From assembly GCF_964019385.1 (NCBI RefSeq), contig NC_088655.1, positions 25,354,477 through 25,418,476 of the forward strand: a stretch of 64,000 bases of DNA. The letters are read 5' to 3'. The position numbers were made by a program, and so were the translations under genes. Shown here one piece after another: positions 1-64,000 of this stretch (positions within the stretch are counted from its first letter, which is position 1; each line of letters starts with the position of its first letter). A model generated the notes under the pieces. The model made no database searches, was not told the origin of the DNA, and saw only the letters and a list, made by a program, of their open reading frames with translations. Source of the stretch: Sycon ciliatum (taxonomy: Eukaryota > Porifera > Calcarea > Leucosolenida > Sycettidae).

Positions 1-439
1 AGTCCATGCCCTGCAAACACCGCCGTCAAACTCTTCCGTATGCGCTCTGCCGCGCTGCCGGTGGTGTTTCTCAGCACAGCCAAGCCGTCGTCCCTGTACA
101 GGCCAATCTGCGCTCTGCCGACGTGGGCTGTTAGTTCGTGGAGCATATATACGCCAACCAGCTCACACACTTCCGCGCCATCGAACGAGCCCATGGTGAC
201 ATCGAACGTGCTGGCGTTGTTCTTCTTCACCCAAGGTTCGCCGTCTTTGAACAACACTGATTTTCGTGCGTGCATGACAATCTCCCTTTCCCCGTCCTCG
301 ATGTTAGTGTACGTGGACGCAAAATCCAGGGCCTTCGCGAGGAGTGCTTCTGTGATGGAGGGATAATACTCTACAACGTCAAAGCATATGAATGTGTGCT
401 GTTGCTTGTCCTGGATGTTTTCGTACCACTCGATGACTG
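1..439 (-). pseudogene. Inverted RT fragment of the adjacent Penelope-like element
   Basis: This stretch is the reverse complement of positions 1,200-1,638, the RT part of the neighbouring Penelope-like ORF, with base x pairing to base 1639-x. The match stops abruptly at 439/1,200. The left end lies outside the window, so the full length is unknown. Partial copies in inverted or tandem orientation next to a longer copy are a known property of Penelope-like insertions. The fragment is not an independent gene. Confidence 0.9.
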
Positions 440-496
440 TGACTGTGTGAAGGCTCTCTTTTATAGATTGAGCACTCTTTCTCAGATACCGCAGCT

Positions 497-2611
497 ATGG
501 ACCCACCAAGACGGACGGACCTCGGCTATTCCCTCGGCAATATACCCATCCCATCAGCAGACTCCTACCGAAAGCGTCTGGTGGAGAAAGTGGAGAGTGT
601 AATACGCCGGATGAGGTGGAAGGCGTTCTTCTTTCTCAACGGCGAGACCAGAGCGCAGGAGACCGAGACATATGGTTTCCCAAGCCAGAAGACGCCACCG
701 CTAGTGCCGCAGCTAAAGGCATTCGAAGACGAACTTTTGAACCTGGTAGCGAACCTGGAATTCAGAAATGTGTCGGATCCATTCCAGCGGCAATTGAAGG
801 AGGACGTCAAAGCGCTAACAGACACGGACGACATCATAGTGAAAGCCGACAAAACAAAAAACCTATACAAAGTAAACAAGCGTCAATACGAGAAACTGCT
901 GAGAGACAACGTCACGGCCAATTATAGACAAGCACCGGACACAACATACACCGACATTAATCAAGAAGCACAGCAGTTGGCGGAGCGCCTGAATATCAGC
1001 GACCGGGTCGACGCAATGGCAAAGTCAGAGGCATTTGTGAGTTTGAAGGACCACAAGGATCGCTTCGCCAACAACCTCCCGTGCAGGCTTATCAACCCCG
1101 CAAAGTCTGAACTTGGAGTCGTGAGTAAATCCATACTGGACAGAATTGTGAGAGCCGTCAGGTCGGCAACGGACGTCAACCTTTGGAGGAGAACGGCATC
1201 AGTCATCGAGTGGTACGAAAACATCCAGGACAAGCAACAGCACACATTCATATGCTTTGACGTTGTAGAGTATTATCCCTCCATCACAGAAGCACTCCTC
1301 GCGAAGGCCCTGGATTTTGCGTCCACGTACACTAACATCGAGGACGGGGAAAGGGAGATTGTCATGCACGCACGAAAATCAGTGTTGTTCAAAGACGGCG
1401 AACCTTGGGTGAAGAAGAACAACGCCAGCACGTTCGATGTCACCATGGGCTCGTTCGATGGCGCGGAAGTGTGTGAGCTGGTTGGCGTATATATGCTCCA
1501 CGAACTAACAGCCCACGTCGGCAGAGCGCAGATTGGCCTGTACAGGGACGACGGCTTGGCTGTGCTGAGAAACACCACCGGCAGCGCGGCAGAGCGCATA
1601 CGGAAGAGTTTGACGGCGGTGTTTGCAGGGCATGGACTAAAGGTAACGATTGACACCAACCTAAAAGTCGTAAATTTCCTCGACGTGACGTTCAACCTGT
1701 CAACTGGAGGATACATGCCACACCGAAAGCCAGGCGACACACCGCAGTACATCAACACTCACTCAAACCACCCACCGTCCATAATAAAGCAACTGCCAGC
1801 AGGAATAAGCCGACGCGTGTCAACCAACTCATCAAGTGAGGAAGCATTTAACGAAGCTGCGCCTATGTACAACAACGCATTATTGGCCAGTGGATACGCG
1901 GAAGGTATCGAGTACATGGGGCAACCAGCAAAGAAAAACAGAAAGCGAAACCGAAAAAGAAAAATAACATGGTTCAACCCTCCTTTCAGCCGTAGCGTGA
2001 GAACAAACGTCGCTGCTGCCTTCCTCACAATGATCGACCGGCATTTCAAAAACACCCCCCTGAAAAAGATCTTCAACCGACATAACGTGAAGGTTAGCTA
2101 TTCATGTATGCCCAACATCGCAGCGATTATCAGTGGGCACAACAAGCGGCAACTGATACAAGAACCTCCTGAAAAGCCTTGCAATTGTAGAAAAAAGCAG
2201 GAATGCCCCATGGAAGGACGTTGCCAGGCCTCTCACATCATCTATGAAGCACACGTCACCAGCCAGGATGAGCTCAGGACATACATCGGCTCAGCAGAGA
2301 CAACGTTCAAAACAAGATACAACAACCACACGATGTCCTTCCGCCACGAAAAGTACCGCACTAACACGGAGCTCTCCAAACACCTCTGGAAAAAGAAAAA
2401 CGACGACAAAGAGTATCACCTGTCCTGGAGAATCAAGGACAAGGCCAGCTCCTACAACCCCGCAACGAAGAGATGTTGCCTTTGCACCACGGAGAAGGTG
2501 CGTATACTCACTGCTGACAAGACCAAAAGCCTCAACAAGCGAAGTGAAATCATCGCCAAATGTCGTCATGCAAACAAATACCGGCTCGCTAAGTATAACG
2601 GAATCACGTAA
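497..2611 (+). CDS. Penelope-like element: reverse transcriptase with C-terminal GIY-YIG endonuclease
   Basis: This is a single uninterrupted 704-codon frame starting at an ATG. RT motif A (FDVVEYYPS) lies near residue 253 and the catalytic box in the Y-x-D-D form (LYRDDGLA) near residue 348, typical of Penelope-like elements rather than LTR or LINE RTs. A cysteine-rich linker (CNCRKKQECPMEGRC) near residue 561 precedes a GIY-YIG nuclease domain near residue 593 (TYIGSAETTFKTRYNNH), with the usual R..NH and later conserved residues. This C-terminal order of RT, linker and GIY-YIG is that of canonical EN+ Penelope-like elements. The frame has no internal stops, so this copy may be recent. Upstream there is only a 57-bp leader before the inverted fragment; downstream lie ~390 bp of untranslated sequence and then the hammerhead array. 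Confidence 0.92.
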   Translation: MDPPRRTDLGYSLGNIPIPSADSYRKRLVEKVESVIRRMRWKAFFFLNGETRAQETETYGFPSQKTPPLVPQLKAFEDELLNLVANLEFRNVSDPFQRQLKEDVKALTDTDDIIVKADKTKNLYKVNKRQYEKLLRDNVTANYRQAPDTTYTDINQEAQQLAERLNISDRVDAMAKSEAFVSLKDHKDRFANNLPCRLINPAKSELGVVSKSILDRIVRAVRSATDVNLWRRTASVIEWYENIQDKQQHTFICFDVVEYYPSITEALLAKALDFASTYTNIEDGEREIVMHARKSVLFKDGEPWVKKNNASTFDVTMGSFDGAEVCELVGVYMLHELTAHVGRAQIGLYRDDGLAVLRNTTGSAAERIRKSLTAVFAGHGLKVTIDTNLKVVNFLDVTFNLSTGGYMPHRKPGDTPQYINTHSNHPPSIIKQLPAGISRRVSTNSSSEEAFNEAAPMYNNALLASGYAEGIEYMGQPAKKNRKRNRKRKITWFNPPFSRSVRTNVAAAFLTMIDRHFKNTPLKKIFNRHNVKVSYSCMPNIAAIISGHNKRQLIQEPPEKPCNCRKKQECPMEGRCQASHIIYEAHVTSQDELRTYIGSAETTFKTRYNNHTMSFRHEKYRTNTELSKHLWKKKNDDKEYHLSWRIKDKASSYNPATKRCCLCTTEKVRILTADKTKSLNKRSEIIAKCRHANKYRLAKYNGIT

Positions 2612-3004
2612 AACCGGACATGGGCAGAGCAACCTGATGCCCAATGAAACCAGACACACTGCACCATTATTGTTATGATTAACGCCAAATATAGCACCGT
2701 AATGGCCTTACACCCCTGACGCCAGACATGCGCTAGTTAACTCCAGATTTACATGCTCCATTCAGCGCTTGTTACAGTAATGGACAATTGATATCAATAT
2801 TTTACACTGCCTGCACCTAGCGGTAACTCTTCACTCTTCACACTTCACGCTTTCTTTTTTGTGCGCCTTGCTGTGTGGTTGTGTATTTCTTTAGTGGACC
2901 TGACAGCCCTGTTTTAGTTAGAAAAGTTGCCTGACGATTGAAAAACTCAAGAAACTCGGAGTAGCAACGGATTGTGTTTTCTTGGTGAGGACCGCTTCCA
3001 TTGT
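2612..3004 (+). other. 3' untranslated part of the Penelope-like element
   Basis: This non-coding stretch links the Penelope-like stop codon to the hammerhead repeat array. I see no ORF and no clear terminator or poly(A) tract. Confidence 0.5.
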
Positions 3005-3100
3005 ATACTTGTCAGTTTGAGCACTCTGGCAAGGTACGTTCGGGCCTGATTGGAAATTTTTATTTCCATTGCTATCAGGTTCGGCCTCATTTTCTCTGTG

Positions 3101-3146
3101 CTGCGCTGATGAGTTCAAAAAGAACGAAACAGCATGCTGTCCGCAG
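3101..3146 (+). ncRNA. Type I hammerhead ribozyme, copy 1
   Basis: All invariant core parts are present in order. Stem I is CTGCG/CGCAG, followed by CTGATGA, then stem II GTTC/GAAC closing an AAAAA loop. Next comes GAAA, whose last A starts stem III (ACAG/CTGT) with a CATG loop, and then the GTC cleavage triplet. Predicted self-cleavage falls between 3,141 and 3,142. A very short stem III is typical of hammerheads in Penelope-like elements and retrozymes. Confidence 0.9.
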
Positions 3147-3328
3147 ATTGAGTATTTCGCTCCTGCTCTTGTAGCAGTTGAGCACTCTTGCGTGGGGTAG
3201 TGCCTTTGCTGTTTGCGTTATGCAGAGCTCACTGACTTGTCAGTTTGAGCACTCTGGCAAGGTACGTTCGGGCCTGATTGGAAATTTTTATTTCCATTGT
3301 TATCAGGTTCGGCCTCATTTTCTCTGTG

Positions 3329-3374
3329 CTGCGCTGATGAGTTCAAAAAGAACGAAACAGCATGCTGTCCGCAG
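3329..3374 (+). ncRNA. Type I hammerhead ribozyme, copy 2
   Basis: The core and stems are identical to copy 1, displaced by exactly 228 bp. Predicted cleavage is between 3,369 and 3,370. Cleavage at copies 1 and 2 would release a 228-nt RNA monomer. Confidence 0.9.
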
Positions 3375-3556
3375 ATTGAGTATTTCGCTCCTGCTCTTGT
3401 AGCAGTTGAGCACTCTTGCGTGGGGTAGTGCCTTTGCTGTTTGCGTTATGCAGAGCTCACTGACTTGTCAGTTTGAGCACTATGGCAAGGTACGTTCGGG
3501 CCTGATTGGAAATTTTTATTTCCATTGCTATCAGGTTCGGCCTCATTTTCTCTGTG

Positions 3557-3602
3557 CTGCGCTGATGAGTTCAAAAAGAACGAAACAGCATGCTGTCCGC
3601 AG
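3557..3602 (+). ncRNA. Type I hammerhead ribozyme, copy 3
   Basis: The core and stems are identical to copies 1 and 2, again displaced by 228 bp. Predicted cleavage is between 3,597 and 3,598. The array ends a few bases downstream in a TA microsatellite. Confidence 0.9.
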
Positions 3603-3608
3603 ATTGAG

Positions 3609-3626
3609 TATATATATATATATATT
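3609..3626. repeat. (TA)n microsatellite
   Basis: This short TA run directly abuts the last hammerhead unit and may mark the junction of the array with flanking DNA. Confidence 0.8.
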
Positions 3627-3629
3627 ATT

Positions 3630-3790
3630 GTAGAAGAGAAAAGGACATATGGATACGAGTTAAGAGTAACTCTCCATCACTGTAACATGATACTATATAC
3701 AGTCAGAAAGTGCAATAACTAGGCACAAAACTGACAGAGTACTGAGACATTCGACGTCCTGACACCTAGCTTCAACACATCTCCGTAGCG
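3630..3790. mobile_element. Diverged copy of a ~180-bp MITE family
   Basis: The sequence aligns, with many substitutions, to the MITE at 7,982-8,165. It shares GAAAAGGACA-like ends, ACAGTCAG..GTGCAA, ACAAAACTGACA, GTACTGAGACATTC and ACCTAGCT in the same order. The boundaries are approximate because this copy has lost clear terminal repeats. Confidence 0.6.
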
Positions 3791-4089
3791 CTAACCGACA
3801 GCCTTCCAACTTGGAAGGTTCAAGGTTATGGAAAGACCAAAGAGGGTACTCTGTCAGTTTGGAAGATCACATTGTCTCCACAGTTTTACAATACATGAAT
3901 ACAGTGTACACAAATGTCGATCCAGCTTGTATTACTGATTGCGGTTATCAAATTGTTGTCTCCTCGCCGTTTGTTCAAATTATTATTATGATTATGATTA
4001 TTCAACGCAATAAATAGAGTAAGCTGCGCACTCAGTACAAACACCATAAGCAAAACTTGTTTTCATGTAAATAAAGAAGCTTGTTCCTA
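3791..4089. other. No gene seen
   Basis: This is AT-rich non-coding sequence with a short ATTATG-type simple repeat near 3,980-4,000. I see no supported feature. Confidence 0.5.
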
Positions 4090-4215
4090 TTATTTGAAAC
4101 TACTTATTATTATTATTATTATTATCATTATTATTAACTGGTTTGAGGGAAAGAGAGTATCATTATTATTATGAAATGACCCAAAGGCAATATGCCTATC
4201 GAGGGGTTCATTTGA
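4090..4215 (-). mobile_element. 3' tail of a non-LTR/SINE family with (ATT)n end
   Basis: Read on the minus strand this contains GATAGGC, a short spacer, GCCTTTGGGT and then (ATT)n runs. The same arrangement recurs inside both arms of the large palindrome (44,417-44,475 and 54,664-54,736), where it ends in AAATAAAG plus (ATT)n. It is probably a 5'-truncated retroelement tail. Confidence 0.5.
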
Positions 4216-4261
4216 TTGAAAGAACATTACTACTAGTAGTATGTACAAAGACAAGTAGGGA

Positions 4262-4525
4262 TTGATAAGGAGAGAAACGGTTTTAATGAATGATGGGTGT
4301 GAGGCTGACTCTATCAGGGAGTGGTGCAAAAAGAAAGCAGTTGACGTCCTCAGTTGCTCAATTTCAGAGTCCAAGTACTTTGGTATTGCTTATGCTCACC
4401 TTGTTGTTCCGGCTGAGCATACTGACCAGGTTCTCGAAGAAGATTTCTGGCCAAGCAAAGTTTCCATCAGGGAATGGAGATTTGCATCTGACAGCACAAC
4501 CTTGGATCAGTCTGCTAGTAACTAA
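4262..4525 (+). pseudogene. C-terminal remnant of non-LTR retrotransposon ORF1
   Basis: The open stretch ends 3 bp before the ORF2 start. It contains ADSIREWC, a segment ending VVPAEH, and DFWPSKVSIREWRF, resembling the C-terminal part of ORF1 proteins of CR1/L2/Jockey-type elements (an inference from general resemblance). The N-terminal part, including any PHD or zinc-knuckle region, is absent, so the element is 5'-truncated near 4,285. It has no convincing own start codon. Confidence 0.55.
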
Positions 4526-4528
4526 ACC

Positions 4529-7526
4529 ATGCAATTGGACCCACACCCACCTTCCTCACTGAACCCACACGCACACCCATTCTTTCCTACCAGACACTCC
4601 CTTCCCACTCACCAGCATTCTACACCACCCCAGCTCACACTCCTATCAACAAACTGTCGTTCTGTAGTGAATAAGTGTACAGAGCTTACTATTGTTGCTG
4701 AAGAGTGGCAGCCTGACATAATCTGCCTAACTGAAACCTGGCTCGACCCGAATATTGCACCTAATATTACGCGTTATGACACCTTCCGGAGGGACAGGCC
4801 CCCTGCAGAGAATAAGTCCGGGACAAGTGCAAGAGGTTATGGTGGTGTCGCTATCCTTGTTCGACAGAATAAGTTTAAGTCTGTTGCCATGCGTCCCGAT
4901 CTAGCTCGCGATGGGTGCGAAGCCGTTTGGGTTCAACTCCAGCCGTATCCGGCTGCAGCTGAGCCGATCCTCCTCTGCTGCAGTTATCGTCCACCTTCTG
5001 CTAAGCCAACAGATATAGCAAGGTACTGCCAGACTCTCGAAGACGTACTCATTACTCTTCGTCTTTCATCTTCTCACGTTATCTTGACAGGTGATTTTAA
5101 CAGCAAGCACACGTCATGGTGTTCGACAGATTCCACCAATACTGCCGGTGCTGAATTGTATCGCACGCTCAGTCCATTTGGTCTTCACCAACTCGTCAAC
5201 ACATGTACATACACGTCACCCTCTGGTGTCCAAGCCTGCTTGGATTTGGTATTTAGTAACCGTGCCAATCTCTCGTCTTGCGTTGAAACTGACTGCCCTC
5301 TGGGCGCCTCAGACCATGCCATTGTGTACTGCCAGTTCGACATCCCCCTGCCTCAGTTTCCCCGCGAAATAACGTCTCAAGCTCAGGAGCCTAACCCTAT
5401 GTCTTTCGATCTCCGACACGTCACACCTGCTGTGTGGGAGGCGGTCAATGCAGACTTAGACTCAGTACCTTGGAACTCATTAATATCCTCAGACGTGGAC
5501 AGTGCACTTAGTAACCTGCACAGTGTCCTGCAGACTGTGCTGTCCAAGTATGTTCCCCTTCATAGCTCCCGCAAACCAAATCGAACTCCCTCAACCCCAG
5601 GGTCTACACGCAAATATCATCCATGGGTTTCCACTGAACTACGCAAGGCTATCAAGTTGAAGCGTGACCTATTCAGCCTCTCCAAGAAATTCCCTACGGG
5701 CTACAACCTATCAGCATATAAGGCACAGCGGAACCAGGTGAGACATCTCTCCCGCTGGTGCCACCGCCAGTACATTCGTTCAATCAAAACAACACTTACC
5801 TCAGGCAGCACTTCGCTTCACCATTTTGTCCGCAGTCAGCGATCGCACAAAGTAAAACCTGGCATCCCTGACATTGCAAGCCCTGATGGGCTGCTGGTGT
5901 CCGACAGCTTCCAAAAAGCAACCATCCTCAACAAGCAGTTTACCTCTGTCGCGGTGCCTGATGACCCACGTTTAGTAATACCCCCTCTCCAATATGACAC
6001 TCGTCTTACTCGCCAATTCACCCGCGTTCATATCACTACAGCAGATGTTCGTAAAGCCATCTCAAACCTGAAATCTGGGAAAGCGCCAGGGCGAGACGGT
6101 ATCACGAACAATATGATAAAGAAGCTAGCTCCTGCGATTTCTTTTCCACTTAGCCGCCTATTTAACCTCTCCTTTACCACAGGCAAGTTCCCTACTGACT
6201 GGAAACTGGCTAAAATTGTGCCTATTTACAAGTGCAAAGGCAGCAAATCTCAAGCTAGTAACTATCGCCCAATTTCCCAGCTGTCCTGTATTTCCAAACT
6301 TTGCGAACGGCTCTTCTTCAATCAATTGTATAATCATATTTCTCCTGCTCTGGATCCCGCGCAATCTGGGTTTCGTCGTGGTGACTCGACCGCTCTACAG
6401 CTCACCAAGCTGATCCAAAACATTGCCGACCATCGTCATATGGGGCGGAAAGTTGCCATGTGCTTTTTCGACCTCGAGAAAGCTTTCGACACCGTGTGGC
6501 ACCGTGCGTTACTTGCTAAACTTTCCAAAGTTTTCGGTGTGTGTGACTCAGCGCTGGAGTGGATTACAGACTACCTATCCAACAGAACGCAAGTTGTCTT
6601 TGTAGGTGGAACTCTCTCAGATGCTTCATCTGTTCTGTCCGGAGTGCCCCAGTGATCCATCCTAGGGCCCCTCCTTTTCCTAGTGTATATAAATGATCTT
6701 CCCAGTCATGTTGAAGGTGTGTCCTTATTTGCTGACGATACTGCACTGCTCCGGTTCAATGAGTGTCTAGACAGGCTGCGAGACAGTCTCCAGCGCGGTA
6801 TCAACGAAGTCCATCAGTGGATGACTACCTGGAGACTAAGACCTAATATCGCCAAGACTGAGATATTATTCCTGCCGAACTCAGAACCAACCTATGCATT
6901 CACTCTTCCCGGATCCCTCACAGACCTCACAGTGGTAAAACAACACAAACCTCTTGGTTTGGTCATTGACTCAGACTTATCGTTTAGTAGACATGTCGAC
7001 TATATCTGTAGCAAAGTCAGTAAAGCTGTTGGCTACCTCGTGTCTCACTGCTCCCACCTACCGCTTGAATGCATTCGCCTTTTTTTATCATTGCTATATT
7101 CTCCCCATTTTTCTCTATTGCTCAACCGCCTGGTCATCCCTACTTAGTAAATCGTTAATGAGTACCCTGGAAGTCCACAATAAGAGGATACTCAAAGTCC
7201 TTTTCCGCAAACCATCATACTTTCCTTCTGCCGAGCTGTATGATATGTTTAACACCTTCCCTATCTCTAGTCAAGCGGATCGAAAACTGTGTATTGTTGT
7301 TCATTCTATTCGTCTCGACAAAGCCCCGCCACACTTGCGTAAATATAACTGGTTTCTTCCCACTCGTCCTACGCGCAATCCCTGCACTTTACCTAAAGCC
7401 CGAACCTCAGCTTATACCAGATCTCCGTTTTTTGCTGCCTATTCTCTCTGGCTGGCCCTGCCTCTATCAGTAAAATCGTCTTGTACGCTAAAGGATTTCA
7501 AGGCCAACATGAAGCTCGTGTTCTAA
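4529..7526 (+). pseudogene. Non-LTR retrotransposon ORF2 (APE endonuclease + RT), CR1/L2/Jockey-like, decayed
   Basis: Starting at ATG 4,529, an APE-type endonuclease occupies roughly residues 30-260 (STNCRSV, LTETWLD, GYGGVAILV, LTGDFNSKH, GASDHAIV). The RT follows, with APGRDGI, NYRPISQL, FFDLEKAFDTVWH, the GVPQ box and FADDTAL. The frame is broken twice. An in-frame TGA at 6,653-6,655 replaces the Gly codon after GVPQ, and a +1 shift occurs in a run of seven T near 7,080-7,086, after which the C-terminal domain continues in the next frame to 7,526. It belongs to the same clade as the copy at 55,876-57,893, sharing HRQYIRSI, FFDL.KAFDTVWH and KYNWF. It is inactive as it stands. Confidence 0.9.
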
Positions 7527-7703
7527 TAACTGCTAGTTCTTCATCCACATTTGTTTCTCTTTGCCTCCAGTAATGTGTAATATTTATTTATTTTTGCTTT
7601 GTTTTTGTTTACTGCCATGGCTGGCTACCGCCCCCTTCCCTCCACATTGGCCTATATTCTCTGGCCACGGGAAGGTGAAATAAATAAATAAATAAAAATA
7701 AAT
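7527..7703 (+). repeat. 3' UTR and (AAAT)n tail of the non-LTR element
   Basis: After the ORF2 stop a ~150-bp untranslated stretch ends in short tandem TAAA units (7,677-7,703). A simple-repeat tail rather than poly(A) is usual for CR1/L2-type elements. Confidence 0.7.
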
Positions 7704-7981
7704 GATGAGTTTGTATAGAAGGGTGGCATGATCCATTATAGGCCGCATCCCAATTTCCAGGTCTAAGCCATGAGCAATCATAAGTACAGTTGCACTGGTG
7801 TCTTCAACTTCATTCTCCCCGAGCCGTGGTTGTTTCAAAAAATGTTGACATCAGTAGGAAGTCACACTTGGCTGTAAGTCAGACCGGATTTTTTGCTCTT
7901 CAAATTCCCTCTAAAAATATGTGACTTATATCATGGCAAATACTGTATTTCCCCGATTATAAGTTGCACTTGATTAAAGTC

Positions 7982-8165
7982 CAAAAAAAGGAGAAGGACA
8001 AAGTGTAACGAGTTGTGACGACCTGTCCACCAATGTAAACAGATCTACAGTCAGCGAGTGCAACACAATGTCACAAAACTGACAAGGAGTACTGAGACAT
8101 TCAGCGACCTGAAACCTAGCTCGTAGCACCTAGAACGCAACATTTTGTCCTTCTCCTTTTTTTAC
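7982..8165. mobile_element. ~184-bp MITE with 20-bp TIRs
   Basis: AAAAAAAGGAGAAGGACAAA on the left is matched in inverted orientation by TTTTGTCCTTCTCCTTTTTT on the right. The interior aligns to 3,630-3,790, so this is a family with at least two members here. It is nested in the left arm of the 7,943-10,308 element. Confidence 0.8.
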
Positions 8166-8203
8166 CATAATTAAATTGCCTCACCATCCGAGTTCAACTT
8201 TGA

Positions 8204-8737
8204 TTAATGATAGCTTGCATAGACCTCGGTCCTACCGGTAGGTCCTACCGGTAGGACCGAGGTCTAAACATTGACCTAAAACTTGACCCTAAACTGTTGC
8301 TCAGGGGCTAATGAAGGAGTCCACAAATTTTAGACGTGATCGCACAAGGCATACTACGAAATTCCATGGTAACAGCCCATGGTAACCATGGAAACGGTGT
8401 ATGGAAATATGCATTCCACCGCCTTGGCAGACTAATAAAACATTAGTACCTCACCACGATTGATGTGCCATGGTCAAATTCACTTTGGACAGAGTTGCTA
8501 GCGCCCCGACAGGAGTATGTGCGGCCATTTTGACAACTGAGAAAATTGCGCGTATGCAATGCACTGGACATAGCCTTGCATTTTGCGCCATTACTTTGCC
8601 TGACAAAGACCTCATCTCAACAATTGTTTCAAGAAATTTCTTAACCAAAAGCACTTTTGCAGCGCGATTTCTTGGGTCCTACCGGTAGGACCCGACCCGT
8701 GGTCCTACCGGCAGGACGGCATGCAAGCTAGCATTAA
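8204..8737. mobile_element. MITE with palindromic sub-terminal blocks
   Basis: The TIR TTAATG-N-TAGCTTGCAT (8,204-8,220) is matched in inverted orientation at 8,721-8,737. Just inside lie CCTACCGGTAGG palindromes. On the left, two of them form a 45-bp block (8,221-8,265) that is a perfect inverted repeat apart from its central base; on the right are two imperfect copies at 8,672-8,716. There is no coding potential of note. Confidence 0.75.
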
Positions 8738-9022
8738 AGTCGCACCCCTACTTCCAGGTTTGAGCAATACTTTTCTCTAATTGTCCGCAAACTCAAACAC
8801 AGCCACTTTCACTTTTAGGAAATTTCTCTTCTCAACTCCAAACTCCAAAACGGTCTCTTCACTGTGATTAACCCTTTATTGGCTGGCCCATACATTGATC
8901 GAACACCGATGTTCGATGGGGTAGGCATTTTGAAATTATCGTAACTTGGTCAAATCTCGGTCAAACATGTAGGTCGAAGAGAAAACTCTCAGCTGTCGCC
9001 TCAAACAATTTTAAAAGTCATA

Positions 9023-9658
9023 CAGTCAAATCTGTCGTAAGCGACCGCCCCTTGATGCAAGAAAAAGCGGTCTCTTACGGCAGATGGTCTCTTACAGCAG
9101 ATGTATGGTAAATCCGGTATACCGGGCATGCATATATGCTTCCATGTACTCAAATCAACGAGAATAATGTGATCTTTAATATCATTTTATTGGATATTCA
9201 ATAGAATATAGGGGGCACATACCAGAGCTAATCTTTTACATGTTCAGCTAGCTGTCAAGGCTTCTCTGTTCGAGTTCAGACTTGTGAAGCATCTCCTCCT
9301 TGTAAAATTTAATATCAGTCGCCTGTGTGACCAGATCCAGTATGATGACAAGGCTACAGCGCAGCCTCAGTACAGGCCAGGGCCAGTCGATCGCACTTGC
9401 AAGACAGCGCATTTTCACACCTTGCAGTTGACAGCGCACTGGCAAGTACAGTTTTGCACCTGACTGAACCTGGGTCGCGGTCGCTTACAGCAGATTTGTA
9501 TGCAGCCACTGGGCATGAAATCGCGGTCGCTGGCCGCGCACAGCAGACGGTCGCTCTGGACAGATCAGTTTGTATGTGAAACCGTCGGTGCATGGAAAAA
9601 TGGTCGCTAACGGTAGATGGTCGCCTACAGCAGAGGTCGCTAACGGCAGATTTGACTG
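9023..9658. mobile_element. pogo-like non-autonomous element with TA target duplication
   Basis: The ends CAGTCAAATCTGTCGTAAGC and its inverted partner GCTAACGGCAGATTTGACTG are each flanked by TA (9,021-9,022 and 9,659-9,660). TA duplication and CAGT termini are features of the pogo/Tc1-mariner group. Variants of the terminal motif (GGTCGCTTACAGCAGAT) also recur inside. There is no transposase. Confidence 0.8.
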
Positions 9659-10308
9659 TACAAAGAGCGGTTCTTGAGTTATAGCACTCGTAATGTTGGT
9701 TCCGGAACATTTGCGCTCAGAGCGCGATGTGTGGGTCAATGACCGGGATTTTCCCTGCTTACGTCACCTGTTGACAAGGCTACACCAGTTCAACTTCCAA
9801 AGCAGGTTCCTGGGAGTCTGTACGAAAAGTTTGAGTTTGAAACGGGCAACAGGAGTGAGGTGGTGGATAGAGATAGATCTCGAGCGTGAGCCCAGCGCTG
9901 GTGGGCCTTCCCTGGCTTGCAGCGCTGGGCCAGTGCATCCTGTGGAGTCCGAGTGTGTACGCTCATTGCGCTCCTCTCGCCAAGGCCTGTCCAGGATGCC
10001 CAAGATCGCGGAATTTGTCCAGTGCAAACCAAAGTTACGTCCAATTTAGGTACAGGTTTGGCGATTTCGTGGGCTTGGTTATATTTTAATCGGCCAATAA
10101 AGGGTTAAAATTAAAATTAAAAAAAATTGGAATCGCAGCGAAGAGACCGTTTTTGGAGTTTGGAGTTGAGAAGCGAAGTTTCCTAAATTGTGCAATACTG
10201 CTTGATATACTCACTTCAGTAGTAAGTCATGCTCCATTGTAAGTCTCACCCCTTTTTTACCCCTGATTTATTGCGTAGGTAGGCGCGACTTATATCCGGG
10301 AAATACGG

Positions 10309-11032
10309 CATTGGAAGCAAGGCCATGGAATGCAGGGCATCTTCTACTTTCAATCGGGGAGACATTCATGAACATTCTTGAACATTCATGACAGTCATGA
10401 AAATCAAAAAAAATCATACTTGCATGCTAGCGCGTCGCGACTCTGCACACAATGCAGAAACGTTTGGTCGGAAATGTTTTATACGGAAAAAAATGTTTAG
10501 AGGCGATGTCGCCGATTGTTGGAGATGATTTAGCTCTTTCGCTCCTACACGTTCATTTGCTTCGCCTGGTGCGGCTCATCACGAGCCAGTTGCGGCTCTT
10601 CACGAGCTAGTTGTTGCCAATTGCATTGCCTTTGCTTTGCAACCCTGTTGTGGCACAATGTGGGTTTATCCCGGCTCCTCGCGAGCCAGTTGCCGCCAGT
10701 GGCCTGGCATTGCTTTCCAGTTCTTTGAGCTTTTGCACTACAACACAAGTTGCTCGAAGCATCACACTATCCCCAAAAATATTCCTTGTTGCTTTGGGCT
10801 GAGTATGAGTATGTGAGGAATATGGCGCTAACCAAGTATTGGAACAAATTTCCCTGCAACTACATAAACCCACCAGCACTTTGAGAGGCAATGAACACCA
10901 GGAAATTGAGGAAGACTAGTCCAAGTTGGCGCGCCATGTCGCTGTACAACCTGCAAATCAAAGGACAACAACACACAACGCATTTGCACCGGTGGATTCT
11001 CACGAATACAAACAATAACAACCAGCAAGAGA
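10309..11032. other. No gene seen
   Basis: The only structure is a cluster of degenerate short repeats with GAGCCAGTTG and GAGCTAGTTG around 10,560-10,700. No ORF has recognisable homology. Confidence 0.5.
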
Positions 11033-11716
11033 TGTGACAATATGACAATGTGTGTAGTGTGACGATACAATGTGTGTGTAGACAAACATTACGATTATGT
11101 ATTTGTTGTGGTGACATCTGTCATCAGTGTGTCATGCCTGTTACCTCATTGTAGCTTCATCCGTGGCCTGCTTCCATTGTCCTCGTTCTATACTCTATTC
11201 TATTTCTTCTAGTGCTTGTCGTTTCACTTCTTTGTCTATTTTGCTCATGCACATCATCCACCACTGCACACACAACGAAATGCGGGGTGTGCAGGCTTAC
11301 TGCACAAGAAGAAAAATAGTCGCTATGCCTTTGCTTGCTGTGTGTAATCGCGTAGCTGGTCTTGTTGTTTCCTTTGCTTCGTTTGAGTTGCTGTTTGCTC
11401 GACTTCGTTTTCAGATCTATTTTCTGCACTCAATGGTGGCCGTGGTGGCTGTCGCTGCAATAGCAGCTTCAGCCATGACGGGCCCCTATCGGTTGCTATG
11501 CCGTCATTTTGGATGCCATGTTAGACGTGTCTTTTCCTGGCCAAAGTGTTCGTGATTTTGTGTTCTTGTTGTTCTTTTCTTGTTCTCTCTCCATTTCCTA
11601 CTTGCAATTTTCGTGATTCATACATTTCCACCAAGAGGCCGCCGTTTGCGCTGGTGTGTTGTGTTGGGCGAAGAGAGGTGATAGAGAGACTAGATAGCTC
11701 CATTTCTCATAACTTT
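11033..11716 (+). mobile_element. 5' LTR of a defective LTR retrotransposon
   Basis: It starts TGTGACAATATGACA and matches 17,577-18,313 in direct orientation over most of its length, with indels (an extra ~140 bp in the downstream copy after 17,790). It is followed two bases later by a perfect tRNA-Phe primer-binding site. The exact right edge is uncertain by about 30 bp because the downstream copy is truncated there. Confidence 0.8.
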
Positions 11717-11717
11717 G

Positions 11718-11735
11718 TGGTGCCGAAACCCGGGA
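11718..11735 (+). other. Primer-binding site, tRNA-Phe
   Basis: TGGTGCCGAAACCCGGGA is the exact 18-nt complement of the 3' end (including CCA) of animal tRNA-Phe. Its position right after the LTR fixes the orientation of the element as plus. Confidence 0.88.
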
Positions 11736-11855
11736 AAAAGTCGGGAAAGTGTTTTCGGAGTACGAGTGTCGTAGTGATTTATTTATTTTGTGAGACGTGA
11801 GTTCTTACTGTGAGTTCCTACTGTGTGTTCGTGGAATACTCGAGGGAATCAAATC

Positions 11856-11911
11856 ATGTCTACCAAGTATCTTGTCCAGCCGTTTGCTGGCAAGGATGGT
11901 GAAGACCTTGT
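11856..11911 (+). pseudogene. gag start, interrupted
   Basis: ATG 11,856 opens a short frame with PFAGKDGEDL, the kind of N-terminal motif seen in gypsy-type Gag. After 19 codons it is cut by a 970-bp insertion flanked by CTTGT. Coding resumes at 12,887 in a different frame, so it is also frameshifted. Confidence 0.55.
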
Positions 11912-12881
11912 TGTGTAACGCACGCACGACAATTATTCACCACTACTACTCCGCACATGCACACAGCACTCACAACACTAAATTCTGACAGTAGTGTAAA
12001 TAAAAGGACTGACACTTGGAAATGAATTAGTTAAGTAAGGATATCAATAAACTGTTGAACGGTACCTTTCGGCTGTTGATTAATACAAGAAACTAACGGG
12101 TCACGGGTAAAACATTTCCATAATAATTACACCGTATAAAATCAGCATGCCATGTCAATTACAATATCAGTATCACCTTCTCTGACGAGCCTTTGATAAA
12201 CGAAACAGCTGTCAGAAGGAAATGTTTTACCCGTGACCCCTTCGTTGTTTGAAGTTATTGGTGTGAGTAATGGCTACCGAGGGTAGCAATGGTCGGCTTT
12301 AGAGTGCATGGAGGAGGAGAGTTAGTTTCTTGTAGGGAAGGATAGAGAAAACGACAACTCAATCTTGGGAGAGCAAATGAACAAGGAGAAATAAAACCAG
12401 AACTTCACGGAACCGGCAGGGGCGGGGCAAGGCGACGTGGTCAATTGGGCTTCGGCCAGCAAGCGTGGGGACGCTAACCAGTGCAGCAAGCGCAGCATGC
12501 AAATAAGGCAGGAGGCAAAAGCAATGCGCATGCTCGCAATAATGACGCGTAGCTGATAGGGCATGACGTCAACACCCCTCGTGAAAATGCCTACGCAAAA
12601 ATGTGTTCGAAAAGTAACCATGAGCTACGATGCAGGAAACGATCTCTGCGATCTGGCTGACAAAGAAAAAAATTTGAAACTAGACAAATTGACAGTCAGT
12701 GAGTCAGAGAAAAAGGTAACATGATAATAGCAAGAGAAGAAAGGAACAGAGCAGGCGCAGAGAATGCAGAGAATGGCTAGAAGAACAGAACGGTAAGCAA
12801 AGTCTCAAACAAAGAACACGACATACAAATTCAAATCTATAACTCGAAGTTATAAATAGTCGTGCAGTATGGTATCAAATA
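11912..12881. mobile_element. 970-bp insertion in gag, solo-LTR-like
   Basis: It is flanked by the 5-bp direct repeat CTTGT (11,907-11,911 and 12,882-12,886), begins TGTGTAACG and ends ATCAAATA. There are no terminal inverted repeats and no long ORF. A 5-bp duplication with a TG start suits a solo LTR, but no partner copy is present to prove it. Confidence 0.55.
12097..12240. mobile_element. 144-bp inverted-repeat MITE
   Basis: GGGTCACGGGTAAAACATTT at the left end is matched in inverted orientation at the right end (AAATGTTTTACCCGTGACCC), with AT-rich sequence between. It is nested inside the solo-LTR-like insertion. Confidence 0.75.
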
Positions 12882-12886
12882 CTTGT

Positions 12887-13084
12887 GGAGAAAGAGGCGA
12901 ACTATTCTACTTCACCCTAGAGGAGTTCTGGGCAAATTGTTTAGTTTTGGCAATTGGCAAGGAATGGTCCGACGAAGATGCACGCATGCAACATCTACCT
13001 TTATATTTGCAGGGCGATGCATTTCGAGAGTTTGTTCGTATGGCAGAGAGTGACAAAAGCAAACAAGCAGAGGTCAAGAAAGTT
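12887..13084 (+). pseudogene. gag fragment
   Basis: The frame reads FTLEEFWANCLVLA and, further on, LPLYLQGDAFREF, which resembles the capsid part of gypsy-type Gag. It stops where sequence from the RNase H/integrase linker begins. Protease, RT and RNase H are therefore deleted from this copy. Confidence 0.6.
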
Positions 13085-13086
13085 GT

Positions 13087-14256
13087 AGTGAGTGGGTTCA
13101 GTGTGACGTCTCTCCACCCCCGAAGATTGTGAGTGCTATTGTGTTACAGGATATTCTTGATGCGCAGAAGTCTGATCCTGTTGTTGTTAGTGTGATTGAG
13201 TTTGTGTGTCATGGTCGTGAGATTTCCGACCCGGTATTTAAGAAATTGAAGTCTCAATTGTCTGTATCTGATGATGGTTACTTGTATCGTAGTGTGAAGG
13301 TACCGCCGAATGATGTGCGTGTTGTACCAGTTGTGTCTCAGTCATTGCAGCAGCGAGTGGTGTGTCGTGCCCATGCTGTGAGCGGTCATTCCAGTTGGGA
13401 GACCGCATGGAAGCTGTTGCGTGCGAGTTTTTATTTTGCGAATATGGCCGTTGGTTGTCAGTCCTTGATTCAGTCGTGTGATGTGTGTGATGCTGCTAAT
13501 TCGAAGCGTGGGCCTGTTGCTGAGCCAACACGTCCGGTTATTCCGTCTGGTCCGTGGAATGTAGTACAGCTCGATACCCTTGAGTTGGGCCCGAATAGAA
13601 GCCGCCGGTATCATTGTGTTCTTGTCTGTACTGATATGTTTACTAAGTGGGTCGAGGTTGTCCCATTGGTTCGCCATGATGGTCCGTCTGTAGCAGCTGC
13701 GTTTGTGGATGTATGTTGCCGCTGGGGTGCCCCAGCAGTTGTACGTTGTGACAATGGCACAGAATTTGTCAATCAGGTAGTTACGTCTTTGTATGGTGCA
13801 TTTGGTGTTGAAGTGCGACATGGTGCAGTGCGTCATCCACAAAGTCAAGGTGGTATCGAGCGTTTTAACCGGACTTTGCTGAATTTGATTCGCAAGACTC
13901 TGCAAGAATCTCACGATTGGGTGTCTGCTTTGAATGTATTGTTGTATTATTATCGTATTCGTCCCCATTCTGCGCTTGGTGTTTCTCCTTGTGAAGCCAT
14001 GTGTGGCTGGGTTCCTCATGGCTTGATTGTGGACGATGAACGTTGTGACATGTCCCCCAGTGCATGGGCCGATAGCTTGTGTAGTAAAGCGGCTGTCGTG
14101 CGAGACTACGTGGAAAGTGAGTTGTCCTCTGCTGATTTTGTTCAGCCTGTTGAGTGTGTTAACCCTATGTTGTACATGTGGCTGCCCTTGTGTCTCTTTG
14201 TTGTACATGTGGTTGCACGTGTAGCTCTTTGTCGTACATGCTGCTGCTTTAAGCCT
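13087..14256 (+). pseudogene. Retrotransposon integrase (gypsy-type), 3' end displaced
   Basis: The open frame carries the HHCC zinc-binding N-domain (H-AVSG-H ... CDVC) and then the DDE core: D in VQLDTLEL, D in VRCDNGTEF and E in HPQSQGGIER. There is no start codon of its own; the frame simply continues from the internal deletion. It ends in a short tandem repeat and a TA-flanked insertion. The integrase C-terminus reappears at 16,900-17,250 in the same frame, so 2.6 kb of foreign DNA splits the gene. Confidence 0.85.
14170..14252 (+). repeat. ~30-bp minisatellite, 2.7 units
   Basis: TTGTACATGTGG(C/T)TGC...CTCTTT repeats with a ~30-bp period at the end of the integrase frame, just before the 14,258 insertion. 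The third unit is diverged. Confidence 0.65.
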
Positions 14257-14257
14257 A

Positions 14258-15419
14258 GTTCACATTCGACGCAACGTCGACGGTACGGGACGTAAGGGCT
14301 TGTCGGGAGGGCTGGGGTGAGCTGTAAAATCCTGTACAACTCGTACGACACTACATGCAGCAGTCGTTGCGACGTTCAACGTCGAACGGCGCGAGTCATA
14401 AGGCACGGTCCGTGACGGGGTGACTTTCGGACCTAATTTCTCGTTTTCGGGACTTCTTTTCAATTATTTCTCCTTGAAAGAAGCGGAATTAAGTTCACAA
14501 TACCAGTTTTTCATGAAGTTCAAAACATTTGCCCTGAAAGTTGTGGCATTCAAATAATAGCCCCAGGAAATGATAGAATAGTTCATCTGTCACGCTTCTG
14601 AACTATCCCTAAATACAATAAGTGACATGAGATCTTATGTTGCTAAAATTCAACTCAAGTCGTGCTAGCCATTCTGTGAGTTATCATGGGAAGCGCAGTG
14701 TTTGAAATGCTAAAAATATCCAAGTACGAATCGGGAGTATTCGGCGCACGACGCCGTCTCCTGTTCACACTCGAATTGCAGCCGTTTTGTACGCTTGCGT
14801 CCCCGTCTATGCCCGTCTACGGTATGAAAAGTTGGATCGATCCTACTCTTCTCATCGCTTCCCGATCTGTACGGTACTACAGTTGCGTTCCCGTTCCTGG
14901 TGTTTACATTGGACGCCGTCAGACCTGTAGCGACCTGACTCACTACTGTCATTACGTCATTTCTACATAAGCATGCGCAGGAAATAAAAACATTCTCTTT
15001 GGTCTCAACTTCTTTGTTGTCCGGTTGGCCAAAGTAGCCGTCGTCTAGGGCCCGACGTAAAACCCTATATTGGTGACCCCGATGTGATATTTTTTCTCTT
15101 TCGTTCTCTGCGCTCCGCTTGTTCTCTGGTGGGGGAGTACTGTAGCGACCTGGCTGCATGACGTCAGCTCCCTCACCAGATAAACGCATGCGCATGAAAC
15201 ATTTCTTCCTCTTTGCTCTAAATAAAACAACAACAATTAGACAAAGTTGCCCTCTCTTCGGAGTTGTAATTTATTAGGCCCCAGGGTGGTTTGTCCCGGG
15301 ACTCATCTGTCTCCCCTGTGAGCAGATACGACCTCTGCCATCTTGGGTGCCTAAAGACCGTCCCGTCGCTTCCCGTCGATCCTTACGTCGCGTTCCGTCA
15401 CGCCCTGTCGAATGTGAAC
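14258..15419. mobile_element. TA-flanked non-autonomous DNA transposon
   Basis: TIR GTTCACATTCGAC (14,258-14,270) and its inverse GTCGAATGTGAAC (15,407-15,419) are flanked by TA on both sides. The sub-terminal regions share further inverted CGTCGACGGTACGGGACG-like blocks. It has itself received a TRIM-type insertion (14,926-15,354). No transposase is visible. Confidence 0.8.
14926..15354 (+). mobile_element. TRIM-like mini LTR element, tRNA-Trp primer site
   Basis: A LTR-like block starting TGTAGCGACCTG (14,926) is followed by TGGTGACCCCGATGTGAT (15,071-15,088), one mismatch from the complement of the tRNA-Trp 3' end. Next come a ~50-bp interior, a purine tract (GGTGGGGGAG) and a second TGTAGCGACCTG start at 15,141. 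The flanks share AGACC (14,921-14,925 and 15,355-15,359). The second LTR diverges strongly from the first, so it may be a recombinant. It is related to 61,744-62,917. Confidence 0.6.
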
Positions 15420-15829
15420 TACAGTCCATTCATAAAAAGATGATATCCTAGCTTTTGGCCATAAACGGATCAAATTTTAAGTTTTTGTCACAATTTTTTT
15501 GGCAATCCCCCATGGAATGCTCTTCCAATTGTGTTTTTGAAGTCTATTTCTCCAAAAAGCAAGCCATAACAAGAATAGGATTTCGGCCAGGTTTTGCCCC
15601 CAAAGCACTGAATTGGGTAAAGACCATGAAAATCCAGGCCGTTCACTCCACTTGCATAACAGTGCATTTGCGGTTCGAACCCCAGTTGAGGTGCCTTTTT
15701 GGACCCTTTTTCAAGTTTCGAATCGAGCGGCACTGCACCGTGTACCACAAAATCGCCAAACACGGGAGCTCTCCAGAGCCAGTGCTCATCTTTTTCTGAA
15801 TGGACTGTAGGCTTTAGTGTCTCTTCGTT
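15420..15829. other. No gene seen
   Basis: This is non-coding sequence between a DNA transposon and an LTR-like remnant. I recognise nothing in it. Confidence 0.45.
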
Positions 15830-16190
15830 CATGGATGTACATGCTGCTGAACCGTGGTACACACTGCTAGCTGCTGCGCTGGTTTTACTCCTGCTATGCG
15901 TACACGCGGCTGCATCGTCTTCTGTCCCCGTTGTGTACTCGTACACACTTGCTCGTCTTGTCCCCATTGCACGCCTTCACTAGATTCCGTTGTCTCGTCT
16001 TGTCTGAGTGTCAGTCGTTCGTTGTCAGTGAGTTGTTAGTTATGAGTTCTCCAGTCGCCGCGTGAAGCCAAGACTAAGAAAAAGCTCTTCCTCAATTTGC
16101 ACTAGTCCTTTGTTGTGTGGCGTGGCGAAGAGAGTAGAGGCAGTTCATTCCCGGTTCTCAAACCCGAGACGACATTTGGCGCCCAACTAA
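15830..16190 (+). mobile_element. Possible LTR remnant with tRNA-Lys-type primer site
   Basis: TGGCGCCCAAC at 16,177-16,187 matches the first 11 nt of a primer site for tRNA-Lys, and the ~340 bp before it would be the LTR. No second LTR copy is visible and the following frames are short, so this is tentative. The stretch from 16,190 to about 16,890 holds short open frames without recognisable domains. Confidence 0.35.
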
Positions 16191-16889
16191 TCGATCCACG
16201 ACGCTGAGTTTGTCTGCGTATCCGCTGTGTTTCGTTTTCCTCTTCGCGTTCTCACCATGGCTACTCGTTCGAATCTGGAACTTGTGTTTGCATGCTCGTC
16301 GTGACTTCAGCATGGGTAGCTTTGCTCTCGTCTTGTGTTGTGCACTTGTGCTTGTCACGGAGTTGCCGTCGGACTGCTCTGATATTGCGACTGTGTCGCG
16401 TGATTTGTTTAGATGTCCCCCTGAACGTTCTCGAGGTGCTGCCTCGTATGTAGTCGATCCATATGGTTTTGTTTCGTGTTTCTACCGTTTTACTAGTACT
16501 CGTACCGAAAATCCCGCCAGAGCGCCCCTACCTCCTCGACGCTTCCGGTGGGGAGGGGCGGATGGGCGAGTCCTACTTGCCGCATTCAGAGCTACATGAA
16601 AAATTACTCACCCTACGAAAACTGTTCGTGCATCTCGTACACCGACCAAAGGTCAAGAGCCACGAGTCGTACAGACCCGTCAAAACTCAGGGTTTGTGCG
16701 ATCCCTGGTCAAGAGGGTGCACCGGTGGGCACTGTTGCGTACATTTCCAACGGGGTCGAGCACGCGTCTGCAGTACAGTACGGCATCACAGACTGCGACA
16801 GAGATACGAGAAATCACGTTCCTGACAAGAAGTCAGGGAGGGGCGGATAGGAGAGACTGGGTGCTCTGGCAGGATTTTACGGTAGTAGT

Positions 16890-17250
16890 TTCTCCATGTT
16901 CCGTGCAGAGCGTTGTCAGTGTTTGTTCCACCGTGATGTTGCGGCAGGGAGATCGCCCCCAGAAGCGAACAGCGCCGTATGAGGCCAGATGGACAGTTTA
17001 CAGTGTTGTGTCTCCATAAACTGGTGTAATTGTACGAGACACTAACGGTCGACATTCTGTGAAGTCTGTCAATATTGATCTAATTAAGCCGTCAGGCGTG
17101 AGTGTGCCTGAGTATGATGATGTATGTACTTCAAGTACTAGTGATTCTGATTCTGGTGTACCAGCCAAACCACTTCAAGTTGGTGGTCATCGTCTTCAAC
17201 AACAACATCAACAAGAATTACTTTTATTCTACTTTCAGGTACACACCTGA
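16890..17250 (+). pseudogene. Integrase C-terminal end of the split LTR element
   Basis: In the same frame as the upstream integrase it reads LRQGDRP, a PYEARW motif, and after an in-frame TAA (17,017-17,019) VRDTNGRHSVKSVNIDLIKP. This is the small-barrel type ending usual in gypsy-group integrases. An acidic Ser/Asp tail follows, then a polypurine tract and the 3' LTR. Confidence 0.6.
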
Positions 17251-17352
17251 GATATAATTATTAGTGAAAGAAGAAGCGGCAAAATAAATAACTTTCTCTT
17301 CGGTGCTCACCTAGAGGTTGACTCCTTCTTCTTCGAGTTAGCTTTCATTGCT

Positions 17353-17379
17353 ATCTAATCTAATCTAATCTAATCTAAT
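17353..17379 (+). repeat. (TCTAA)n microsatellite
   Basis: About five perfect pentanucleotide units lie in non-coding sequence upstream of the 3' LTR. Confidence 0.85.
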
Positions 17380-17576
17380 TAAAACAGAAAAACGCAGCTG
17401 CTTTTATGCAGCAGGCGCCGTACGCTTATATGCGGAGATACAACATAAGGTCGTTCCGTATTAGTTCCGTACTGCTTCCGTATTGGTCGGGCAGGGATAC
17501 TACAGTAACCGTGCTGGTCTCGTTCCTCCTGTTCGTTGCCGTAGTTAACTGTTGACGTGATGTCACCAGGGGGAGG

Positions 17577-18313
17577 TGTGACAATATGACAAGGTGTGTA
17601 GTGTGACGATACAATGTGTGTGTAGACAAACATTACGATTATGTGTTTGTTGTGGTGACATCTGTCATCAGTGTGTCATGCCTCTTACCTCATTGTAGCT
17701 TCATCTGTGGTCAGCTTCCATTGTCCTTGTTCTATACTCTATTCTATTTCTTCCAGTGCTAGTCGTTTCACTTCTCATCTTTCCTTGAAGTAGTTTATTT
17801 GAATTGTAATTGTTTTCCTGCAACGATCGCTCGTTGTGTTATTTATTTGCGTCTTGACTTCATTATTTATTTCGCCAGCGCCTGCAACTGAGGCTGCATG
17901 CGCATGCTAGATTATGTGTTCACGCATGACTGATGATGTCGTCGCTATGACTTTGCTTGCTGCGCGTAGTCGCGTAGCTGGTCTTGTTGTTTCCTTTGCT
18001 TTGTTTGAGTTGCTGTTTGCTCGACTTCGTTTTCAGATCTATTTCTGCACTCAATGGTGGCCGTGGTGGCTGTCGCTGCAATACCAGCTTCAGCCACGAT
18101 GGGCCCCCATCGGTTGCTCTGCCGCCATTTTGGATGCCATGTTAGACGTGTCTTTTCCTGGCCAAAGTGCTCGTGATGTTGTGTTCTTGTTCTTTTCTTG
18201 TTCTCTTCATTTCCTACTTGCATTTTTCGTGATTCATACATTTCCACCAAAAGGCTGCCGTTTGCGCTGGTGTGTTGTGTTGGGGGAAGAGGGGTGATAG
18301 AGAGACTAGAGAG
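17577..18313 (+). mobile_element. 3' LTR of the defective LTR retrotransposon, truncated
   Basis: It begins TGTGACAATATGACA right after a purine tract (CCAGGGGGAGG, 17,566-17,576) that would serve as plus-strand primer. It follows the 5' LTR with substitutions and an extra segment. Similarity ends at about 18,313, roughly 30 bp short of the expected LTR end. Confidence 0.8.
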
Positions 18314-18676
18314 AGCACCCAACGAGCCAGAGAAAAATCAGCTAGTTTAACTATTGGCATACACTCATGTACTGACATTCAGTGACTGGGGGCGTTGACG
18401 GTTCTTACACCATGATACGGGTGGATACTGCCACCAGACTTTCCAGCGGAACCGAATTTTTGACGTTTTTAGTGCTTTAGTGGAGCAGAAGTATAGCGGG
18501 TTTCTCCTGGCACACTAAAGACCATGAATGATTAAATTGTCTTGGACACGCAGCGACACGACGTAACTATGGCGCAAGCTCATCCTCAGGTGCCTAGGCA
18601 ACGGCGGATACTGCTAGCATAATAACTAGCATAATGACCCATGTGGGGAGGACCGGTACTGCCCTAACATAAAGTA

Positions 18677-18854
18677 CAGTAAAAGCTGTCAAGGCGACCA
18701 CTCGGATAAGGCGACCACCTGTCTTAGAAGACCAATGCAACCAGGACCAAGGGATGCTATTTCCAGCCAAATTACCCTGGATAAGGAGACCACCTGGTAA
18801 CAGAGACCACATTTTCAAGGTCCCTTGATCGGTCGTCTTAGACAGGTTTTACTG
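18677..18854. mobile_element. 178-bp pogo-like MITE
   Basis: CAGTAAAAGCTGTCAAGGCG at the left is matched imperfectly in inverted orientation by GTCGTCTTAGACAGGTTTTACTG at the right. TA flanks both ends (18,675-18,676; 18,855-18,856). GGCGACCAC-like sub-repeats occur inside. Confidence 0.75.
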
Positions 18855-18856
18855 TA

Positions 18857-19451
18857 TCCGAATGTGACCTTGCCTAGCACAATCAATGCGTCCAATTAGC
18901 CAGAGATTTCCAGTCTGTTGGCACCACTGTGAAAGTAGTGCTATTTTTAGAGCTCAGAGAGAAACACTGCTGCTCCCCGTGATGCTGACAGCCCTCTGTA
19001 CTGATGTAATGACTGTGTCAGCATTTTGTTTTGGTGTTCGCCCTGTGATACTGCCATTTTCCGAGTGACTCCAGAGGGATGTCATTATTTGCCACCGCGA
19101 GGATTGCCATTTCTGTAGCACTATCAGCACTGCTAGCATTATAACTAGCTCAATCGCTTCAAATAACTAGCAGTGCTAGTAGCACAATTTCCACATAGAC
19201 CGTATTGTCTTTTATCACTCCCTTAGTATTGACTCCCATTGATTTTCGCTATACCTAAGCAGTCAAATATTCCTGCATATTTCACTCCTTAGGCCTATAT
19301 TTGAGTGCTTAGGGGTTGCGCAGTTGAACGGTGGCTAGTGCAGCATTGTCACTGCATGAGTAGGTGGTGGTGCAACGGTTGTGCAATCATAAAACCGGGA
19401 TTCATGAGGTTATCGTCCTGGAATATGAAATACGGACTGTTTGTCGTGATA
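18857..19451. other. No gene seen
   Basis: The only notable structure is a local inverted arrangement of CACTGCTAGCATTATAACTAGC and AACTAGCAGTGCTAG around 19,129-19,182. Confidence 0.4.
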
Positions 19452-19577
19452 AATCTAATATTGACTTCGTACTTGGTCAGTATAGGAAATAAAACCTCGT
19501 AAAGACCTCGGCTTCGCCTCGGTCTTTTACTCGGCTTTTATTTCCTATATTGACCTCGTACTCAGTCAATATTAGAT
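19452..19577. mobile_element. 126-bp fold-back element
   Basis: The two halves are inverted repeats: ATCTAATATTGAC...GTCAGTATAGGAAATAAAA...GACCTCGG pairs with CCTCGGTC...TTTTATTTCCTATATTGAC...GTCAATATTAGAT around a 4-5 nt loop. It would form a long hairpin. There is no coding content. Confidence 0.8.
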
Positions 19578-20020
19578 ACGTATTAAAATAATTAAAGCCT
19601 ATCTCAAATAGAAGCCTATTTTGAAAATAAGCCTTATTTTTTCAAGATACACGGTCGGCACATAAGCCTGGTTTAGTGTTGACATACACAGAAATACCTG
19701 GTTTGAATGGAAGCCTGCTGTGAATAGAAGTCTGGCCCTTACATCGGCTTCTACAGGAATACGCCCGGCTTTAATACGCGACAATACGGTAACAAGCATT
19801 ATCCACCGGTGCCTTCAGGTGCCCCTCGTGCCGCACACAGCACTGGTCTGGCAAACAGTACCAAATGAATCTACCCACAGTCCACAGGCAGTTAATACAC
19901 ATACGGCTGCGGGGATGTTAGATCCCTACTGGCAGTGTAATTTAATTGTCTTCACTTCCTGGCCATGGTCTGCATGTGTTTTAGTACACGTGTGACCTAG
20001 TCAAGGAGTTGCAGTCTAGT

Positions 20021-20218
20021 GAGTGCGTTCCATTACGGACTTGAAACGATTCATGAATCGATTCAAGTGCATTCAAGTCGTTCGACTTCCACGTCATGCA
20101 TGAGCCCTGGAATCAATTCGGAATCCATTCACCCTGTTCACATGGGGTGATGTGAATAGCGCGAATCGATTCATGAGTGGATTCATGAATCGATTCACGG
20201 GCAAAATCGAACGCACTC
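20021..20218. mobile_element. 198-bp MITE with GAGTGCGTTC ends
   Basis: Terminal GAGTGCGTTC is matched by inverted GAACGCACTC, and GATTCATGAATCGATTCA palindromic motifs lie just inside both ends. The target duplication is not clear. Confidence 0.7.
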
Positions 20219-20312
20219 CCTGAATACACAGCAGGGTCCAGTGTTAATGCTCTCAATAGAGGAATGGGGAGAGGTAATGTTTCAATCCGCGATCGTTTAC
20301 TCGATCATGTAT

Positions 20313-21525
20313 CAGCCTTGGAGGCTGACGTTTTTACATTTTGGTGAACGGTGGCAAATTCCTGCTAGCTGAGGCTGTCCTGTGAGTCAACTGTATCGCC
20401 AAAGTGGTCTATGGAGAGGACAGGCAAGATCACCCAGACGCCAAAATTACCTGTGTTGCCCGAGGGCGAAGTACGCAAGTGAACGCAAGCCCAAACCAGA
20501 GGCAGGATGAGCTCCAGAACGAAAACGAAATGCCAGTTGTGGCGGATGACAAGTTATAGTGAGGCATGCCACACACACCATGATCGCTCTGGAAGAAAAA
20601 CATTGTGAACGGCCGCGTTCTATGCAACCACCATATCAAAGGAAAGGAGCTGTAACTCCCGGTGGCGAAAGGCGGGCCCACGCCCCTACATGGCTACTTC
20701 CCCTTGTCTAACGCTTAAGACGAAAAAGAAGTACAGTTGCCGACTGGTGGAAAATAAATAAAAAAGGGGGAAGGAGAAGAAAAATCTTTCCAATCCAGGA
20801 GGACATTATTACTCTAGCCGTGTGAGAGACCCGTCCGCCCTTTGCTTGCCTCACAGGCGCAGGAAAGATGCGAACATGATAATACAACATACATGCAGGA
20901 TGGTGATTCAACGGAGAGCTATGGACTCACCTGCAAACGATGGCTCGTCCAATTCACGTATACCACTCCGAGTAACTCGTATATTGCCAGCAATCGTAGT
21001 TTAACCTTTCTCTAAAGACAACGATGAGCAAGTGAGCCTTCTGTCCAAAATGACTGCGTATATGTATGGGACGGGCACTGTGACTTCCTGCCGAACGGAG
21101 TGCAGGCAGCGCATGCGCACGGTCTCGCACGGGGACCGGCAAAATCGGGGAAGACTTCGAACGAAGCGTACTGTAAAACGGGTAACGTTTGCGACAATTA
21201 TTAATGTTTGCGTTTTACAAATTGAGACTGGTTTGCGCTGTTTAATGTTTGTGAGTCGTTCTACAGTCGTTCTACACAGTCAAGTCAGTCCTTGCACTGA
21301 ACCTTACATGGCGCGAGTTTGCGTTGTTCAAAGTTTGCGATTCGGGGCCTCTCGCAAAATTCGCAAACATGTTTACGTCGCACTAGTTACCCGGACCCGT
21401 TCTACAGTAGTCTATGATCTACGTGGCCTTAGTAGTCATGGTAGTAGCAAGAGTACATGTACTCTTGGTAGTAGTACAACGCCTATATTATAGGTGAGTG
21501 GGGTCAGTCAAATCATGTAAGGGCT
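20313..21525 (+). repeat. Duplicated segment, copy 1
   Basis: It aligns in direct orientation to 28,424-29,345, from GGAGGCTGACGTTTTTACAT through the region ending GGTGAGTRGGG. There is a gap of ~230 bp, explained by the MITE at 21,171-21,407. No long ORF is conserved between the copies. It could be a local duplication or two copies of an unrecognised dispersed element. Confidence 0.8.
21171..21407. mobile_element. 237-bp MITE with TA duplication and an empty site in the window
   Basis: CTGTAAAACGGGT at the left pairs with ACCCGTTCTACAG at the right, and TA flanks both ends. The second copy of the host segment has a single uninterrupted TA at the matching place (29,273-29,274, GAAGTGTAGTCTATG), which is the pre-insertion state. 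Confidence 0.85.
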
Positions 21526-21689
21526 CCGAACAGCTGCGCAGCGCAGTGTAAAAAGGTCACCTCCAAAATCTGTTTTTTGCCGCCAGATTCAAATTTTTTT
21601 TACCATAATTATAACCAAGCCTCTTGTACGGGCAAAATAAACACAATTAATTACGAGTGCAACCTCAATTCATCAACAGCACCGGAAGA

Positions 21690-21780
21690 AAAACGAGCAA
21701 AAATGGCTGTGAAAACAGTCGAGAGAGCAAAAATGGCTGTGAAGACAGTCGAGAGAGCAAAAATGGCTGTGAAAAGAGTC
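21690..21780 (+). repeat. 30-bp minisatellite, 3 units
   Basis: Three units of GAGAGAGCAAAAATGGCTGT + GAAAACAGTC keep one frame open, encoding a repeated RAKMAVKTVE decapeptide at the end of a short ORF (21,577-21,783). I do not recognise the peptide and do not claim a gene. Confidence 0.75.
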
Positions 21781-21978
21781 TAGTATGGAGCCTCAGGAGG
21801 GAGCTTTAACCGATGCTGCTCATGGCAACCGCAAATCGGGCCGAGTCGTTTGCATCTGAGGGCCCTCGGTGCCGATGGCCTCGCAGACTGGCAACAGCAG
21901 CACGGATGAGGGCTAAGCTGAGCTTACATCGGATTTAGGAGATTGTGGCAGAGTACGGCTCTTGCTTCTTGTCCGCGA

Positions 21979-22033
21979 GCATCGATGCCAGCCGAGCATC
22001 GATGCCAGCCGAGCATAGAGAGAGAGAGAGAGA
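21979..22033 (+). repeat. 17-bp tandem duplication followed by (GA)n
   Basis: GAGCATCGATGCCAGCC occurs twice in tandem and is followed by a GA run at 22,017-22,033. Confidence 0.8.
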
Positions 22034-22760
22034 AAAATATCGTGTTCCATGCGGAAACAAGCTGTTGTTCAGAAAGAAGTTTTTTGATTTCTCTGTGGCT
22101 CGCAGTTGTTCCAGGATGTAGTTCTACTCGTTGCAGTGTTTCTGTAGTCGTGGCAGTTTCTACGCTGGAAAGAATCACTGACCATGGATAATGCCAAACA
22201 AAGGCAGTTCCTACGCTGCTTGATTTTTTTCTGAAAACTTTGCTGAAGCGGTACGCGGTGGCCACGAAGAACAAAATATTACTGACGAAGAAGGGTGAGA
22301 AAAGCAGGCTGAAGTCAGTGAAGACATCGATGTCGAACGCGGTGATACTAGTACTGGTACTGGAATTTAGCATGAACTACCTGTGGAGCGTGAAGTGGCT
22401 GCCCACTCGCTGGTAATTGGACCCACTTGCAGCTCCAGTCGCACGAGTGCCGTTTGAAACTTTCTGTGGATCCTTGAGTATTCTGAACCTAGTGGACAAA
22501 GCATCTCAGAGCTGCTGAACTTGGGCAACTGTCCCTGTAGGAATGAGGTTCGTGTCAACCACTGTACTGTACTGATGGTGTCTGGAAAACGCTGGCCATG
22601 CGCCAGAAGCTTGTGTTCTGAACCAGGGACGAACTTCTAAATCCTGCTTTTGTACAAATGAGGATGCCACAACTAAGATGTGCACACTCAGGTGTGCATT
22701 GGGTACTGAATGTCTATGGCTGAATATTTTGAATCCTTTCCTATGCGCAAGCACATGCGT
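22034..22760. other. No gene seen
   Basis: Open stretches of up to ~150 codons exist but have no recognised domain. The longest is on the minus strand and overlaps the simple repeats. I do not call a gene. Confidence 0.4.
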
Positions 22761-22761
22761 T

Positions 22762-22827
22762 TGTGTGTGTGTGTGTACGCGCGTATGTGTGTGCACACGC
22801 ATGCGCACGTTTGTGTGTATACGCGCA

Positions 22828-22868
<41 letters not shown>

Positions 22869-23165
22869 AAGCTGTTGAAAGGTGTAATCCGAGCACAAGT
22901 TGCTATGTCTAACGTAGTTTTTTCTGCTATCCTCACTTCAGCGTTGGGCAGGTGTATGAGTGTGTGCGTGCGCGCGCGTGCGCGTGCCCGCATGTGTGAG
23001 TTCGCACACAATGTTGATCTAGGTTGTGCACATGTTCCCACGAGTGCACTGTGTGTATGTGCATGCAAATATCTGTGTATATGTATGTGTGTATGCACGT
23101 GCGTATGTGTGCACGCGCTCGTGAAAGACTAGGTGTGTATGGGGGGGGGGGGGGGGGGGGGGGGG
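22762..23165 (+). repeat. GT-rich tracts and a 25-base G run
   Basis: There is a (TG)n-rich block at 22,762-22,868, a second interrupted block of GTGTG/GCGCG units at about 22,950-23,130, and 25 consecutive G at 23,141-23,165. Alternating purine-pyrimidine DNA of this kind can adopt Z-DNA, and the G run is prone to sequencing error. Confidence 0.9.
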
Positions 23166-23472
23166 CTCACGGTGCTGGTTCTGTATCTCTAGTGTCCACA
23201 AGCACAGTGTGGCAGTGGCTTTACAGTACAGGAGGTGCATGTGAATGCACATTTGTGAACCTCATTTGAGGCACAAAAAATAATTGCCAAGAGATCATGA
23301 CAGCACATTATATCGTACGTGTGCACGCCAGCGTGCGTAGATGCATATCGCCCTTCATGCGTACGTTTTCTGGAGTCTGCTGCTATCAACGCAAGTGACA
23401 ACCAGCAAATGCATGCCCAGTGCAGTGGCTGGTTTTCATGCTTATACTTACACTAAATCCTACTATGGACTA

Positions 23473-24523
23473 CTTCCTCCGTTAACAAAAACTTCGTGAT
23501 GGATTTTGAGGGATATGAAAACGCTTAGAACAGGTCAAGAACAGTTTGTATCGACTGCAAATTACTGGACGACGGTGATTCAGCCTATGTACAGCGCTTT
23601 TACAAGAGAAACTGTTGGCGGAATGAGCAGAGAGTTCAGTTTGCGTCGCTTTCGCTCGATTCATTTTTGACCTGCGTCGCTGTCGTCATCTGCTGCACGC
23701 GAGTCGTCATCTGCTGTACGCGAGTCGTCATCTCTCTCTCTGGAGTCGTTGTTCAGCTCGTTTCAGCCCTGCCTCAGCTTCTTTGATCACACTTCGCTTG
23801 ATGTCGCCGCCGTTCAAGTAAGTTTGCTTTCAAGCTGCGTGATCCGAAGCGTTGGCGATTACTCGTTTCCACCAGGGAGTCGTGAAAATATTTTACGTCT
23901 CCCTGGTTTCATCTTCGCTCTCCAGAACTCCGCGAAATGAGGAGTAAAGGCACAGCTAAACTGATTCCATTTTCTCTAATGGATACCAGCACTGAACGGC
24001 AGCGGCTAGCAAGTCCAGTCGACTTTCTTCAGCCACGAGACTCGCATCTGACTCCAGACTTCTGAAAGAATGCATGGTCATCAGCATTCGAATCTGGGCT
24101 TTGCGCAGGTTGAACAAGAACTAACGTGTTACTTGAGTTCAGAATTATTTTCATTGAGCCGTGCGATCGGAGCAGCTCCTTGTTCACTCGCTCATTGTGT
24201 GGGTTCGCTGCTCCGTTTTATCGCTCTCTATCACTCTCCAACGTACTCAGTGCTAAAGTGGTAGAGAGGCCAAGCAGCGCAATAATATCCCCTCGGAGAA
24301 GTGGCATTTCAGTTTCGCTCGCCATGACTGTCATCACCTATGTTTCCACAGCGCAACCATCGATTCCGCTCGGCTTGTTGTGAAAGGTCGCTTTCTTTGC
24401 ATCGTACCTCTGTCATGGCATGCCAGGGAAGGCCAAGAAAGTGATTGTGACTCATTTCACGGCAGTTTTTGCCCAAATCAGCCCCTGAAAATTCCATCAC
24501 GAAGTTTTTGTTAACGGAGGAAG
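23473..24523. mobile_element. 1.05-kb Stowaway/mariner-like non-autonomous element
   Basis: CTTCCTCCGTTAACAAAAAC...GATGGA at the left and its perfect inverse at the right form a TIR of about 31-35 bp, each flanked by TA (23,471-23,472; 24,524-24,525). The CTTCCTCCGT start resembles Stowaway-type Tc1/mariner termini. The interior has GTCGTCATCTGCTG(C/T)ACGCGA direct repeats (23,681-23,735) and no transposase. Confidence 0.8.
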
Positions 24524-24525
24524 TA

Positions 24526-25590
24526 GTAGTGTTACTATGATGCGTGCATGTGGTTGGGTGTTTATGTGCGTGTGCACGCACGAGTGTGAGATTAGTGTGC
24601 CTGATTTTGAATGCCTGCTTTCACATTATCCATATGCCAGTTTCATGGTCGAGGTTGTTATGAAACCTCGCTGCCTGACATGTACATGTACACTACTCGT
24701 ATATCAATGTGCTAGGACTGAAGACTACATGACATAATTATGCATGTACCTTTCCAAGCACAGACTATCTGGTATGTCCAAAGGAGGTTGCAGCATGAAA
24801 ATAACTTCTTCTAAAATAATATTACCATCATGACTACCATATGTCATTGGTAGTGTTATTTAGTCAAGAAGGCAAGAATGATCAGATTTTCTGAAAATGC
24901 TGTTTTCGGAATTGGTCTAAAATACCATAATTTGATACATTATATTGTTTCGTAGGGGCCTAAAGTGCCTGGTGACACCATCAAAACTGTCCATTATCAG
25001 TTTGGTGTTGTCGGTTTTGTGATTCTTGGGGCTTAAGGATCAGAAAAAGCCACAAGAATCCATATGTCCATGGACAAAATGTAGCAGGCTGAACCATTTC
25101 ACAATTCCGCACCTGATGGAAATTTCTGGTACCCGTAATTCGAAAAAAGTGGCTCACCAAGGGCAAAACCAAGACACAGTCTATCTTGTGTACACAAGAT
25201 GCCTCCAAATTTTGTTCTTAAACATATGATGAAGAAAATGCTTAGTAATCTCCTTCCAGGAGGCTTCTTTGGGTCAAAAACCAAATTATTTTACCATTTA
25301 TTTTCGAAAATCAAGAAATTGTACACTCATTAAATACACCAGAATACCTCTAATATGCCTGGTGATCCTACCTAAAAACTATACCAAATTGAAGAGGAGA
25401 CATCACTCCACCATTCTATGCATAAAAAACAGGGTGTCCGTGGACCTTATATTTTTACTTCTTTAGGTGGGAGCCTCCTTACGAGAGAGCTGGAAGCTCA
25501 GGGCCCTACGCTATGCTTTTTTGCCTTGATGACCTAGACAAAAAAAAAGCATAGGGATGTTATAAATTCTTTAAAAAAATCCTTTTTCTT
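24526..25590. other. No gene seen
   Basis: This is AT-rich sequence with only short open frames. I recognise no repeat termini, RNA gene or coding signal. Confidence 0.5.
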
Positions 25591-25593
25591 TAG

Positions 25594-25666
25594 ACATAAC
25601 CTGGGATTCGAACCCGCACTATCGCGCGCCCTGCATGCATCCCCCGATACACTTCGCATACATACT
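25594..25666 (-). repeat. tRNA-like B-box repeat, inverted copy
   Basis: On the minus strand it contains GCGGGTTCGAATCCCAGG, a good Pol III B box, about 45 nt after a weak A-box-like region. It is the inverted partner of 27,834-27,908. I could not fold a convincing cloverleaf acceptor stem, so a tRNA-derived SINE or tRNA pseudogene is more likely than a functional tRNA. Confidence 0.55.
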
Positions 25667-25671
25667 AATTC

Positions 25672-25912
25672 TTCCAAGTTGTTTCACATTGTGATCTTGC
25701 ATTTGAAAGCCCTATTTGAATATGCAGTGTGGCCAGCCGTCTTTGATGGCACGGTACGGTAGGGGATAGGTACGGGACAGGTACGATCGAGGGTAATACG
25801 ACACCGTCTCCCGTACCGTACCGTACCATCAAACACAGCTGGCCACATACAGCTGCCCGCAATATTCAAATAGGGCTTTCAAACGCAAGATAACGTGAAG
25901 CAACTTGGAAGA
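25672..25912. mobile_element. 241-bp fold-back MITE
   Basis: The ends CTTCCAAGTTG and CAACTTGGAAG are inverted, as are long inner blocks: GAAAGCCCTATTTGAATA with TATTCAAATAGGGCTTTC, and TGGCCAGC...TTTGATGG with CCATCAAA...GCTGGCCA. GGTACGGTAGG and ACCGTACCGTACC form the central part. Confidence 0.8.
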
Positions 25913-25915
25913 AGG

Positions 25916-26202
25916 TCGTTTGGAATTATTTACCAGACGACCTGAAGTCCTGCACTACTATCGCAGATTTCCGCGTCAAATTGGCTATTTGGCTAAAAGA
26001 CAGCTTAACTCTTAATCATTGTTGTGATTTGCTTTCAAGCAATGTGCATAATCAGTAACTTGATGTTGCTGTTTTTTTTGTTTTTTTGTTTTTTTGGTTT
26101 CCCGTTCTCGGGGCCTTCTATTCGGTACTCTATGTAGTTGTACTTCTGTACTGTTGAGCTATCCGAATTCAAATAAACAAAAAAAAAAAAAAAAAAAAAA
26201 AA
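25916..26202 (+). mobile_element. 5'-truncated non-LTR retrotransposon end with poly(A)
   Basis: It begins inside the C-terminal coding end of a LINE-type ORF2 (VWNYLPDDLKSCTTIADFR, stop at 26,056-26,058), then has a ~120-bp 3' UTR and an A-rich tail to 26,202. It directly abuts the fold-back MITE. Confidence 0.65.
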
Positions 26203-26826
26203 TGGCAATAAATAAGATAAATTGTGCACTCATAACAACAGCAAAAATGAAGAAAGTCAAGTTCCATAACGTTTTCTTGTGACTGTCATCAGTGGAACGC
26301 CGTCACATAAAAATGTAATAACTAAAACACACACTTATATACATGTAGCTAATATGGTTTCAGGTAGAAATACAGCAGCTAACAAGTACAAAAAGCGAAG
26401 TTTGCACCTTTGCAATGTGTGAATATAGTGTGTGTGAGAAAGGTAGAGGCAGATGAATGTGATACTGTGTGAATGAATGTAATGGTGCGTGTGTATTACT
26501 TGAAGAGTGTGAGTGATACAACGTTTTCTTTCTGTTTACATAGCACAGGGTCACGAGTACGAATATACACAGCTTCCAACACCTGCAATTGCTTGAAGAA
26601 AGGTGCGCAACGAATAACACTAAACCAGGAATCGTCAAACACCTTACGACATTCTGGACTGGACACCAAATGCTTGTACACTGCAGACTTCCTCTTGTCA
26701 ACATCAAACTCCTCCTCATCACTACTCTCATCCTCCACCTCCATTCCAATGCCGCCGTCCATCCCATCGCACTCGTATTCGTCGACATCAGTCTCCATCT
26801 CCTCGCGACACCGCTTCCCTCTCCTT
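26203..26826 (-). repeat. Left arm of a ~1.6-kb inverted duplication
   Basis: The reverse complement of 27,171-27,794, nearly identical, with a ~345-bp spacer between arms. It carries the same reading frame as the right arm (coding 26,496-26,826 on the minus strand) plus ~290 bp of 3' non-coding sequence ending beside the A-rich tail. Confidence 0.9.
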
Positions 26827-26859
26827 GATTCCTCTCCTTGAAAGCGTGGGAGACCACGA
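26496..26859 (-). pseudogene. Acidic protein with GIY-YIG-like C-terminal tail, left copy
   Basis: This is the same short protein as at 27,111-27,497, with a few substitutions and one extra codon near the C-terminus. The 5' part runs into the spacer and has no matching start, so it looks like a truncated copy. Confidence 0.5.
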
Positions 26860-27110
26860 AAACATCCGCTGCCTATTTCTACACCTAGCACGGTTCACAA
26901 TTCGGAAACAGAAACACCGACTACTTCCATGGAGAACGAGCAGACTAATCTGGTTCCCCCTCGGAAACCGGACCACGGCAAGGGAGGCCGCCGGACGGTC
27001 GCTCCTCGACAAACCATGTTGCTACAACGGTAAGAGCGGAAGGGGAACAACTTGAAAACAGAGCAGAACCGAGGAGAAGCAAGAGACTAGCAGAGGCACG
27101 ACTAAGACAA

Positions 27111-27497
27111 GTGGAGAACACAAGACAAGGAGACACAGGAGGAAGCACAGGCACGGCACAGAACGAATCAAGGAGAGGGAAGCGGTGTCGCGAGGAGATG
27201 GAGACTGATGACGACGAATACGAGTGCGATGGGATGGACGGCGGCATTGGAATGGAGGTGGAGGATGAGAGTAGTGATGAGGAGGAGTTTGATGTTGACA
27301 AGACGAAGTCTGCAGTGTACAAGCATTTGGTGTCCAGTCCAGAATGTCGTAAGGTGTTTGACGATTCCTGGTTTAGTGTTATTCGTTGCGCACCTTTCTT
27401 CAAGCAATTGCAGGTGTTGGAAGCTGTGTATATTCGTACTCGTGACCCTGTGCTATGTAAACAGAAAGAAAACGTATCACTCACACTCTTCAAGTAA
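27111..27497 (+). CDS. Acidic protein with a GIY-YIG-like C-terminal tail (retroelement fragment?)
   Basis: An ATG opens a 128-codon frame: a basic patch (SRRGKRCREE), an acidic stretch (ESSDEEEFDVDK), then HLVSSPECRKVF ... LEAVYIRTRDPVLCKQKENV and a hydrophobic end. The last part resembles the end of GIY-YIG nuclease domains in metazoan retroelements, where E-A/S-L-F/Y-I-K precedes P-x-L-C-K-Q-K; this is judged by motif only, and the catalytic GIY and YIG strands are absent. An open frame also continues upstream without ATG into the spacer. It is most likely a 5'-truncated element duplicated head-to-head, and I cannot exclude a small real gene. Confidence 0.4.
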   Translation: MENTRQGDTGGSTGTAQNESRRGKRCREEMETDDDEYECDGMDGGIGMEVEDESSDEEEFDVDKTKSAVYKHLVSSPECRKVFDDSWFSVIRCAPFFKQLQVLEAVYIRTRDPVLCKQKENVSLTLFK

Positions 27498-27794
27498 TAC
27501 ACACGCACCATTACATTCATTCACACAGTATCACATTCATCTGCCACTACCTTTCTCACACACACTATATTCACACATTGCAAAGGTGCAAACTTCGCTT
27601 TTTGTACTTGTTAGCTGCTGTATTTCTACCTGAAACCATATTAGCTACATGTATATAAGTGTGTGTTTTAGTTATTACATTTTTATGTGACGGCGTTCCA
27701 CTGATGACAGTCACAAGAAAACGTTATGGAACTTGACTTTCTTCATTTTTGCTGTTGTTATGAGTGCACAGTTTATCTTATTTATTGCCATTTT
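27171..27794 (+). repeat. Right arm of the ~1.6-kb inverted duplication
   Basis: The partner of 26,203-26,826. After the stop at 27,497 come ~300 bp of shared 3' non-coding sequence. The similarity ends at TTATTGCCATTT. Confidence 0.9.
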
Positions 27795-27833
27795 ACGACT
27801 ATTGTCTCCTCGTCGATTGTACAAAAAAAAAAG

Positions 27834-27908
27834 AATGGGTATGAATGCGAAGTGTATGGGGGAATGCATGTAGGGCGATAGTGCGGGTTCGAATCCCAGG
27901 ATATGCCT
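27834..27908 (+). repeat. tRNA-like B-box repeat, direct copy
   Basis: It contains GCGGGTTCGAATCCCAGG followed by an A-rich run, as in a tRNA-derived SINE head. It is inverted relative to 25,594-25,666, so the outer edges of the inverted duplication also match each other. Confidence 0.55.
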
Positions 27909-27987
27909 AAAAAAAAATAGAAGAATTGAAAAATTTATATCATCATATGCTTATTTGCCGTCAGATACGGATAGCGCCAGGCGTGAC

Positions 27988-28022
27988 ACAAACAAACAAA
28001 CAAACACACAAACACACAAATA
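27988..28022 (+). repeat. (CAAA)n/(CACAAA)n simple repeat
   Basis: A short run of CAAA units passes into CACA-rich sequence. Confidence 0.8.
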
Positions 28023-28100
28023 CCAAATTAAAGCTGTGTGGACCCTGGCTAGCGCCAGACGTTACTGAAGTAACGTCTTCTGCATAGCTACGGGAATTAA

Positions 28101-28415
28101 AGCTGTGTTCACAACTGGCGCGTGGACGAGGTACGTTTGCGGTTCATGCGTGCCCATACGCGCGCTCAACCTTTCACAAAAAACAGCAATCCGAGTCGTA
28201 TTTAGCGCATGCGACACCTTCGAGTACTAATTTTTTGACCCCGTCAGTCAAAGTGACTGGCATGTACGCTGGTACGCGCCTGATACGCGCTGAAAATTCC
28301 AACATGTTGGAAATTCCATTTCGGCGCGTTTCCGTACACATGGCGCCCCAAAGGCCAGCAAAAATACGCACAAACGCTTGGTTTCACGCGTGCACGCGCC
28401 AGTTGTGAACACATC
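28101..28415. mobile_element. ~315-bp MITE with 24-25-bp TIRs
   Basis: TGTGTTCACAACTGGCGCGTG at the left is matched exactly in inverted orientation at the right (CACGCGCCAGTTGTGAACACA). TTAA flanks both ends (28,097-28,100; 28,416-28,419), so the duplication is TTAA or, read more narrowly, TAA. There is no ORF. Confidence 0.8.
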
Positions 28416-28423
28416 TTAATGGA

Positions 28424-29345
28424 GGCTGACGTTTTTACATTTTGGTGAACGGTGGCAAATTCCTGTTAGCTGAGGCTGTCTTGTGAGTCAACTGTATCGC
28501 CAAAGTGGTCTATGGAGAGGACAGGCAAGATCGCCCGGACGCCAAAATTTCCTGAGTTGCACGAGGGCGAAGTACGCAAGTGAACGCAAGCCCAAACCAG
28601 AGGCAGGATGAGCTCCAGAACGAAAACGACATGCCAGTTGTGGCGGATGACAAGCTATAGTGAGGCATGCCACACACATCATGATCGCTCTGGAAGAAAA
28701 ATCATTGTGAACGGCCGCGTTCTATGCAACCACCATATCAAAGGAAAGGAGCTGTAAGTCCCGGTGGCGAAAGGCGGGCCCATGCCCCTACAAGGCTACT
28801 TCCCCTTTAAATAAATCCAACCACCCAACCAACCCTTATCTAACCCCTAAAAAGAAAAAGAAGTACAGAAATTCTTTCCAATCCAGGGAGGACATTATTA
28901 CTCTAGCCGGTTGAGAGACGCGTCCGCCCTTTGCTTTCCTCACAGGCGCAGGAAAGATGCGAACATGATAATACAACATACATGCAGGATGGTGATTCAA
29001 CGGAGACCTATGGACTCACCTGCAAACGATGGCTCGTCCAATTCACGTATACCACTCCGAGTAACTCGTATATTGCCAGCAATCGTAGTTTAACCTTTCT
29101 CTTTTGCCTGGTTCACACTAGGACAACGATGAGGAAGTGAGCCTTCTGTCCAAAATGACTGCGTATATGTATGGGACGGGCACTGTGACTTCCTGCCGCA
29201 CGGAGTGCAGGCAGCGCATGCGCACGGTCTCGCACGGGGACCGGCAAAATCGGGCAAGACTTCGAACGAAGTGTAGTCTATGTCTATGATCTACGTGGCC
29301 TAGTACAGTACACAGGTACAGGTGAGTAGGGCCAAAATCATGTAA
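28424..29345 (+). repeat. Duplicated segment, copy 2
   Basis: It aligns to 20,313-21,525. It lacks the TA-flanked MITE of copy 1 and has an extra GCCTGGTTCACACTAGG near 29,107, which equals the terminus of the TTA-flanked element at 29,475 and may be an excision or insertion trace. Confidence 0.8.
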
Positions 29346-29429
29346 CGACGTTACGTCCTTTGACTCGTTTTCTTACATGACACGTGATCGTTTCCCGGGC
29401 CATGGCCAATAGCCGGTGTTCCTTCCGCG

Positions 29430-32030
29430 GGCATAATCAGCTCGGGATTTACTGCGTGAGGAACATCCGCATTAAGCCTGGTTCACACTAGGCCGATTTT
29501 CCGGCCGGTGCTCCGACACCGACTCCGACATGGAGTCTGCCGACTGTGTCGACTGAGTCGGACGGCCTGTTCACACACGGGGAACGACTCACTCGCAATA
29601 GAGTCGCATCGATTATCCATAAAAGCAAGAGTTCGTAGGGGTTATGAAATTTTGGTAGGACTTTACATTTCATCAAGAGTACAAAAGTACAAAAGTACAA
29701 GAGGTCATGAGCTCGACATCGACGCTCTTTGCTGTCATGGTGAAAAGCCTACCGTGATTGGTCCGAATCCCGCCCCATCACGTGCAAGCAGTAAAAATCG
29801 GCCGGCTTTTCGGCTAAATATCGACCAGTCGATACTTGGCCGAAAACTAGTGCGACAAGAAAATCGCCGCAGATTTGTCGGAACCCTGTACGACAACACA
29901 GTTCACACTACGCAATTTTCGCCCCGATCTTGAGGATTTTTCGCACGAGTCCATGTCGGCCGGAAAATCGGCCTAGTGTGAACCAGGCTTTAGTTCGTTG
30001 CGAGGCGCTTCCCGAATTTTATCTGCGGAATGCGCAACCTGCGCAGCATTTCATTGCGAGGCCACGGTTTCCCGAACGCACATAATCATTGCTTCGATCT
30101 TAACCGCAGGCGCTAGGCTAGGCGGAGCCTACGCATTAGTTCATTGCGAGGTGTTTCCCGAAAGCAAATTGAACCCGAGATCCGACTTCGCGGCGATCTG
30201 CGTAACCTGCGCTGGAGTGCATTGCGAGTCATTTCGCGAACGCAATTTGCACCGAGCTCGGGATTAACCGCGTGCGGAACATCCGCATTAGTTCGTTGCG
30301 AGGCGCTTCCCGAACGCATTTATCTGCGGAATGCGCATGTTGCGCAGCATTTCATTGTGATTAACCGCGTGCAGAACATCCGCATTCGTTCATTGCGAGG
30401 CGCTTCCCGAACACATTTACGAACACATTTATCGTCGGAATGCGCAACCTGCGCAGCATTTCATTGCGAGGTGTTTCCCGAACGCACATTAGGGAGGTTC
30501 TGCTGTACGTGAAACGTAGAGAAATCACTATATCATAGAAATCAGGTGTCTGGTTTAGAGTCTACGGCTTCGCGTGTTTTGGGTCCAGATCTGCTCTACG
30601 CGGAGATGAGGTTCTCTACGTTGTGGCACACGCAGAGAAATTGCGTACAGATCTGCTGGGCATCGATCAAGTGCAGGCAGAAAACTGCCAAATATGGAAG
30701 GGGAAAGTCCCACTACACATTCCACGTGATTTCTTTACGTGAATGTAGAGCAGAACAGATTTTCTTTACGTTACGGGAACGCGAAGAGATTTCCCGGCCC
30801 TATGTGATTTCTCTGCGTTTCACGTATAGCAGAACCTTCGACCCACGTGATTTGTGCTCATACGTGAACGTCAATTTTTACGTTGACGCGAGCTCAGAAA
30901 GAGCTTTCACTTAACGTTGCTTGTGAAGCTCGTCGTTTCGCTGACGACAGGAGCGAAAACTGGGACCGAAAACTTCAAAAAGTGAAAAAAAATGATTTTC
31001 TGGTGAGGACAAAGTCGCACAAATATTATTTTTAGCTAGTTTTAATAGGCAAAATCGAGTCAATAATCCCAACCTGATATCAAGGCTAAATTTGCAAAAC
31101 TCGCGTTCACGTCGAACGTGAGTTGACCTCAGCTCACGTCATGAACGGGAGTTTCGACGCCAAAATTTGCCACACCGACGTGAAATTTCACGGTGTAGTG
31201 CAGAACAACGTGAAACGAAACCTCTCTATTGCTTCGATCCTAACCGCGTGCAGAGCCTACGCATTAGTTCATTGCGAGGTGTTTCCCGAACGCAAATTGA
31301 ATCCGAGCTCCGACTTCACGGCGATCTGCATAACCTGCGCTGGAGTGCACTGCGAGTCACTTCCCGAACGCATTTTGCACCGAGCTCTGGATTAACCGCG
31401 TGCGGAACATCCGCATTAGTTCGTTGCGAGGCGCTTCCCGAACGCATTTATCTGCGGAATGCGCAAGCTGCGCAGCATTTCATTGTGAGGCCGCGGTTTC
31501 CCGAACGCACATTGCTTCGATCGCGTGCGGAGCCTACGCATTAGTTCATTGCGAGGTGTTTCCCGAACGCAAATTGAACCCGAGCTCCGACTTCGCGGCG
31601 ATCTGCGTAACCTGCGCTGCAATGCATTGCGAGTCATTTCGCGAACGTAATTTGCACCGAGCTCGGGATTACCCGCGTGCGGAACATCCGCATTCGTTCA
31701 TTGCGGGGCGCTTCCCGAACGCATTTATCTGCGGAATGCGCAACCTGCGCAGCTTTTTTATTGCGAGGCGTTTCCCGAACGCACATTAGGGAGGTTCTGC
31801 TATACGTGAAACGTAGTGAAATCACCTAGAGAGCCGGTGTCGGGGTTAGAGTCTACGGCTTCGCGTGTTTTGGGTCCAGATTTCTACGCAGAGATGAGGT
31901 TCTCTACGTTGTGGCACACGCAGAGAAATTGCGTACAGATCTGCTGGGCATCGATCAAGTGCAGGCAGAAAACTGCCAAATATGGAAGGGGAAAGTCCCA
32001 ATACACATTCCACGTGATTTCTCTACGTTT
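29430..32030. repeat. Satellite-like tandem repeat, ~1.29-kb unit, left block
   Basis: The array is built of ~70-bp sub-repeats (TTCATTGCGAGG(C/T)G(C/T)TTCCCGAACGCA...) alternating with a longer unique part. Units restart at about 30,080 and 31,230. Open frames through it are by-products of the period and have no known domain. At 32,030 the unit is cut by the non-LTR insertion and continues at 60,912. Adding the two parts gives 1,289 bp, equal to the next unit (61,401 to 63,863 minus the mini LTR element = about 1,284 bp). Confidence 0.85.
29475..29989. mobile_element. 515-bp Harbinger-like MITE (TTA duplication)
   Basis: AGCCTGGTTCACACTAGGCC and its inverse GGCCTAGTGTGAACCAGGCT are the ends, flanked by TTA (29,472-29,474; 29,990-29,992). 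The empty site CCGCATTAGTTCGTTGCGAG is present in other satellite units (e.g. 30,288-30,302). A 3-bp TTA/TWA duplication is typical of Harbinger-group transposons. The interior has CCGGCCG-rich inverted blocks and no transposase. Confidence 0.88.
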
Positions 32031-32731
32031 GTTTAGAGCACAGGCAATTCTGCCTTCTCACCAGAGGAAAAACCTCCGGTTCCTGCTAAGAACGAATATA
32101 ATATTATGAGAGAAGGAAATATTAAAAAGAATCATAACATGATAATTCCAAAGCACAAAGTTTGTATATAATTCAAATGGGTGTGTGTATGTGTAAGCAT
32201 GCAGTGAAGAAAACACCGAGAAAACATGCAGTAATGTTTAGGGATGCCGAGCAAGGTGGTTACAAATTACAATTAATTCTGTTCAGAGCCAGTTTAAAGG
32301 CAGCTGCCGCGCTGTGGAGGCGAATATCGCTGGGAAGGGCATTCCAAAGAGTGCTTCCCACAAATGTCAATGACTGACGACCGGAAGGTCCAGGAAGGAA
32401 AGGCACTTGCAGTAGCCGCTGCTCCTGTCCTCGAGTAATTCGGCGGTCATCCCGGGATGCTTGGCCTGTGTTAGCCATCAACTGAAAGTAGGTGCAAAAA
32501 AGAGGACTTGCAAGATCATGTAGGCAACGGAAAACAAAAAACAAAACCTTGTAGTTAAAAATGTGAGTTAGGGATCGAATAGATAAGCGCACGAGGAGGG
32601 GGGCTGTGGATGCACGGCTGGAGAGTCGGAAAATTGCACGAATTCCGGATTTGCTGGATTTGATTAAACGACTCTGCAGCTGCTGTGTCAGCGACGGGAA
32701 GAATGCATTGGACGCGTACGTTAGTCGTGCT
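32031..32731 (-). pseudogene. 3' part of a split APE-type non-LTR retrotransposon
   Basis: Minus-strand coding 32,731 to 32,260 continues the RT protein of 37,824-38,580 in frame across the gypsy insertion: IVQA on one side, then RLTYASNAF on the other. It ends with the LINE C-terminal motif STLWNALPSDIR and a stop. About 220 bp of 3' UTR follow to the satellite junction. No clear tail is seen; the flanks share TACGTT with the 5' end at 60,912. Confidence 0.8.
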
Positions 32732-32899
32732 TGTAACAGATTCACTGTTACTACTAACACTAGGAATAGGATACACTTATCACGCTGCTGCTGTTAGGTG
32801 TTATGTCCATCATTGCTTGTTCATGTATATAAGAATGCATTATGGCAAGGATCATTGCTTATTCCAAGAATGACTACTGAAGTTAGTTGGACTGTTACA
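32732..32899 (+). mobile_element. 5' LTR of a gypsy chromovirus
   Basis: This 168-bp LTR, TGTAACAG...TGTTACA, differs from the 3' LTR at only two positions that I can see. The whole element (32,732-37,823) is flanked by the 5-bp duplication GTGCT. A TATATAAG promoter-like box lies at about 32,827. Confidence 0.95.
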
Positions 32900-32900
32900 C

Positions 32901-32920
32901 TGGTAGCAAGAGGATGGTTT
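32901..32920 (+). other. Primer-binding site, initiator tRNA-Met with one extra base
   Basis: TGGTAGCAAGAGGATGGTTT equals the complement of the animal initiator tRNA-Met 3' end apart from one inserted A after position 8. The gag ATG (32,914) lies inside it. Confidence 0.8.
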
Positions 32921-33761
32921 TTCTTTTCGTCATGTTCGGGCTATGCGCAGTGGCCGCATTAGTCGCCTACGGTATATTCGAGATTCAGAAGCGTCTGAAT
33001 CACCTTATCGCACTCGGTCAGTGCGATGGATCAGATCAAACGCCAAGGCGTGCTCAAGCTCCCAGCGGAGAGAGGCCACGCATGCGCCATGTTAAGTCTC
33101 CGCCTGTGTTTCGTGGAGATACAAGAGAGTTCAAGGAGTGGGCCTTCGCCATCGAACTCGCCATGAAGTCCCTGCAGCTGGACAACGCGGAGGAGCGCTT
33201 GAGCTACGCGGCGAGTTTTCTGGAGGGCAACGCTCGTTTTCCGACTGGCCAGACCTGAAAAGCAAGCTGGGAGAAGTGTACGGCCCGGTTTATGACAGGG
33301 AACAGGCGCGCATCGACTTATTCGCTCTTCACCAAGATGAGACTCTTGACGAATACATCAACAAATTTTCGCGGCTTAGCTTACAAGTTCCCGAGCTTGA
33401 TGACCACTCCAGAGCTATCTTGTTCACGCGTGGGCTGGCTCAGGGCCTAAGCGGTGAGGTACTTAGGGAGTATCCGCAACATTTGGCCCAAGCCATACGA
33501 GCTGCGGTCTCAGCAGACCAGTCGATGCGGCTAGCCCAAGCAAGCTACGCCAATGCAGTGCGCGCACCAGGGCATCAGAGGCGCCAGCCTGGACCCTGGT
33601 CAAGCCAACCAACACCATCCGGTGGGAGAGAAACCAGGGAGCCAGAGGGTCGTTCAAGGCTGTGTTTCACCTGCAGGAAACCCGGCCATATTGCCAGATT
33701 CTGTCCAGAAGGAGGGAGGAACGCCACAAGCAAGCCTTCTTTAAACGATGGACGCCAGTAA
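32914..33761 (+). pseudogene. gypsy Gag, frameshifted
   Basis: From ATG 32,914 the frame runs to a stop at 33,258, but Gag homology continues in another frame from about 33,235 (DWPDLKSKLGEVYG) to 33,761, so a small deletion has shifted the frame in the capsid region. A CCHC zinc knuckle (CFTCRKPGHIARFC) lies near the end. Unusually, the first ~22 residues are strongly hydrophobic (MVFLFVMFGLCAVAALVAYG), like a signal anchor. Gag overlaps the start of the pol frame. Confidence 0.85.
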
Positions 33762-36700
33762 GGAAGGGAGTGCGACTACTGGCGAACACGAGAGCACCCA
33801 GGAATAGGCCACGAATCAAAGTTCAGAACAAATTCAGCCCCTTAGCAAATGAGGAACCACGCCTCGAGGAGACCGAAATTCAAGCCTCGCCTGTCAAGCA
33901 TTCGTCACCTGATACTGTTGGCCGGCCTAATGAAGTAACCGCCAGCACAGGGAGCATTTCCGCCGACAACGAACACGACCTAATGCGCGTCCAGGGCAAG
34001 ATAAATGGACGTCGCGTTACCATGCTACTGGATTCTGGGTCAACCCACGACTTCATTTCAACTGACCTTGTCAAGAAGCACAACATCTCCACAACAACCG
34101 GTAGCGACGTCCTGAACGTCACACTTGCTGATGGATCGGTCCGCTCACAGCCTATTACGAAAACGGACAGCTTGAAGACCGTAGTCGGCGACTTTAGCGA
34201 GCACCAACAGTTCCTAGTATTCCCTATGACGCGGTATGACGTGATCCTCGGCAAACCATGGCTGACCCGGACGAACCCACAGATCAATTTTCGTACCAAT
34301 GAAATCAAGCTGGAGGGTGGATCCATCATCTGTCAACCGAGTGAAAGTGATGGCACGGACAAATCCAACCCACCGATCGAGACGTTCCTCATCTCAGGGA
34401 AGCAGGCTAGGCATGCAATGAGAGGTGGCGCAATAGGAATCCTAGCGTATGTGACAGCAGATCCGGACGAGCCACAGACGGTGGATAGTCCGGGTAGGGA
34501 GGATCAGAAGGATATCAAGGACCTGCTGAAGGAGTTCGGGGACATCTTTCCCGATGAGCTTCCAAACAAGCTGCCACCCAGAAGAGGCGCAGATCACGAG
34601 ATAAAAACGGAAGAAGGAGCTAAACCGCCATCTCGTGCAGCATATCGTTTACCAAAACCAGAGATGGGTGAGCTTCAAGCTCAGCTCACCGAGCTGCTCC
34701 GTAGAGGATTCATCCAGCCCAGCAAATCCCCATCCGGAGCCCCTGTGTTCTTCGTAAAGAAAGCGGATGGAACACTTCGAATGGTATGCGACTGGCGTGA
34801 GCTAAACCGCATAACCATTAAGAACAAGGCATGCCTACCGAATATTGACGACCTCTTTGATACCGTCCAAGGCAGTGCGTATTTCACCAAGCTAGATCTG
34901 AGGTCCGGTTACAATCAGATTCGAATAGAAGAAACAGATATTCCGAAGACAGCAATAAATACCCCATTCGGTCACTTTCAGTTCACAGTGATGGGTTTCG
35001 GCCTAACAAATGCCCCGGCAACATTCCAAACCTTGATGAACAGTGTCCTCCAGCCATACCTGCGTAAATTCGTTGTGGTGTTTCTAGACGATATCCTCAT
35101 ATTCAGCAAATCATGGGAGGAGCACCTCGATCATGTCAGAACCATCTTAAACGCCCTCAGGAGGAATGAGCTATATTGCAAACCGTCTAAATGTGAATTC
35201 GGCCGGACAGACGTTCTATTTCTTGGGCACCGGATAGACGGCCAATGCATTTCTCCAGATCCAGAGAAGATCAAGGCCGTGCATAACTGGCCTGTCCCGA
35301 CGACGGTCACGCACGTAAGACAGTTTCTGGGATTCGCTAATTACTTTCGAAGGTTCATTAACCATTTCTCGGCCATCTCCAAACCCCTGGAGGAACTGAC
35401 AGGGAAACATGTGCGCTTCCAGTGGAATCAGACTCGACAGGAGGCATTTGAGCGATTGAAGTCTGCTCTGCTGGATGCACCAGTGTTGCGACTAGCAAAC
35501 GTCAGTCAGGATTTCCGCGTTGAGACTGACGCAAGTGACTTTGCTGTGGCAGGAGTCTTGACGCAGCAAGCAGAGGACCAGTCCTGGCATCCTGTGGCTT
35601 ACGTGAGCCGAAAGCTGTCTTCTGCCGAACGGAATTACACGGCCGCCGAGCGAGAAACTGTGGCTGTAGTGTACGCCCTGCAGTGCTGGCGAGTCTACCT
35701 ATTTCGCCACTTTCAACTCTACACCGACAACATGGGAGTTGTCTACCTCAGGACCAAACCAAACTTAACCAAGAGAGAGGCTCGATGGATTGAATTCCTG
35801 GCCGACTATGACTACACGGTACATCACAAGCCAGGGAAGTGTAACATAGCAGACCCGTTGTCACGTCGACCAGACTTGGAACTGAATGGAATCGAGTTCT
35901 CTCTGGATGTGAATCAAGGAATTGCGAATCAGATCTCAGCAGGGTATGATAGTGACCCAGAGCTTTCGCCAGTAATCAAGCGCTTGATGGCTTGCAGCGA
36001 AGACGCCATGCATGAGCGATACGTCTGGAACAGTGTGGACCGGCGGCTGTACCTAGTAACATCGGGCGATGCTCGCCTCTGCATTCCTCGCGGTCCGGTA
36101 CGGCTGCAACTGCTCAAACAGAATCATGATTGCCTGACGGCCGGCCATCCGGGGAGAGACAGGACCTACCTGAAGCTGAGCAGATACTTCTATTGGCCAG
36201 GCATGAGAAGTACTGTGAAGGACTTCGTTAAATCTTGCGACCGGTGCCAACGCGTAAAGGGTAGCCAGACCAAGGCAGGACTGTTGCAGTCCCTTCCAGT
36301 CCCCGAACAGCCCTGGACAGACATCAGCATGGATTTCATCATAGCACTGCCGCTGACCTGCCGAGGACATAGCGCCATTCTAACCTTTGTGGACCGCCTG
36401 ACGAAGTATGTGCACCTGATCCCGACGACTGTTCATGTTGACTCTAAGGAGGCAGCCCGATTGTACGTGGATCATGTGTTTGCTGCCCATGGCTTGAGCA
36501 AAACGATAGTTTGTGATCGAGATCCGCGATTCACGTCGGCGTTCTTCAAGGAGGTTTTCAGTATTCTTGGCGTGGAGCTAAAAATGAGCACGGCCAACCA
36601 CCCGCAGACCGATGGCATGACTGAGCGTGTGAACCGTGTCATTGAGGATACGCTAAGAGCTTTCGTCAACCATAGGCAAAACAATTGGGATGAACTCCTA

Positions 36701-37402
36701 TCGCTATGTGAGTTTGCGATCAACAATGCCGATCAAGCGTCAACAGGTAACACGCCATTTTTCCTCAACCATGGATGCCATCCAGTTACTCCCTCGAGCT
36801 TATTGACGAAGCAGAAAGCTGGAGCTGGCATGGACACGAATGGTCCGCTGTCATGGCTGGATGGCCGCGTAGAGGCACTACGTGAGGCACAGGATGCCAT
36901 CGTGGCGGCGCAGGCCCGGCAATCATTGTATGCGGATCGAGGACGGGTGGAGGACGCCCTGAAGGAGGGGGATGAGGTGTTGGTCTTCAGGGACTTCCTG
37001 CTGACGCCCGAGGAACGAGACAGGCCTTCACACAAATTAAGGCTCAAGTGGTATGGGCCGTTCAAGGTGCAGAAGAAAGTGGCCCCGAATGCGTACAGAT
37101 TAGCTCTTCCAAGAATCATTCGGGCCCATCCAGTGTTCAATATTGCTGCCCTCAAGCTGTACCATGGCAATGAGATACCGGGCCGTACTCAGCCGGCACC
37201 TCCACCCCTAACCGATGCGGATGGCCATACGCGGTACATTGTCGAAAAGGTGTTGTCGCACAAGAAGAGAGGACGGCGCACGCAGTACCTAGTGAAATGG
37301 AAGGGCTACCGAGATGCCACCTGGGAGCCGGAGGAATACTTGATGGATGAAGCAGGAAACGCTATTATTCCGCTGAAAACCTACCTGGACCGTTTTTCAT
37401 AA
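33662..37402 (+). CDS. gypsy chromovirus Pol: protease, RT, RNase H, integrase, chromodomain
   Basis: This is one open frame of 1,246 codons. The aspartic protease active site is LLDSGSTHDF. The RT has KLDLRSGYNQIRI and VVFLDDILIFSK (catalytic LDD). RNase H carries VETDASDFAVAG, YTAAERE and LYTDN. The integrase has the H-H-C-C finger (GHPGRDRTYLKL ... CDRCQ) and DDE residues in SMDFI, VCDRDPRF and HPQTDGMTERVNR. The C-terminus is a chromodomain (IVEKVLSHKKRG ... YLVKWKGY ... TWEPEE), which defines the chromovirus lineage and is thought to guide insertion to particular chromatin. The start is unclear: Pol overlaps Gag, and expression by frameshift or processing is usual for the group. No internal stop is seen. 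Confidence 0.96.
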   Translation: MFHLQETRPYCQILSRRREERHKQAFFKRWTPVRKGVRLLANTRAPRNRPRIKVQNKFSPLANEEPRLEETEIQASPVKHSSPDTVGRPNEVTASTGSISADNEHDLMRVQGKINGRRVTMLLDSGSTHDFISTDLVKKHNISTTTGSDVLNVTLADGSVRSQPITKTDSLKTVVGDFSEHQQFLVFPMTRYDVILGKPWLTRTNPQINFRTNEIKLEGGSIICQPSESDGTDKSNPPIETFLISGKQARHAMRGGAIGILAYVTADPDEPQTVDSPGREDQKDIKDLLKEFGDIFPDELPNKLPPRRGADHEIKTEEGAKPPSRAAYRLPKPEMGELQAQLTELLRRGFIQPSKSPSGAPVFFVKKADGTLRMVCDWRELNRITIKNKACLPNIDDLFDTVQGSAYFTKLDLRSGYNQIRIEETDIPKTAINTPFGHFQFTVMGFGLTNAPATFQTLMNSVLQPYLRKFVVVFLDDILIFSKSWEEHLDHVRTILNALRRNELYCKPSKCEFGRTDVLFLGHRIDGQCISPDPEKIKAVHNWPVPTTVTHVRQFLGFANYFRRFINHFSAISKPLEELTGKHVRFQWNQTRQEAFERLKSALLDAPVLRLANVSQDFRVETDASDFAVAGVLTQQAEDQSWHPVAYVSRKLSSAERNYTAAERETVAVVYALQCWRVYLFRHFQLYTDNMGVVYLRTKPNLTKREARWIEFLADYDYTVHHKPGKCNIADPLSRRPDLELNGIEFSLDVNQGIANQISAGYDSDPELSPVIKRLMACSEDAMHERYVWNSVDRRLYLVTSGDARLCIPRGPVRLQLLKQNHDCLTAGHPGRDRTYLKLSRYFYWPGMRSTVKDFVKSCDRCQRVKGSQTKAGLLQSLPVPEQPWTDISMDFIIALPLTCRGHSAILTFVDRLTKYVHLIPTTVHVDSKEAARLYVDHVFAAHGLSKTIVCDRDPRFTSAFFKEVFSILGVELKMSTANHPQTDGMTERVNRVIEDTLRAFVNHRQNNWDELLSLCEFAINNADQASTGNTPFFLNHGCHPVTPSSLLTKQKAGAGMDTNGPLSWLDGRVEALREAQDAIVAAQARQSLYADRGRVEDALKEGDEVLVFRDFLLTPEERDRPSHKLRLKWYGPFKVQKKVAPNAYRLALPRIIRAHPVFNIAALKLYHGNEIPGRTQPAPPPLTDADGHTRYIVEKVLSHKKRGRRTQYLVKWKGYRDATWEPEEYLMDEAGNAIIPLKTYLDRFS

Positions 37403-37639
37403 AATTGCTATTTAATTGGCAGCCACAGTTGTATTGCTAGTTTCTACGTGTTGCAATAGAAATGTAGCATTCTGCATGATTAGGATAGTGCTTCCCTGCC
37501 AGCCAGGCGTTATTTGCAGAGGACATGCACTGGATCTTGAGTTCATCAGTGTTGTTTTCGGCTACCATGCATTCCACATATCCATGCATGATCATTAGTT
37601 ACCATAACTGTTCCTTCGAATTGGTACTGTTCTGACAGT

Positions 37640-37655
37640 TGAGAGGGGGGAATGG
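37640..37655 (+). other. Polypurine tract of the gypsy element
   Basis: GAGAGGGGGGAATGG directly precedes the 3' LTR and would prime plus-strand synthesis. Confidence 0.85.
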
Positions 37656-37823
37656 TGTAACAGATTCACTGTTACTACTAACACTAGGAATAGGATACAC
37701 TTATCACGCTGCTGCTGTTAGGTGTTATGTCCATCATTGCTTTTTCATGTATATAAGAATGCATTATGGCAAGGATCATTGCTTATTCCAAGAATGACTA
37801 CTGACGTTAGTTGGACTGTTACA
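37656..37823 (+). mobile_element. 3' LTR of the gypsy chromovirus
   Basis: This 168-bp copy of the 5' LTR has two visible differences (TTTTTC for TTGTTC, and GACGTT for GAAGTT). It is followed by the target duplication GTGCT. The low LTR divergence implies a recent insertion, although the Gag frame is already broken. Confidence 0.95.
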
Positions 37824-38580
37824 GTGCTTGCACAATGCCAATGTACCAAAGTCTGCGGGCTCTTATGGGCAGAGATCGCCCATGGCGCCATAGCTGGCTG
37901 ATGGCGACTGACGCCTTCTGCACAACACTGGAGACATGTGGCTGCCAGGATAGCTGGTCATCAATGGTTACGCCAAGGTATTTGGCAGTGGAGGTAACAG
38001 TTAAGGCTTGATCCTTACATTTCACGACTGGTATGTCGCCAATGAGTCCCCGAGGTTGAATTACCATGACTTGGGTTTTGCCGGTATTCAGCAGAAGCCC
38101 AATTTCGGAGAGCCAGTCAGACAGACGTGTCACAGCCGTAGTCAACGTCTTGCAAACAGTGTCCAGATCTGAATCAGAATAATCTAGGATGATGTCGTCC
38201 ACGAACTCCTGATGAACAACAATGCAAGGTATGACGTCGGAAATGTCACTCGTGTAAAGGACAAAGAGAAGCGGCCCAAGAACACTGCCTTGGGGCACAC
38301 CTCTTGAGCATGGGACTGCATCAGAGAGAGCCTCACACACCTTGACACGCTGAGTACGACCAGACAGATAGCTAGCCAACCATAACAATACTCTGCCATT
38401 GACTCCCAGGGTGAATAGTTTATCAATCAGACGTTGATGTTGGACACGGTCAAACGCTTTTGACATGTCAACCATCACAATACCTGTGTATTTTCGCTCT
38501 TGTTTGGCCAACAGCCAACGGTTGGCGGCTAGAACTAATGCATCTTCGGTAGAGTGCATTTTCCTGTAGGCAAACTGACT
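37824..38580 (-). pseudogene. Middle part of the split non-LTR retrotransposon (RT core)
   Basis: Read on the minus strand from 38,580: QFAYRKMHSTEDAL, VDMSKAFDRVQH, the GVPQGSVLGPLLF box, FVDDIIL in the catalytic position, and KYLGVTIDDQLSW. It continues the N-terminal piece that ends at 58,947 and is continued by 32,731-32,260. The two breakpoints are the 15-bp duplication GTAGGCAAACTGACT (38,566-38,580 and 58,947-58,961) and the gypsy GTGCT duplication. The catalytic box reads FVDD rather than the common FADD. Confidence 0.88.
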
Positions 38581-39402
38581 TAGTGAGGAAAATGTTGTCA
38601 ACTCCAAAGCACGAAAAAGGCCAAAAACTAAACCAAGAACATATGCAATAACATGTTATTTATAAAGACAGGACAAGTGAATAATTAGTCAGTCCATTGT
38701 TCATGATGATCTCCGACGGTTACGTCGGCAAGCGAGCCTCCGCCACTGCCAAAGCAGCGTGAGCTCCGCAGGAGGGTGCAAATTTCAAACCAAAATTTAA
38801 ACGCCTACAACCGCGAATGCACATGATACAGGATTTCAGAAGGCTGAAGGAAATCCTGCATCTAACAAATGCCATAACATGAGAGTAATGCTCACCCCTC
38901 TTCTCCGCCAACAGATGAGCAATTCGTTTGTACAGTGCTGTTGATGCTGGACCCATTCCGCCACTGGCTGACATGACCGCCGGAACAAAGGAGGCTTGCT
39001 CAACCTGCCTCACCCGCTCCTCATAGTGCCTTCTCTTTTCTTTTTCATGTCGCTGATACACAATAGTATGTGGTGCAGATCGATTTGAGCGTGAGTGAGG
39101 ATTAAAAACCCGTATATCAATAAGTGTACGCTCAAAACGACTGCCCCACAAACCATTGGCAGCGACATCCAACCCGGCACGGTCTTCCACATTTGCGGTC
39201 CGGTAGCGAAGACGCTCCCCCGTCAGCGGTTGCAGCAAGGGCTCGTTGGACACACTGGTGCACACCTCGTCCAGCAGCCGGGCCGTGACGTCCCGAGTAC
39301 CATTGTGTCTAATGGAGGGAAACCCTCAATAGGGGCACGACAGGGAATGCGCGACAGTTGCCTCTTGGCCGCAAGAGCAGTGTGACGGTACCCTGGCCGG
39401 CC
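38581..39402 (-). pseudogene. 5'-truncated retroelement fragment with restriction-like endonuclease-type C-terminus
   Basis: Minus-strand coding from about 39,370 to the stop at 38,720 carries GFPSIRHNGTRDVTARLLDE, DVAANGLWG, LIDIRVFNPHS, YQRHEKEKRRHYEERV and SASGGMG. This conserved block occurs at the C-terminus of many invertebrate retroelement proteins and has the spacing of a PD-(D/E)XK restriction-like nuclease; the assignment is by motif memory. An in-frame TGA lies at 39,326-39,328. A ~139-bp 3' UTR ends exactly at the 15-bp target duplication. The 5' end is cut at about 39,402, where the palindrome has inserted. Confidence 0.65.
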
Positions 39403-39436
39403 AGTAGTAAGTGCGGGGCAGGTTCTGGCACACTTT

Positions 39437-39603
39437 TTGACCTTTGACCTTTGGGCCAAATAAGGCACACTGTGTCGGTCGTGCTGGGTCTGGCCCCGGG
39501 ACTTCCCCCAGGGTTTGACCTTTGACCTTTGGGTTAAATAAGGCACACTGTATCGGGCGCGTTTGGTCTGGCCCCGGGACTCCCCCAGGGTTTGACCTTT
39601 GAC
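39437..39603. repeat. 76-77-bp tandem repeat with DR1 motifs, left tip
   Basis: This is the inverted partner of 58,739-58,905. TGACCTTTGACCT, the reverse of AGGTCAAAGGTCA (a perfect direct repeat spaced by one, as bound by RXR/HNF4-type nuclear receptors), occurs twice, plus one variant. Confidence 0.8.
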
Positions 39604-39713
39604 CCTGTCATGCCATAAATGTCATCATGTTCTTTTCCGTGGCGAACGTGCACTTGTGCACGTTCGGTGCATTCGCACTGGGGAGTAGTAAAATACGTAC
39701 TACTCCCTGATTT

Positions 39714-39870
39714 GCACATCGTAGATGTGCAGTGACATATTGCGCATGCGCGCATACGCACGCGGAGCGTGTGACCTTCAGTGGCCCTGCGGAAAAGACG
39801 CAGTGCAACACAAGGTGGACTAGTACACGTGTCATTATACTACTCCATGATTCGCACTTCGTAGATGTGC
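39714..39870. repeat. Two 17-bp hairpin repeats, left tip
   Basis: GCACATCGTAGATGTGC at 39,714-39,730 (7-bp stem, 3-nt loop) and a variant at 39,854-39,870 are separated by CGTGCATTCG/CGCATGCGCG-rich sequence. A third copy sits at 42,716-42,732, beyond the 2.8-kb insertion. They mirror 58,418-58,628. Confidence 0.8.
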
Positions 39871-39906
39871 AGCAAACAAGTTCACGTTCCGTGCATTCGT
39901 TTTATA

Positions 39907-40325
39907 TAGCAATAAAAACTGCTTTATGGCAGTTTTCTAAAAAGGTTATTGTGTTCTAGTCCATGAATCCCGTCTAAAAAGTAAGAAATTAACGAAATGT
40001 GATAGCCGAAAATTATAATTTCACACAAAACCTCACAATAATCACGACACTTGAAGATCTAATAGTACGGCTTTCAACACTTGTTTATTCCGACACTTGT
40101 ACTTGTACAAGTACATGTACTGCGCCAACATGCTTGCATGTGAAAGAGGACCACGAGGGGAAAAGGTCGTCTCGCATCCTGTGTGTGATTATTGTGAGGT
40201 TTTGTGTGAAATTTTAATTTTCGGCTATCACATTTCGTTAATTTCTTACTTTTTAGACGGGATTCATGGACTAGAACACAATAACCTTTTTAGAAAACTG
40301 CCATAAAGCAGTTTTTATTGCTATA
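39907..40325. mobile_element. ~419-bp fold-back element with ~143-bp arms
   Basis: TATAGCAATAAAAACTGCTT...CACACAAAACCTCACAATAA is repeated in inverted orientation at 40,183-40,325 around a ~130-bp loop containing TACTTGTACAAGTACATGTA. There is no ORF. Confidence 0.85.
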
Positions 40326-40370
40326 ATTTCTTTTGTTTTTTGGCTAAAGGATATTACCGGTATTATTATT

Positions 40371-40650
40371 TTTATTTTATTTTACTAGGGTGTTTCCCAC
40401 AGACCTATGGTCTTCTTACGGGAGCCCCTAGAAAGGTTAAGCATGAACGAACAAATGGGCGATAATCTGTACAAGAGCGAACAGTGAAAGGCAGCATATT
40501 CCACCGATCAGAACCTATAATTGTGTCACCAATTGAATGCCCTAAATGATGGCCTACATGTAGCGACTCTACATGTTATTATTATTATTTTATTTTACTA
40601 GGGTGTTTCGCACAGTCCTATGGTCTTCTTACGGGAGCCCCTATGGCTAT
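40371..40650. repeat. Two copies of a TTATT-tailed repeat
   Basis: TTTTACTAGGGTGTTTC(C/G)CACAG followed by TATGGTCTTCTTACGGGAG occurs at 40,380 and 40,600. The first half also occurs in both palindrome arms (46,978-47,023 and 52,120-52,165). It is probably the 3' end of a short retroelement family. From 40,651 to about 42,090 I see nothing else, except a pogo-like CAGTCAAACCTCTTTAGGAC at 41,298. Confidence 0.55.
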
Positions 40651-42089
40651 GTACATGTACGTGTATCATTATCAATTTCAATACCGTATTATACGCATTG
40701 ATGTGCAAGCCTTTTCTTGCAGAAAATGGAACTAGTCTTGCATACATGTATTCATGTTCTTCTGCAGGGGAATCATATGAGTAGTGGCGGTGATATTTTT
40801 TTTTATACGCAGGTCATTCTGTGGATGTTGCAGAATTCCATGACTCTGTCATAAAATTGTCTTGTCTTTCAGAAAATTCAGATGTCCACACCCTAAATCA
40901 CATTTACTTGAGAATTGTAACCAGGTGCGCGCCGCAGATGTTTTTGTTGATTCTGTGTTTATAATTGTAGTCATGGGTTGTCGTGATAAGGTCATCCGGC
41001 ATCATATTGTAGTGAAATCGTAATCCTGTTGATGTCGGTAAAACTTTTGGAAGCAGTTCAATGACTTCAAAGTGTTACAAGTCCACGATTATCTAAAACA
41101 ACACAGCAAAGTAGGAACAATAAACATGTATTAAAATGTAAACAAATACATTGCTGAGTCCGACACCTCGTTCCAACAACTACACTGATCCTGAGGATAT
41201 AAGGGGCAAGGATATATGGTTGGAGGTACTGAGAGATAAACAAGGCACTCCATAATAATAACATGTTACACGACTTTGGGGGAGTATGAATGATATCCAG
41301 TCAAACCTCTTTAGGACGAACATCAAGGGACCGATGGCATTTGCTCTGTGAGTTTGTCTTAACCCTATTTTTATAACGAGTGAATACAATTATTTCTCCA
41401 ATACTGCAATAGAGACACGAATAGATTTCTTCTACAGCGAAAGATTCTAAGCCAGACCAAACCATTGACTCGTCTTTTATGAAACAAATGAGTCACTGAA
41501 CCTTTCTTTAGCAACATGACGGCAACTGAAACAACAACAGAGAAAATATGATACATGTACAGCACATTCTTGCAGGTACAACAAACAGATTGCAGATCGT
41601 AATTCTTGCTCTACCGGCACGCAACTTTATTTAGTGCAATCTCGGCGGTACTCACAAATCAAACAGCCCAGACTCGAGTAAACAAATCCAATCGTACGAG
41701 ATTTTCACGAGACTGCACCCATTGGCTTGTTTCGTATGAAGCAAACAAGTCACTGAATGCATGAACCTCTCCATAATGGAGATTTTCCCTGATATGCGAA
41801 TTTATTTTGCATACTAACGTTAGTACTCGGCCAATGCGTCCTTGAACCTTCGCCTCCAGATTGGGAACTGCCAACGATGCTATGCCACTGCAAAATTCAG
41901 ATTCTACCCCATGATCGGAGCACGGAATGCCGGAAGCAATCATGACCAGTGCCTTACTTGTAACGTACCAATGTACAATGAACATGAGTATTTCGACAAC
42001 ACATCTAAGCCTTACCGTCAAGAAGGTGAACTCGCGTTCTTCGCACACTGTTGGCAAGTGCAAAGAGATACGAATGGATCTATTAAATC

Positions 42090-42400
42090 CGAATAAAATC
42101 AGCACACGTTTCCGTAAATGAAAGGGTGAGCATAAGCAAATGATTTGATGGAAACTGGTCAACTCAGAGATCACCTGTCATTGAGTATTCCGTAAAAGGA
42201 GGCCTCGACAGCAGAAAAGCTAAATTTAGAAAAGAGATCCTGTCAGCTTTTCCATTATTATTTTATTGTATTCCACCTAAAATCAGCACACTTTTCGTAA
42301 ATGAAAGAGTCAACACAAGCAAATGAATCAAAGGGAACTGGTCAACTCACCTGTCATTGAGTAATATTCCGTGAAAAGAGGTCTCAGCAGAGCCGAAGCG
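42090..42400. repeat. Imperfect direct repeat, ~194-bp period
   Basis: AAAATCAGCACAC(G)TTTTCCGTAAATGAAAG...ACTGGTCAACTC...ACCTGTCATTGAGTA occurs at 42,095 and again at 42,283 with indels. Confidence 0.65.
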
Positions 42401-42714
42401 AAATAAGCCAGGACACGAAATATCCGAAACAGCTCATGCAAGAAGCAGTTCCAAAGAAGGAAGTTCCTCGCGCATGCACATCCGAAAACGGACTGCACGG
42501 CATGCAACACAATGTCTGCCGTGCACGTGCACAGCACGCGGCTACCACCCGTTGCCGTTTTTGGTAGATCTACCGAGCACCTTACGTAGAAACTTACGTA
42601 GCCTAAGTGAAGTACCGAGCACCTTACGTAGAAACTTACGTAGCATAGCGGTGTCGTTTTTTCTGCCATGTGAACACAATAATAGAAAAGCTGACAGGAT
42701 CGCTTTTCTAAATT
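42224..42714. mobile_element. ~490-bp TIR element
   Basis: TTTAGAAAAGAGATCCTGTC...AGCTTTTC at the left is matched in inverted orientation by GAAAAGCTGACAGGATCGCT...TTTCTAAA at the right. It closes the left-arm insertion, next to a hairpin repeat. GAAACTTACGTAG-type direct repeats lie at about 42,588-42,645. Confidence 0.7.
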
Positions 42715-43386
42715 TGCACATCGTAGATGTGCACTGATTGACAAGTTGCCCATACAGAGCATACCTAATCGGCTTTTCGATCGAGAATGTTCAAATTCGG
42801 CCATATTATGAGCTCCAAGATCAGAATTCGGCTCAACATAGTACTTGAAGTCACCGCTCCCATTACGTCAAGTACATTTACATACACCCTGTTGAAGCAC
42901 TGAAGCATCGGTTTTCGGGGAATTCAACATGCGAATTTTTGAAAATTCGGCGAAAAGATGGGTAATTTCTTCAAAACCACTGTTTTTCGGCGAATTTTTC
43001 GCCCGGCCGATTAGGGAAATGCCTACTGTCCATGCAGGTCCATTAGATGCAAATTTCTATTTTGATCAGGATACAGTTAGAATCAACCGGCTACGCCCGG
43101 AGTATCATGCATTAAAACAATTATTGAAGGGGTGTCACAGTGAAGCAGTGTTGCTACGCACCACAAATCCCCTCTGCACTGCATCGAATCTATACTGGAG
43201 AATCCAGAGTGACCAGCAAAGAGTCACAACCCGCGGGTATCCAGTCACACTAAGGCATATCCACCATTCCCCACATATTCACTGTAACAAAACACAATAC
43301 TGTTTACTATAATGCACTTTTATTTAAATGGACTTGGATGAGTCTGTAGAAGAGAACACAATGCACGCACACGCACGCATGCGCGG

Positions 43387-43387
<1 letters not shown>

Positions 43388-43430
<43 letters not shown>

Positions 43431-43439
43431 CTAGGTTAT
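43388..43439 (+). repeat. (CA)26 microsatellite, left arm
   Basis: There are 52 bp of CA in the left arm against 35 bp (17.5 units) of TG at the mirror position 55,713-55,747. The arms therefore differ at a fast-evolving site. Confidence 0.9.
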
Positions 43440-43871
43440 AGTGCTATACACGTATCTAGGGTTTAGGAAGCACGAGAATATGTCGAAGCACCCACGCATA
43501 CCCCTTCATGCAGTGTACTTCAGTAGCCCAACACATTACGACTGCTCAGGACCATCACAAAACACATTACGACCGCTCAGGACCATCACAAAACACTACA
43601 CACTGTTACTACACTGCATACACAGTTACTACACTACGCCTGTTCCAAGTACTTACAAATAATTTTGAAAACAAATGGCACATCCCGAAGACGGCAGCTA
43701 GCTCCAGACCTTCATACATACATCATCATCATCTGTATAACCAAGCATGAGCGCACACAAACACTATTAGTGTCACGAATACGGAAGCAGGGTAAGACAA
43801 GAGGATACGAAACAAGTAAGTATCGCTATAACGAGGGGGATAAGTATACATGTAGACAGAGCAGTGCTTAC

Positions 43872-44316
43872 TTACAGGGTCCGGATACGCTCCATGGCGT
43901 CCCGGTAGTCGGACTGCAACAGCAGCCCGACTTGCCGGCCCTCCCAGTAACGGGCTCGATGGGCCGCACCCGCCAGGTGTGCGGCCACGGCCTGGCCTCC
44001 CACCAGCCTTTCTCCACTGTAAAAACGAAAGAAACCGCAGAAAGCACAGTGTCATAGAGCTCTTTTGTTGGGGGAGAGAGCTAGGAGCACTGCACACTTA
44101 CCATTTGTCACAATATATTATAAGAAAGAGGCGGCGCTTGACGCACCGCCTCAGGTGCTGAAACAAGGGTATAACTCCTGTCAGTTCCACACCGCAGTGG
44201 CAAGTGAACGCCATACTGTAAATGTAATGATACTGAAGTGAAGGTGTGAACCGCAAAGCAAGGCCTTTACCTTCTTCCTGTCGAATTCGCTCCCCAGCTG
44301 CATACCGACATCACCC
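43872..44316 (-). CDS. Spliced small C2H2 zinc-finger protein, left-arm copy
   Basis: This mirrors 54,826-55,270. Exons on the minus strand are about 44,311-44,271, 44,215-44,102 and 44,016-43,876 with the same GT-AG boundaries. The only coding difference noticed is a synonymous change in the second exon. Confidence 0.55.
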
Positions 44317-44416
44317 GCTAAAATCCAATCATACCAAGTAATGCAAAGGTCATCAGTTGACCTTTTGGACTTTTCAACTCTTATCCAAAACCACCAAGAG
44401 GAAAAAAACCCAGGAT

Positions 44417-44475
44417 AATAATAATAATCTTTATTTCAGGATTACCCAAAGGCTAACGCCTATCTGGGGATGAAG
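44417..44475 (-). mobile_element. Retroelement 3' tail with (ATT)n, left arm
   Basis: The minus strand reads GATAGGCGTTAGCCTTTGGG...GAAATAAAG(ATT)n. It is related to 4,090-4,215 and mirrors 54,664-54,736, so it was in the element before the arms were duplicated. Confidence 0.55.
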
Positions 44476-44536
44476 AAGACGTCAGTTGTAGAAGCGTTTT
44501 GTGGAGGAGTTGTTACATTATTCTCAGTAAATAGAT

Positions 44537-45316
44537 ATGGCTGATACATTCGGTGTAGACGTGGACGACCGGTCGTGGTCTCTCACCACGGGTCCTTTAC
44601 TAATAGAAAGGCGGACGCCAATAAGAACTGTTGTGGAGTTGGCAGATCAAAACGCGCAGCAAGAAATTTGGCACGTCGATGGTAGACTCCATCGGGAGGA
44701 CGGACCAGCTCTTGTTGATAGTAGGGGAGTGTCCGCCTGGTGCTATGGAGGTCGCCTTCATCGCGTTAATGAACCTGCTTGGATAGGACGGGGTAGCATC
44801 GAGTACTACCTCAACGGCGTCTAGAGCCGGCGGTCCTGCAGTTATTGTGACGCCACATGCTGTATTCTACGGTGGTTACACCACGGAAGGCTCCACAGGG
44901 AGAATGCGCCAGCGGTGATACGCAGGGAAGGTAACAATCGTGTACGGGAGTGGTACCGATACAACCTTCGGCATAGGGAAGATGGACCTGCTTTCATCTC
45001 TCAGGAGGAGGAGGGTGTCTATCAGTGGTACCTCAACGGGGTGTATTACGATGACCACCATCAAGACCAGGCAATACACCCCATGGAGCTGCAGTACATC
45101 AATGTAGTGCCTACTAAGGTAGACTCGTCAGCAATAAGTCATGAGTCCATTTGTGTGATTTGTCAGGATACCCTGGACCGTCCTCTATCCAAGTTGGAGT
45201 GCGGTCATGAATTTCACTTCCACTGCATCAAGGAGTGGATCAGTTCTGCCCCCAGCCCTACTTGCCTAACCTGCCGCTACTCCATGACTGCTGAGGACTT
45301 GGTTGAGTTCTTGTAG
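44537..45316 (+). pseudogene. RING-H2 protein with W..NG..HR.DGPA repeats, left copy, interrupted
   Basis: ATG 44,537 opens a frame with WHVDGRLHREDGPAL and a second, weaker repeat. It stops at TAG 44,822-44,824 and is open again in the same frame from 44,825 to 45,316, with two more repeats (HGRLHRENAPAV; NLRHREDGPAF ... YQWYLNGV) and a C-terminal RING-H2 finger (CVIC ... CGHEFHFHC ... CLTC). The repeat type (W-Y-x-N-G-x-x-H-R-x-D-G-P-A) is common in giant and other large DNA viruses. RING fingers act as ubiquitin ligases, with unknown substrate here. The stretch around the stop fits another frame better, suggesting compensating indels, so this is a decayed gene or one read with an intron. 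Confidence 0.7.
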
Positions 45317-45402
45317 TAATACATGACACAGCTGCATGTAGGCGACTACGAATGACCAGTCATGTGCTACAGACGGACACGGACACGCCACCCTAAGTAG
45401 CC

Positions 45403-45627
45403 ATGAGCGGCTCTTTGGACAAGGGCAACAAAGCACCCCGTGGGCGGCCAAGGTTGACACTAGCCACAAGTCTGCTCGCTCAGTTGAATAAGCTGGGTGT
45501 GCCCATGAAGACCATGGAAGACCTTTCCAGGTGCCGGCAACAAGCAGAGGACAAGACAGACTGGAAGAAACTGTGCAGCTCGACACTCGAGGACAAATCA
45601 GTATCAGCAGCTACTACACCTTGCTGA
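45403..45627 (+). CDS. 74-aa ORF of unknown function, left arm
   Basis: An ATG-started short ORF with GRPRLTLATSLLAQLNKLGV ... DLSRCRQQAEDKTDWKKL. The second half resembles the C-terminal tail of some LINE ORF2 proteins (R..A.DR..W+.L), so it may be a retroelement scrap. It is identical in both arms. Confidence 0.35.
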   Translation: MSGSLDKGNKAPRGRPRLTLATSLLAQLNKLGVPMKTMEDLSRCRQQAEDKTDWKKLCSSTLEDKSVSAATTPC

Positions 45628-45769
45628 TGATGCTCACAAGACAGAAGTGGGAAAAACACTGAATTTCTTTATTTAGTGCTCAACTACGCGAAATGTGTTA
45701 TTATTATTATACATGTTCAACTGTACTCAGTCTGGCTGACTGCCATTCTCTACCACACATTACCGGACA

Positions 45770-46775
45770 CTGTTGTGGTTGTCGTCGTTATCGTCGTCGT
45801 CATTGTTGATGTTGTTGTCGTCGTTATCGTCGTTGTTGTTGATTTTGTTGGTGGCTGTTGCTGTCGGTTGTTGTCGGTTGTTGTCGTTTGCTGTTGGTTG
45901 TTGTTGGTTGTTGTTGATGTTGTTGTCGGTTGGTGTCGTCGTTATCGTCGTCGTTGTTGATGTTGTTATTAGTTGTTGCTGTCGGTTGTTGGTTGTTATT
46001 GGTTGTTGCTGTCGGTTGTTGGTTGTTATTGTTGATTGCTGTGGGTTGTTGTTGGCTGTTGGATGTTGTTGTCGGCTGTTGTCGGTTGTTGTTGGTTATT
46101 GTTGGTTGTTGTTGGTTGTTGTTGGGCGTTGTTGGTTGTTGTCGGTTGTTGTCAGGTGTTGTTGGTTGTTGTTGGTTGTTGTTGTCGGTTGTTGTCGGTT
46201 GTTGGGTGTTGTTGTCGGTTGTTGGGTGTTGTTGTCGATTGTTGGGTGTTGTTGTCGGTTGTTGGGTGTTGTTGTTGGTTGGTGTTGGTTGGTGTTGGTT
46301 GTTGTTGGTTGTTGTCGGTTGTTGTCCGTTGTTGTTGGTTGTTGTTGGTTGTTGTTGGCTGTTGTTGGTTGTTGTTGTTGTTGTTGTTGTTTGTTGTTGT
46401 CGGTTGTTGGTTGTTGTTGTGTGTTGTTGTTGGTTGTAGTTGGTTGTTGTCAGTTGTTGTTGGTTGTTGGATGTTGTTGTCGGTTGTTGTCGGTTCTTGT
46501 TGGTTGTTGTTGGTTGTTGTTGGCTGTTGTTGGTTGTTGTTGGTTGTTGTTGGTTGTTGTTGGTTGTTGTTGTCGGTTGTTGGTTGTTGTCGTTTGTTGT
46601 TGTTGTTGTTGGTTGTAGTTGGTTGTTGTCAGTTGTTGTTGGTTGTTGGATGTTGTTGTCGGTTGTTGTCGGTTGTTGTCGGTTGTTGTCGGTTGTTGTT
46701 GGTTGTTGTTGGCTGTTGTTGGCTGTTTTTGGTTGTTGTTGGTTGTTGTCGGTTGTTGTCGGTTGTTGTGTTTTA
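45770..46775 (+). repeat. ~1-kb (GTTGTTGTTGGTT)n tract, left arm
   Basis: This is almost pure G/T on the plus strand, built of TTGTTGTTGG and TTGTCGG blocks with a ~12-bp rhythm. It keeps long frames open on both strands (Gln/Asn/Pro/Thr or Val/Leu/Cys-rich), which I regard as composition artefacts. It mirrors 52,370-53,370. Confidence 0.9.
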
Positions 46776-47197
46776 ATCGTTATTATGTTCATTATCCAGG
46801 AGGATGTTGCTATGATCCAGTACCATTTTTTCGCATATATGAGACAAGTTTGTGTAACGTTAGTGTGACGCGGGGTATGCTGATTGGATGTGAGGTGGTG
46901 AGAGTATGCTGATTGGCCGATAACAATTAGTGGAAGGGATAAAGTAATGCGCTGCTTGTGCAGCGTAACCAAACACATGGTCTGTGGGAAACACCCTAGT
47001 AAAATAAATAAAATAATAATAACATGAATTGCCACCGGCACTTGAGAGACTCGAGCCCCGCCACCTTGTTCAAATCGGACTTGGTAGCTTCATACTGGAA
47101 CTTAATCTTCTTCTTTTTGAGGTATGACCGTACAAAACGCGCTTGGATTTTTTCATTTTATTTTTTTATTTTTTATTTTTTTTGTTTTTTATTTTTT

Positions 47198-47572
47198 TCA
47201 TTGCAACTTTTTTAGCAGATAGCAACTTTTTTTAGCAGACTCGTGAAACAACGGTGAATCTGGAACGAATAAATGGTCCATGTCAAAGGCATGACGAGTC
47301 TCGAAGTCTTCACATTCACGATGGAACCTTGTCATGATTGACGCATTCCTTGATGGTGCGCACATGAAATCACCCTGGCTTATCTTTTCCAACTCCATTC
47401 TTTTCACATCCTGCAACCCATACCCTACTAGTATCAGTGGGGATGCTAGAATCAGAAGAGGCAAGGCAGCACTCTTCCGTGGATGTATTACTCGACACAA
47501 CACCACCCATACTTGTTTTCTAGAAGTTTTGACTATAATGATATATTGCAGCAGGAAGTAGTATACAGTCAA
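47198..47572 (-). CDS. Unknown 124-codon frame, left arm
   Basis: This mirrors 51,571-51,945 with one visible substitution. There is no ATG at the start of the frame. See the right-arm copy. Confidence 0.3.
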   Translation of the reverse strand: MTVYYFLLQYIIIVKTSRKQVWVVLCRVIHPRKSAALPLLILASPLILVGYGLQDVKRMELEKISQGDFMCAPSRNASIMTRFHRECEDFETRHAFDMDHLFVPDSPLFHESAKKSCYLLKKLQ

Positions 47573-47632
47573 ATAGGATAGGATAAGAATGAATGATCAA
47601 CTGTCTGATAAAGAATGCTGTTCATTAAAGAC

Positions 47633-48403
47633 TTATTGGAAGGTCTCTACCAGCTGATCGTCATGTTGGACGGCGACACTGCATAATGATATGAAGCTCT
47701 CAGTTAGCTGTTTCAGTTCCGTGGTAGAAAGTGTCATGTGTGCGTCCAGAGAACGATGAAAACATCTAGGGTCCACGTTGATGCAGACGATTGGAGCAAC
47801 AGCAAGACGTACCTTCAACGCTTGCTCGTCAATGTCGAGGGAGACTGCCCCGGGGTAGATGAAAACATCTTGTTCCACATCCAGTTCGAACCAGCTGGTC
47901 GGGACTAGCTTGCTTTCACCGTTGATGTACACCCGACATTGACCGTAGGACGAACGTGATGGGTAGAAGTTGGTCTTGATCTTCTCCACACGTCCTCTTC
48001 GGAGAGTGTCACGGAGCGATGGACAAGTCTTGATCAAGTTCGTAATGATGAACTCAGTGGACTCATTCAGTTCGATGTAAACCTGTCCTTGAGCATCTTT
48101 GCGAGCTGTTGCCGTACTACTACAGGCTGGTAGAGCTCCTGAAGGGAAGAACATCTTATAACCAGGCTTGTAGAAGGATCTACCTGATGACTTGTAGGAC
48201 AGTTGCATGTCCTCCTGAAACCCATCTACCACAATCTCTTTGTGGAGCTTGGTAGGAGCAGGTGACACATAGCGACGCTTAGCCGGTACTGCCTTCGAAG
48301 AGAGCACAACTTGAGGAGGGTCAGCAGGAAGAGCGGAATTCTTCCTCACCCGCCGCTCGTATAGGTTATCCATCTTCCAGGAAGCGAAGGGAGAACAACT
48401 CAT
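47633..48403 (-). CDS. Unknown 256-aa protein, left-arm copy
   Basis: This mirrors 50,740-51,510 and starts at the ATG 58 bp downstream of a TATA box. It differs from the right copy by at least one residue (Ser for Gly in the GSTATARK region). Confidence 0.65.
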   Translation of the reverse strand: MSCSPFASWKMDNLYERRVRKNSALPADPPQVVLSSKAVPAKRRYVSPAPTKLHKEIVVDGFQEDMQLSYKSSGRSFYKPGYKMFFPSGALPACSSTATARKDAQGQVYIELNESTEFIITNLIKTCPSLRDTLRRGRVEKIKTNFYPSRSSYGQCRVYINGESKLVPTSWFELDVEQDVFIYPGAVSLDIDEQALKVRLAVAPIVCINVDPRCFHRSLDAHMTLSTTELKQLTESFISLCSVAVQHDDQLVETFQ

Positions 48404-48451
48404 CAGCACTGTATTCGATGAACGAATGACTCGACTACAGGACAACCAACC

Positions 48452-48643
48452 GTATTTATACAAGGCAGAGACGGAGGCGGGTTGAAGTGATAAAATATGT
48501 GTCAGCTAGGTCAACCAATCACCATCAAGCCCGCCAAAAACATTTGACCACTCAGCATTGAGCCCACCAAAAACATTTGACCAACCAGCATCAAACCCGC
48601 CAAAAGCATTTTGTCCAATCAGCGGCATGCCCACCAAAATCAT
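48452..48643 (-). promoter_or_regulatory. Promoter with TATA box and 33-bp E2F/CCAAT-like repeats, left arm
   Basis: The mirror of 50,500-50,691. CCCGCCAAAA occurs twice with two CCCACCAAAA variants, alternating with CCAAT/CCAACCA motifs. Confidence 0.6.
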
Positions 48644-48646
48644 ATC

Positions 48647-49444
48647 TCATCTTAAAGATTCCTTACATGATACCGCCACTTTAGTGAACTGATACAGTAT
48701 GGAAATAAGATCAGAGTCAAACGTGTGCAAGTTCTGAATCACGTGATCAAGTGAATAGGTTTCCCAACAATAGGCATCAATCAATGATACCATAAGAGAT
48801 GTATCAGATGGAGATAAAATCAGCAAATTCGTACGCAACGTGGACAGTTGAGAAGAAGACACCATCCTGGTCGACTCCATGAGACGCAGTACATATAGGA
48901 GTGGAAAATGCTGAGGAAGAGGTTTCATGATTCGACTGAACCTCAACCATGATACATTGCTACGAGGTAAGTAGGAACGCAGTTTACGTAGTACATCCAC
49001 ATTCGTATCGTATACTATGCAGGATAATGCTATAGCATAGTTTATACTCTTGTACAAAGAGGATTTTTTCATCGCAAGTATCTGCTCCCGAAGAGTGTGT
49101 ACGCAAAGCTGATCGGATAAGAGTTCAGTTTTCGAAAGAAAATGCAAAAGATGACGATCCACACCGCTTAACCGCTCATGTACCGCGTAAGACTTCTTCA
49201 TCAAACTACATCTCCTATGCACATCATCTTCAGTGAAGTAAATCACCGCCATGACAAGTCCACACGAAGAACACACGTATCTTCCTTCATGTAAAACATG
49301 ATCAAGATGTTGACACTGTTTTTCCTCCCCGAATTGCTCTTCTTCTTCTTCTTCTTCTTCTTCTTCTTCTTCTTCATCTTCATCCTTCTCATGAAGTCTC
49401 CTTTCACGTACATAAGCAGGTAAGATCTTAAATTCAGAATCCAT
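48647..49444 (-). CDS. TFIIB-like zinc-ribbon protein, left-arm copy
   Basis: This mirrors 49,705-50,496. It differs from the right copy by two more codons in the glutamate run and by Phe for Cys in SWLR(F/C)SRIM. ATG is at 49,444, ~60 bp downstream of a TATA box near the palindrome centre. Confidence 0.7.
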   Translation of the reverse strand: MDSEFKILPAYVRERRLHEKDEDEEEEEEEEEEEEEQFGEEKQCQHLDHVLHEGRYVCSSCGLVMAVIYFTEDDVHRRCSLMKKSYAVHERLSGVDRHLLHFLSKTELLSDQLCVHTLREQILAMKKSSLYKSINYAIALSCIVYDTNVDVLRKLRSYLPRSNVSWLRFSRIMKPLPQHFPLLYVLRLMESTRMVSSSQLSTLRTNLLILSPSDTSLMVSLIDAYCWETYSLDHVIQNLHTFDSDLISILYQFTKVAVSCKESLR

Positions 49445-49492
49445 CTTCACTCCTCACCAACATCCTCATTATGACACTATATCCAGCATGAT

Positions 49493-49656
49493 ATCTACTT
49501 TATATAACCAATCCTATCCAGGGTAATTATCAGGTACAACCATGGTTGTAGAGGACCTCATACCCTCTCCGACACGTCGGAGAGGGTACGAGGTCCTCTA
49601 CCCCCATGGTTGTACCTGATAATTACCCTGGATAGGATTGGTTATATAAAGTAGAT
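49493..49656. promoter_or_regulatory. Palindrome centre with divergent TATA boxes
   Basis: TACCCTCTCCGAC and GTCGGAGAGGGTA (13-bp stems, 49,561-49,573 and 49,576-49,588) enclose only AC. Further out, both arms carry a TATATAA box (about 49,500 and 49,643) pointing away from the centre, each ~55-60 bp upstream of a TFIIB-like ATG. The left side also holds the perfect 16-bp palindrome TACAACCATGGTTGTA (49,535-49,550), which is altered on the right. It looks like a terminal or hairpin-derived junction converted into a divergent promoter. Confidence 0.8.
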
Positions 49657-49704
49657 ATCATGCTGGATATAGTGTCATAATGAGGATGTTGGTGAGGAGT
49701 GAAG

Positions 49705-50496
49705 ATGGATTCTGAATTTAAGATCTTACCTGCTTATGTACGTGAAAGGAGACTTCATGAGAAGGATGAAGATGAAGAAGAAGAAGAAGAAGAAGAAGAA
49801 GAAGAGCAATTCGGGGAGGAAAAACAGTGTCAACATCTTGATCATGTTTTACATGAAGGAAGATACGTGTGTTCTTCGTGTGGACTTGTCATGGCGGTGA
49901 TTTACTTCACTGAAGATGATGTGCATAGGAGATGTAGTTTGATGAAGAAGTCTTACGCGGTACATGAGCGGTTAAGCGGTGTGGATCGTCATCTTTTGCA
50001 TTTTCTTTCGAAAACTGAACTCTTATCCGATCAGCTTTGCGTACACACTCTTCGGGAGCAGATACTTGCGATGAAAAAATCCTCTTTGTACAAGAGTATA
50101 AACTATGCTATAGCATTATCCTGCATAGTATACGATACGAATGTGGATGTACTACGTAAACTGCGTTCCTACTTACCTCGTAGCAATGTATCATGGTTGA
50201 GGTGCAGTCGAATCATGAAACCTCTTCCTCAGCATTTTCCACTCCTATATGTACTGCGTCTCATGGAGTCGACCAGGATGGTGTCTTCTTCTCAACTGTC
50301 CACGTTGCGTACGAATTTGCTGATTTTATCTCCATCTGATACATCTCTTATGGTATCATTGATTGATGCCTATTGTTGGGAAACCTATTCACTTGATCAC
50401 GTGATTCAGAACTTGCACACGTTTGACTCTGATCTTATTTCCATACTGTATCAGTTCACTAAAGTGGCGGTATCATGTAAGGAATCTTTAAGATGA
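49705..50496 (+). CDS. TFIIB-like zinc-ribbon transcription factor
   Basis: ATG 49,705 (MDSEFKILPAY) lies ~60 bp downstream of TATATAA; the frame runs to a stop at 50,496. After a glutamate run (residues ~22-33) comes a zinc ribbon, C-Q-H-L-D-H ... GRYVCSSCGLVM. The C/H pair, then C-x2-C-G-L-V, is the signature of TFIIB family proteins, and the remaining ~200 residues are helical-looking, as expected for cyclin folds, though too diverged to confirm. Cellular TFIIB recruits RNA polymerase II. TFIIB homologues are also carried by large DNA viruses, where they serve viral transcription. The length (263 aa) is a little short for TFIIB. Without a search I cannot say whether the origin is viral or host. 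Confidence 0.7.
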   Translation: MDSEFKILPAYVRERRLHEKDEDEEEEEEEEEEEQFGEEKQCQHLDHVLHEGRYVCSSCGLVMAVIYFTEDDVHRRCSLMKKSYAVHERLSGVDRHLLHFLSKTELLSDQLCVHTLREQILAMKKSSLYKSINYAIALSCIVYDTNVDVLRKLRSYLPRSNVSWLRCSRIMKPLPQHFPLLYVLRLMESTRMVSSSQLSTLRTNLLILSPSDTSLMVSLIDAYCWETYSLDHVIQNLHTFDSDLISILYQFTKVAVSCKESLR

Positions 50497-50499
50497 GAT

Positions 50500-50691
50500 A
50501 TGATTTTGGTGGGCATGCCGCTGATTGGACAAAATGCTTTTGGCGGGTTTGATGCTGGTTGGTCAAATGTTTTTGGTGGGCTCAATGCTGAGTGGTCAAA
50601 TGTTTTTGGCGGGCTTGATGGTGATTGGTTGACCTAGCTGACACATATTTTATCACTTCAACCCGCCTCCGTCTCTGCCTTGTATAAATAC
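50500..50691 (+). promoter_or_regulatory. Promoter: four 33-bp repeats (E2F/CCAAT-like) and TATA box
   Basis: TTTTGG(C/T)GGG recurs every 33 bp from about 50,504 to 50,636. TTTTGGCGGG (twice) is close to the E2F consensus, while TTTTGGTGGG (twice) is a variant. Each unit also carries ATTGG or GTTGG, the inverse of CCAAT. TTGTATAAATAC at 50,680-50,691 is the TATA box, 49 bp before the ATG at 50,740. Together these make a plausible S-phase-responsive promoter; the regulation is inferred, not shown. Confidence 0.6.
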
Positions 50692-50739
50692 GGGTGGTTG
50701 TCCTGTAGTCGAGTCATTCGTTCATCGAATACAGTGCTG

Positions 50740-51510
50740 ATGAGTTGTTCTCCCTTCGCTTCCTGGAAGATGGATAACCTATACGAGCGGCGGGTGAGGA
50801 AGAATTCCGCTCTTCCTGCTGACCCTCCTCAAGTTGTGCTCTCTTCGAAGGCAGTACCGGCTAAGCGTCGCTATGTGTCACCTGCTCCTACCAAGCTCCA
50901 CAAAGAGATTGTGGTAGATGGGTTTCAGGAGGACATGCAACTGTCCTACAAGTCATCAGGTAGATCCTTCTACAAGCCTGGTTATAAGATGTTCTTCCCT
51001 TCAGGAGCTCTACCAGCCTGTGGTAGTACGGCAACAGCTCGCAAAGATGCTCAAGGACAGGTTTACATCGAACTGAATGAGTCCACTGAGTTCATCATTA
51101 CGAACTTGATCAAGACTTGTCCATCGCTCCGTGACACTCTCCGAAGAGGACGTGTGGAGAAGATCAAGACCAACTTCTACCCATCACGTTCGTCCTACGG
51201 TCAATGTCGGGTGTACATCAACGGTGAAAGCAAGCTAGTCCCGACCAGCTGGTTCGAACTGGATGTGGAACAAGATGTTTTCATCTACCCCGGGGCAGTC
51301 TCCCTCGACATTGACGAGCAAGCGTTGAAGGTACGTCTTGCTGTTGCTCCAATCGTCTGCATCAACGTGGACCCTAGATGTTTTCATCGTTCTCTGGACG
51401 CACACATGACACTTTCTACCACGGAACTGAAACAGCTAACTGAGAGCTTCATATCATTATGCAGTGTCGCCGTCCAACATGACGATCAGCTGGTAGAGAC
51501 CTTCCAATAA
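50740..51510 (+). CDS. Unknown 256-aa protein
   Basis: The start was chosen at ATG 50,740 (MSCSPFASWKMDNLYERRVR) because the TATA box lies 49 bp upstream; an in-frame open stretch before it is promoter DNA. The N-terminal ~70 residues are basic and Ser/Pro-rich. The rest has no transmembrane segment, signal peptide or cysteine cluster, and includes SLRDTLRRGRVEKIKTNFYP, VYINGESK and ELDVEQDVFIYPG. I recognise no family. A DNA-binding, regulatory or virion role would be guesswork. It is the second outward-reading gene from the centre, after the TFIIB-like gene. Confidence 0.65.
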   Translation: MSCSPFASWKMDNLYERRVRKNSALPADPPQVVLSSKAVPAKRRYVSPAPTKLHKEIVVDGFQEDMQLSYKSSGRSFYKPGYKMFFPSGALPACGSTATARKDAQGQVYIELNESTEFIITNLIKTCPSLRDTLRRGRVEKIKTNFYPSRSSYGQCRVYINGESKLVPTSWFELDVEQDVFIYPGAVSLDIDEQALKVRLAVAPIVCINVDPRCFHRSLDAHMTLSTTELKQLTESFISLCSVAVQHDDQLVETFQ

Positions 51511-51570
51511 GTCTTTAATGAACTGCATTCTTTATCAGACAGTTGATCATTCATTCTTATCCTATCCTAT

Positions 51571-51945
51571 TTGACTGTATACTACTTCCTGCTGCAATAT
51601 ATCATTATAGTCAAAACTTCTAGAAAACAAGTATGGGTGGTGTTGTGTCGAGTAATACATCCACGGAAGAGTGCTGCCTTGCCTCTTCTGATTCTAGCAT
51701 CCCCACTGATACTAGTAGGGTATGGGTTGCAGGATGTGAAAAGAATGGAGTTGGAAAAGATGAGCCAGGGTGATTTCATGTGCGCACCATCAAGGAATGC
51801 GTCAATCATGACAAGGTTCCATCGTGAATGTGAAGACTTCGAGACTCGTCATGCCTTTGACATGGACCATTTATTCGTTCCAGATTCACCGTTGTTTCAC
51901 GAGTCTGCTAAAAAAAGTTGCTATCTGCTAAAAAAGTTGCAATGA
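51571..51945 (+). CDS. Unknown 124-codon frame, possibly a terminal exon
   Basis: The open frame has no ATG until MELEKMSQGDFMCAP in its second half. It contains a hydrophobic segment (ALPLLILASPLILVGYG) and then a Cys/His-containing hydrophilic part. A possible splice acceptor (TTCTGATTCTAG) lies inside. It ends in an A-rich tract. Low confidence as a gene. Confidence 0.3.
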   Translation: MTVYYFLLQYIIIVKTSRKQVWVVLCRVIHPRKSAALPLLILASPLILVGYGLQDVKRMELEKMSQGDFMCAPSRNASIMTRFHRECEDFETRHAFDMDHLFVPDSPLFHESAKKSCYLLKKLQ

Positions 51946-52119
51946 AAAAAATAAAAAACAAAAAAAATAAAAAATAAAAAAATAAAATGAAAAAATCCAA
52001 GCGCGTTTTGTACGGTCATACCTCAAAAAGAAGAAGATTAAGTTCCAGTATGAAGCTACCAAGTCCGATTTGAACAAGGTGGCGGGGCTCGAGTCTCTCA
52101 AGTGCCGGTGGCAATTCAT

Positions 52120-52165
52120 GTTATTATTATTTTATTTATTTTACTAGGGTGTTTCCCACAGACCA
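52120..52165 (+). repeat. TTATT-tailed repeat end, right arm
   Basis: It reads TTATTATTTTATTTATTTTA + CTAGGGTGTTTCCCACAGACC. It mirrors 46,978-47,023 and is related to the copies at 40,371-40,650. CCAAT boxes lie just downstream (52,225-52,265) without a convincing gene. Confidence 0.55.
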
Positions 52166-52369
52166 TGTGTTTGGTTACGCTGCACAAGCAGCGCATTACT
52201 TTATCCCTTCCACTAATTGTTATCGGCCAATCAGCATACTCTCACCACCTCACATCCAATCAGCATACCCCGCGTCACACTAACGTTACACAAACTTGTC
52301 TCATATATGCGAAAAAATGGTACTGGATCATAGCAACATCCTCCTGGATAATGAACATAATAACGATTA

Positions 52370-53370
52370 AAACACAACAACCGACAACAACCGACAACAA
52401 CCAACAACAACCAAAAACAGCCAACAACAGCCAACAACAACCAACAACAACCGACAACAACCGACAACAACCGACAACAACCGACAACAACATCCAACAA
52501 CCAACAACAACTGACAACAACCAACTACAACCAACAACAACAACAACAAACGACAACAACCAACAACCGACAACAACAACCAACAACAACCAACAACAAC
52601 CAACAACAACCAACAACAGCCAACAACAACCAACAACAACCAACAAGAACCGACAACAACCGACAACAACATCCAACAACCAACAACAACTGACAACAAC
52701 CAACTACAACCAACAACAACACACAACAACAACCAACAACCGACAACAACAAACAACAACAACAACAACAACAACCAACAACAGCCAACAACAACCAACA
52801 ACAACCAACAACAACGGACAACAACCGACAACAACCAACAACAACCAACACCAACCAACACCAACCAACAACAACACCCAACAACCGACAACAACACCCA
52901 ACAATCGACAACAACACCCAACAACCGACAACAACACCCAACAACCGACAACAACCGACAACAACAACCAACAACAACCAACAACACCTGACAACAACCG
53001 ACAACAACCAACAACGCCCAACAACAACCAACAACAACCAACAATAACCAACAACAACCGACAACAGCCGACAACAACATCCAACAGCCAACAACAACCC
53101 ACAGCAATCAACAATAACAACCAACAACCGACAGCAACAACCAATAACAACCAACAACCGACAGCAACAACTAATAACAACATCAACAACGACGACGATA
53201 ACGACGACACCAACCGACAACAACATCAACAACAACCAACAACAACCAACAGCAAACGACAACAACCGACAACAACCGACAGCAACAGCCACCAACAAAA
53301 TCAACAACAACGACGATAACGACGACAACAACATCAACAATGACGACGACGATAACGACGACAACCACAA
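52370..53370 (+). repeat. ~1-kb (CAACAACAACCRA)n tract, right arm
   Basis: This mirrors 45,770-46,775. The plus strand is almost only C and A, with CAACAACAACC units interspersed with GA. The 405-codon Gln/Asn/Thr/Pro frame across it and the Val/Leu/Cys frames opposite are not credible proteins. Confidence 0.9.
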
Positions 53371-53515
53371 CAGTGTCCGGTAATGTGTGGTAGAGAATGG
53401 CAGTCAGCCAGACTGAGTACAGTTGAACATGTATAATAATAATAACACATTTCGCGTAGTTGAGCACTAAATAAAGAAATTCAGTGTTTTTCCCACTTCT
53501 GTCTTGTGAGCATCA

Positions 53516-53740
53516 TCAGCAAGGTGTAGTAGCTGCTGATACTGATTTGTCCTCGAGTGTCGAGCTGCACAGTTTCTTCCAGTCTGTCTTGTCCTCTGCT
53601 TGTTGCCGGCACCTGGAAAGGTCTTCCATGGTCTTCATGGGCACACCCAGCTTATTCAACTGAGCGAGCAGACTTGTGGCTAGTGTCAACCTTGGCCGCC
53701 CACGGGGTGCTTTGTTGCCCTTGTCCAAAGAGCCGCTCAT
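53516..53740 (-). CDS. 74-aa ORF of unknown function, right arm
   Basis: The mirror copy of 45,403-45,627, identical in protein sequence. It lies directly downstream of the RING gene on the same strand. Confidence 0.35.
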   Translation of the reverse strand: MSGSLDKGNKAPRGRPRLTLATSLLAQLNKLGVPMKTMEDLSRCRQQAEDKTDWKKLCSSTLEDKSVSAATTPC

Positions 53741-53826
53741 GGCTACTTAGGGTGGCGTGTCCGTGTCCGTCTGTAGCACATGACTGGTCATTCGTAGTCG
53801 CCTACATGCAGCTGTGTCATGTATTA

Positions 53827-54605
53827 CTACAAGAACTCAACCAAGTCCTCAGCAGTCATGGAGTAGCGGCAGGTTAGGCAAGTAGGGCTGGGGGCAGAAC
53901 TGATCCACTCCTTGATGCAGTGGAAGTGAAATTCATGACCGCACTCCAACTTGGATAGAGGACGGTCCAGGGTATCCTGACAAATCACACAAATGGACTC
54001 ATGACTTATTGCTGACGAGTCTACCTTAGTAGGCACTACATTGATGTACTGCAGCTCCATGGGGTGTATTGCCTGGTCTTGATGGTGGTCATCGTAATAC
54101 ACCCCGTTGAGGTACCACTGATAGACACCCTCCTCCTCCTGAGAGATGAAAGCAGGTCCATCTTCCCTATGCCGAAGGTTGTATCGGTACCACTCCCGTA
54201 CACGATTGTTACCTTCCCTGCGTATCACCGCTGGCGCATTCTCCCTGTGGAGCCTTCCGTGGTGTAACCACCGTAGAATACAGCATGTGGCGTCACAATA
54301 ACTGCAGGACCGCCGGCTCTAGACGCCGTTGAGGTAGTACTCGATGCTACCCCGTCCTATCCAAGCAGGTTCATTAACGCGATGAAGGCGACCTCCATAG
54401 CACCAGGCGGACACTCCCCTACTGCAACAAGAGCTGGTCCGTCCTCCCGATGGAGTCTACCATCGACGTGCCAAATTTCTTGCTGCGCGTTTTGATCTGC
54501 CAACTCCACAACAGTTCTTATTGGCGTCCGCCTTTCTATTAGTAAAGGACCCGTGGTGAGAGACCACGACCGGTCGTCCACGTCTACACCGAATGTATCA
54601 GCCAT
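53827..54605 (-). pseudogene. RING-H2 / W..NG..HR.DGPA-repeat protein, right copy, broken
   Basis: The mirror of 44,537-45,316. It carries an additional one-base change near 54,425 that shifts the frame after DGPALV, so the N-terminal frame runs only to 54,357. The RING-bearing half (54,228-53,827) is intact. The two copies therefore decay independently. Confidence 0.7.
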
Positions 54606-54663
54606 ATCTATTTACTGAGAATAATGTAACAACTCCTCCACAAAACGCTTCTACAACTGACGT

Positions 54664-54736
54664 CTTCTTCATCCCCAGATAGGCGTTAGCCTTTGGGTAA
54701 TCCTGAAATAAAGATTATTATTATTATCCTGGGTTT
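54664..54736 (+). mobile_element. Retroelement 3' tail with (ATT)n, right arm
   Basis: The mirror of 44,417-44,475: GATAGGCGTTAGCCTTTGGG, AAATAAAG and (ATT)n in order. Confidence 0.55.
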
Positions 54737-54825
54737 TTTTCCTCTTGGTGGTTTTGGATAAGAGTTGAAAAGTCCAAAAGGTCAACTGATGACCTTTGCA
54801 TTACTTGGTATGATTGGATTTTAGC

Positions 54826-55270
54826 GGGTGATGTCGGTATGCAGCTGGGGAGCGAATTCGACAGGAAGAAGGTAAAGGCCTTGCTTTGCGGTTCACACCT
54901 TCACTTCAGTATCATTACATTTACAGTATGGCGTTCACTTGCCACTGCGGTGTGGAGCTGACAGGAGTTATACCCTTGTTTCAGCACCTGAGGCGGTGCG
55001 TCAAGCGCCGCCTCTTTCTTATAATATATTGTGACAAATGGTAAGTGTGCAGTGCTCCTAGCTCTCTCCCCCAACAAAAGAGCTCTATGACACTGTGCTT
55101 TCTGCGGTTTCTTTCGTTTTTACAGTGGAGAAAGGCTGGTGGGAGGCCAGGCCGTGGCCGCACACCTGGCGGGTGCGGCCCATCGAGCCCGTTACTGGGA
55201 GGGCCGGCAAGTCGGGCTGCTGTTGCAGTCCGACTACCGGGACGCCATGGAGCGTATCCGGACCCTGTAA
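54826..55270 (+). CDS. Spliced small protein with two C2H2-type zinc fingers
   Basis: Three exons are read from signals. Exon 1 is about 54,826-54,871 (ATG 54,831, donor GTAAAG), exon 2 is 54,927-55,040 (acceptor TTTACAG, donor GTAAGTG) and exon 3 is 55,126-55,266 (acceptor TTTTACAG, then CTG TAA or a donor GTAAGTA). The introns are 55 and 85 nt. Exon 2 encodes MAFTCHCGVELTGV ... HLRRC, and its split last codon completes a CDKC pair with exon 3 (GERLVGG ... HLAGAAH), giving a second Cys2His2 pattern across the junction. The agreement of phase and finger spacing supports the splicing. Exon 3 is markedly G+C-rich. Translation could start at 54,831 or 54,928. Function unknown. Confidence 0.6.
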
Positions 55271-55711
55271 GTAAGCACTGCTCTGTCTACATGTATACTT
55301 ATCCCCCTCGTTATAGCGATACTTACTTGTTTCGTATCCTCTTGTCTTACCCTGCTTCCGTATTCGTGACACTAATAGTGTTTGTGTGCGCTCATGCTTG
55401 GTTATACAGATGATGATGATGTATGTATGAAGGTCTGGAGCTAGCTGCCGTCTTCGGGATGTGCCATTTGTTTTCAAAATTATTTGTAAGTACTTGGAAC
55501 AGGCGTAGTGTAGTAACTGTGTATGCAGTGTAGTAACAGTGTGTAGTGTTTTGTGATGGTCCTGAGCGGTCGTAATGTGTTTTGTGATGGTCCTGAGCAG
55601 TCGTAATGTGTTGGGCTACTGAAGTACACTGCATGAAGGGGTATGCGTGGGTGCTTCGACATATTCTCGTGCTTCCTAAACCCTAGATACGTGTATAGCA
55701 CTATAACCTAG

Positions 55712-55712
<1 letters not shown>

Positions 55713-55747
<35 letters not shown>
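55713..55747 (+). repeat. (TG)17.5 microsatellite, right arm
   Basis: The mirror of the (CA)26 tract at 43,388-43,439 but 17 bp shorter. Confidence 0.9.
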
Positions 55748-55875
55748 CCGCGCATGCGTGCGTGTGCGTGCATTGTGTTCTCTTCTACAGACTCATCCAA
55801 GTCCATTTAAATAAAAGTGCATTATAGTAAACAGTATTGTGTTTTGTTACAGTGAATATGTGGGGAATGGTGGAT

Positions 55876-57893
55876 ATTATTATTATTATTATTAGACACA
55901 ATCTCATAGCATGTGACAAGCATAGCTAATGCAGGGAGAGAATCCCCTGAGACAAGGGCGTTGAGCCAGCCACGGCAATAGTAAGCTAGGAAAACAAAGC
56001 AAATATGAATTAAAGCAGAAAATGAATGGAAAATTACAAAGAAAAACGATTAACGGAAGTGAGCACTATCAAAATTCGTGCATCACCCAGGTATTCGAGA
56101 ATGTTCTTCGATGATAATTATTGCGTCTAGTTCAGTTGTGATAGTAGATCTTTAAACTGACCAATAGAAGAACAAGTTTTCAGACCGTATGGTAATGATA
56201 ACCAATGAGAGTAGCCGGAAAACAAAGGGGACTTTAGATACTGGGCTGACTTAACAAGAGGCAGGGTGAGCGCGTTACGGGTTGAGCTTGTCGAAAACCA
56301 ATTGTACTTCATCATGTGTGAAGGGGTTTTATGAAGAAATATCTTATGAACCAGTGTACAGAGATGGTGCTTATGACGAACGGAGAGAGGAGAAGTGTGT
56401 GCAAGTCGATAAAGGGCATCCGAAGGAAAACATCGATCCTTGTTGTAAAGAATTTTAAGTATAAATCTATGGTGGACTTCTAATTGGCTCAGAGTTGTGT
56501 CAGAAAGGCCACACCAAGCGGTATCGCAATAGTCGAATAAAGGGAGAATATAGCACTGATAAAATAATAGTTTACACTGGATGGGCAAATGAGTGCAATG
56601 TGGTTGTAGTACCCCTAAGGCTGAACTGGTTCGCTTGCATACACAGTTGACATGTGCAGCCCAAGAGAGTTTGCAGTCAAACATCACACCTAGATGTTTG
56701 TGCTGAGTAACAACACGGATAGGCATAGTCGAGTCAGGGAAGAATAATGGTTGATCAGGAGGGGATGAAGAAATATACATGGCTTCTGTCTTGTCTAAAT
56801 TGGGCTGGAGTTTCCACGTTTGCATCCACATGACAGTGCTGTTGATGCGATGCTGCATGGTAAGGAGTAATTGTGCAGGGGAGGAATCAGAACAGATAAG
56901 GCCAGTGTCATCCGCATACAAACTAACATCGGGGACAACTGAAGGTAGGTCATTAACGTAAAGCAAGAATAACAAAGGACCCAGAATGGAACCTTGGGGC
57001 ACTCCAGACGTTACAGGGAGGGGATCAGACAAGAAATAGAACAAGCGAACAGCCTGAGAACGAGCAGACAGATACGAGGATATCCAACGCAAGGCAGCAT
57101 CCTCCACCCGGAAGGTGACCTTCAACTTGGCAAGTAAGCCACGATGCCAAACGGTGTCGAATGCCTTAGCCAAGTCGAAAAACACCATTCCCACGTGCTC
57201 CCCACAGTTCCTCTTTGTCGCTATGTCTTGGACAAGTCGAGTCACCTGGTATTGAGTTGAGTCACCACGGCAGAATCCCGACTGAGCTGGTGAGAGAGCC
57301 GGAGCGATGTGCAGGTAGAGGGAATCGAATACAATACGCTCACAAAGTTTGGAAACTGTGCGCAGCAGAGAGATGGGGCGGTAGTTTGCCGGGCAAGCAC
57401 GGGAGCCTTTATTCTTGTAAAGCGGTGTCACGATGGCGGATTTCCAATCCTGTGGGAATGTACCAGTTCGAAATGACATATTAAAAATAATGGCGAGAGG
57501 ATAGGCTATTGATGGTGCAAGAGACTGCAGCACTTCATTCGGGATCCCATCTGAGCCGGGAGACTTTCCACATTTCAGGCGCTTCAGATATTTCCGAACT
57601 TGAAACGTAGTGACAGTGATTGTACGGAACGGAACAGATATGAAAGGCGACTGGGACAAAGGGGGAATGCGCCACGAAGGATCATCAGGTAGCCCAAATG
57701 AGGTGAACTGAGTGTTCAGAACATCAGCTATGCTCTTGGGGGACGTGGCGACCGTACCGTCGGATGCTATCATCGTTTGGGGCATGACACGGCCGGAAGT
57801 GTGCCGCTGTGCTCGCACAAACTGAAAGAGTGTAGGTCGATTCGGTGACGTTAGTGATGCTTGGATGGAGCGTATATATTGACGATGTGCTTG
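55876..57893 (-). mobile_element. 5'-truncated CR1/L2/Jockey-like non-LTR element, present only in the right arm
   Basis: The left arm lacks it: at the mirror point (about 43,252-43,260) the sequence is continuous. The minus-strand 3' end has an (ATT)n-type tail at 55,876-55,895, and the 5' end is cut at about 57,893 inside ORF2. It inserted after the arms were formed. Confidence 0.88.
56127..57893 (-). CDS. Non-LTR ORF2 fragment: RT and C-terminal domain
   Basis: It is open from about 57,893 (HRQYIRSIQASLTSP) to the stop at 56,127. It contains CGKSPGSDGIPNE, NYRPISLLRTVSKL, FFDLAKAFDTVWHRG, GVPQGSILGPLLFLLYVNDL, the catalytic YADDTGL, HKHLGVMFDCKLSW and a C-terminal KYNWF. The endonuclease is missing by 5' truncation, but the RT is unbroken, so insertion is recent. 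It is a close relative of the element at 4,529-7,526. Confidence 0.92.
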   Translation of the reverse strand, partial: QAHRQYIRSIQASLTSPNRPTLFQFVRAQRHTSGRVMPQTMIASDGTVATSPKSIADVLNTQFTSFGLPDDPSWRIPPLSQSPFISVPFRTITVTTFQVRKYLKRLKCGKSPGSDGIPNEVLQSLAPSIAYPLAIIFNMSFRTGTFPQDWKSAIVTPLYKNKGSRACPANYRPISLLRTVSKLCERIVFDSLYLHIAPALSPAQSGFCRGDSTQYQVTRLVQDIATKRNCGEHVGMVFFDLAKAFDTVWHRGLLAKLKVTFRVEDAALRWISSYLSARSQAVRLFYFLSDPLPVTSGVPQGSILGPLLFLLYVNDLPSVVPDVSLYADDTGLICSDSSPAQLLLTMQHRINSTVMWMQTWKLQPNLDKTEAMYISSSPPDQPLFFPDSTMPIRVVTQHKHLGVMFDCKLSWAAHVNCVCKRTSSALGVLQPHCTHLPIQCKLLFYQCYILPLFDYCDTAWCGLSDTTLSQLEVHHRFILKILYNKDRCFPSDALYRLAHTSPLSVRHKHHLCTLVHKIFLHKTPSHMMKYNWFSTSSTRNALTLPLVKSAQYLKSPLFSGYSHWLSLPYGLKTCSSIGQFKDLLSQLN

Positions 57894-58417
57894 CCCTTAG
57901 TGTGACTGGATACCCGCGGGTTGTGACTCTTTGCTGGTCACTCTGGATTCTCCAGTATAGATTCGATGCAGTGCAGAGGGGATTTGTGGTGCGTAGCAAC
58001 ACTGCTTCACTGTGACACCCCTTCAATAATTGTTTTAATGCATGATACTCCGGGCGTAGCCGGTTGATTCTAACTGTATCCTGATCAAAATAGAAATTTG
58101 CATCTAATGGACCTGCATGGACAGTAGGCATTTCCCTAATCGGCCGGGCGAAAAATTCGCCGAAAAACAGTGGTTTTGAAGAAATTACCCATCTTTTCGC
58201 CGAATTTTCAAAAATTCGCATGTTGAATTCCCCGAAAACCGATGCTTCAGTGCTTCAACAGGGTGTATGTAAATGTACTTGACGTAATGGGAGCGGTGAC
58301 TTCAAGTACTATGTTGAGCCGAATTCTGATCTTGGAGCTCATAATATGGCCGAATTTGAACATTCTCGATCGAAAAGCCGATTAGGTATGCTCTGTATGG
58401 GCAACTTGTCAATCAGT

Positions 58418-58628
58418 GCACATCTACGATGTGCAAATAAAACGAATGCACGGAACGTGAACTTGTTTGCTGCACATCTACGAAGTGCGAATCATGGAGT
58501 AGTATAATGACACGTGTACTAGTCCACCTTGTGTTGCACTGCGTCTTTTCCGCAGGGCCACTGAAGGTCACACGCTCCGCGTGCGTATGCGCGCATGCGC
58601 AATATGTCACTGCACATCTACGATGTGC
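58418..58628. repeat. Three 17-bp hairpin repeats, right tip
   Basis: GCACATCTACGATGTGC occurs at 58,418-58,434 and 58,612-58,628, with a one-base variant at 58,472-58,488. Each forms a 7-bp stem with a TAC loop and is followed by AAAT/GAAT and, for two, GGAGTAGTA. They lie within ~520 bp of the element tip, where replication or integration signals would be expected; this role is a guess. Confidence 0.8.
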
Positions 58629-58738
58629 AAATCAGGGAGTAGTACGTATTTTACTACTCCCCAGTGCGAATGCACCGAACGTGCACAAGTGCACGTTCGC
58701 CACGGAAAAGAACATGATGACATTTATGGCATGACAGG

Positions 58739-58905
58739 GTCAAAGGTCAAACCCTGGGGGAGTCCCGGGGCCAGACCAAACGCGCCCGATACAGTGTGCC
58801 TTATTTAACCCAAAGGTCAAAGGTCAAACCCTGGGGGAGTCCCGGGGCCAGACCCAGCACGACCGACACAGTGTGCCTTATTTGGCCCAAAGGTCAAAGG
58901 TCAAA
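58739..58905. repeat. 76-77-bp tandem repeat with DR1 motifs, right tip
   Basis: Two units plus a partial one start at 58,739, 58,816 and 58,892. AGGTCAAAGGTCA, a perfect DR1 nuclear-receptor half-site pair, is present in the last two; the first has GGGTCA. CCTGGGGGAGTCCCGGGGCC lies between. The array ends ~33 bp from the element terminus. Confidence 0.85.
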
Positions 58906-58946
58906 AAGTGTGCCAGAACCTGCCCCGCACTTACTACTCCGGCCGG

Positions 58947-60530
58947 GTAGGCAAACTGACTGCTAGGTAATATGCTATGTTGCGTGAGGTATGCTGTGAG
59001 TTGCTTCTTTACAAAGAACTCCAAGATCCGGGACAGAATAGGGAGCAATGACACTGGTCTATAGTTAGTAGGGGATGTTGCATCGCCACTCTTGAACAGT
59101 GGACTAATGTGTGATGTTTTAAAACACACTGGCACAGTACCTGATGTCAAGGATGCATTGACTAGGGTGGTAAATCGAGGTGCCAGGACATGTGAACACT
59201 GCTGCAGTACAATTCCAGGAATGTTGCCACTCCCAGATGCTTTGTGAGGACTCACAGTTTGCAAGCATTGTGCAACATCAGACACGCTGACCGGCTGAAA
59301 TGTTGAGAAGCTAGATGCAGAGGCTGGACCATGTGGTATATGCAGCTCAGGTGGCCGCATAGGGTCATGCACAATGTCTCCAAACAATTTACTGAGTGAC
59401 TCAAGCGGCGCTTCAGGTTCTTTCCGTGTCTTCTGTTGGCCTGTGACATCGTTCATGACAGCCCAAAGTTGCCGTTGATCTGATGTATCACATCTCTTAG
59501 TGAAGTACAAGTTGCGCAGACTCCTGTCCAACTTCCGTGCTTTGGAGCGAGCTGATCGGTGTGCTTCTTGAAGGTTCTGATCGGTTTTGTCTCGGAGCCA
59601 GAGACGATGCGCCCGGTTCCGTTCACGAACACTTGCCACTAACTCATCTGTAATCCAGGGGCAAGGACGTCGAGATTTGCGGCGCCGTTCCCGAAGTGGA
59701 GCATGTTTGTCTAGAGTGGTCTGGATTCCCGCAGTGAGTGACGACGCAAGCACATCCACACAGACAGAGTCACAGGTAGTTAGCGTCTTCTCCAGGTCAC
59801 ATGTAAACATATTCCAATCCACTTTGTGCAAACAGCGAGTCTTGCGCAGATGCTGTCCCTTCAAGTGGTGACTTGCTGAAATTGGCAGCCTGGCAAGTAT
59901 TGCAGAGTGGTCACTGATATCCAAATGTATGGTCTCGCAAACACCCTGGATCGGGGTGGTAGACAAGAATAGATCCAGTAGTGTGGCAGTACTGCTGGTT
60001 ACTCGGGTAGGAGATGTGACGTGGTTGCGAAGGTTAAACTGGTTGAGTACATGATGCAAAGGAGTCACAGCATGGGCATCATTAAAGTTTACGTTGAAGT
60101 CTCCTACTAGCACAGTTGTGGTCTGCGGTCCACTGCAGGCAGTCTCTAGGTTTAACTCCAGCCCATCCCAGTAGCCCGCAGATTCACTAGGTGGTCGATA
60201 GCAGCAGCCCAGTAAGACCGTCTCATTGCCTGGTCGACCTGGGGCTAGAATCTCCAGCCACAGCATCTCCAGCTCACACTCGAGGTCACGTCTTCGACGG
60301 ACTTGCAAGGACGTATGACAGTAGAAGGCAACACCGCCTCCTTGCCTGCCTTCCCGATCTTTGCGGAACACACTGAAATGAGGAATGTTTACTTCTCTGT
60401 CTGTTACATCGGCTGACAGCCAAGTTTCCGCAACGCCTAGGATGTGTACTCCACGGGTTGAGATAAAGTCTTCAATTTCTGCTACTTTTCTCCTAAGGCT
60501 ACAGACATTTAAGAAAGCTACACTGGTCAT
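58947..60530 (-). pseudogene. N-terminal part of the split non-LTR retrotransposon: APE endonuclease and start of RT
   Basis: Minus-strand ATG 60,530 (MTSVAFLNVCSLRRKVAEIE) opens an APE endonuclease (AETWLSADV, GGGVAFYC, LVGDFNVN, DISDHSAIL), followed by a linker and the first RT motifs (HKASGSGNIPG, NYRPVSLLPILSRI). It breaks at SQFAY, inside the 15-bp duplication GTAGGCAAACTGACT, and continues at 38,580. The frame has no other break in this part. Coding between 58,946 and 58,878 is palindrome DNA read through. Confidence 0.92.
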
Positions 60531-60533
60531 GAT

Positions 60534-60878
60534 CTAATACGATATGGTGAGTTCGCCAACTGTCATATGCCGGTCGTTGCTCTCGTTGTTACCCATGACC
60601 ATGTCCTCCTGTTCCATGTCCGAGTCGGTCAGTAGCTCATTTCCTGAAAAGTCAACAAGTTTTGTTGGCACTCGGAAGGTTTTCCGTCCCTTGGCCACCA
60701 TAAAGCCTCCCTTGTCATCTGGAGGGCAGTGAGCAGTTCCCAGCTCCTTGTTAAGCTGGTCTGGTTTGGCTGATTCCTGACTAGGTGAAGAAACTTGAGG
60801 TGTCCCAGTTTCAGGTGCTGAAGCTGTACTGCTTGCTGACTGGCTTGTACTCACTGTTGGTTCTGAATTTGCACCCAC
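60534..60878 (-). CDS. ORF1 remnant of the split non-LTR element
   Basis: This 114-codon frame ends 3 bp before the ORF2 ATG on the same strand. It is Ser/Thr/Glu/Pro-rich, with GGFMVAKGRKTFRVPTKLVD, and has no zinc knuckle or coiled coil. No ATG is certain at its start: the element's 5' end at about 60,911 follows within 35 bp, so ORF1 is probably truncated. Confidence 0.5.
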   Translation of the reverse strand: MGANSEPTVSTSQSASSTASAPETGTPQVSSPSQESAKPDQLNKELGTAHCPPDDKGGFMVAKGRKTFRVPTKLVDFSGNELLTDSDMEQEDMVMGNNESNDRHMTVGELTISY

Positions 60879-60911
60879 TGTGCCATCCAGTGTCCCCTGG
60901 GCCTGGCCCTG

Positions 60912-61743
60912 AGTTACGTTAATGTAGAGCTGAACAGAATTTCTTTACGTTACGGGAACGCGAAGAGATTTCCCGGGCCTACGTGATTTCTCTTCGTTTC
61001 ACGTATAGCAGAACCTTCGACCCACGTGATTTGTGCTCATACGTGAACGTCAATTTTTGCGTTGACGCGAGCTCAGAAAGAGCTTTCACTTCACGTTGCT
61101 TGTGAACCTCGTCGTTTCGCTGACGACAGGAGCGAAAACTGGGAGCGAAAACTTCAAAAAGTGAAAAAAGTGATTTTCTGGTGAGGCCAAAGTCGCACAA
61201 ATATTATTTTTAGCTAGTTTTAATAGGCAAAATCGAGTCAATAATCCCAACCTGATATCAAGGCTAAATTTGCAAAACTCGCGTTCACGTCGAACATGAG
61301 TTGACCTCAGCCCACGTCATGAACGGGAGTTTCGACGCCAAAATTTGCCACACCGACGTGAAATTTCACGGTGTAGTGCAGAACAACGTGAAACGAAACC
61401 TCTCTATTGCTTCGATCCTAACCGCGTGCGGAGCCTACGCATTAATTCATTGCGAGGTGTTTCCCGAACGCAAATTGAATCCGAGCTCCGACTTCACGGC
61501 GATCTGCGTAACCTGCGCTGGAGTGCACTGCGAGTCACTTCCCGAACGCATTTTGCACCGAGCTCTGGATTAACCGCGTGCGGAACATCCGCATTAGTTC
61601 GTTGCGAGGCGCTTCCCGAACGCATTTATCTGCGGAATGCGCAAGCTGCGCAGCATTTCATTGTGAGGCCGCGGTTTCTCGAACGCACATTGCTTCGATC
61701 GCGTGCGGAGCCTACGCATTAGTTCATTGCGAGGTGTTTCCCG
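60912..61743. repeat. Satellite-like tandem repeat, continuation
   Basis: It resumes with TTACGTTAATGTAGAGCTGA at the point where the unit stopped at 32,030. It contains the long unique part of the unit and then the ~70-bp sub-repeats, until the mini LTR element interrupts at TTTCCCG. Confidence 0.85.
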
Positions 61744-61908
61744 TGTAGTGACTTCGTACATGCATTTTTGTATACATAAATCATTTTTCGTAAAAATGGC
61801 CCCTGTATATATTTTCACGTGAAAGAAATAAACTTCCTCTTTGGCCCCAACTTCGTTGTGGTCTGGTTGGCCATTGTAGCCGTCATGGTTGACGTAAAAC
61901 ACCACAAT

Positions 61909-61926
61909 TGGTGACCCCGACGTGAT
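61909..61926 (+). other. Primer-binding site, tRNA-Trp
   Basis: TGGTGACCCCGACGTGAT is the exact 18-nt complement of the animal tRNA-Trp 3' end. The second interior (62,192 onward) keeps only TGGTGACCCC before diverging, so that site looks defective. Confidence 0.85.
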
Positions 61927-62229
61927 TTGTACGCTTCGCTCACTCTTTCCTTTCCTTTCCAAGATTTTTTTTCCGTTTGGCGTTCTTCAGCAACTGCTCT
62001 CGGCTTCATCTCTGGTGGGGGTGTAATGTAGTGACTTCGTACATGCATTTTTGTATACATAATTCATTTTTCGTAAAAATGGCCCCTGTATATATTTTCA
62101 CGTGAAAGAAATAAACTTTCTCTTTGGCCCCAACTTCGTTGTGGTCTGGTTGGCCATTGTAGCCGTCATGGTTGACGTAAAACACCATAATTGGTGACCC
62201 CTGACACTGCGCTGAGTCGGAGTTGCTCT

Positions 62230-62388
62230 ATGGATGGCATAGAGCAGGCCATCGCGCCTTCGACGTCGGCGGGCCAGATTGAGCAGCCGCCCAAGCCCAC
62301 GACCTCACCAGCCCACCATCCGCCGGTCCGCCGATCCACCGATCCGCCGATCAACCGCCACGATCTCCTAGCCCGCAGCCGCCTCTGA
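62230..62388 (+). pseudogene. Short ORF in the mini LTR element, possible gag start
   Basis: ATG 62,230 opens about 52 codons rich in Pro/Ser/Thr (QPPKPTTSPAHHPPVRRSTD). It sits where gag would begin. Too short and low in complexity to assign. Confidence 0.3.
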
Positions 62389-62917
62389 CAAGATCAAGAT
62401 CCGTCCTCCTCTGTCACGCGTACGTTTTTCCTTGTTCTTTTCTCTATTTTCTGTCTCTGGACTGCCTCTGACACGTTCTTCCACCTCTGTCACGCATGTT
62501 TCCTCTTTCCCTTTCCTGCATTTTCTACCTTGTTTCGGACCTTGTGTCCACGTGTCATGCAACGGTATTCCACATGCAGCGCATATTTTTTCTCTTTGTA
62601 CAGTCTTTCTCTTTGTACAGTGTATTTTTCTTTACCGTCTTTCCGCTTTGTACGCTTCGCTCACTCTTTCCTTTCCTTTCCAAGATTTTTTTCCGTTTGG
62701 CGTTCTTCAGCAACTGCTCTCGGCTTCATCTCTGGTGGGGGTGTAATGTAGTGACTTCGTACATGCATTTTTGTATACATAAATCATTTTTCGTAAAAAT
62801 GGCCCCTGTGTATATTTTCACGTGAAAGAAATAAACTAAGTTACTTACTCTTTGGCCCCAACTTCGTTGTGGTCTGGTTGGCCATTGTAGCCGTCATGGT
62901 TGACGTAAAACACCATA

Positions 62918-64000
62918 CCCGAACGCAAATTGAACCCGAGCTCCGACTTCGCGGCGATCTGCGTAACCTGCGCTGGAATGTATTGCGAGTCATTTCGTGA
63001 ACGTAATTTGCACCGAGCTCGGGATTACCCGCGTGCGGAACATCCGCATTCGTTCATTGCGAGGCGCTTCCCGAACGCATTCATCTGCGGAATGCGCAAC
63101 CTGCGCAGCATTTCATTGCGAGGCGTTTCCCGAACGCACATTAGGGAGGTTCTGCTATACGTGAAACGTAGTGAAATCACGTAGAGTGCGCGTTGTCGGG
63201 GTTAGAGTCTACGGCTTCGCGTGTTTTGGGTCCAGATTTCTACGCGGAGATGAGGTTCTCTACGTGGTGGCACACGCAGAGAAAATGCGTACAGATCTGC
63301 TGGGCATCGATCAAGTGCAGGCAGAAAACTGCCAAATATGGAAGGGAAAAGTCCCAGTACACATTCCACGTGATTTCTTTACGTTAATGTAGAGCTGAAC
63401 AGATTTTCTTTACGTTACGGGAACGCGAAGAGATTTCCCGGGCCTACGTGATTTCTCTGCGTTTCACGTATAGCAGAACCTTCAACCCACGTGATTTGTG
63501 CTCATACGTGAACGTCAATTTTTGCGTTGACGCGAGCTCAGAAAGAGCTTTCACTTCACGTTGCTTGTGAAGCTCGTCGTTTCGCTGACGACAGGAGCGA
63601 AAACTGGGAGCGAAAACTTCAAAAAGTGAAAAAAGTGATTTTCTGGTGAGGCCAAAGTCGCACAAATATTATTTTTAGCTAGTTTTAATAGGCAAAATCG
63701 AGTCAATAATCCCAACCTGATATCAAGGCTAAATTTGCAAAACTCGCGTTCACGTCGAACGTGAGTTGACCTCATCTCACGTCATGAACGGGAGTTTCGA
63801 CGCCAAAATTTGCCACACCGACGTGAAATTTCACGGTTTAGTGCAGAACAACGTGAAACGAAACCTCTCTATTGCTTCGATCCTACCCGCTTGCGGAGCC
63901 TACGCAATAGTTCAGTGCGAGGTGTTTCCCGAACGCAAATTGAATCCGAGCTCCGATTTCACGGCGATCTGTGTAACCTGCGCTGAAGTGCACTGCGAGT
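62918..64000. repeat. Satellite-like tandem repeat, right block, continues beyond the window
   Basis: It completes the interrupted unit and starts the next at about 63,863. Within each unit, GGTTCTGCTATACGTGAAAC...GAAATCACGTAG (63,150-63,187) is inverted at about 63,446-63,482, so a ~335-bp inverted-repeat module is part of the unit. Confidence 0.85.

Follow-up and report, generated by a model that had tools for sequence, protein, structure and literature searches.

Maverick end motifs take the form (AGT)2//(ACT)2 or (AG)3//(CT)3, the former being the commonest in vertebrates, the target-site duplication is 6 bp, and intact vertebrate Mavericks have inverted repeats of 46-1447 bp (PMC8097293). 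A palindromic element was found in the 64,000-nucleotide stretch of the Sycon ciliatum genome analysed here (the window), and the family to which it belongs resembles animal Polintons/Mavericks in its end motif, its 6-bp duplications and its size range. Elements with PolB and with putative capsid and ATPase genes are also present in the same genome. The family differs in that the inverted repeat is the entire element, and in that the core genes PolB, integrase and capsid were not found in its arms.

Snap-back genomes are familiar as errors of replication. Those of the adenovirus type are defective genomes which, like the window element, are head-to-head duplicates of one end with a good origin at both ends, whereas the window family is integrated, carries genes and has been amplified as a lineage. 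Self-complementary parvoviruses and AAV, which replicate by rolling hairpin, are a partial match in that they share the potential for a full-length hairpin and an imperfect central hairpin, but the window family has Maverick ends, and none of the window ORFs scanned against Pfam is of Rep type. Foldback elements, Galileo among them, also have very long inverted repeats that make up most of the element; their ends and duplications are different, and the window family has gene-bearing arms and virus-type siblings. The Bidnaviridae, which are single-stranded DNA viruses, have a Polinton-type PolB and a split genome, the latter being relevant to the multipartite explanation weighed below; to our knowledge no integrated palindromes are known for them. 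Palindromic Mavericks are not described in the titles and abstract openings of the literature searched, which was mostly without subscription papers, and the text of PMC11071308 has no mention of segmented, palindrom, sponge, inverted repeat, penton or adenain.

In the window element, two inverted arms of ~7.36 kb surround a 2-bp centre (Table 1), and with the exception of two later inserts the terminal inverted repeat is the whole element. The first-pass annotation, made from the letters alone, had described these arms and a 2-base centre, AG...CT tips and a flanking 6-bp duplication; arm alignment confirmed the former, and the tips, which read AGTAGT//ACTACT, and the duplication CCGGCC were confirmed at both ends. 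Over 6311 columns the core arms differ by 10 mismatches and 15 gap bases (99.6% identity), and the outer pieces match each other at 99.2-100%. The centre is imperfect, as the arms mismatch at 49546, 49547 and 49560. The figure for a clustering of arm differences near the centre (~0.001, by hand) carries no weight in the argument. Relative to other family members there is one derived residue per arm, PACS in the left and WLRC in the right. Because of these residues, and because the flanks differ and the inserts are private, the assembled sequence speaks against the palindrome being an assembly mirror.

Table 1. Features of the palindrome and its flanks, in window positions.
Feature	Position	Strand	Remarks
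LINE-like fragment, 5'-truncated	38581..39402	-	palindrome inserted at its 5' edge
Target-site duplication CCGGCC, left copy	39397..39402	none	
Left arm	39403-39905 + 42712-49573	+	
Left tip	39403..39905	+	starts AGTAGTAAGTGCGGGGC; ~78-bp tandem repeats
Insert, left arm only, 2.8 kb	39906..42711	none	
Remaining left arm	42712..49573	+	
RING frame, left arm	44825..45316	+	same 163 residues as right arm; zf-RING_2 1.7e-8
256-aa gene, left arm	47633..48403	-	
TFIIB-like gene, 265 aa, left arm	48647..49444	-	
Palindrome centre AC	49574..49575	none	
Right arm	49576-55877 + 57895-58938	-	
Right arm, inner part	49576..55877	-	
TFIIB-like zinc-ribbon gene, 263 aa, right arm	49705..50496	+	
256-aa gene, right arm	50740..51510	+	
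CAA-rich tandem repeat, 0.94 kb	52374..53311	+	mirrored at 45832-46769
RING-domain frame, LHREDGPA-type repeats, right arm	53827..54318	-	interrupted upstream
Insert, right arm only, LINE reverse-transcriptase fragment	55878..57894	-	RVT_1 2e-29 (Pfam)
Right arm, outer part and right tip	57895..58938	-	ends ACTACT
Target-site duplication CCGGCC, right copy	58939..58944	none	
Host LINE, endonuclease and RT start	58945..60533	-	broken off at palindrome

The CCGGCC duplication is located in a GC-rich, self-complementary flank and is weak evidence taken alone, but nine other copies follow the same rule with unrelated 6-mers. The interrupted host LINE picks up again, by eye, at about 38580. The fragment on the left, which is without a Pfam match, is presumably of a LINE-like family.

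A TFIIB-like gene had been proposed for the arms. TFIIB proteins combine a zinc ribbon with cyclin folds, and the likeness here consists of weak Pfam zinc-ribbon matches (in 8 of the 10 family members aligned, the best with E 0.0056); the window's own protein scores under the Pfam curated cut-off, and the C-x-H...C-x2-C residues are invariant in all ten sequences, the window's included. The proposed RING protein has its domain match but is interrupted upstream in the right arm, and the C2H2 gene was not borne out, as none of the ORFs scanned against Pfam gave a C2H2 match. The TATA-like box reported for a gene of unknown kind is present, but it is not peculiar to that gene; by eye, both intact genes (TFIIB-like and 256-aa) have one. 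Structure prediction gave no confident fold for either the 256-aa protein (mean pLDDT 34.6) or the TFIIB-like protein (mean pLDDT 45.4), PDB sequence searches gave nothing significant, and the IMG/VR viral contigs contained no relatives of the two families or of the capsid-like protein discussed below. None of the window ORFs scanned against Pfam is a PolB, and none of the 52 genome matches to PF03175 (PolB) falls in the window; the scanned arm ORFs include no RVE-type integrase in Pfam and no recognised major or minor capsid protein, ATPase or protease. The reported lack of core genes holds for the window element, but not for every palindrome with such ends.

The window element is one of many. 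Among the best 40 of 476 candidate matches to its left tip, identity was 94-100%, and all ten tip pairs (the window and nine others) have AGTAGT//ACTACT and perfect 6-bp duplications, as well as a palindromic centre; the duplicated 6-mers are unrelated among the insertion sites. The earlier suggestion that the ends are of Polinton type is upheld, the motif being the commonest one of vertebrate Mavericks cited above (PMC8097293). Among the best 148 of 422 candidates for the 256-aa gene there are 62 head-to-head pairs (124 copies) and no convergent ones, and 24 copies are unpaired, whereas random placement gave a mean of 0.1 pairs and a maximum of 2 (1000 trials). The palindromic arrangement predominates in these scored copies. 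Both arms have equal scores in 46 of the 62 pairs (after shuffling, mean 2.9 and maximum 10), from which the arms can be taken to evolve together, although gene conversion or recent birth could do likewise. The central mismatches are identical in four copies (the window, C13, C4 and C9a), which shows that the palindrome is inherited as a palindrome. In 15 sampled stretches of the genome, the matches listed were to the left-arm insert and simple repeats only.

A palindromic sibling, C12b (C12:9676786-9689298), has a mirrored capsid-like module, and its tips are 95.8% like those of the window. Its putative capsid and ATPase genes were called solely from size, order and motif; the name capsid follows from the length, the neighbours and a sequence character which we take to be of capsid type, and searches of Pfam, PHROG and PDB gave nothing significant for the protein. 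Adenain-type cleavage motifs were sought in the small basic protein beside it and rejected, as their count was reached by 1038 of 5000 shuffles. The capsid-like gene is otherwise unpaired, with one inverted pair among the best 81 of 226 matches, and occurs on the same strand in 14 of 20 unpaired tips, at 3.36-3.49 kb in 13 and at 9.1 kb in one, which fits ordinary parent elements for C12b. No ordinary element holding the inner genes of the window was identified among the elements read. Some PolB elements are likewise palindromic. One has the ends AGTAGA//TCTACT and a 6-bp duplication GTCGAT, and PolB palindrome tips are like the window's over the first ~10 bases only. Convergent PolB pairs within 25 kb number six among the 52 matches, one of them being 23 kb apart, and a relative of the TFIIB-like gene occurs in all three types of palindrome that were read.

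The window family is probably a satellite lineage that arose from a Maverick snap-back and relies on replication and integration in trans. Such a molecule is most simply explained by a snap-back: while a linear Maverick-like DNA was being copied by strand displacement, the new strand would turn back on itself, and the product would be a palindrome of one end, whose two identical termini serve for both replication and integration. This could have founded a lineage whose arms each carry a TFIIB-like and a 256-aa gene, spreading with 6-bp duplications, for which other Maverick-type elements of the genome may act as helpers and supply the polymerase, the integrase and perhaps the capsid. Since the element is a mirror-image double of one Maverick-type end, its single strands could form a complete hairpin; a displaced strand would fold into ~7.3 kb with the origin at the open end, and copying round this hairpin would restore the full palindrome and keep the arms equal.

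The first-pass annotation had also envisaged a snap-back integrated like a Polinton, and in this the origin and the Maverick ends stand, but the lone derivative does not. A single adenovirus-like event, integrated once, agrees with the anatomy of the window element, and C12b resembles such an event; given the 62 head-to-head pairs and the shared imperfect centre it is very improbable and, as a complete explanation of the family, refuted, although the first event may have been of this kind. A foldback-type transposon of another superfamily, Maverick-like by chance, is more improbable still: foldback elements typically have very long inverted repeats, and no Maverick core gene was found in the window copy, but against it stand the ten of ten cases in which both ends have the 6-base Maverick motif and the duplication is 6 bp, and the ATPase-like and capsid-like genes of a sibling.

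It is unlikely that the palindromes are self-complementary packaged segments of a multipartite, Maverick-like virus, one with the TFIIB-like and 256-aa genes, one with capsid and ATPase and one with PolB. The TFIIB-like relative in all three types, the likeness of the C12b tips and the recurrence of convergent PolB pairs would agree with this, but the solitary inverted capsid-like pair makes that palindrome an exception, the PolB palindromes have different tips, and separate segments are not needed if ordinary elements hold all genes. Slightly more doubtful is the wider proposal of a divided, hairpin-replicating Maverick-like dsDNA virus whose transcription, capsid and polymerase modules integrate as self-complementary palindromes. 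It is quite improbable that the element is a ~7.3-kb monomer with a hairpin telomere, closed at the 'centre' and integrated as an inverted dimer similar to the concatemer junctions of poxviruses or parvoviruses. The imperfect centre does occur in both orientations in several copies, as a terminal hairpin predicts, but no monomer ending at the centre was seen among the elements read; the scored gene copies include the 24 unpaired ones noted above. This reading overlaps with the protein-primed one, because a palindrome replicating by protein priming goes through this hairpin as well.

The snap-back form seems here to have turned into a successful heritable lineage, which has dozens of integrated copies and, among those scored, mostly open reading frames. 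It provides a natural system in which to test the replication of Maverick-type DNAs, and a test case for the survival of very long palindromes in an animal genome and for satellites arising from defective genomes. The 256-aa gene is without stops in 147 of 148 copies (the best of 422) and the TFIIB-like gene in 135 of 145 (the best of 807); these lists, like that of the capsid-like gene, consist of the best-scoring candidates, which favours intact copies. When recent copies of the TFIIB-like gene are compared, dN/dS is >1 wherever computable, on few changes, and gives no sign of purifying selection. A further copy, C12a, has perfect 576-bp arms around a 1-bp spacer, and its innermost ~30 bp are, by eye, inverted relative to C1b, which was counted as a re-formation of the palindrome.

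Self-comparison of the window resolved two inverted arms of ~7.36 kb each around an AC centre at 49574-49575. Over the 6311 aligned columns of the core arms, 10 mismatches and 15 gap bases leave an identity of 99.6%, and the outer arm pieces matched at 100% over 544 bp and at 99.2% over 517 bp, flank included. The tips read AGTAGTAAGTGCGGGGC... on the left and ...ACTTACTACT on the right, and CCGGCC borders the element at both ends, so the palindrome proposed in the first-pass annotation was confirmed in its arms, centre, tips and flanking hexamer. The element is located at the 5' edge of a shortened fragment (~38581-39402, no Pfam match) which we take to be LINE-like and which itself seems to be nested within another LINE. 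The 15-bp repeat GTAGGCAAACTGACT occurs at 38566-38580 and again at 58947-58961; by eye, the frame of the outer LINE reaches 58945 and then continues beyond the opposite side of the element. On this reading three insertions would be nested, with the palindrome the last to arrive, and the two arm inserts would have come afterwards.

The most frequent end motif of vertebrate Mavericks is (AGT)2//(ACT)2 (PMC8097293); according to the same source, Mavericks have inverted repeats of 46-1447 bp and are flanked by duplications of 6 bp. The ends of the window element are Maverick ends. When the genome was searched with the window tip and 40 of 476 candidates were scored, all 40 had 94-100% identity; they comprised ten plus/minus pairs, window included, with tips 12.5-22.6 kb apart, and 20 unpaired tips. 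All ten pairs carry the motif at their ends and are flanked by a 6-bp duplication without mismatch, which upholds the earlier assignment of the ends to Mavericks/Polintons. The tip reads AGTAGTTAGT in two pairs and AGTAGTAAGT in the remainder.

All ten tip-paired copies have a palindromic centre. In the C4 copy (names beginning with C denote contigs, and a final letter an element copy), both halves were read and showed 99.8% mirror identity across two blocks, with ~1.7 kb missing from one half; the centres of the eight copies besides this and the window were also read. The inner sequence of the window is present in 9/10 copies, C12b having only a 179-bp piece of it. An identical imperfect centre is common to the window, C13, C4 and C9a and occurs in two orientations, C1a and C12c have imperfect centres of other kinds, C9b has a lesion on one side, and the arms of C12b are only 94% alike at the centre. 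The centre of C1b is perfect, and C12a has perfect 576-bp arms around one base, the innermost ~30 bp being inverted relative to C1b. We read these centres as those of a palindrome that is inherited as such and now and then re-formed.

Positions and properties of the palindromes, arm inserts and target duplications
Feature	Position	Description
Left-arm private insert	39906-42711	2.8 kb; absent from right arm
Right-arm private insert	55878-57894	LINE reverse-transcriptase fragment; Pfam RVT_1 2e-29
C12b	C12:9676786-9689298	Palindrome; tips 95.8% like the window's
PolB palindrome, C1	C1:6022135-6039787	
PolB palindrome, C3	C3:2878500-2896500	
6-bp duplications of the ten tip pairs		GAGGTG, CTCATG, CCGGTA, GAATGG, AATGTG, ATGCGT, CACCTG, CACAAG, CGCAAG, CCGGCC

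A genome search with the 256-aa arm gene was scored for the best 148 of 422 candidates, a list that favours intact copies, and 147 of these had no stop. Among the 148, 124 form 62 head-to-head pairs (median spacing 3056 bp, range 1647-3832), 24 are unpaired, and no convergent pairs were found. In 1000 trials of random placement the pairs averaged 0.1 and never exceeded 2, against the 62 observed, and arm scores were equal in 46/62 pairs versus a mean of 2.9 after shuffling; pairs outside the ten tip-paired copies are known from gene positions, not as read sequence. The TFIIB-like gene lacked stops in 135 of the best 145 of 807 candidates, a list that again favours intact copies. The snap-back-type form suggested earlier stands, but not the single accident, as many palindromic copies exist, and the window element is more aptly seen as belonging to a family of palindromic Maverick satellites that would depend on the proteins of other Mavericks.

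In the element at C12:15710940-15733573 the 256-aa and TFIIB-like genes are each present a third time (C12:15716562 and C12:15717576), and one TAG was counted in each of its three TFIIB-like copies. In one pair (C12:19746470 and C12:19747507) the TFIIB-like genes of the two arms agree in the kind and number of their stops, a TGA and a TAA apiece, which would fit the copying of a decayed arm onto its partner. Three other pairs have a stop in the TFIIB-like gene of one arm only.

C12b encodes TFIIB-like and collagen-like genes, frames of 360 and 537 aa, which we take for putative minor and major capsid proteins respectively, and, at the centre, a gene resembling P-loop ATPases with weak Pfam support (AAA-type, best E 0.0066). 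The collagen repeat lies inside this virus-like palindrome (Pfam Collagen 1e-15, at 1903-2823 of the sequence read), and the arms were 100% identical in two 401-bp mirror samples. The 537-aa protein was scored at 81 of 226 candidate places, 34 at 97-100% and 47 at 68-73% identity; a stop was present in four of the 81, and the sole inverted pair among them was C12b. A same-strand capsid-like gene was near 14/20 unpaired tips, 13 at 3.36-3.49 kb and one at 9.1 kb. Of the six without one, the tips on C10 and C4 are ~5 kb from head-to-head 256-aa gene pairs, which leaves four unassigned. Since unpaired tips mostly accompany a capsid-like gene, and the 537-aa gene is otherwise unpaired, there are probably ordinary, non-palindromic Mavericks with this end in single copy, one of which C12b would represent in snap-back form; no such Maverick carrying the window's inner genes was identified among the genome copies examined. 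Separately, the 47 more distant capsid-like genes, 44 of them free of stops, suggest that another Maverick-like family is abundant in the genome.

Palindromes also occur with PolB. Among 52 PF03175 matches above cut-off there were six convergent pairs within 25 kb, and two of these, on C3 and C1, were read: both proved palindromic, the 7.5-kb arms showing 99.7-99.9% identity, and in each a 1189-aa frame containing PolB (7.1e-22) adjoins a TFIIB-like frame. The C1 palindrome ends in AGTAGA//TCTACT and is flanked by the duplication GTCGAT; the right tip of the C3 palindrome was looked for and not found, and neither matched the window's arms by blastn. Both have TTAGGG/AACCCTAA-like repeats close to their ends and centre. 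That all these palindromes are segments of one multipartite Maverick-like virus is an unlikely reading, and more doubtful still is a ~7.3-kb genome closed by a hairpin at the centre and integrated as an inverted dimer.

In adenovirus, strand-displacement copying of linear protein-primed DNA can yield a snap-back if the growing strand doubles back on itself. Were linear protein-primed Maverick-type DNA copied in this way, a new strand turning back would give a self-complementary product with the same origin and integration ends on both sides; each displaced single strand would thus fold back as a hairpin whose end is duplex, and copying around it would restore the palindrome and equalise the arms. 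Such snap-back and hairpin copying accounts for the form, ends, duplications, equal arms and imperfect inherited centres. No description of palindromic Mavericks was found in a literature search of titles and abstract openings.

Each arm of the window element encodes one 263/265-aa protein with the zinc-ribbon pattern C-x-H ... C-x2-C, the residues of which are invariant in 10/10 aligned sequences (Pfam TFIIB-ribbon matches are weak, in 8/10), and one 256-aa protein with no match to any known family in the searches made. TATA-like boxes lie immediately upstream of both intact genes, and a RING frame in each arm is broken upstream. Protein searches returned relatives of the arm proteins at 32-100% identity. 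Among recent copies, dN/dS of the TFIIB-like gene was >1 wherever computable, with few changes, and that of the 256-aa gene was 0.71 and 0.46 where changes were present (two comparisons; a further three had none). For PolB the values were 0.40 (C3 vs C1) and 0.09 (C3 vs C5, 469 codons), and long-term constraint is seen in these codon comparisons; for the window's genes, only the relatives at ~50% identity elsewhere suggest it.

The window also contains a 633-bp inverted repeat (26199-26831 / 27165-27794; 98.9% identity, 0.33-kb spacer) unrelated to the palindrome, a 439-bp inverted repeat at 100% identity (1-439 / 1200-1638) and, by eye, Gypsy-like retrotransposon frames at 33096-37402.
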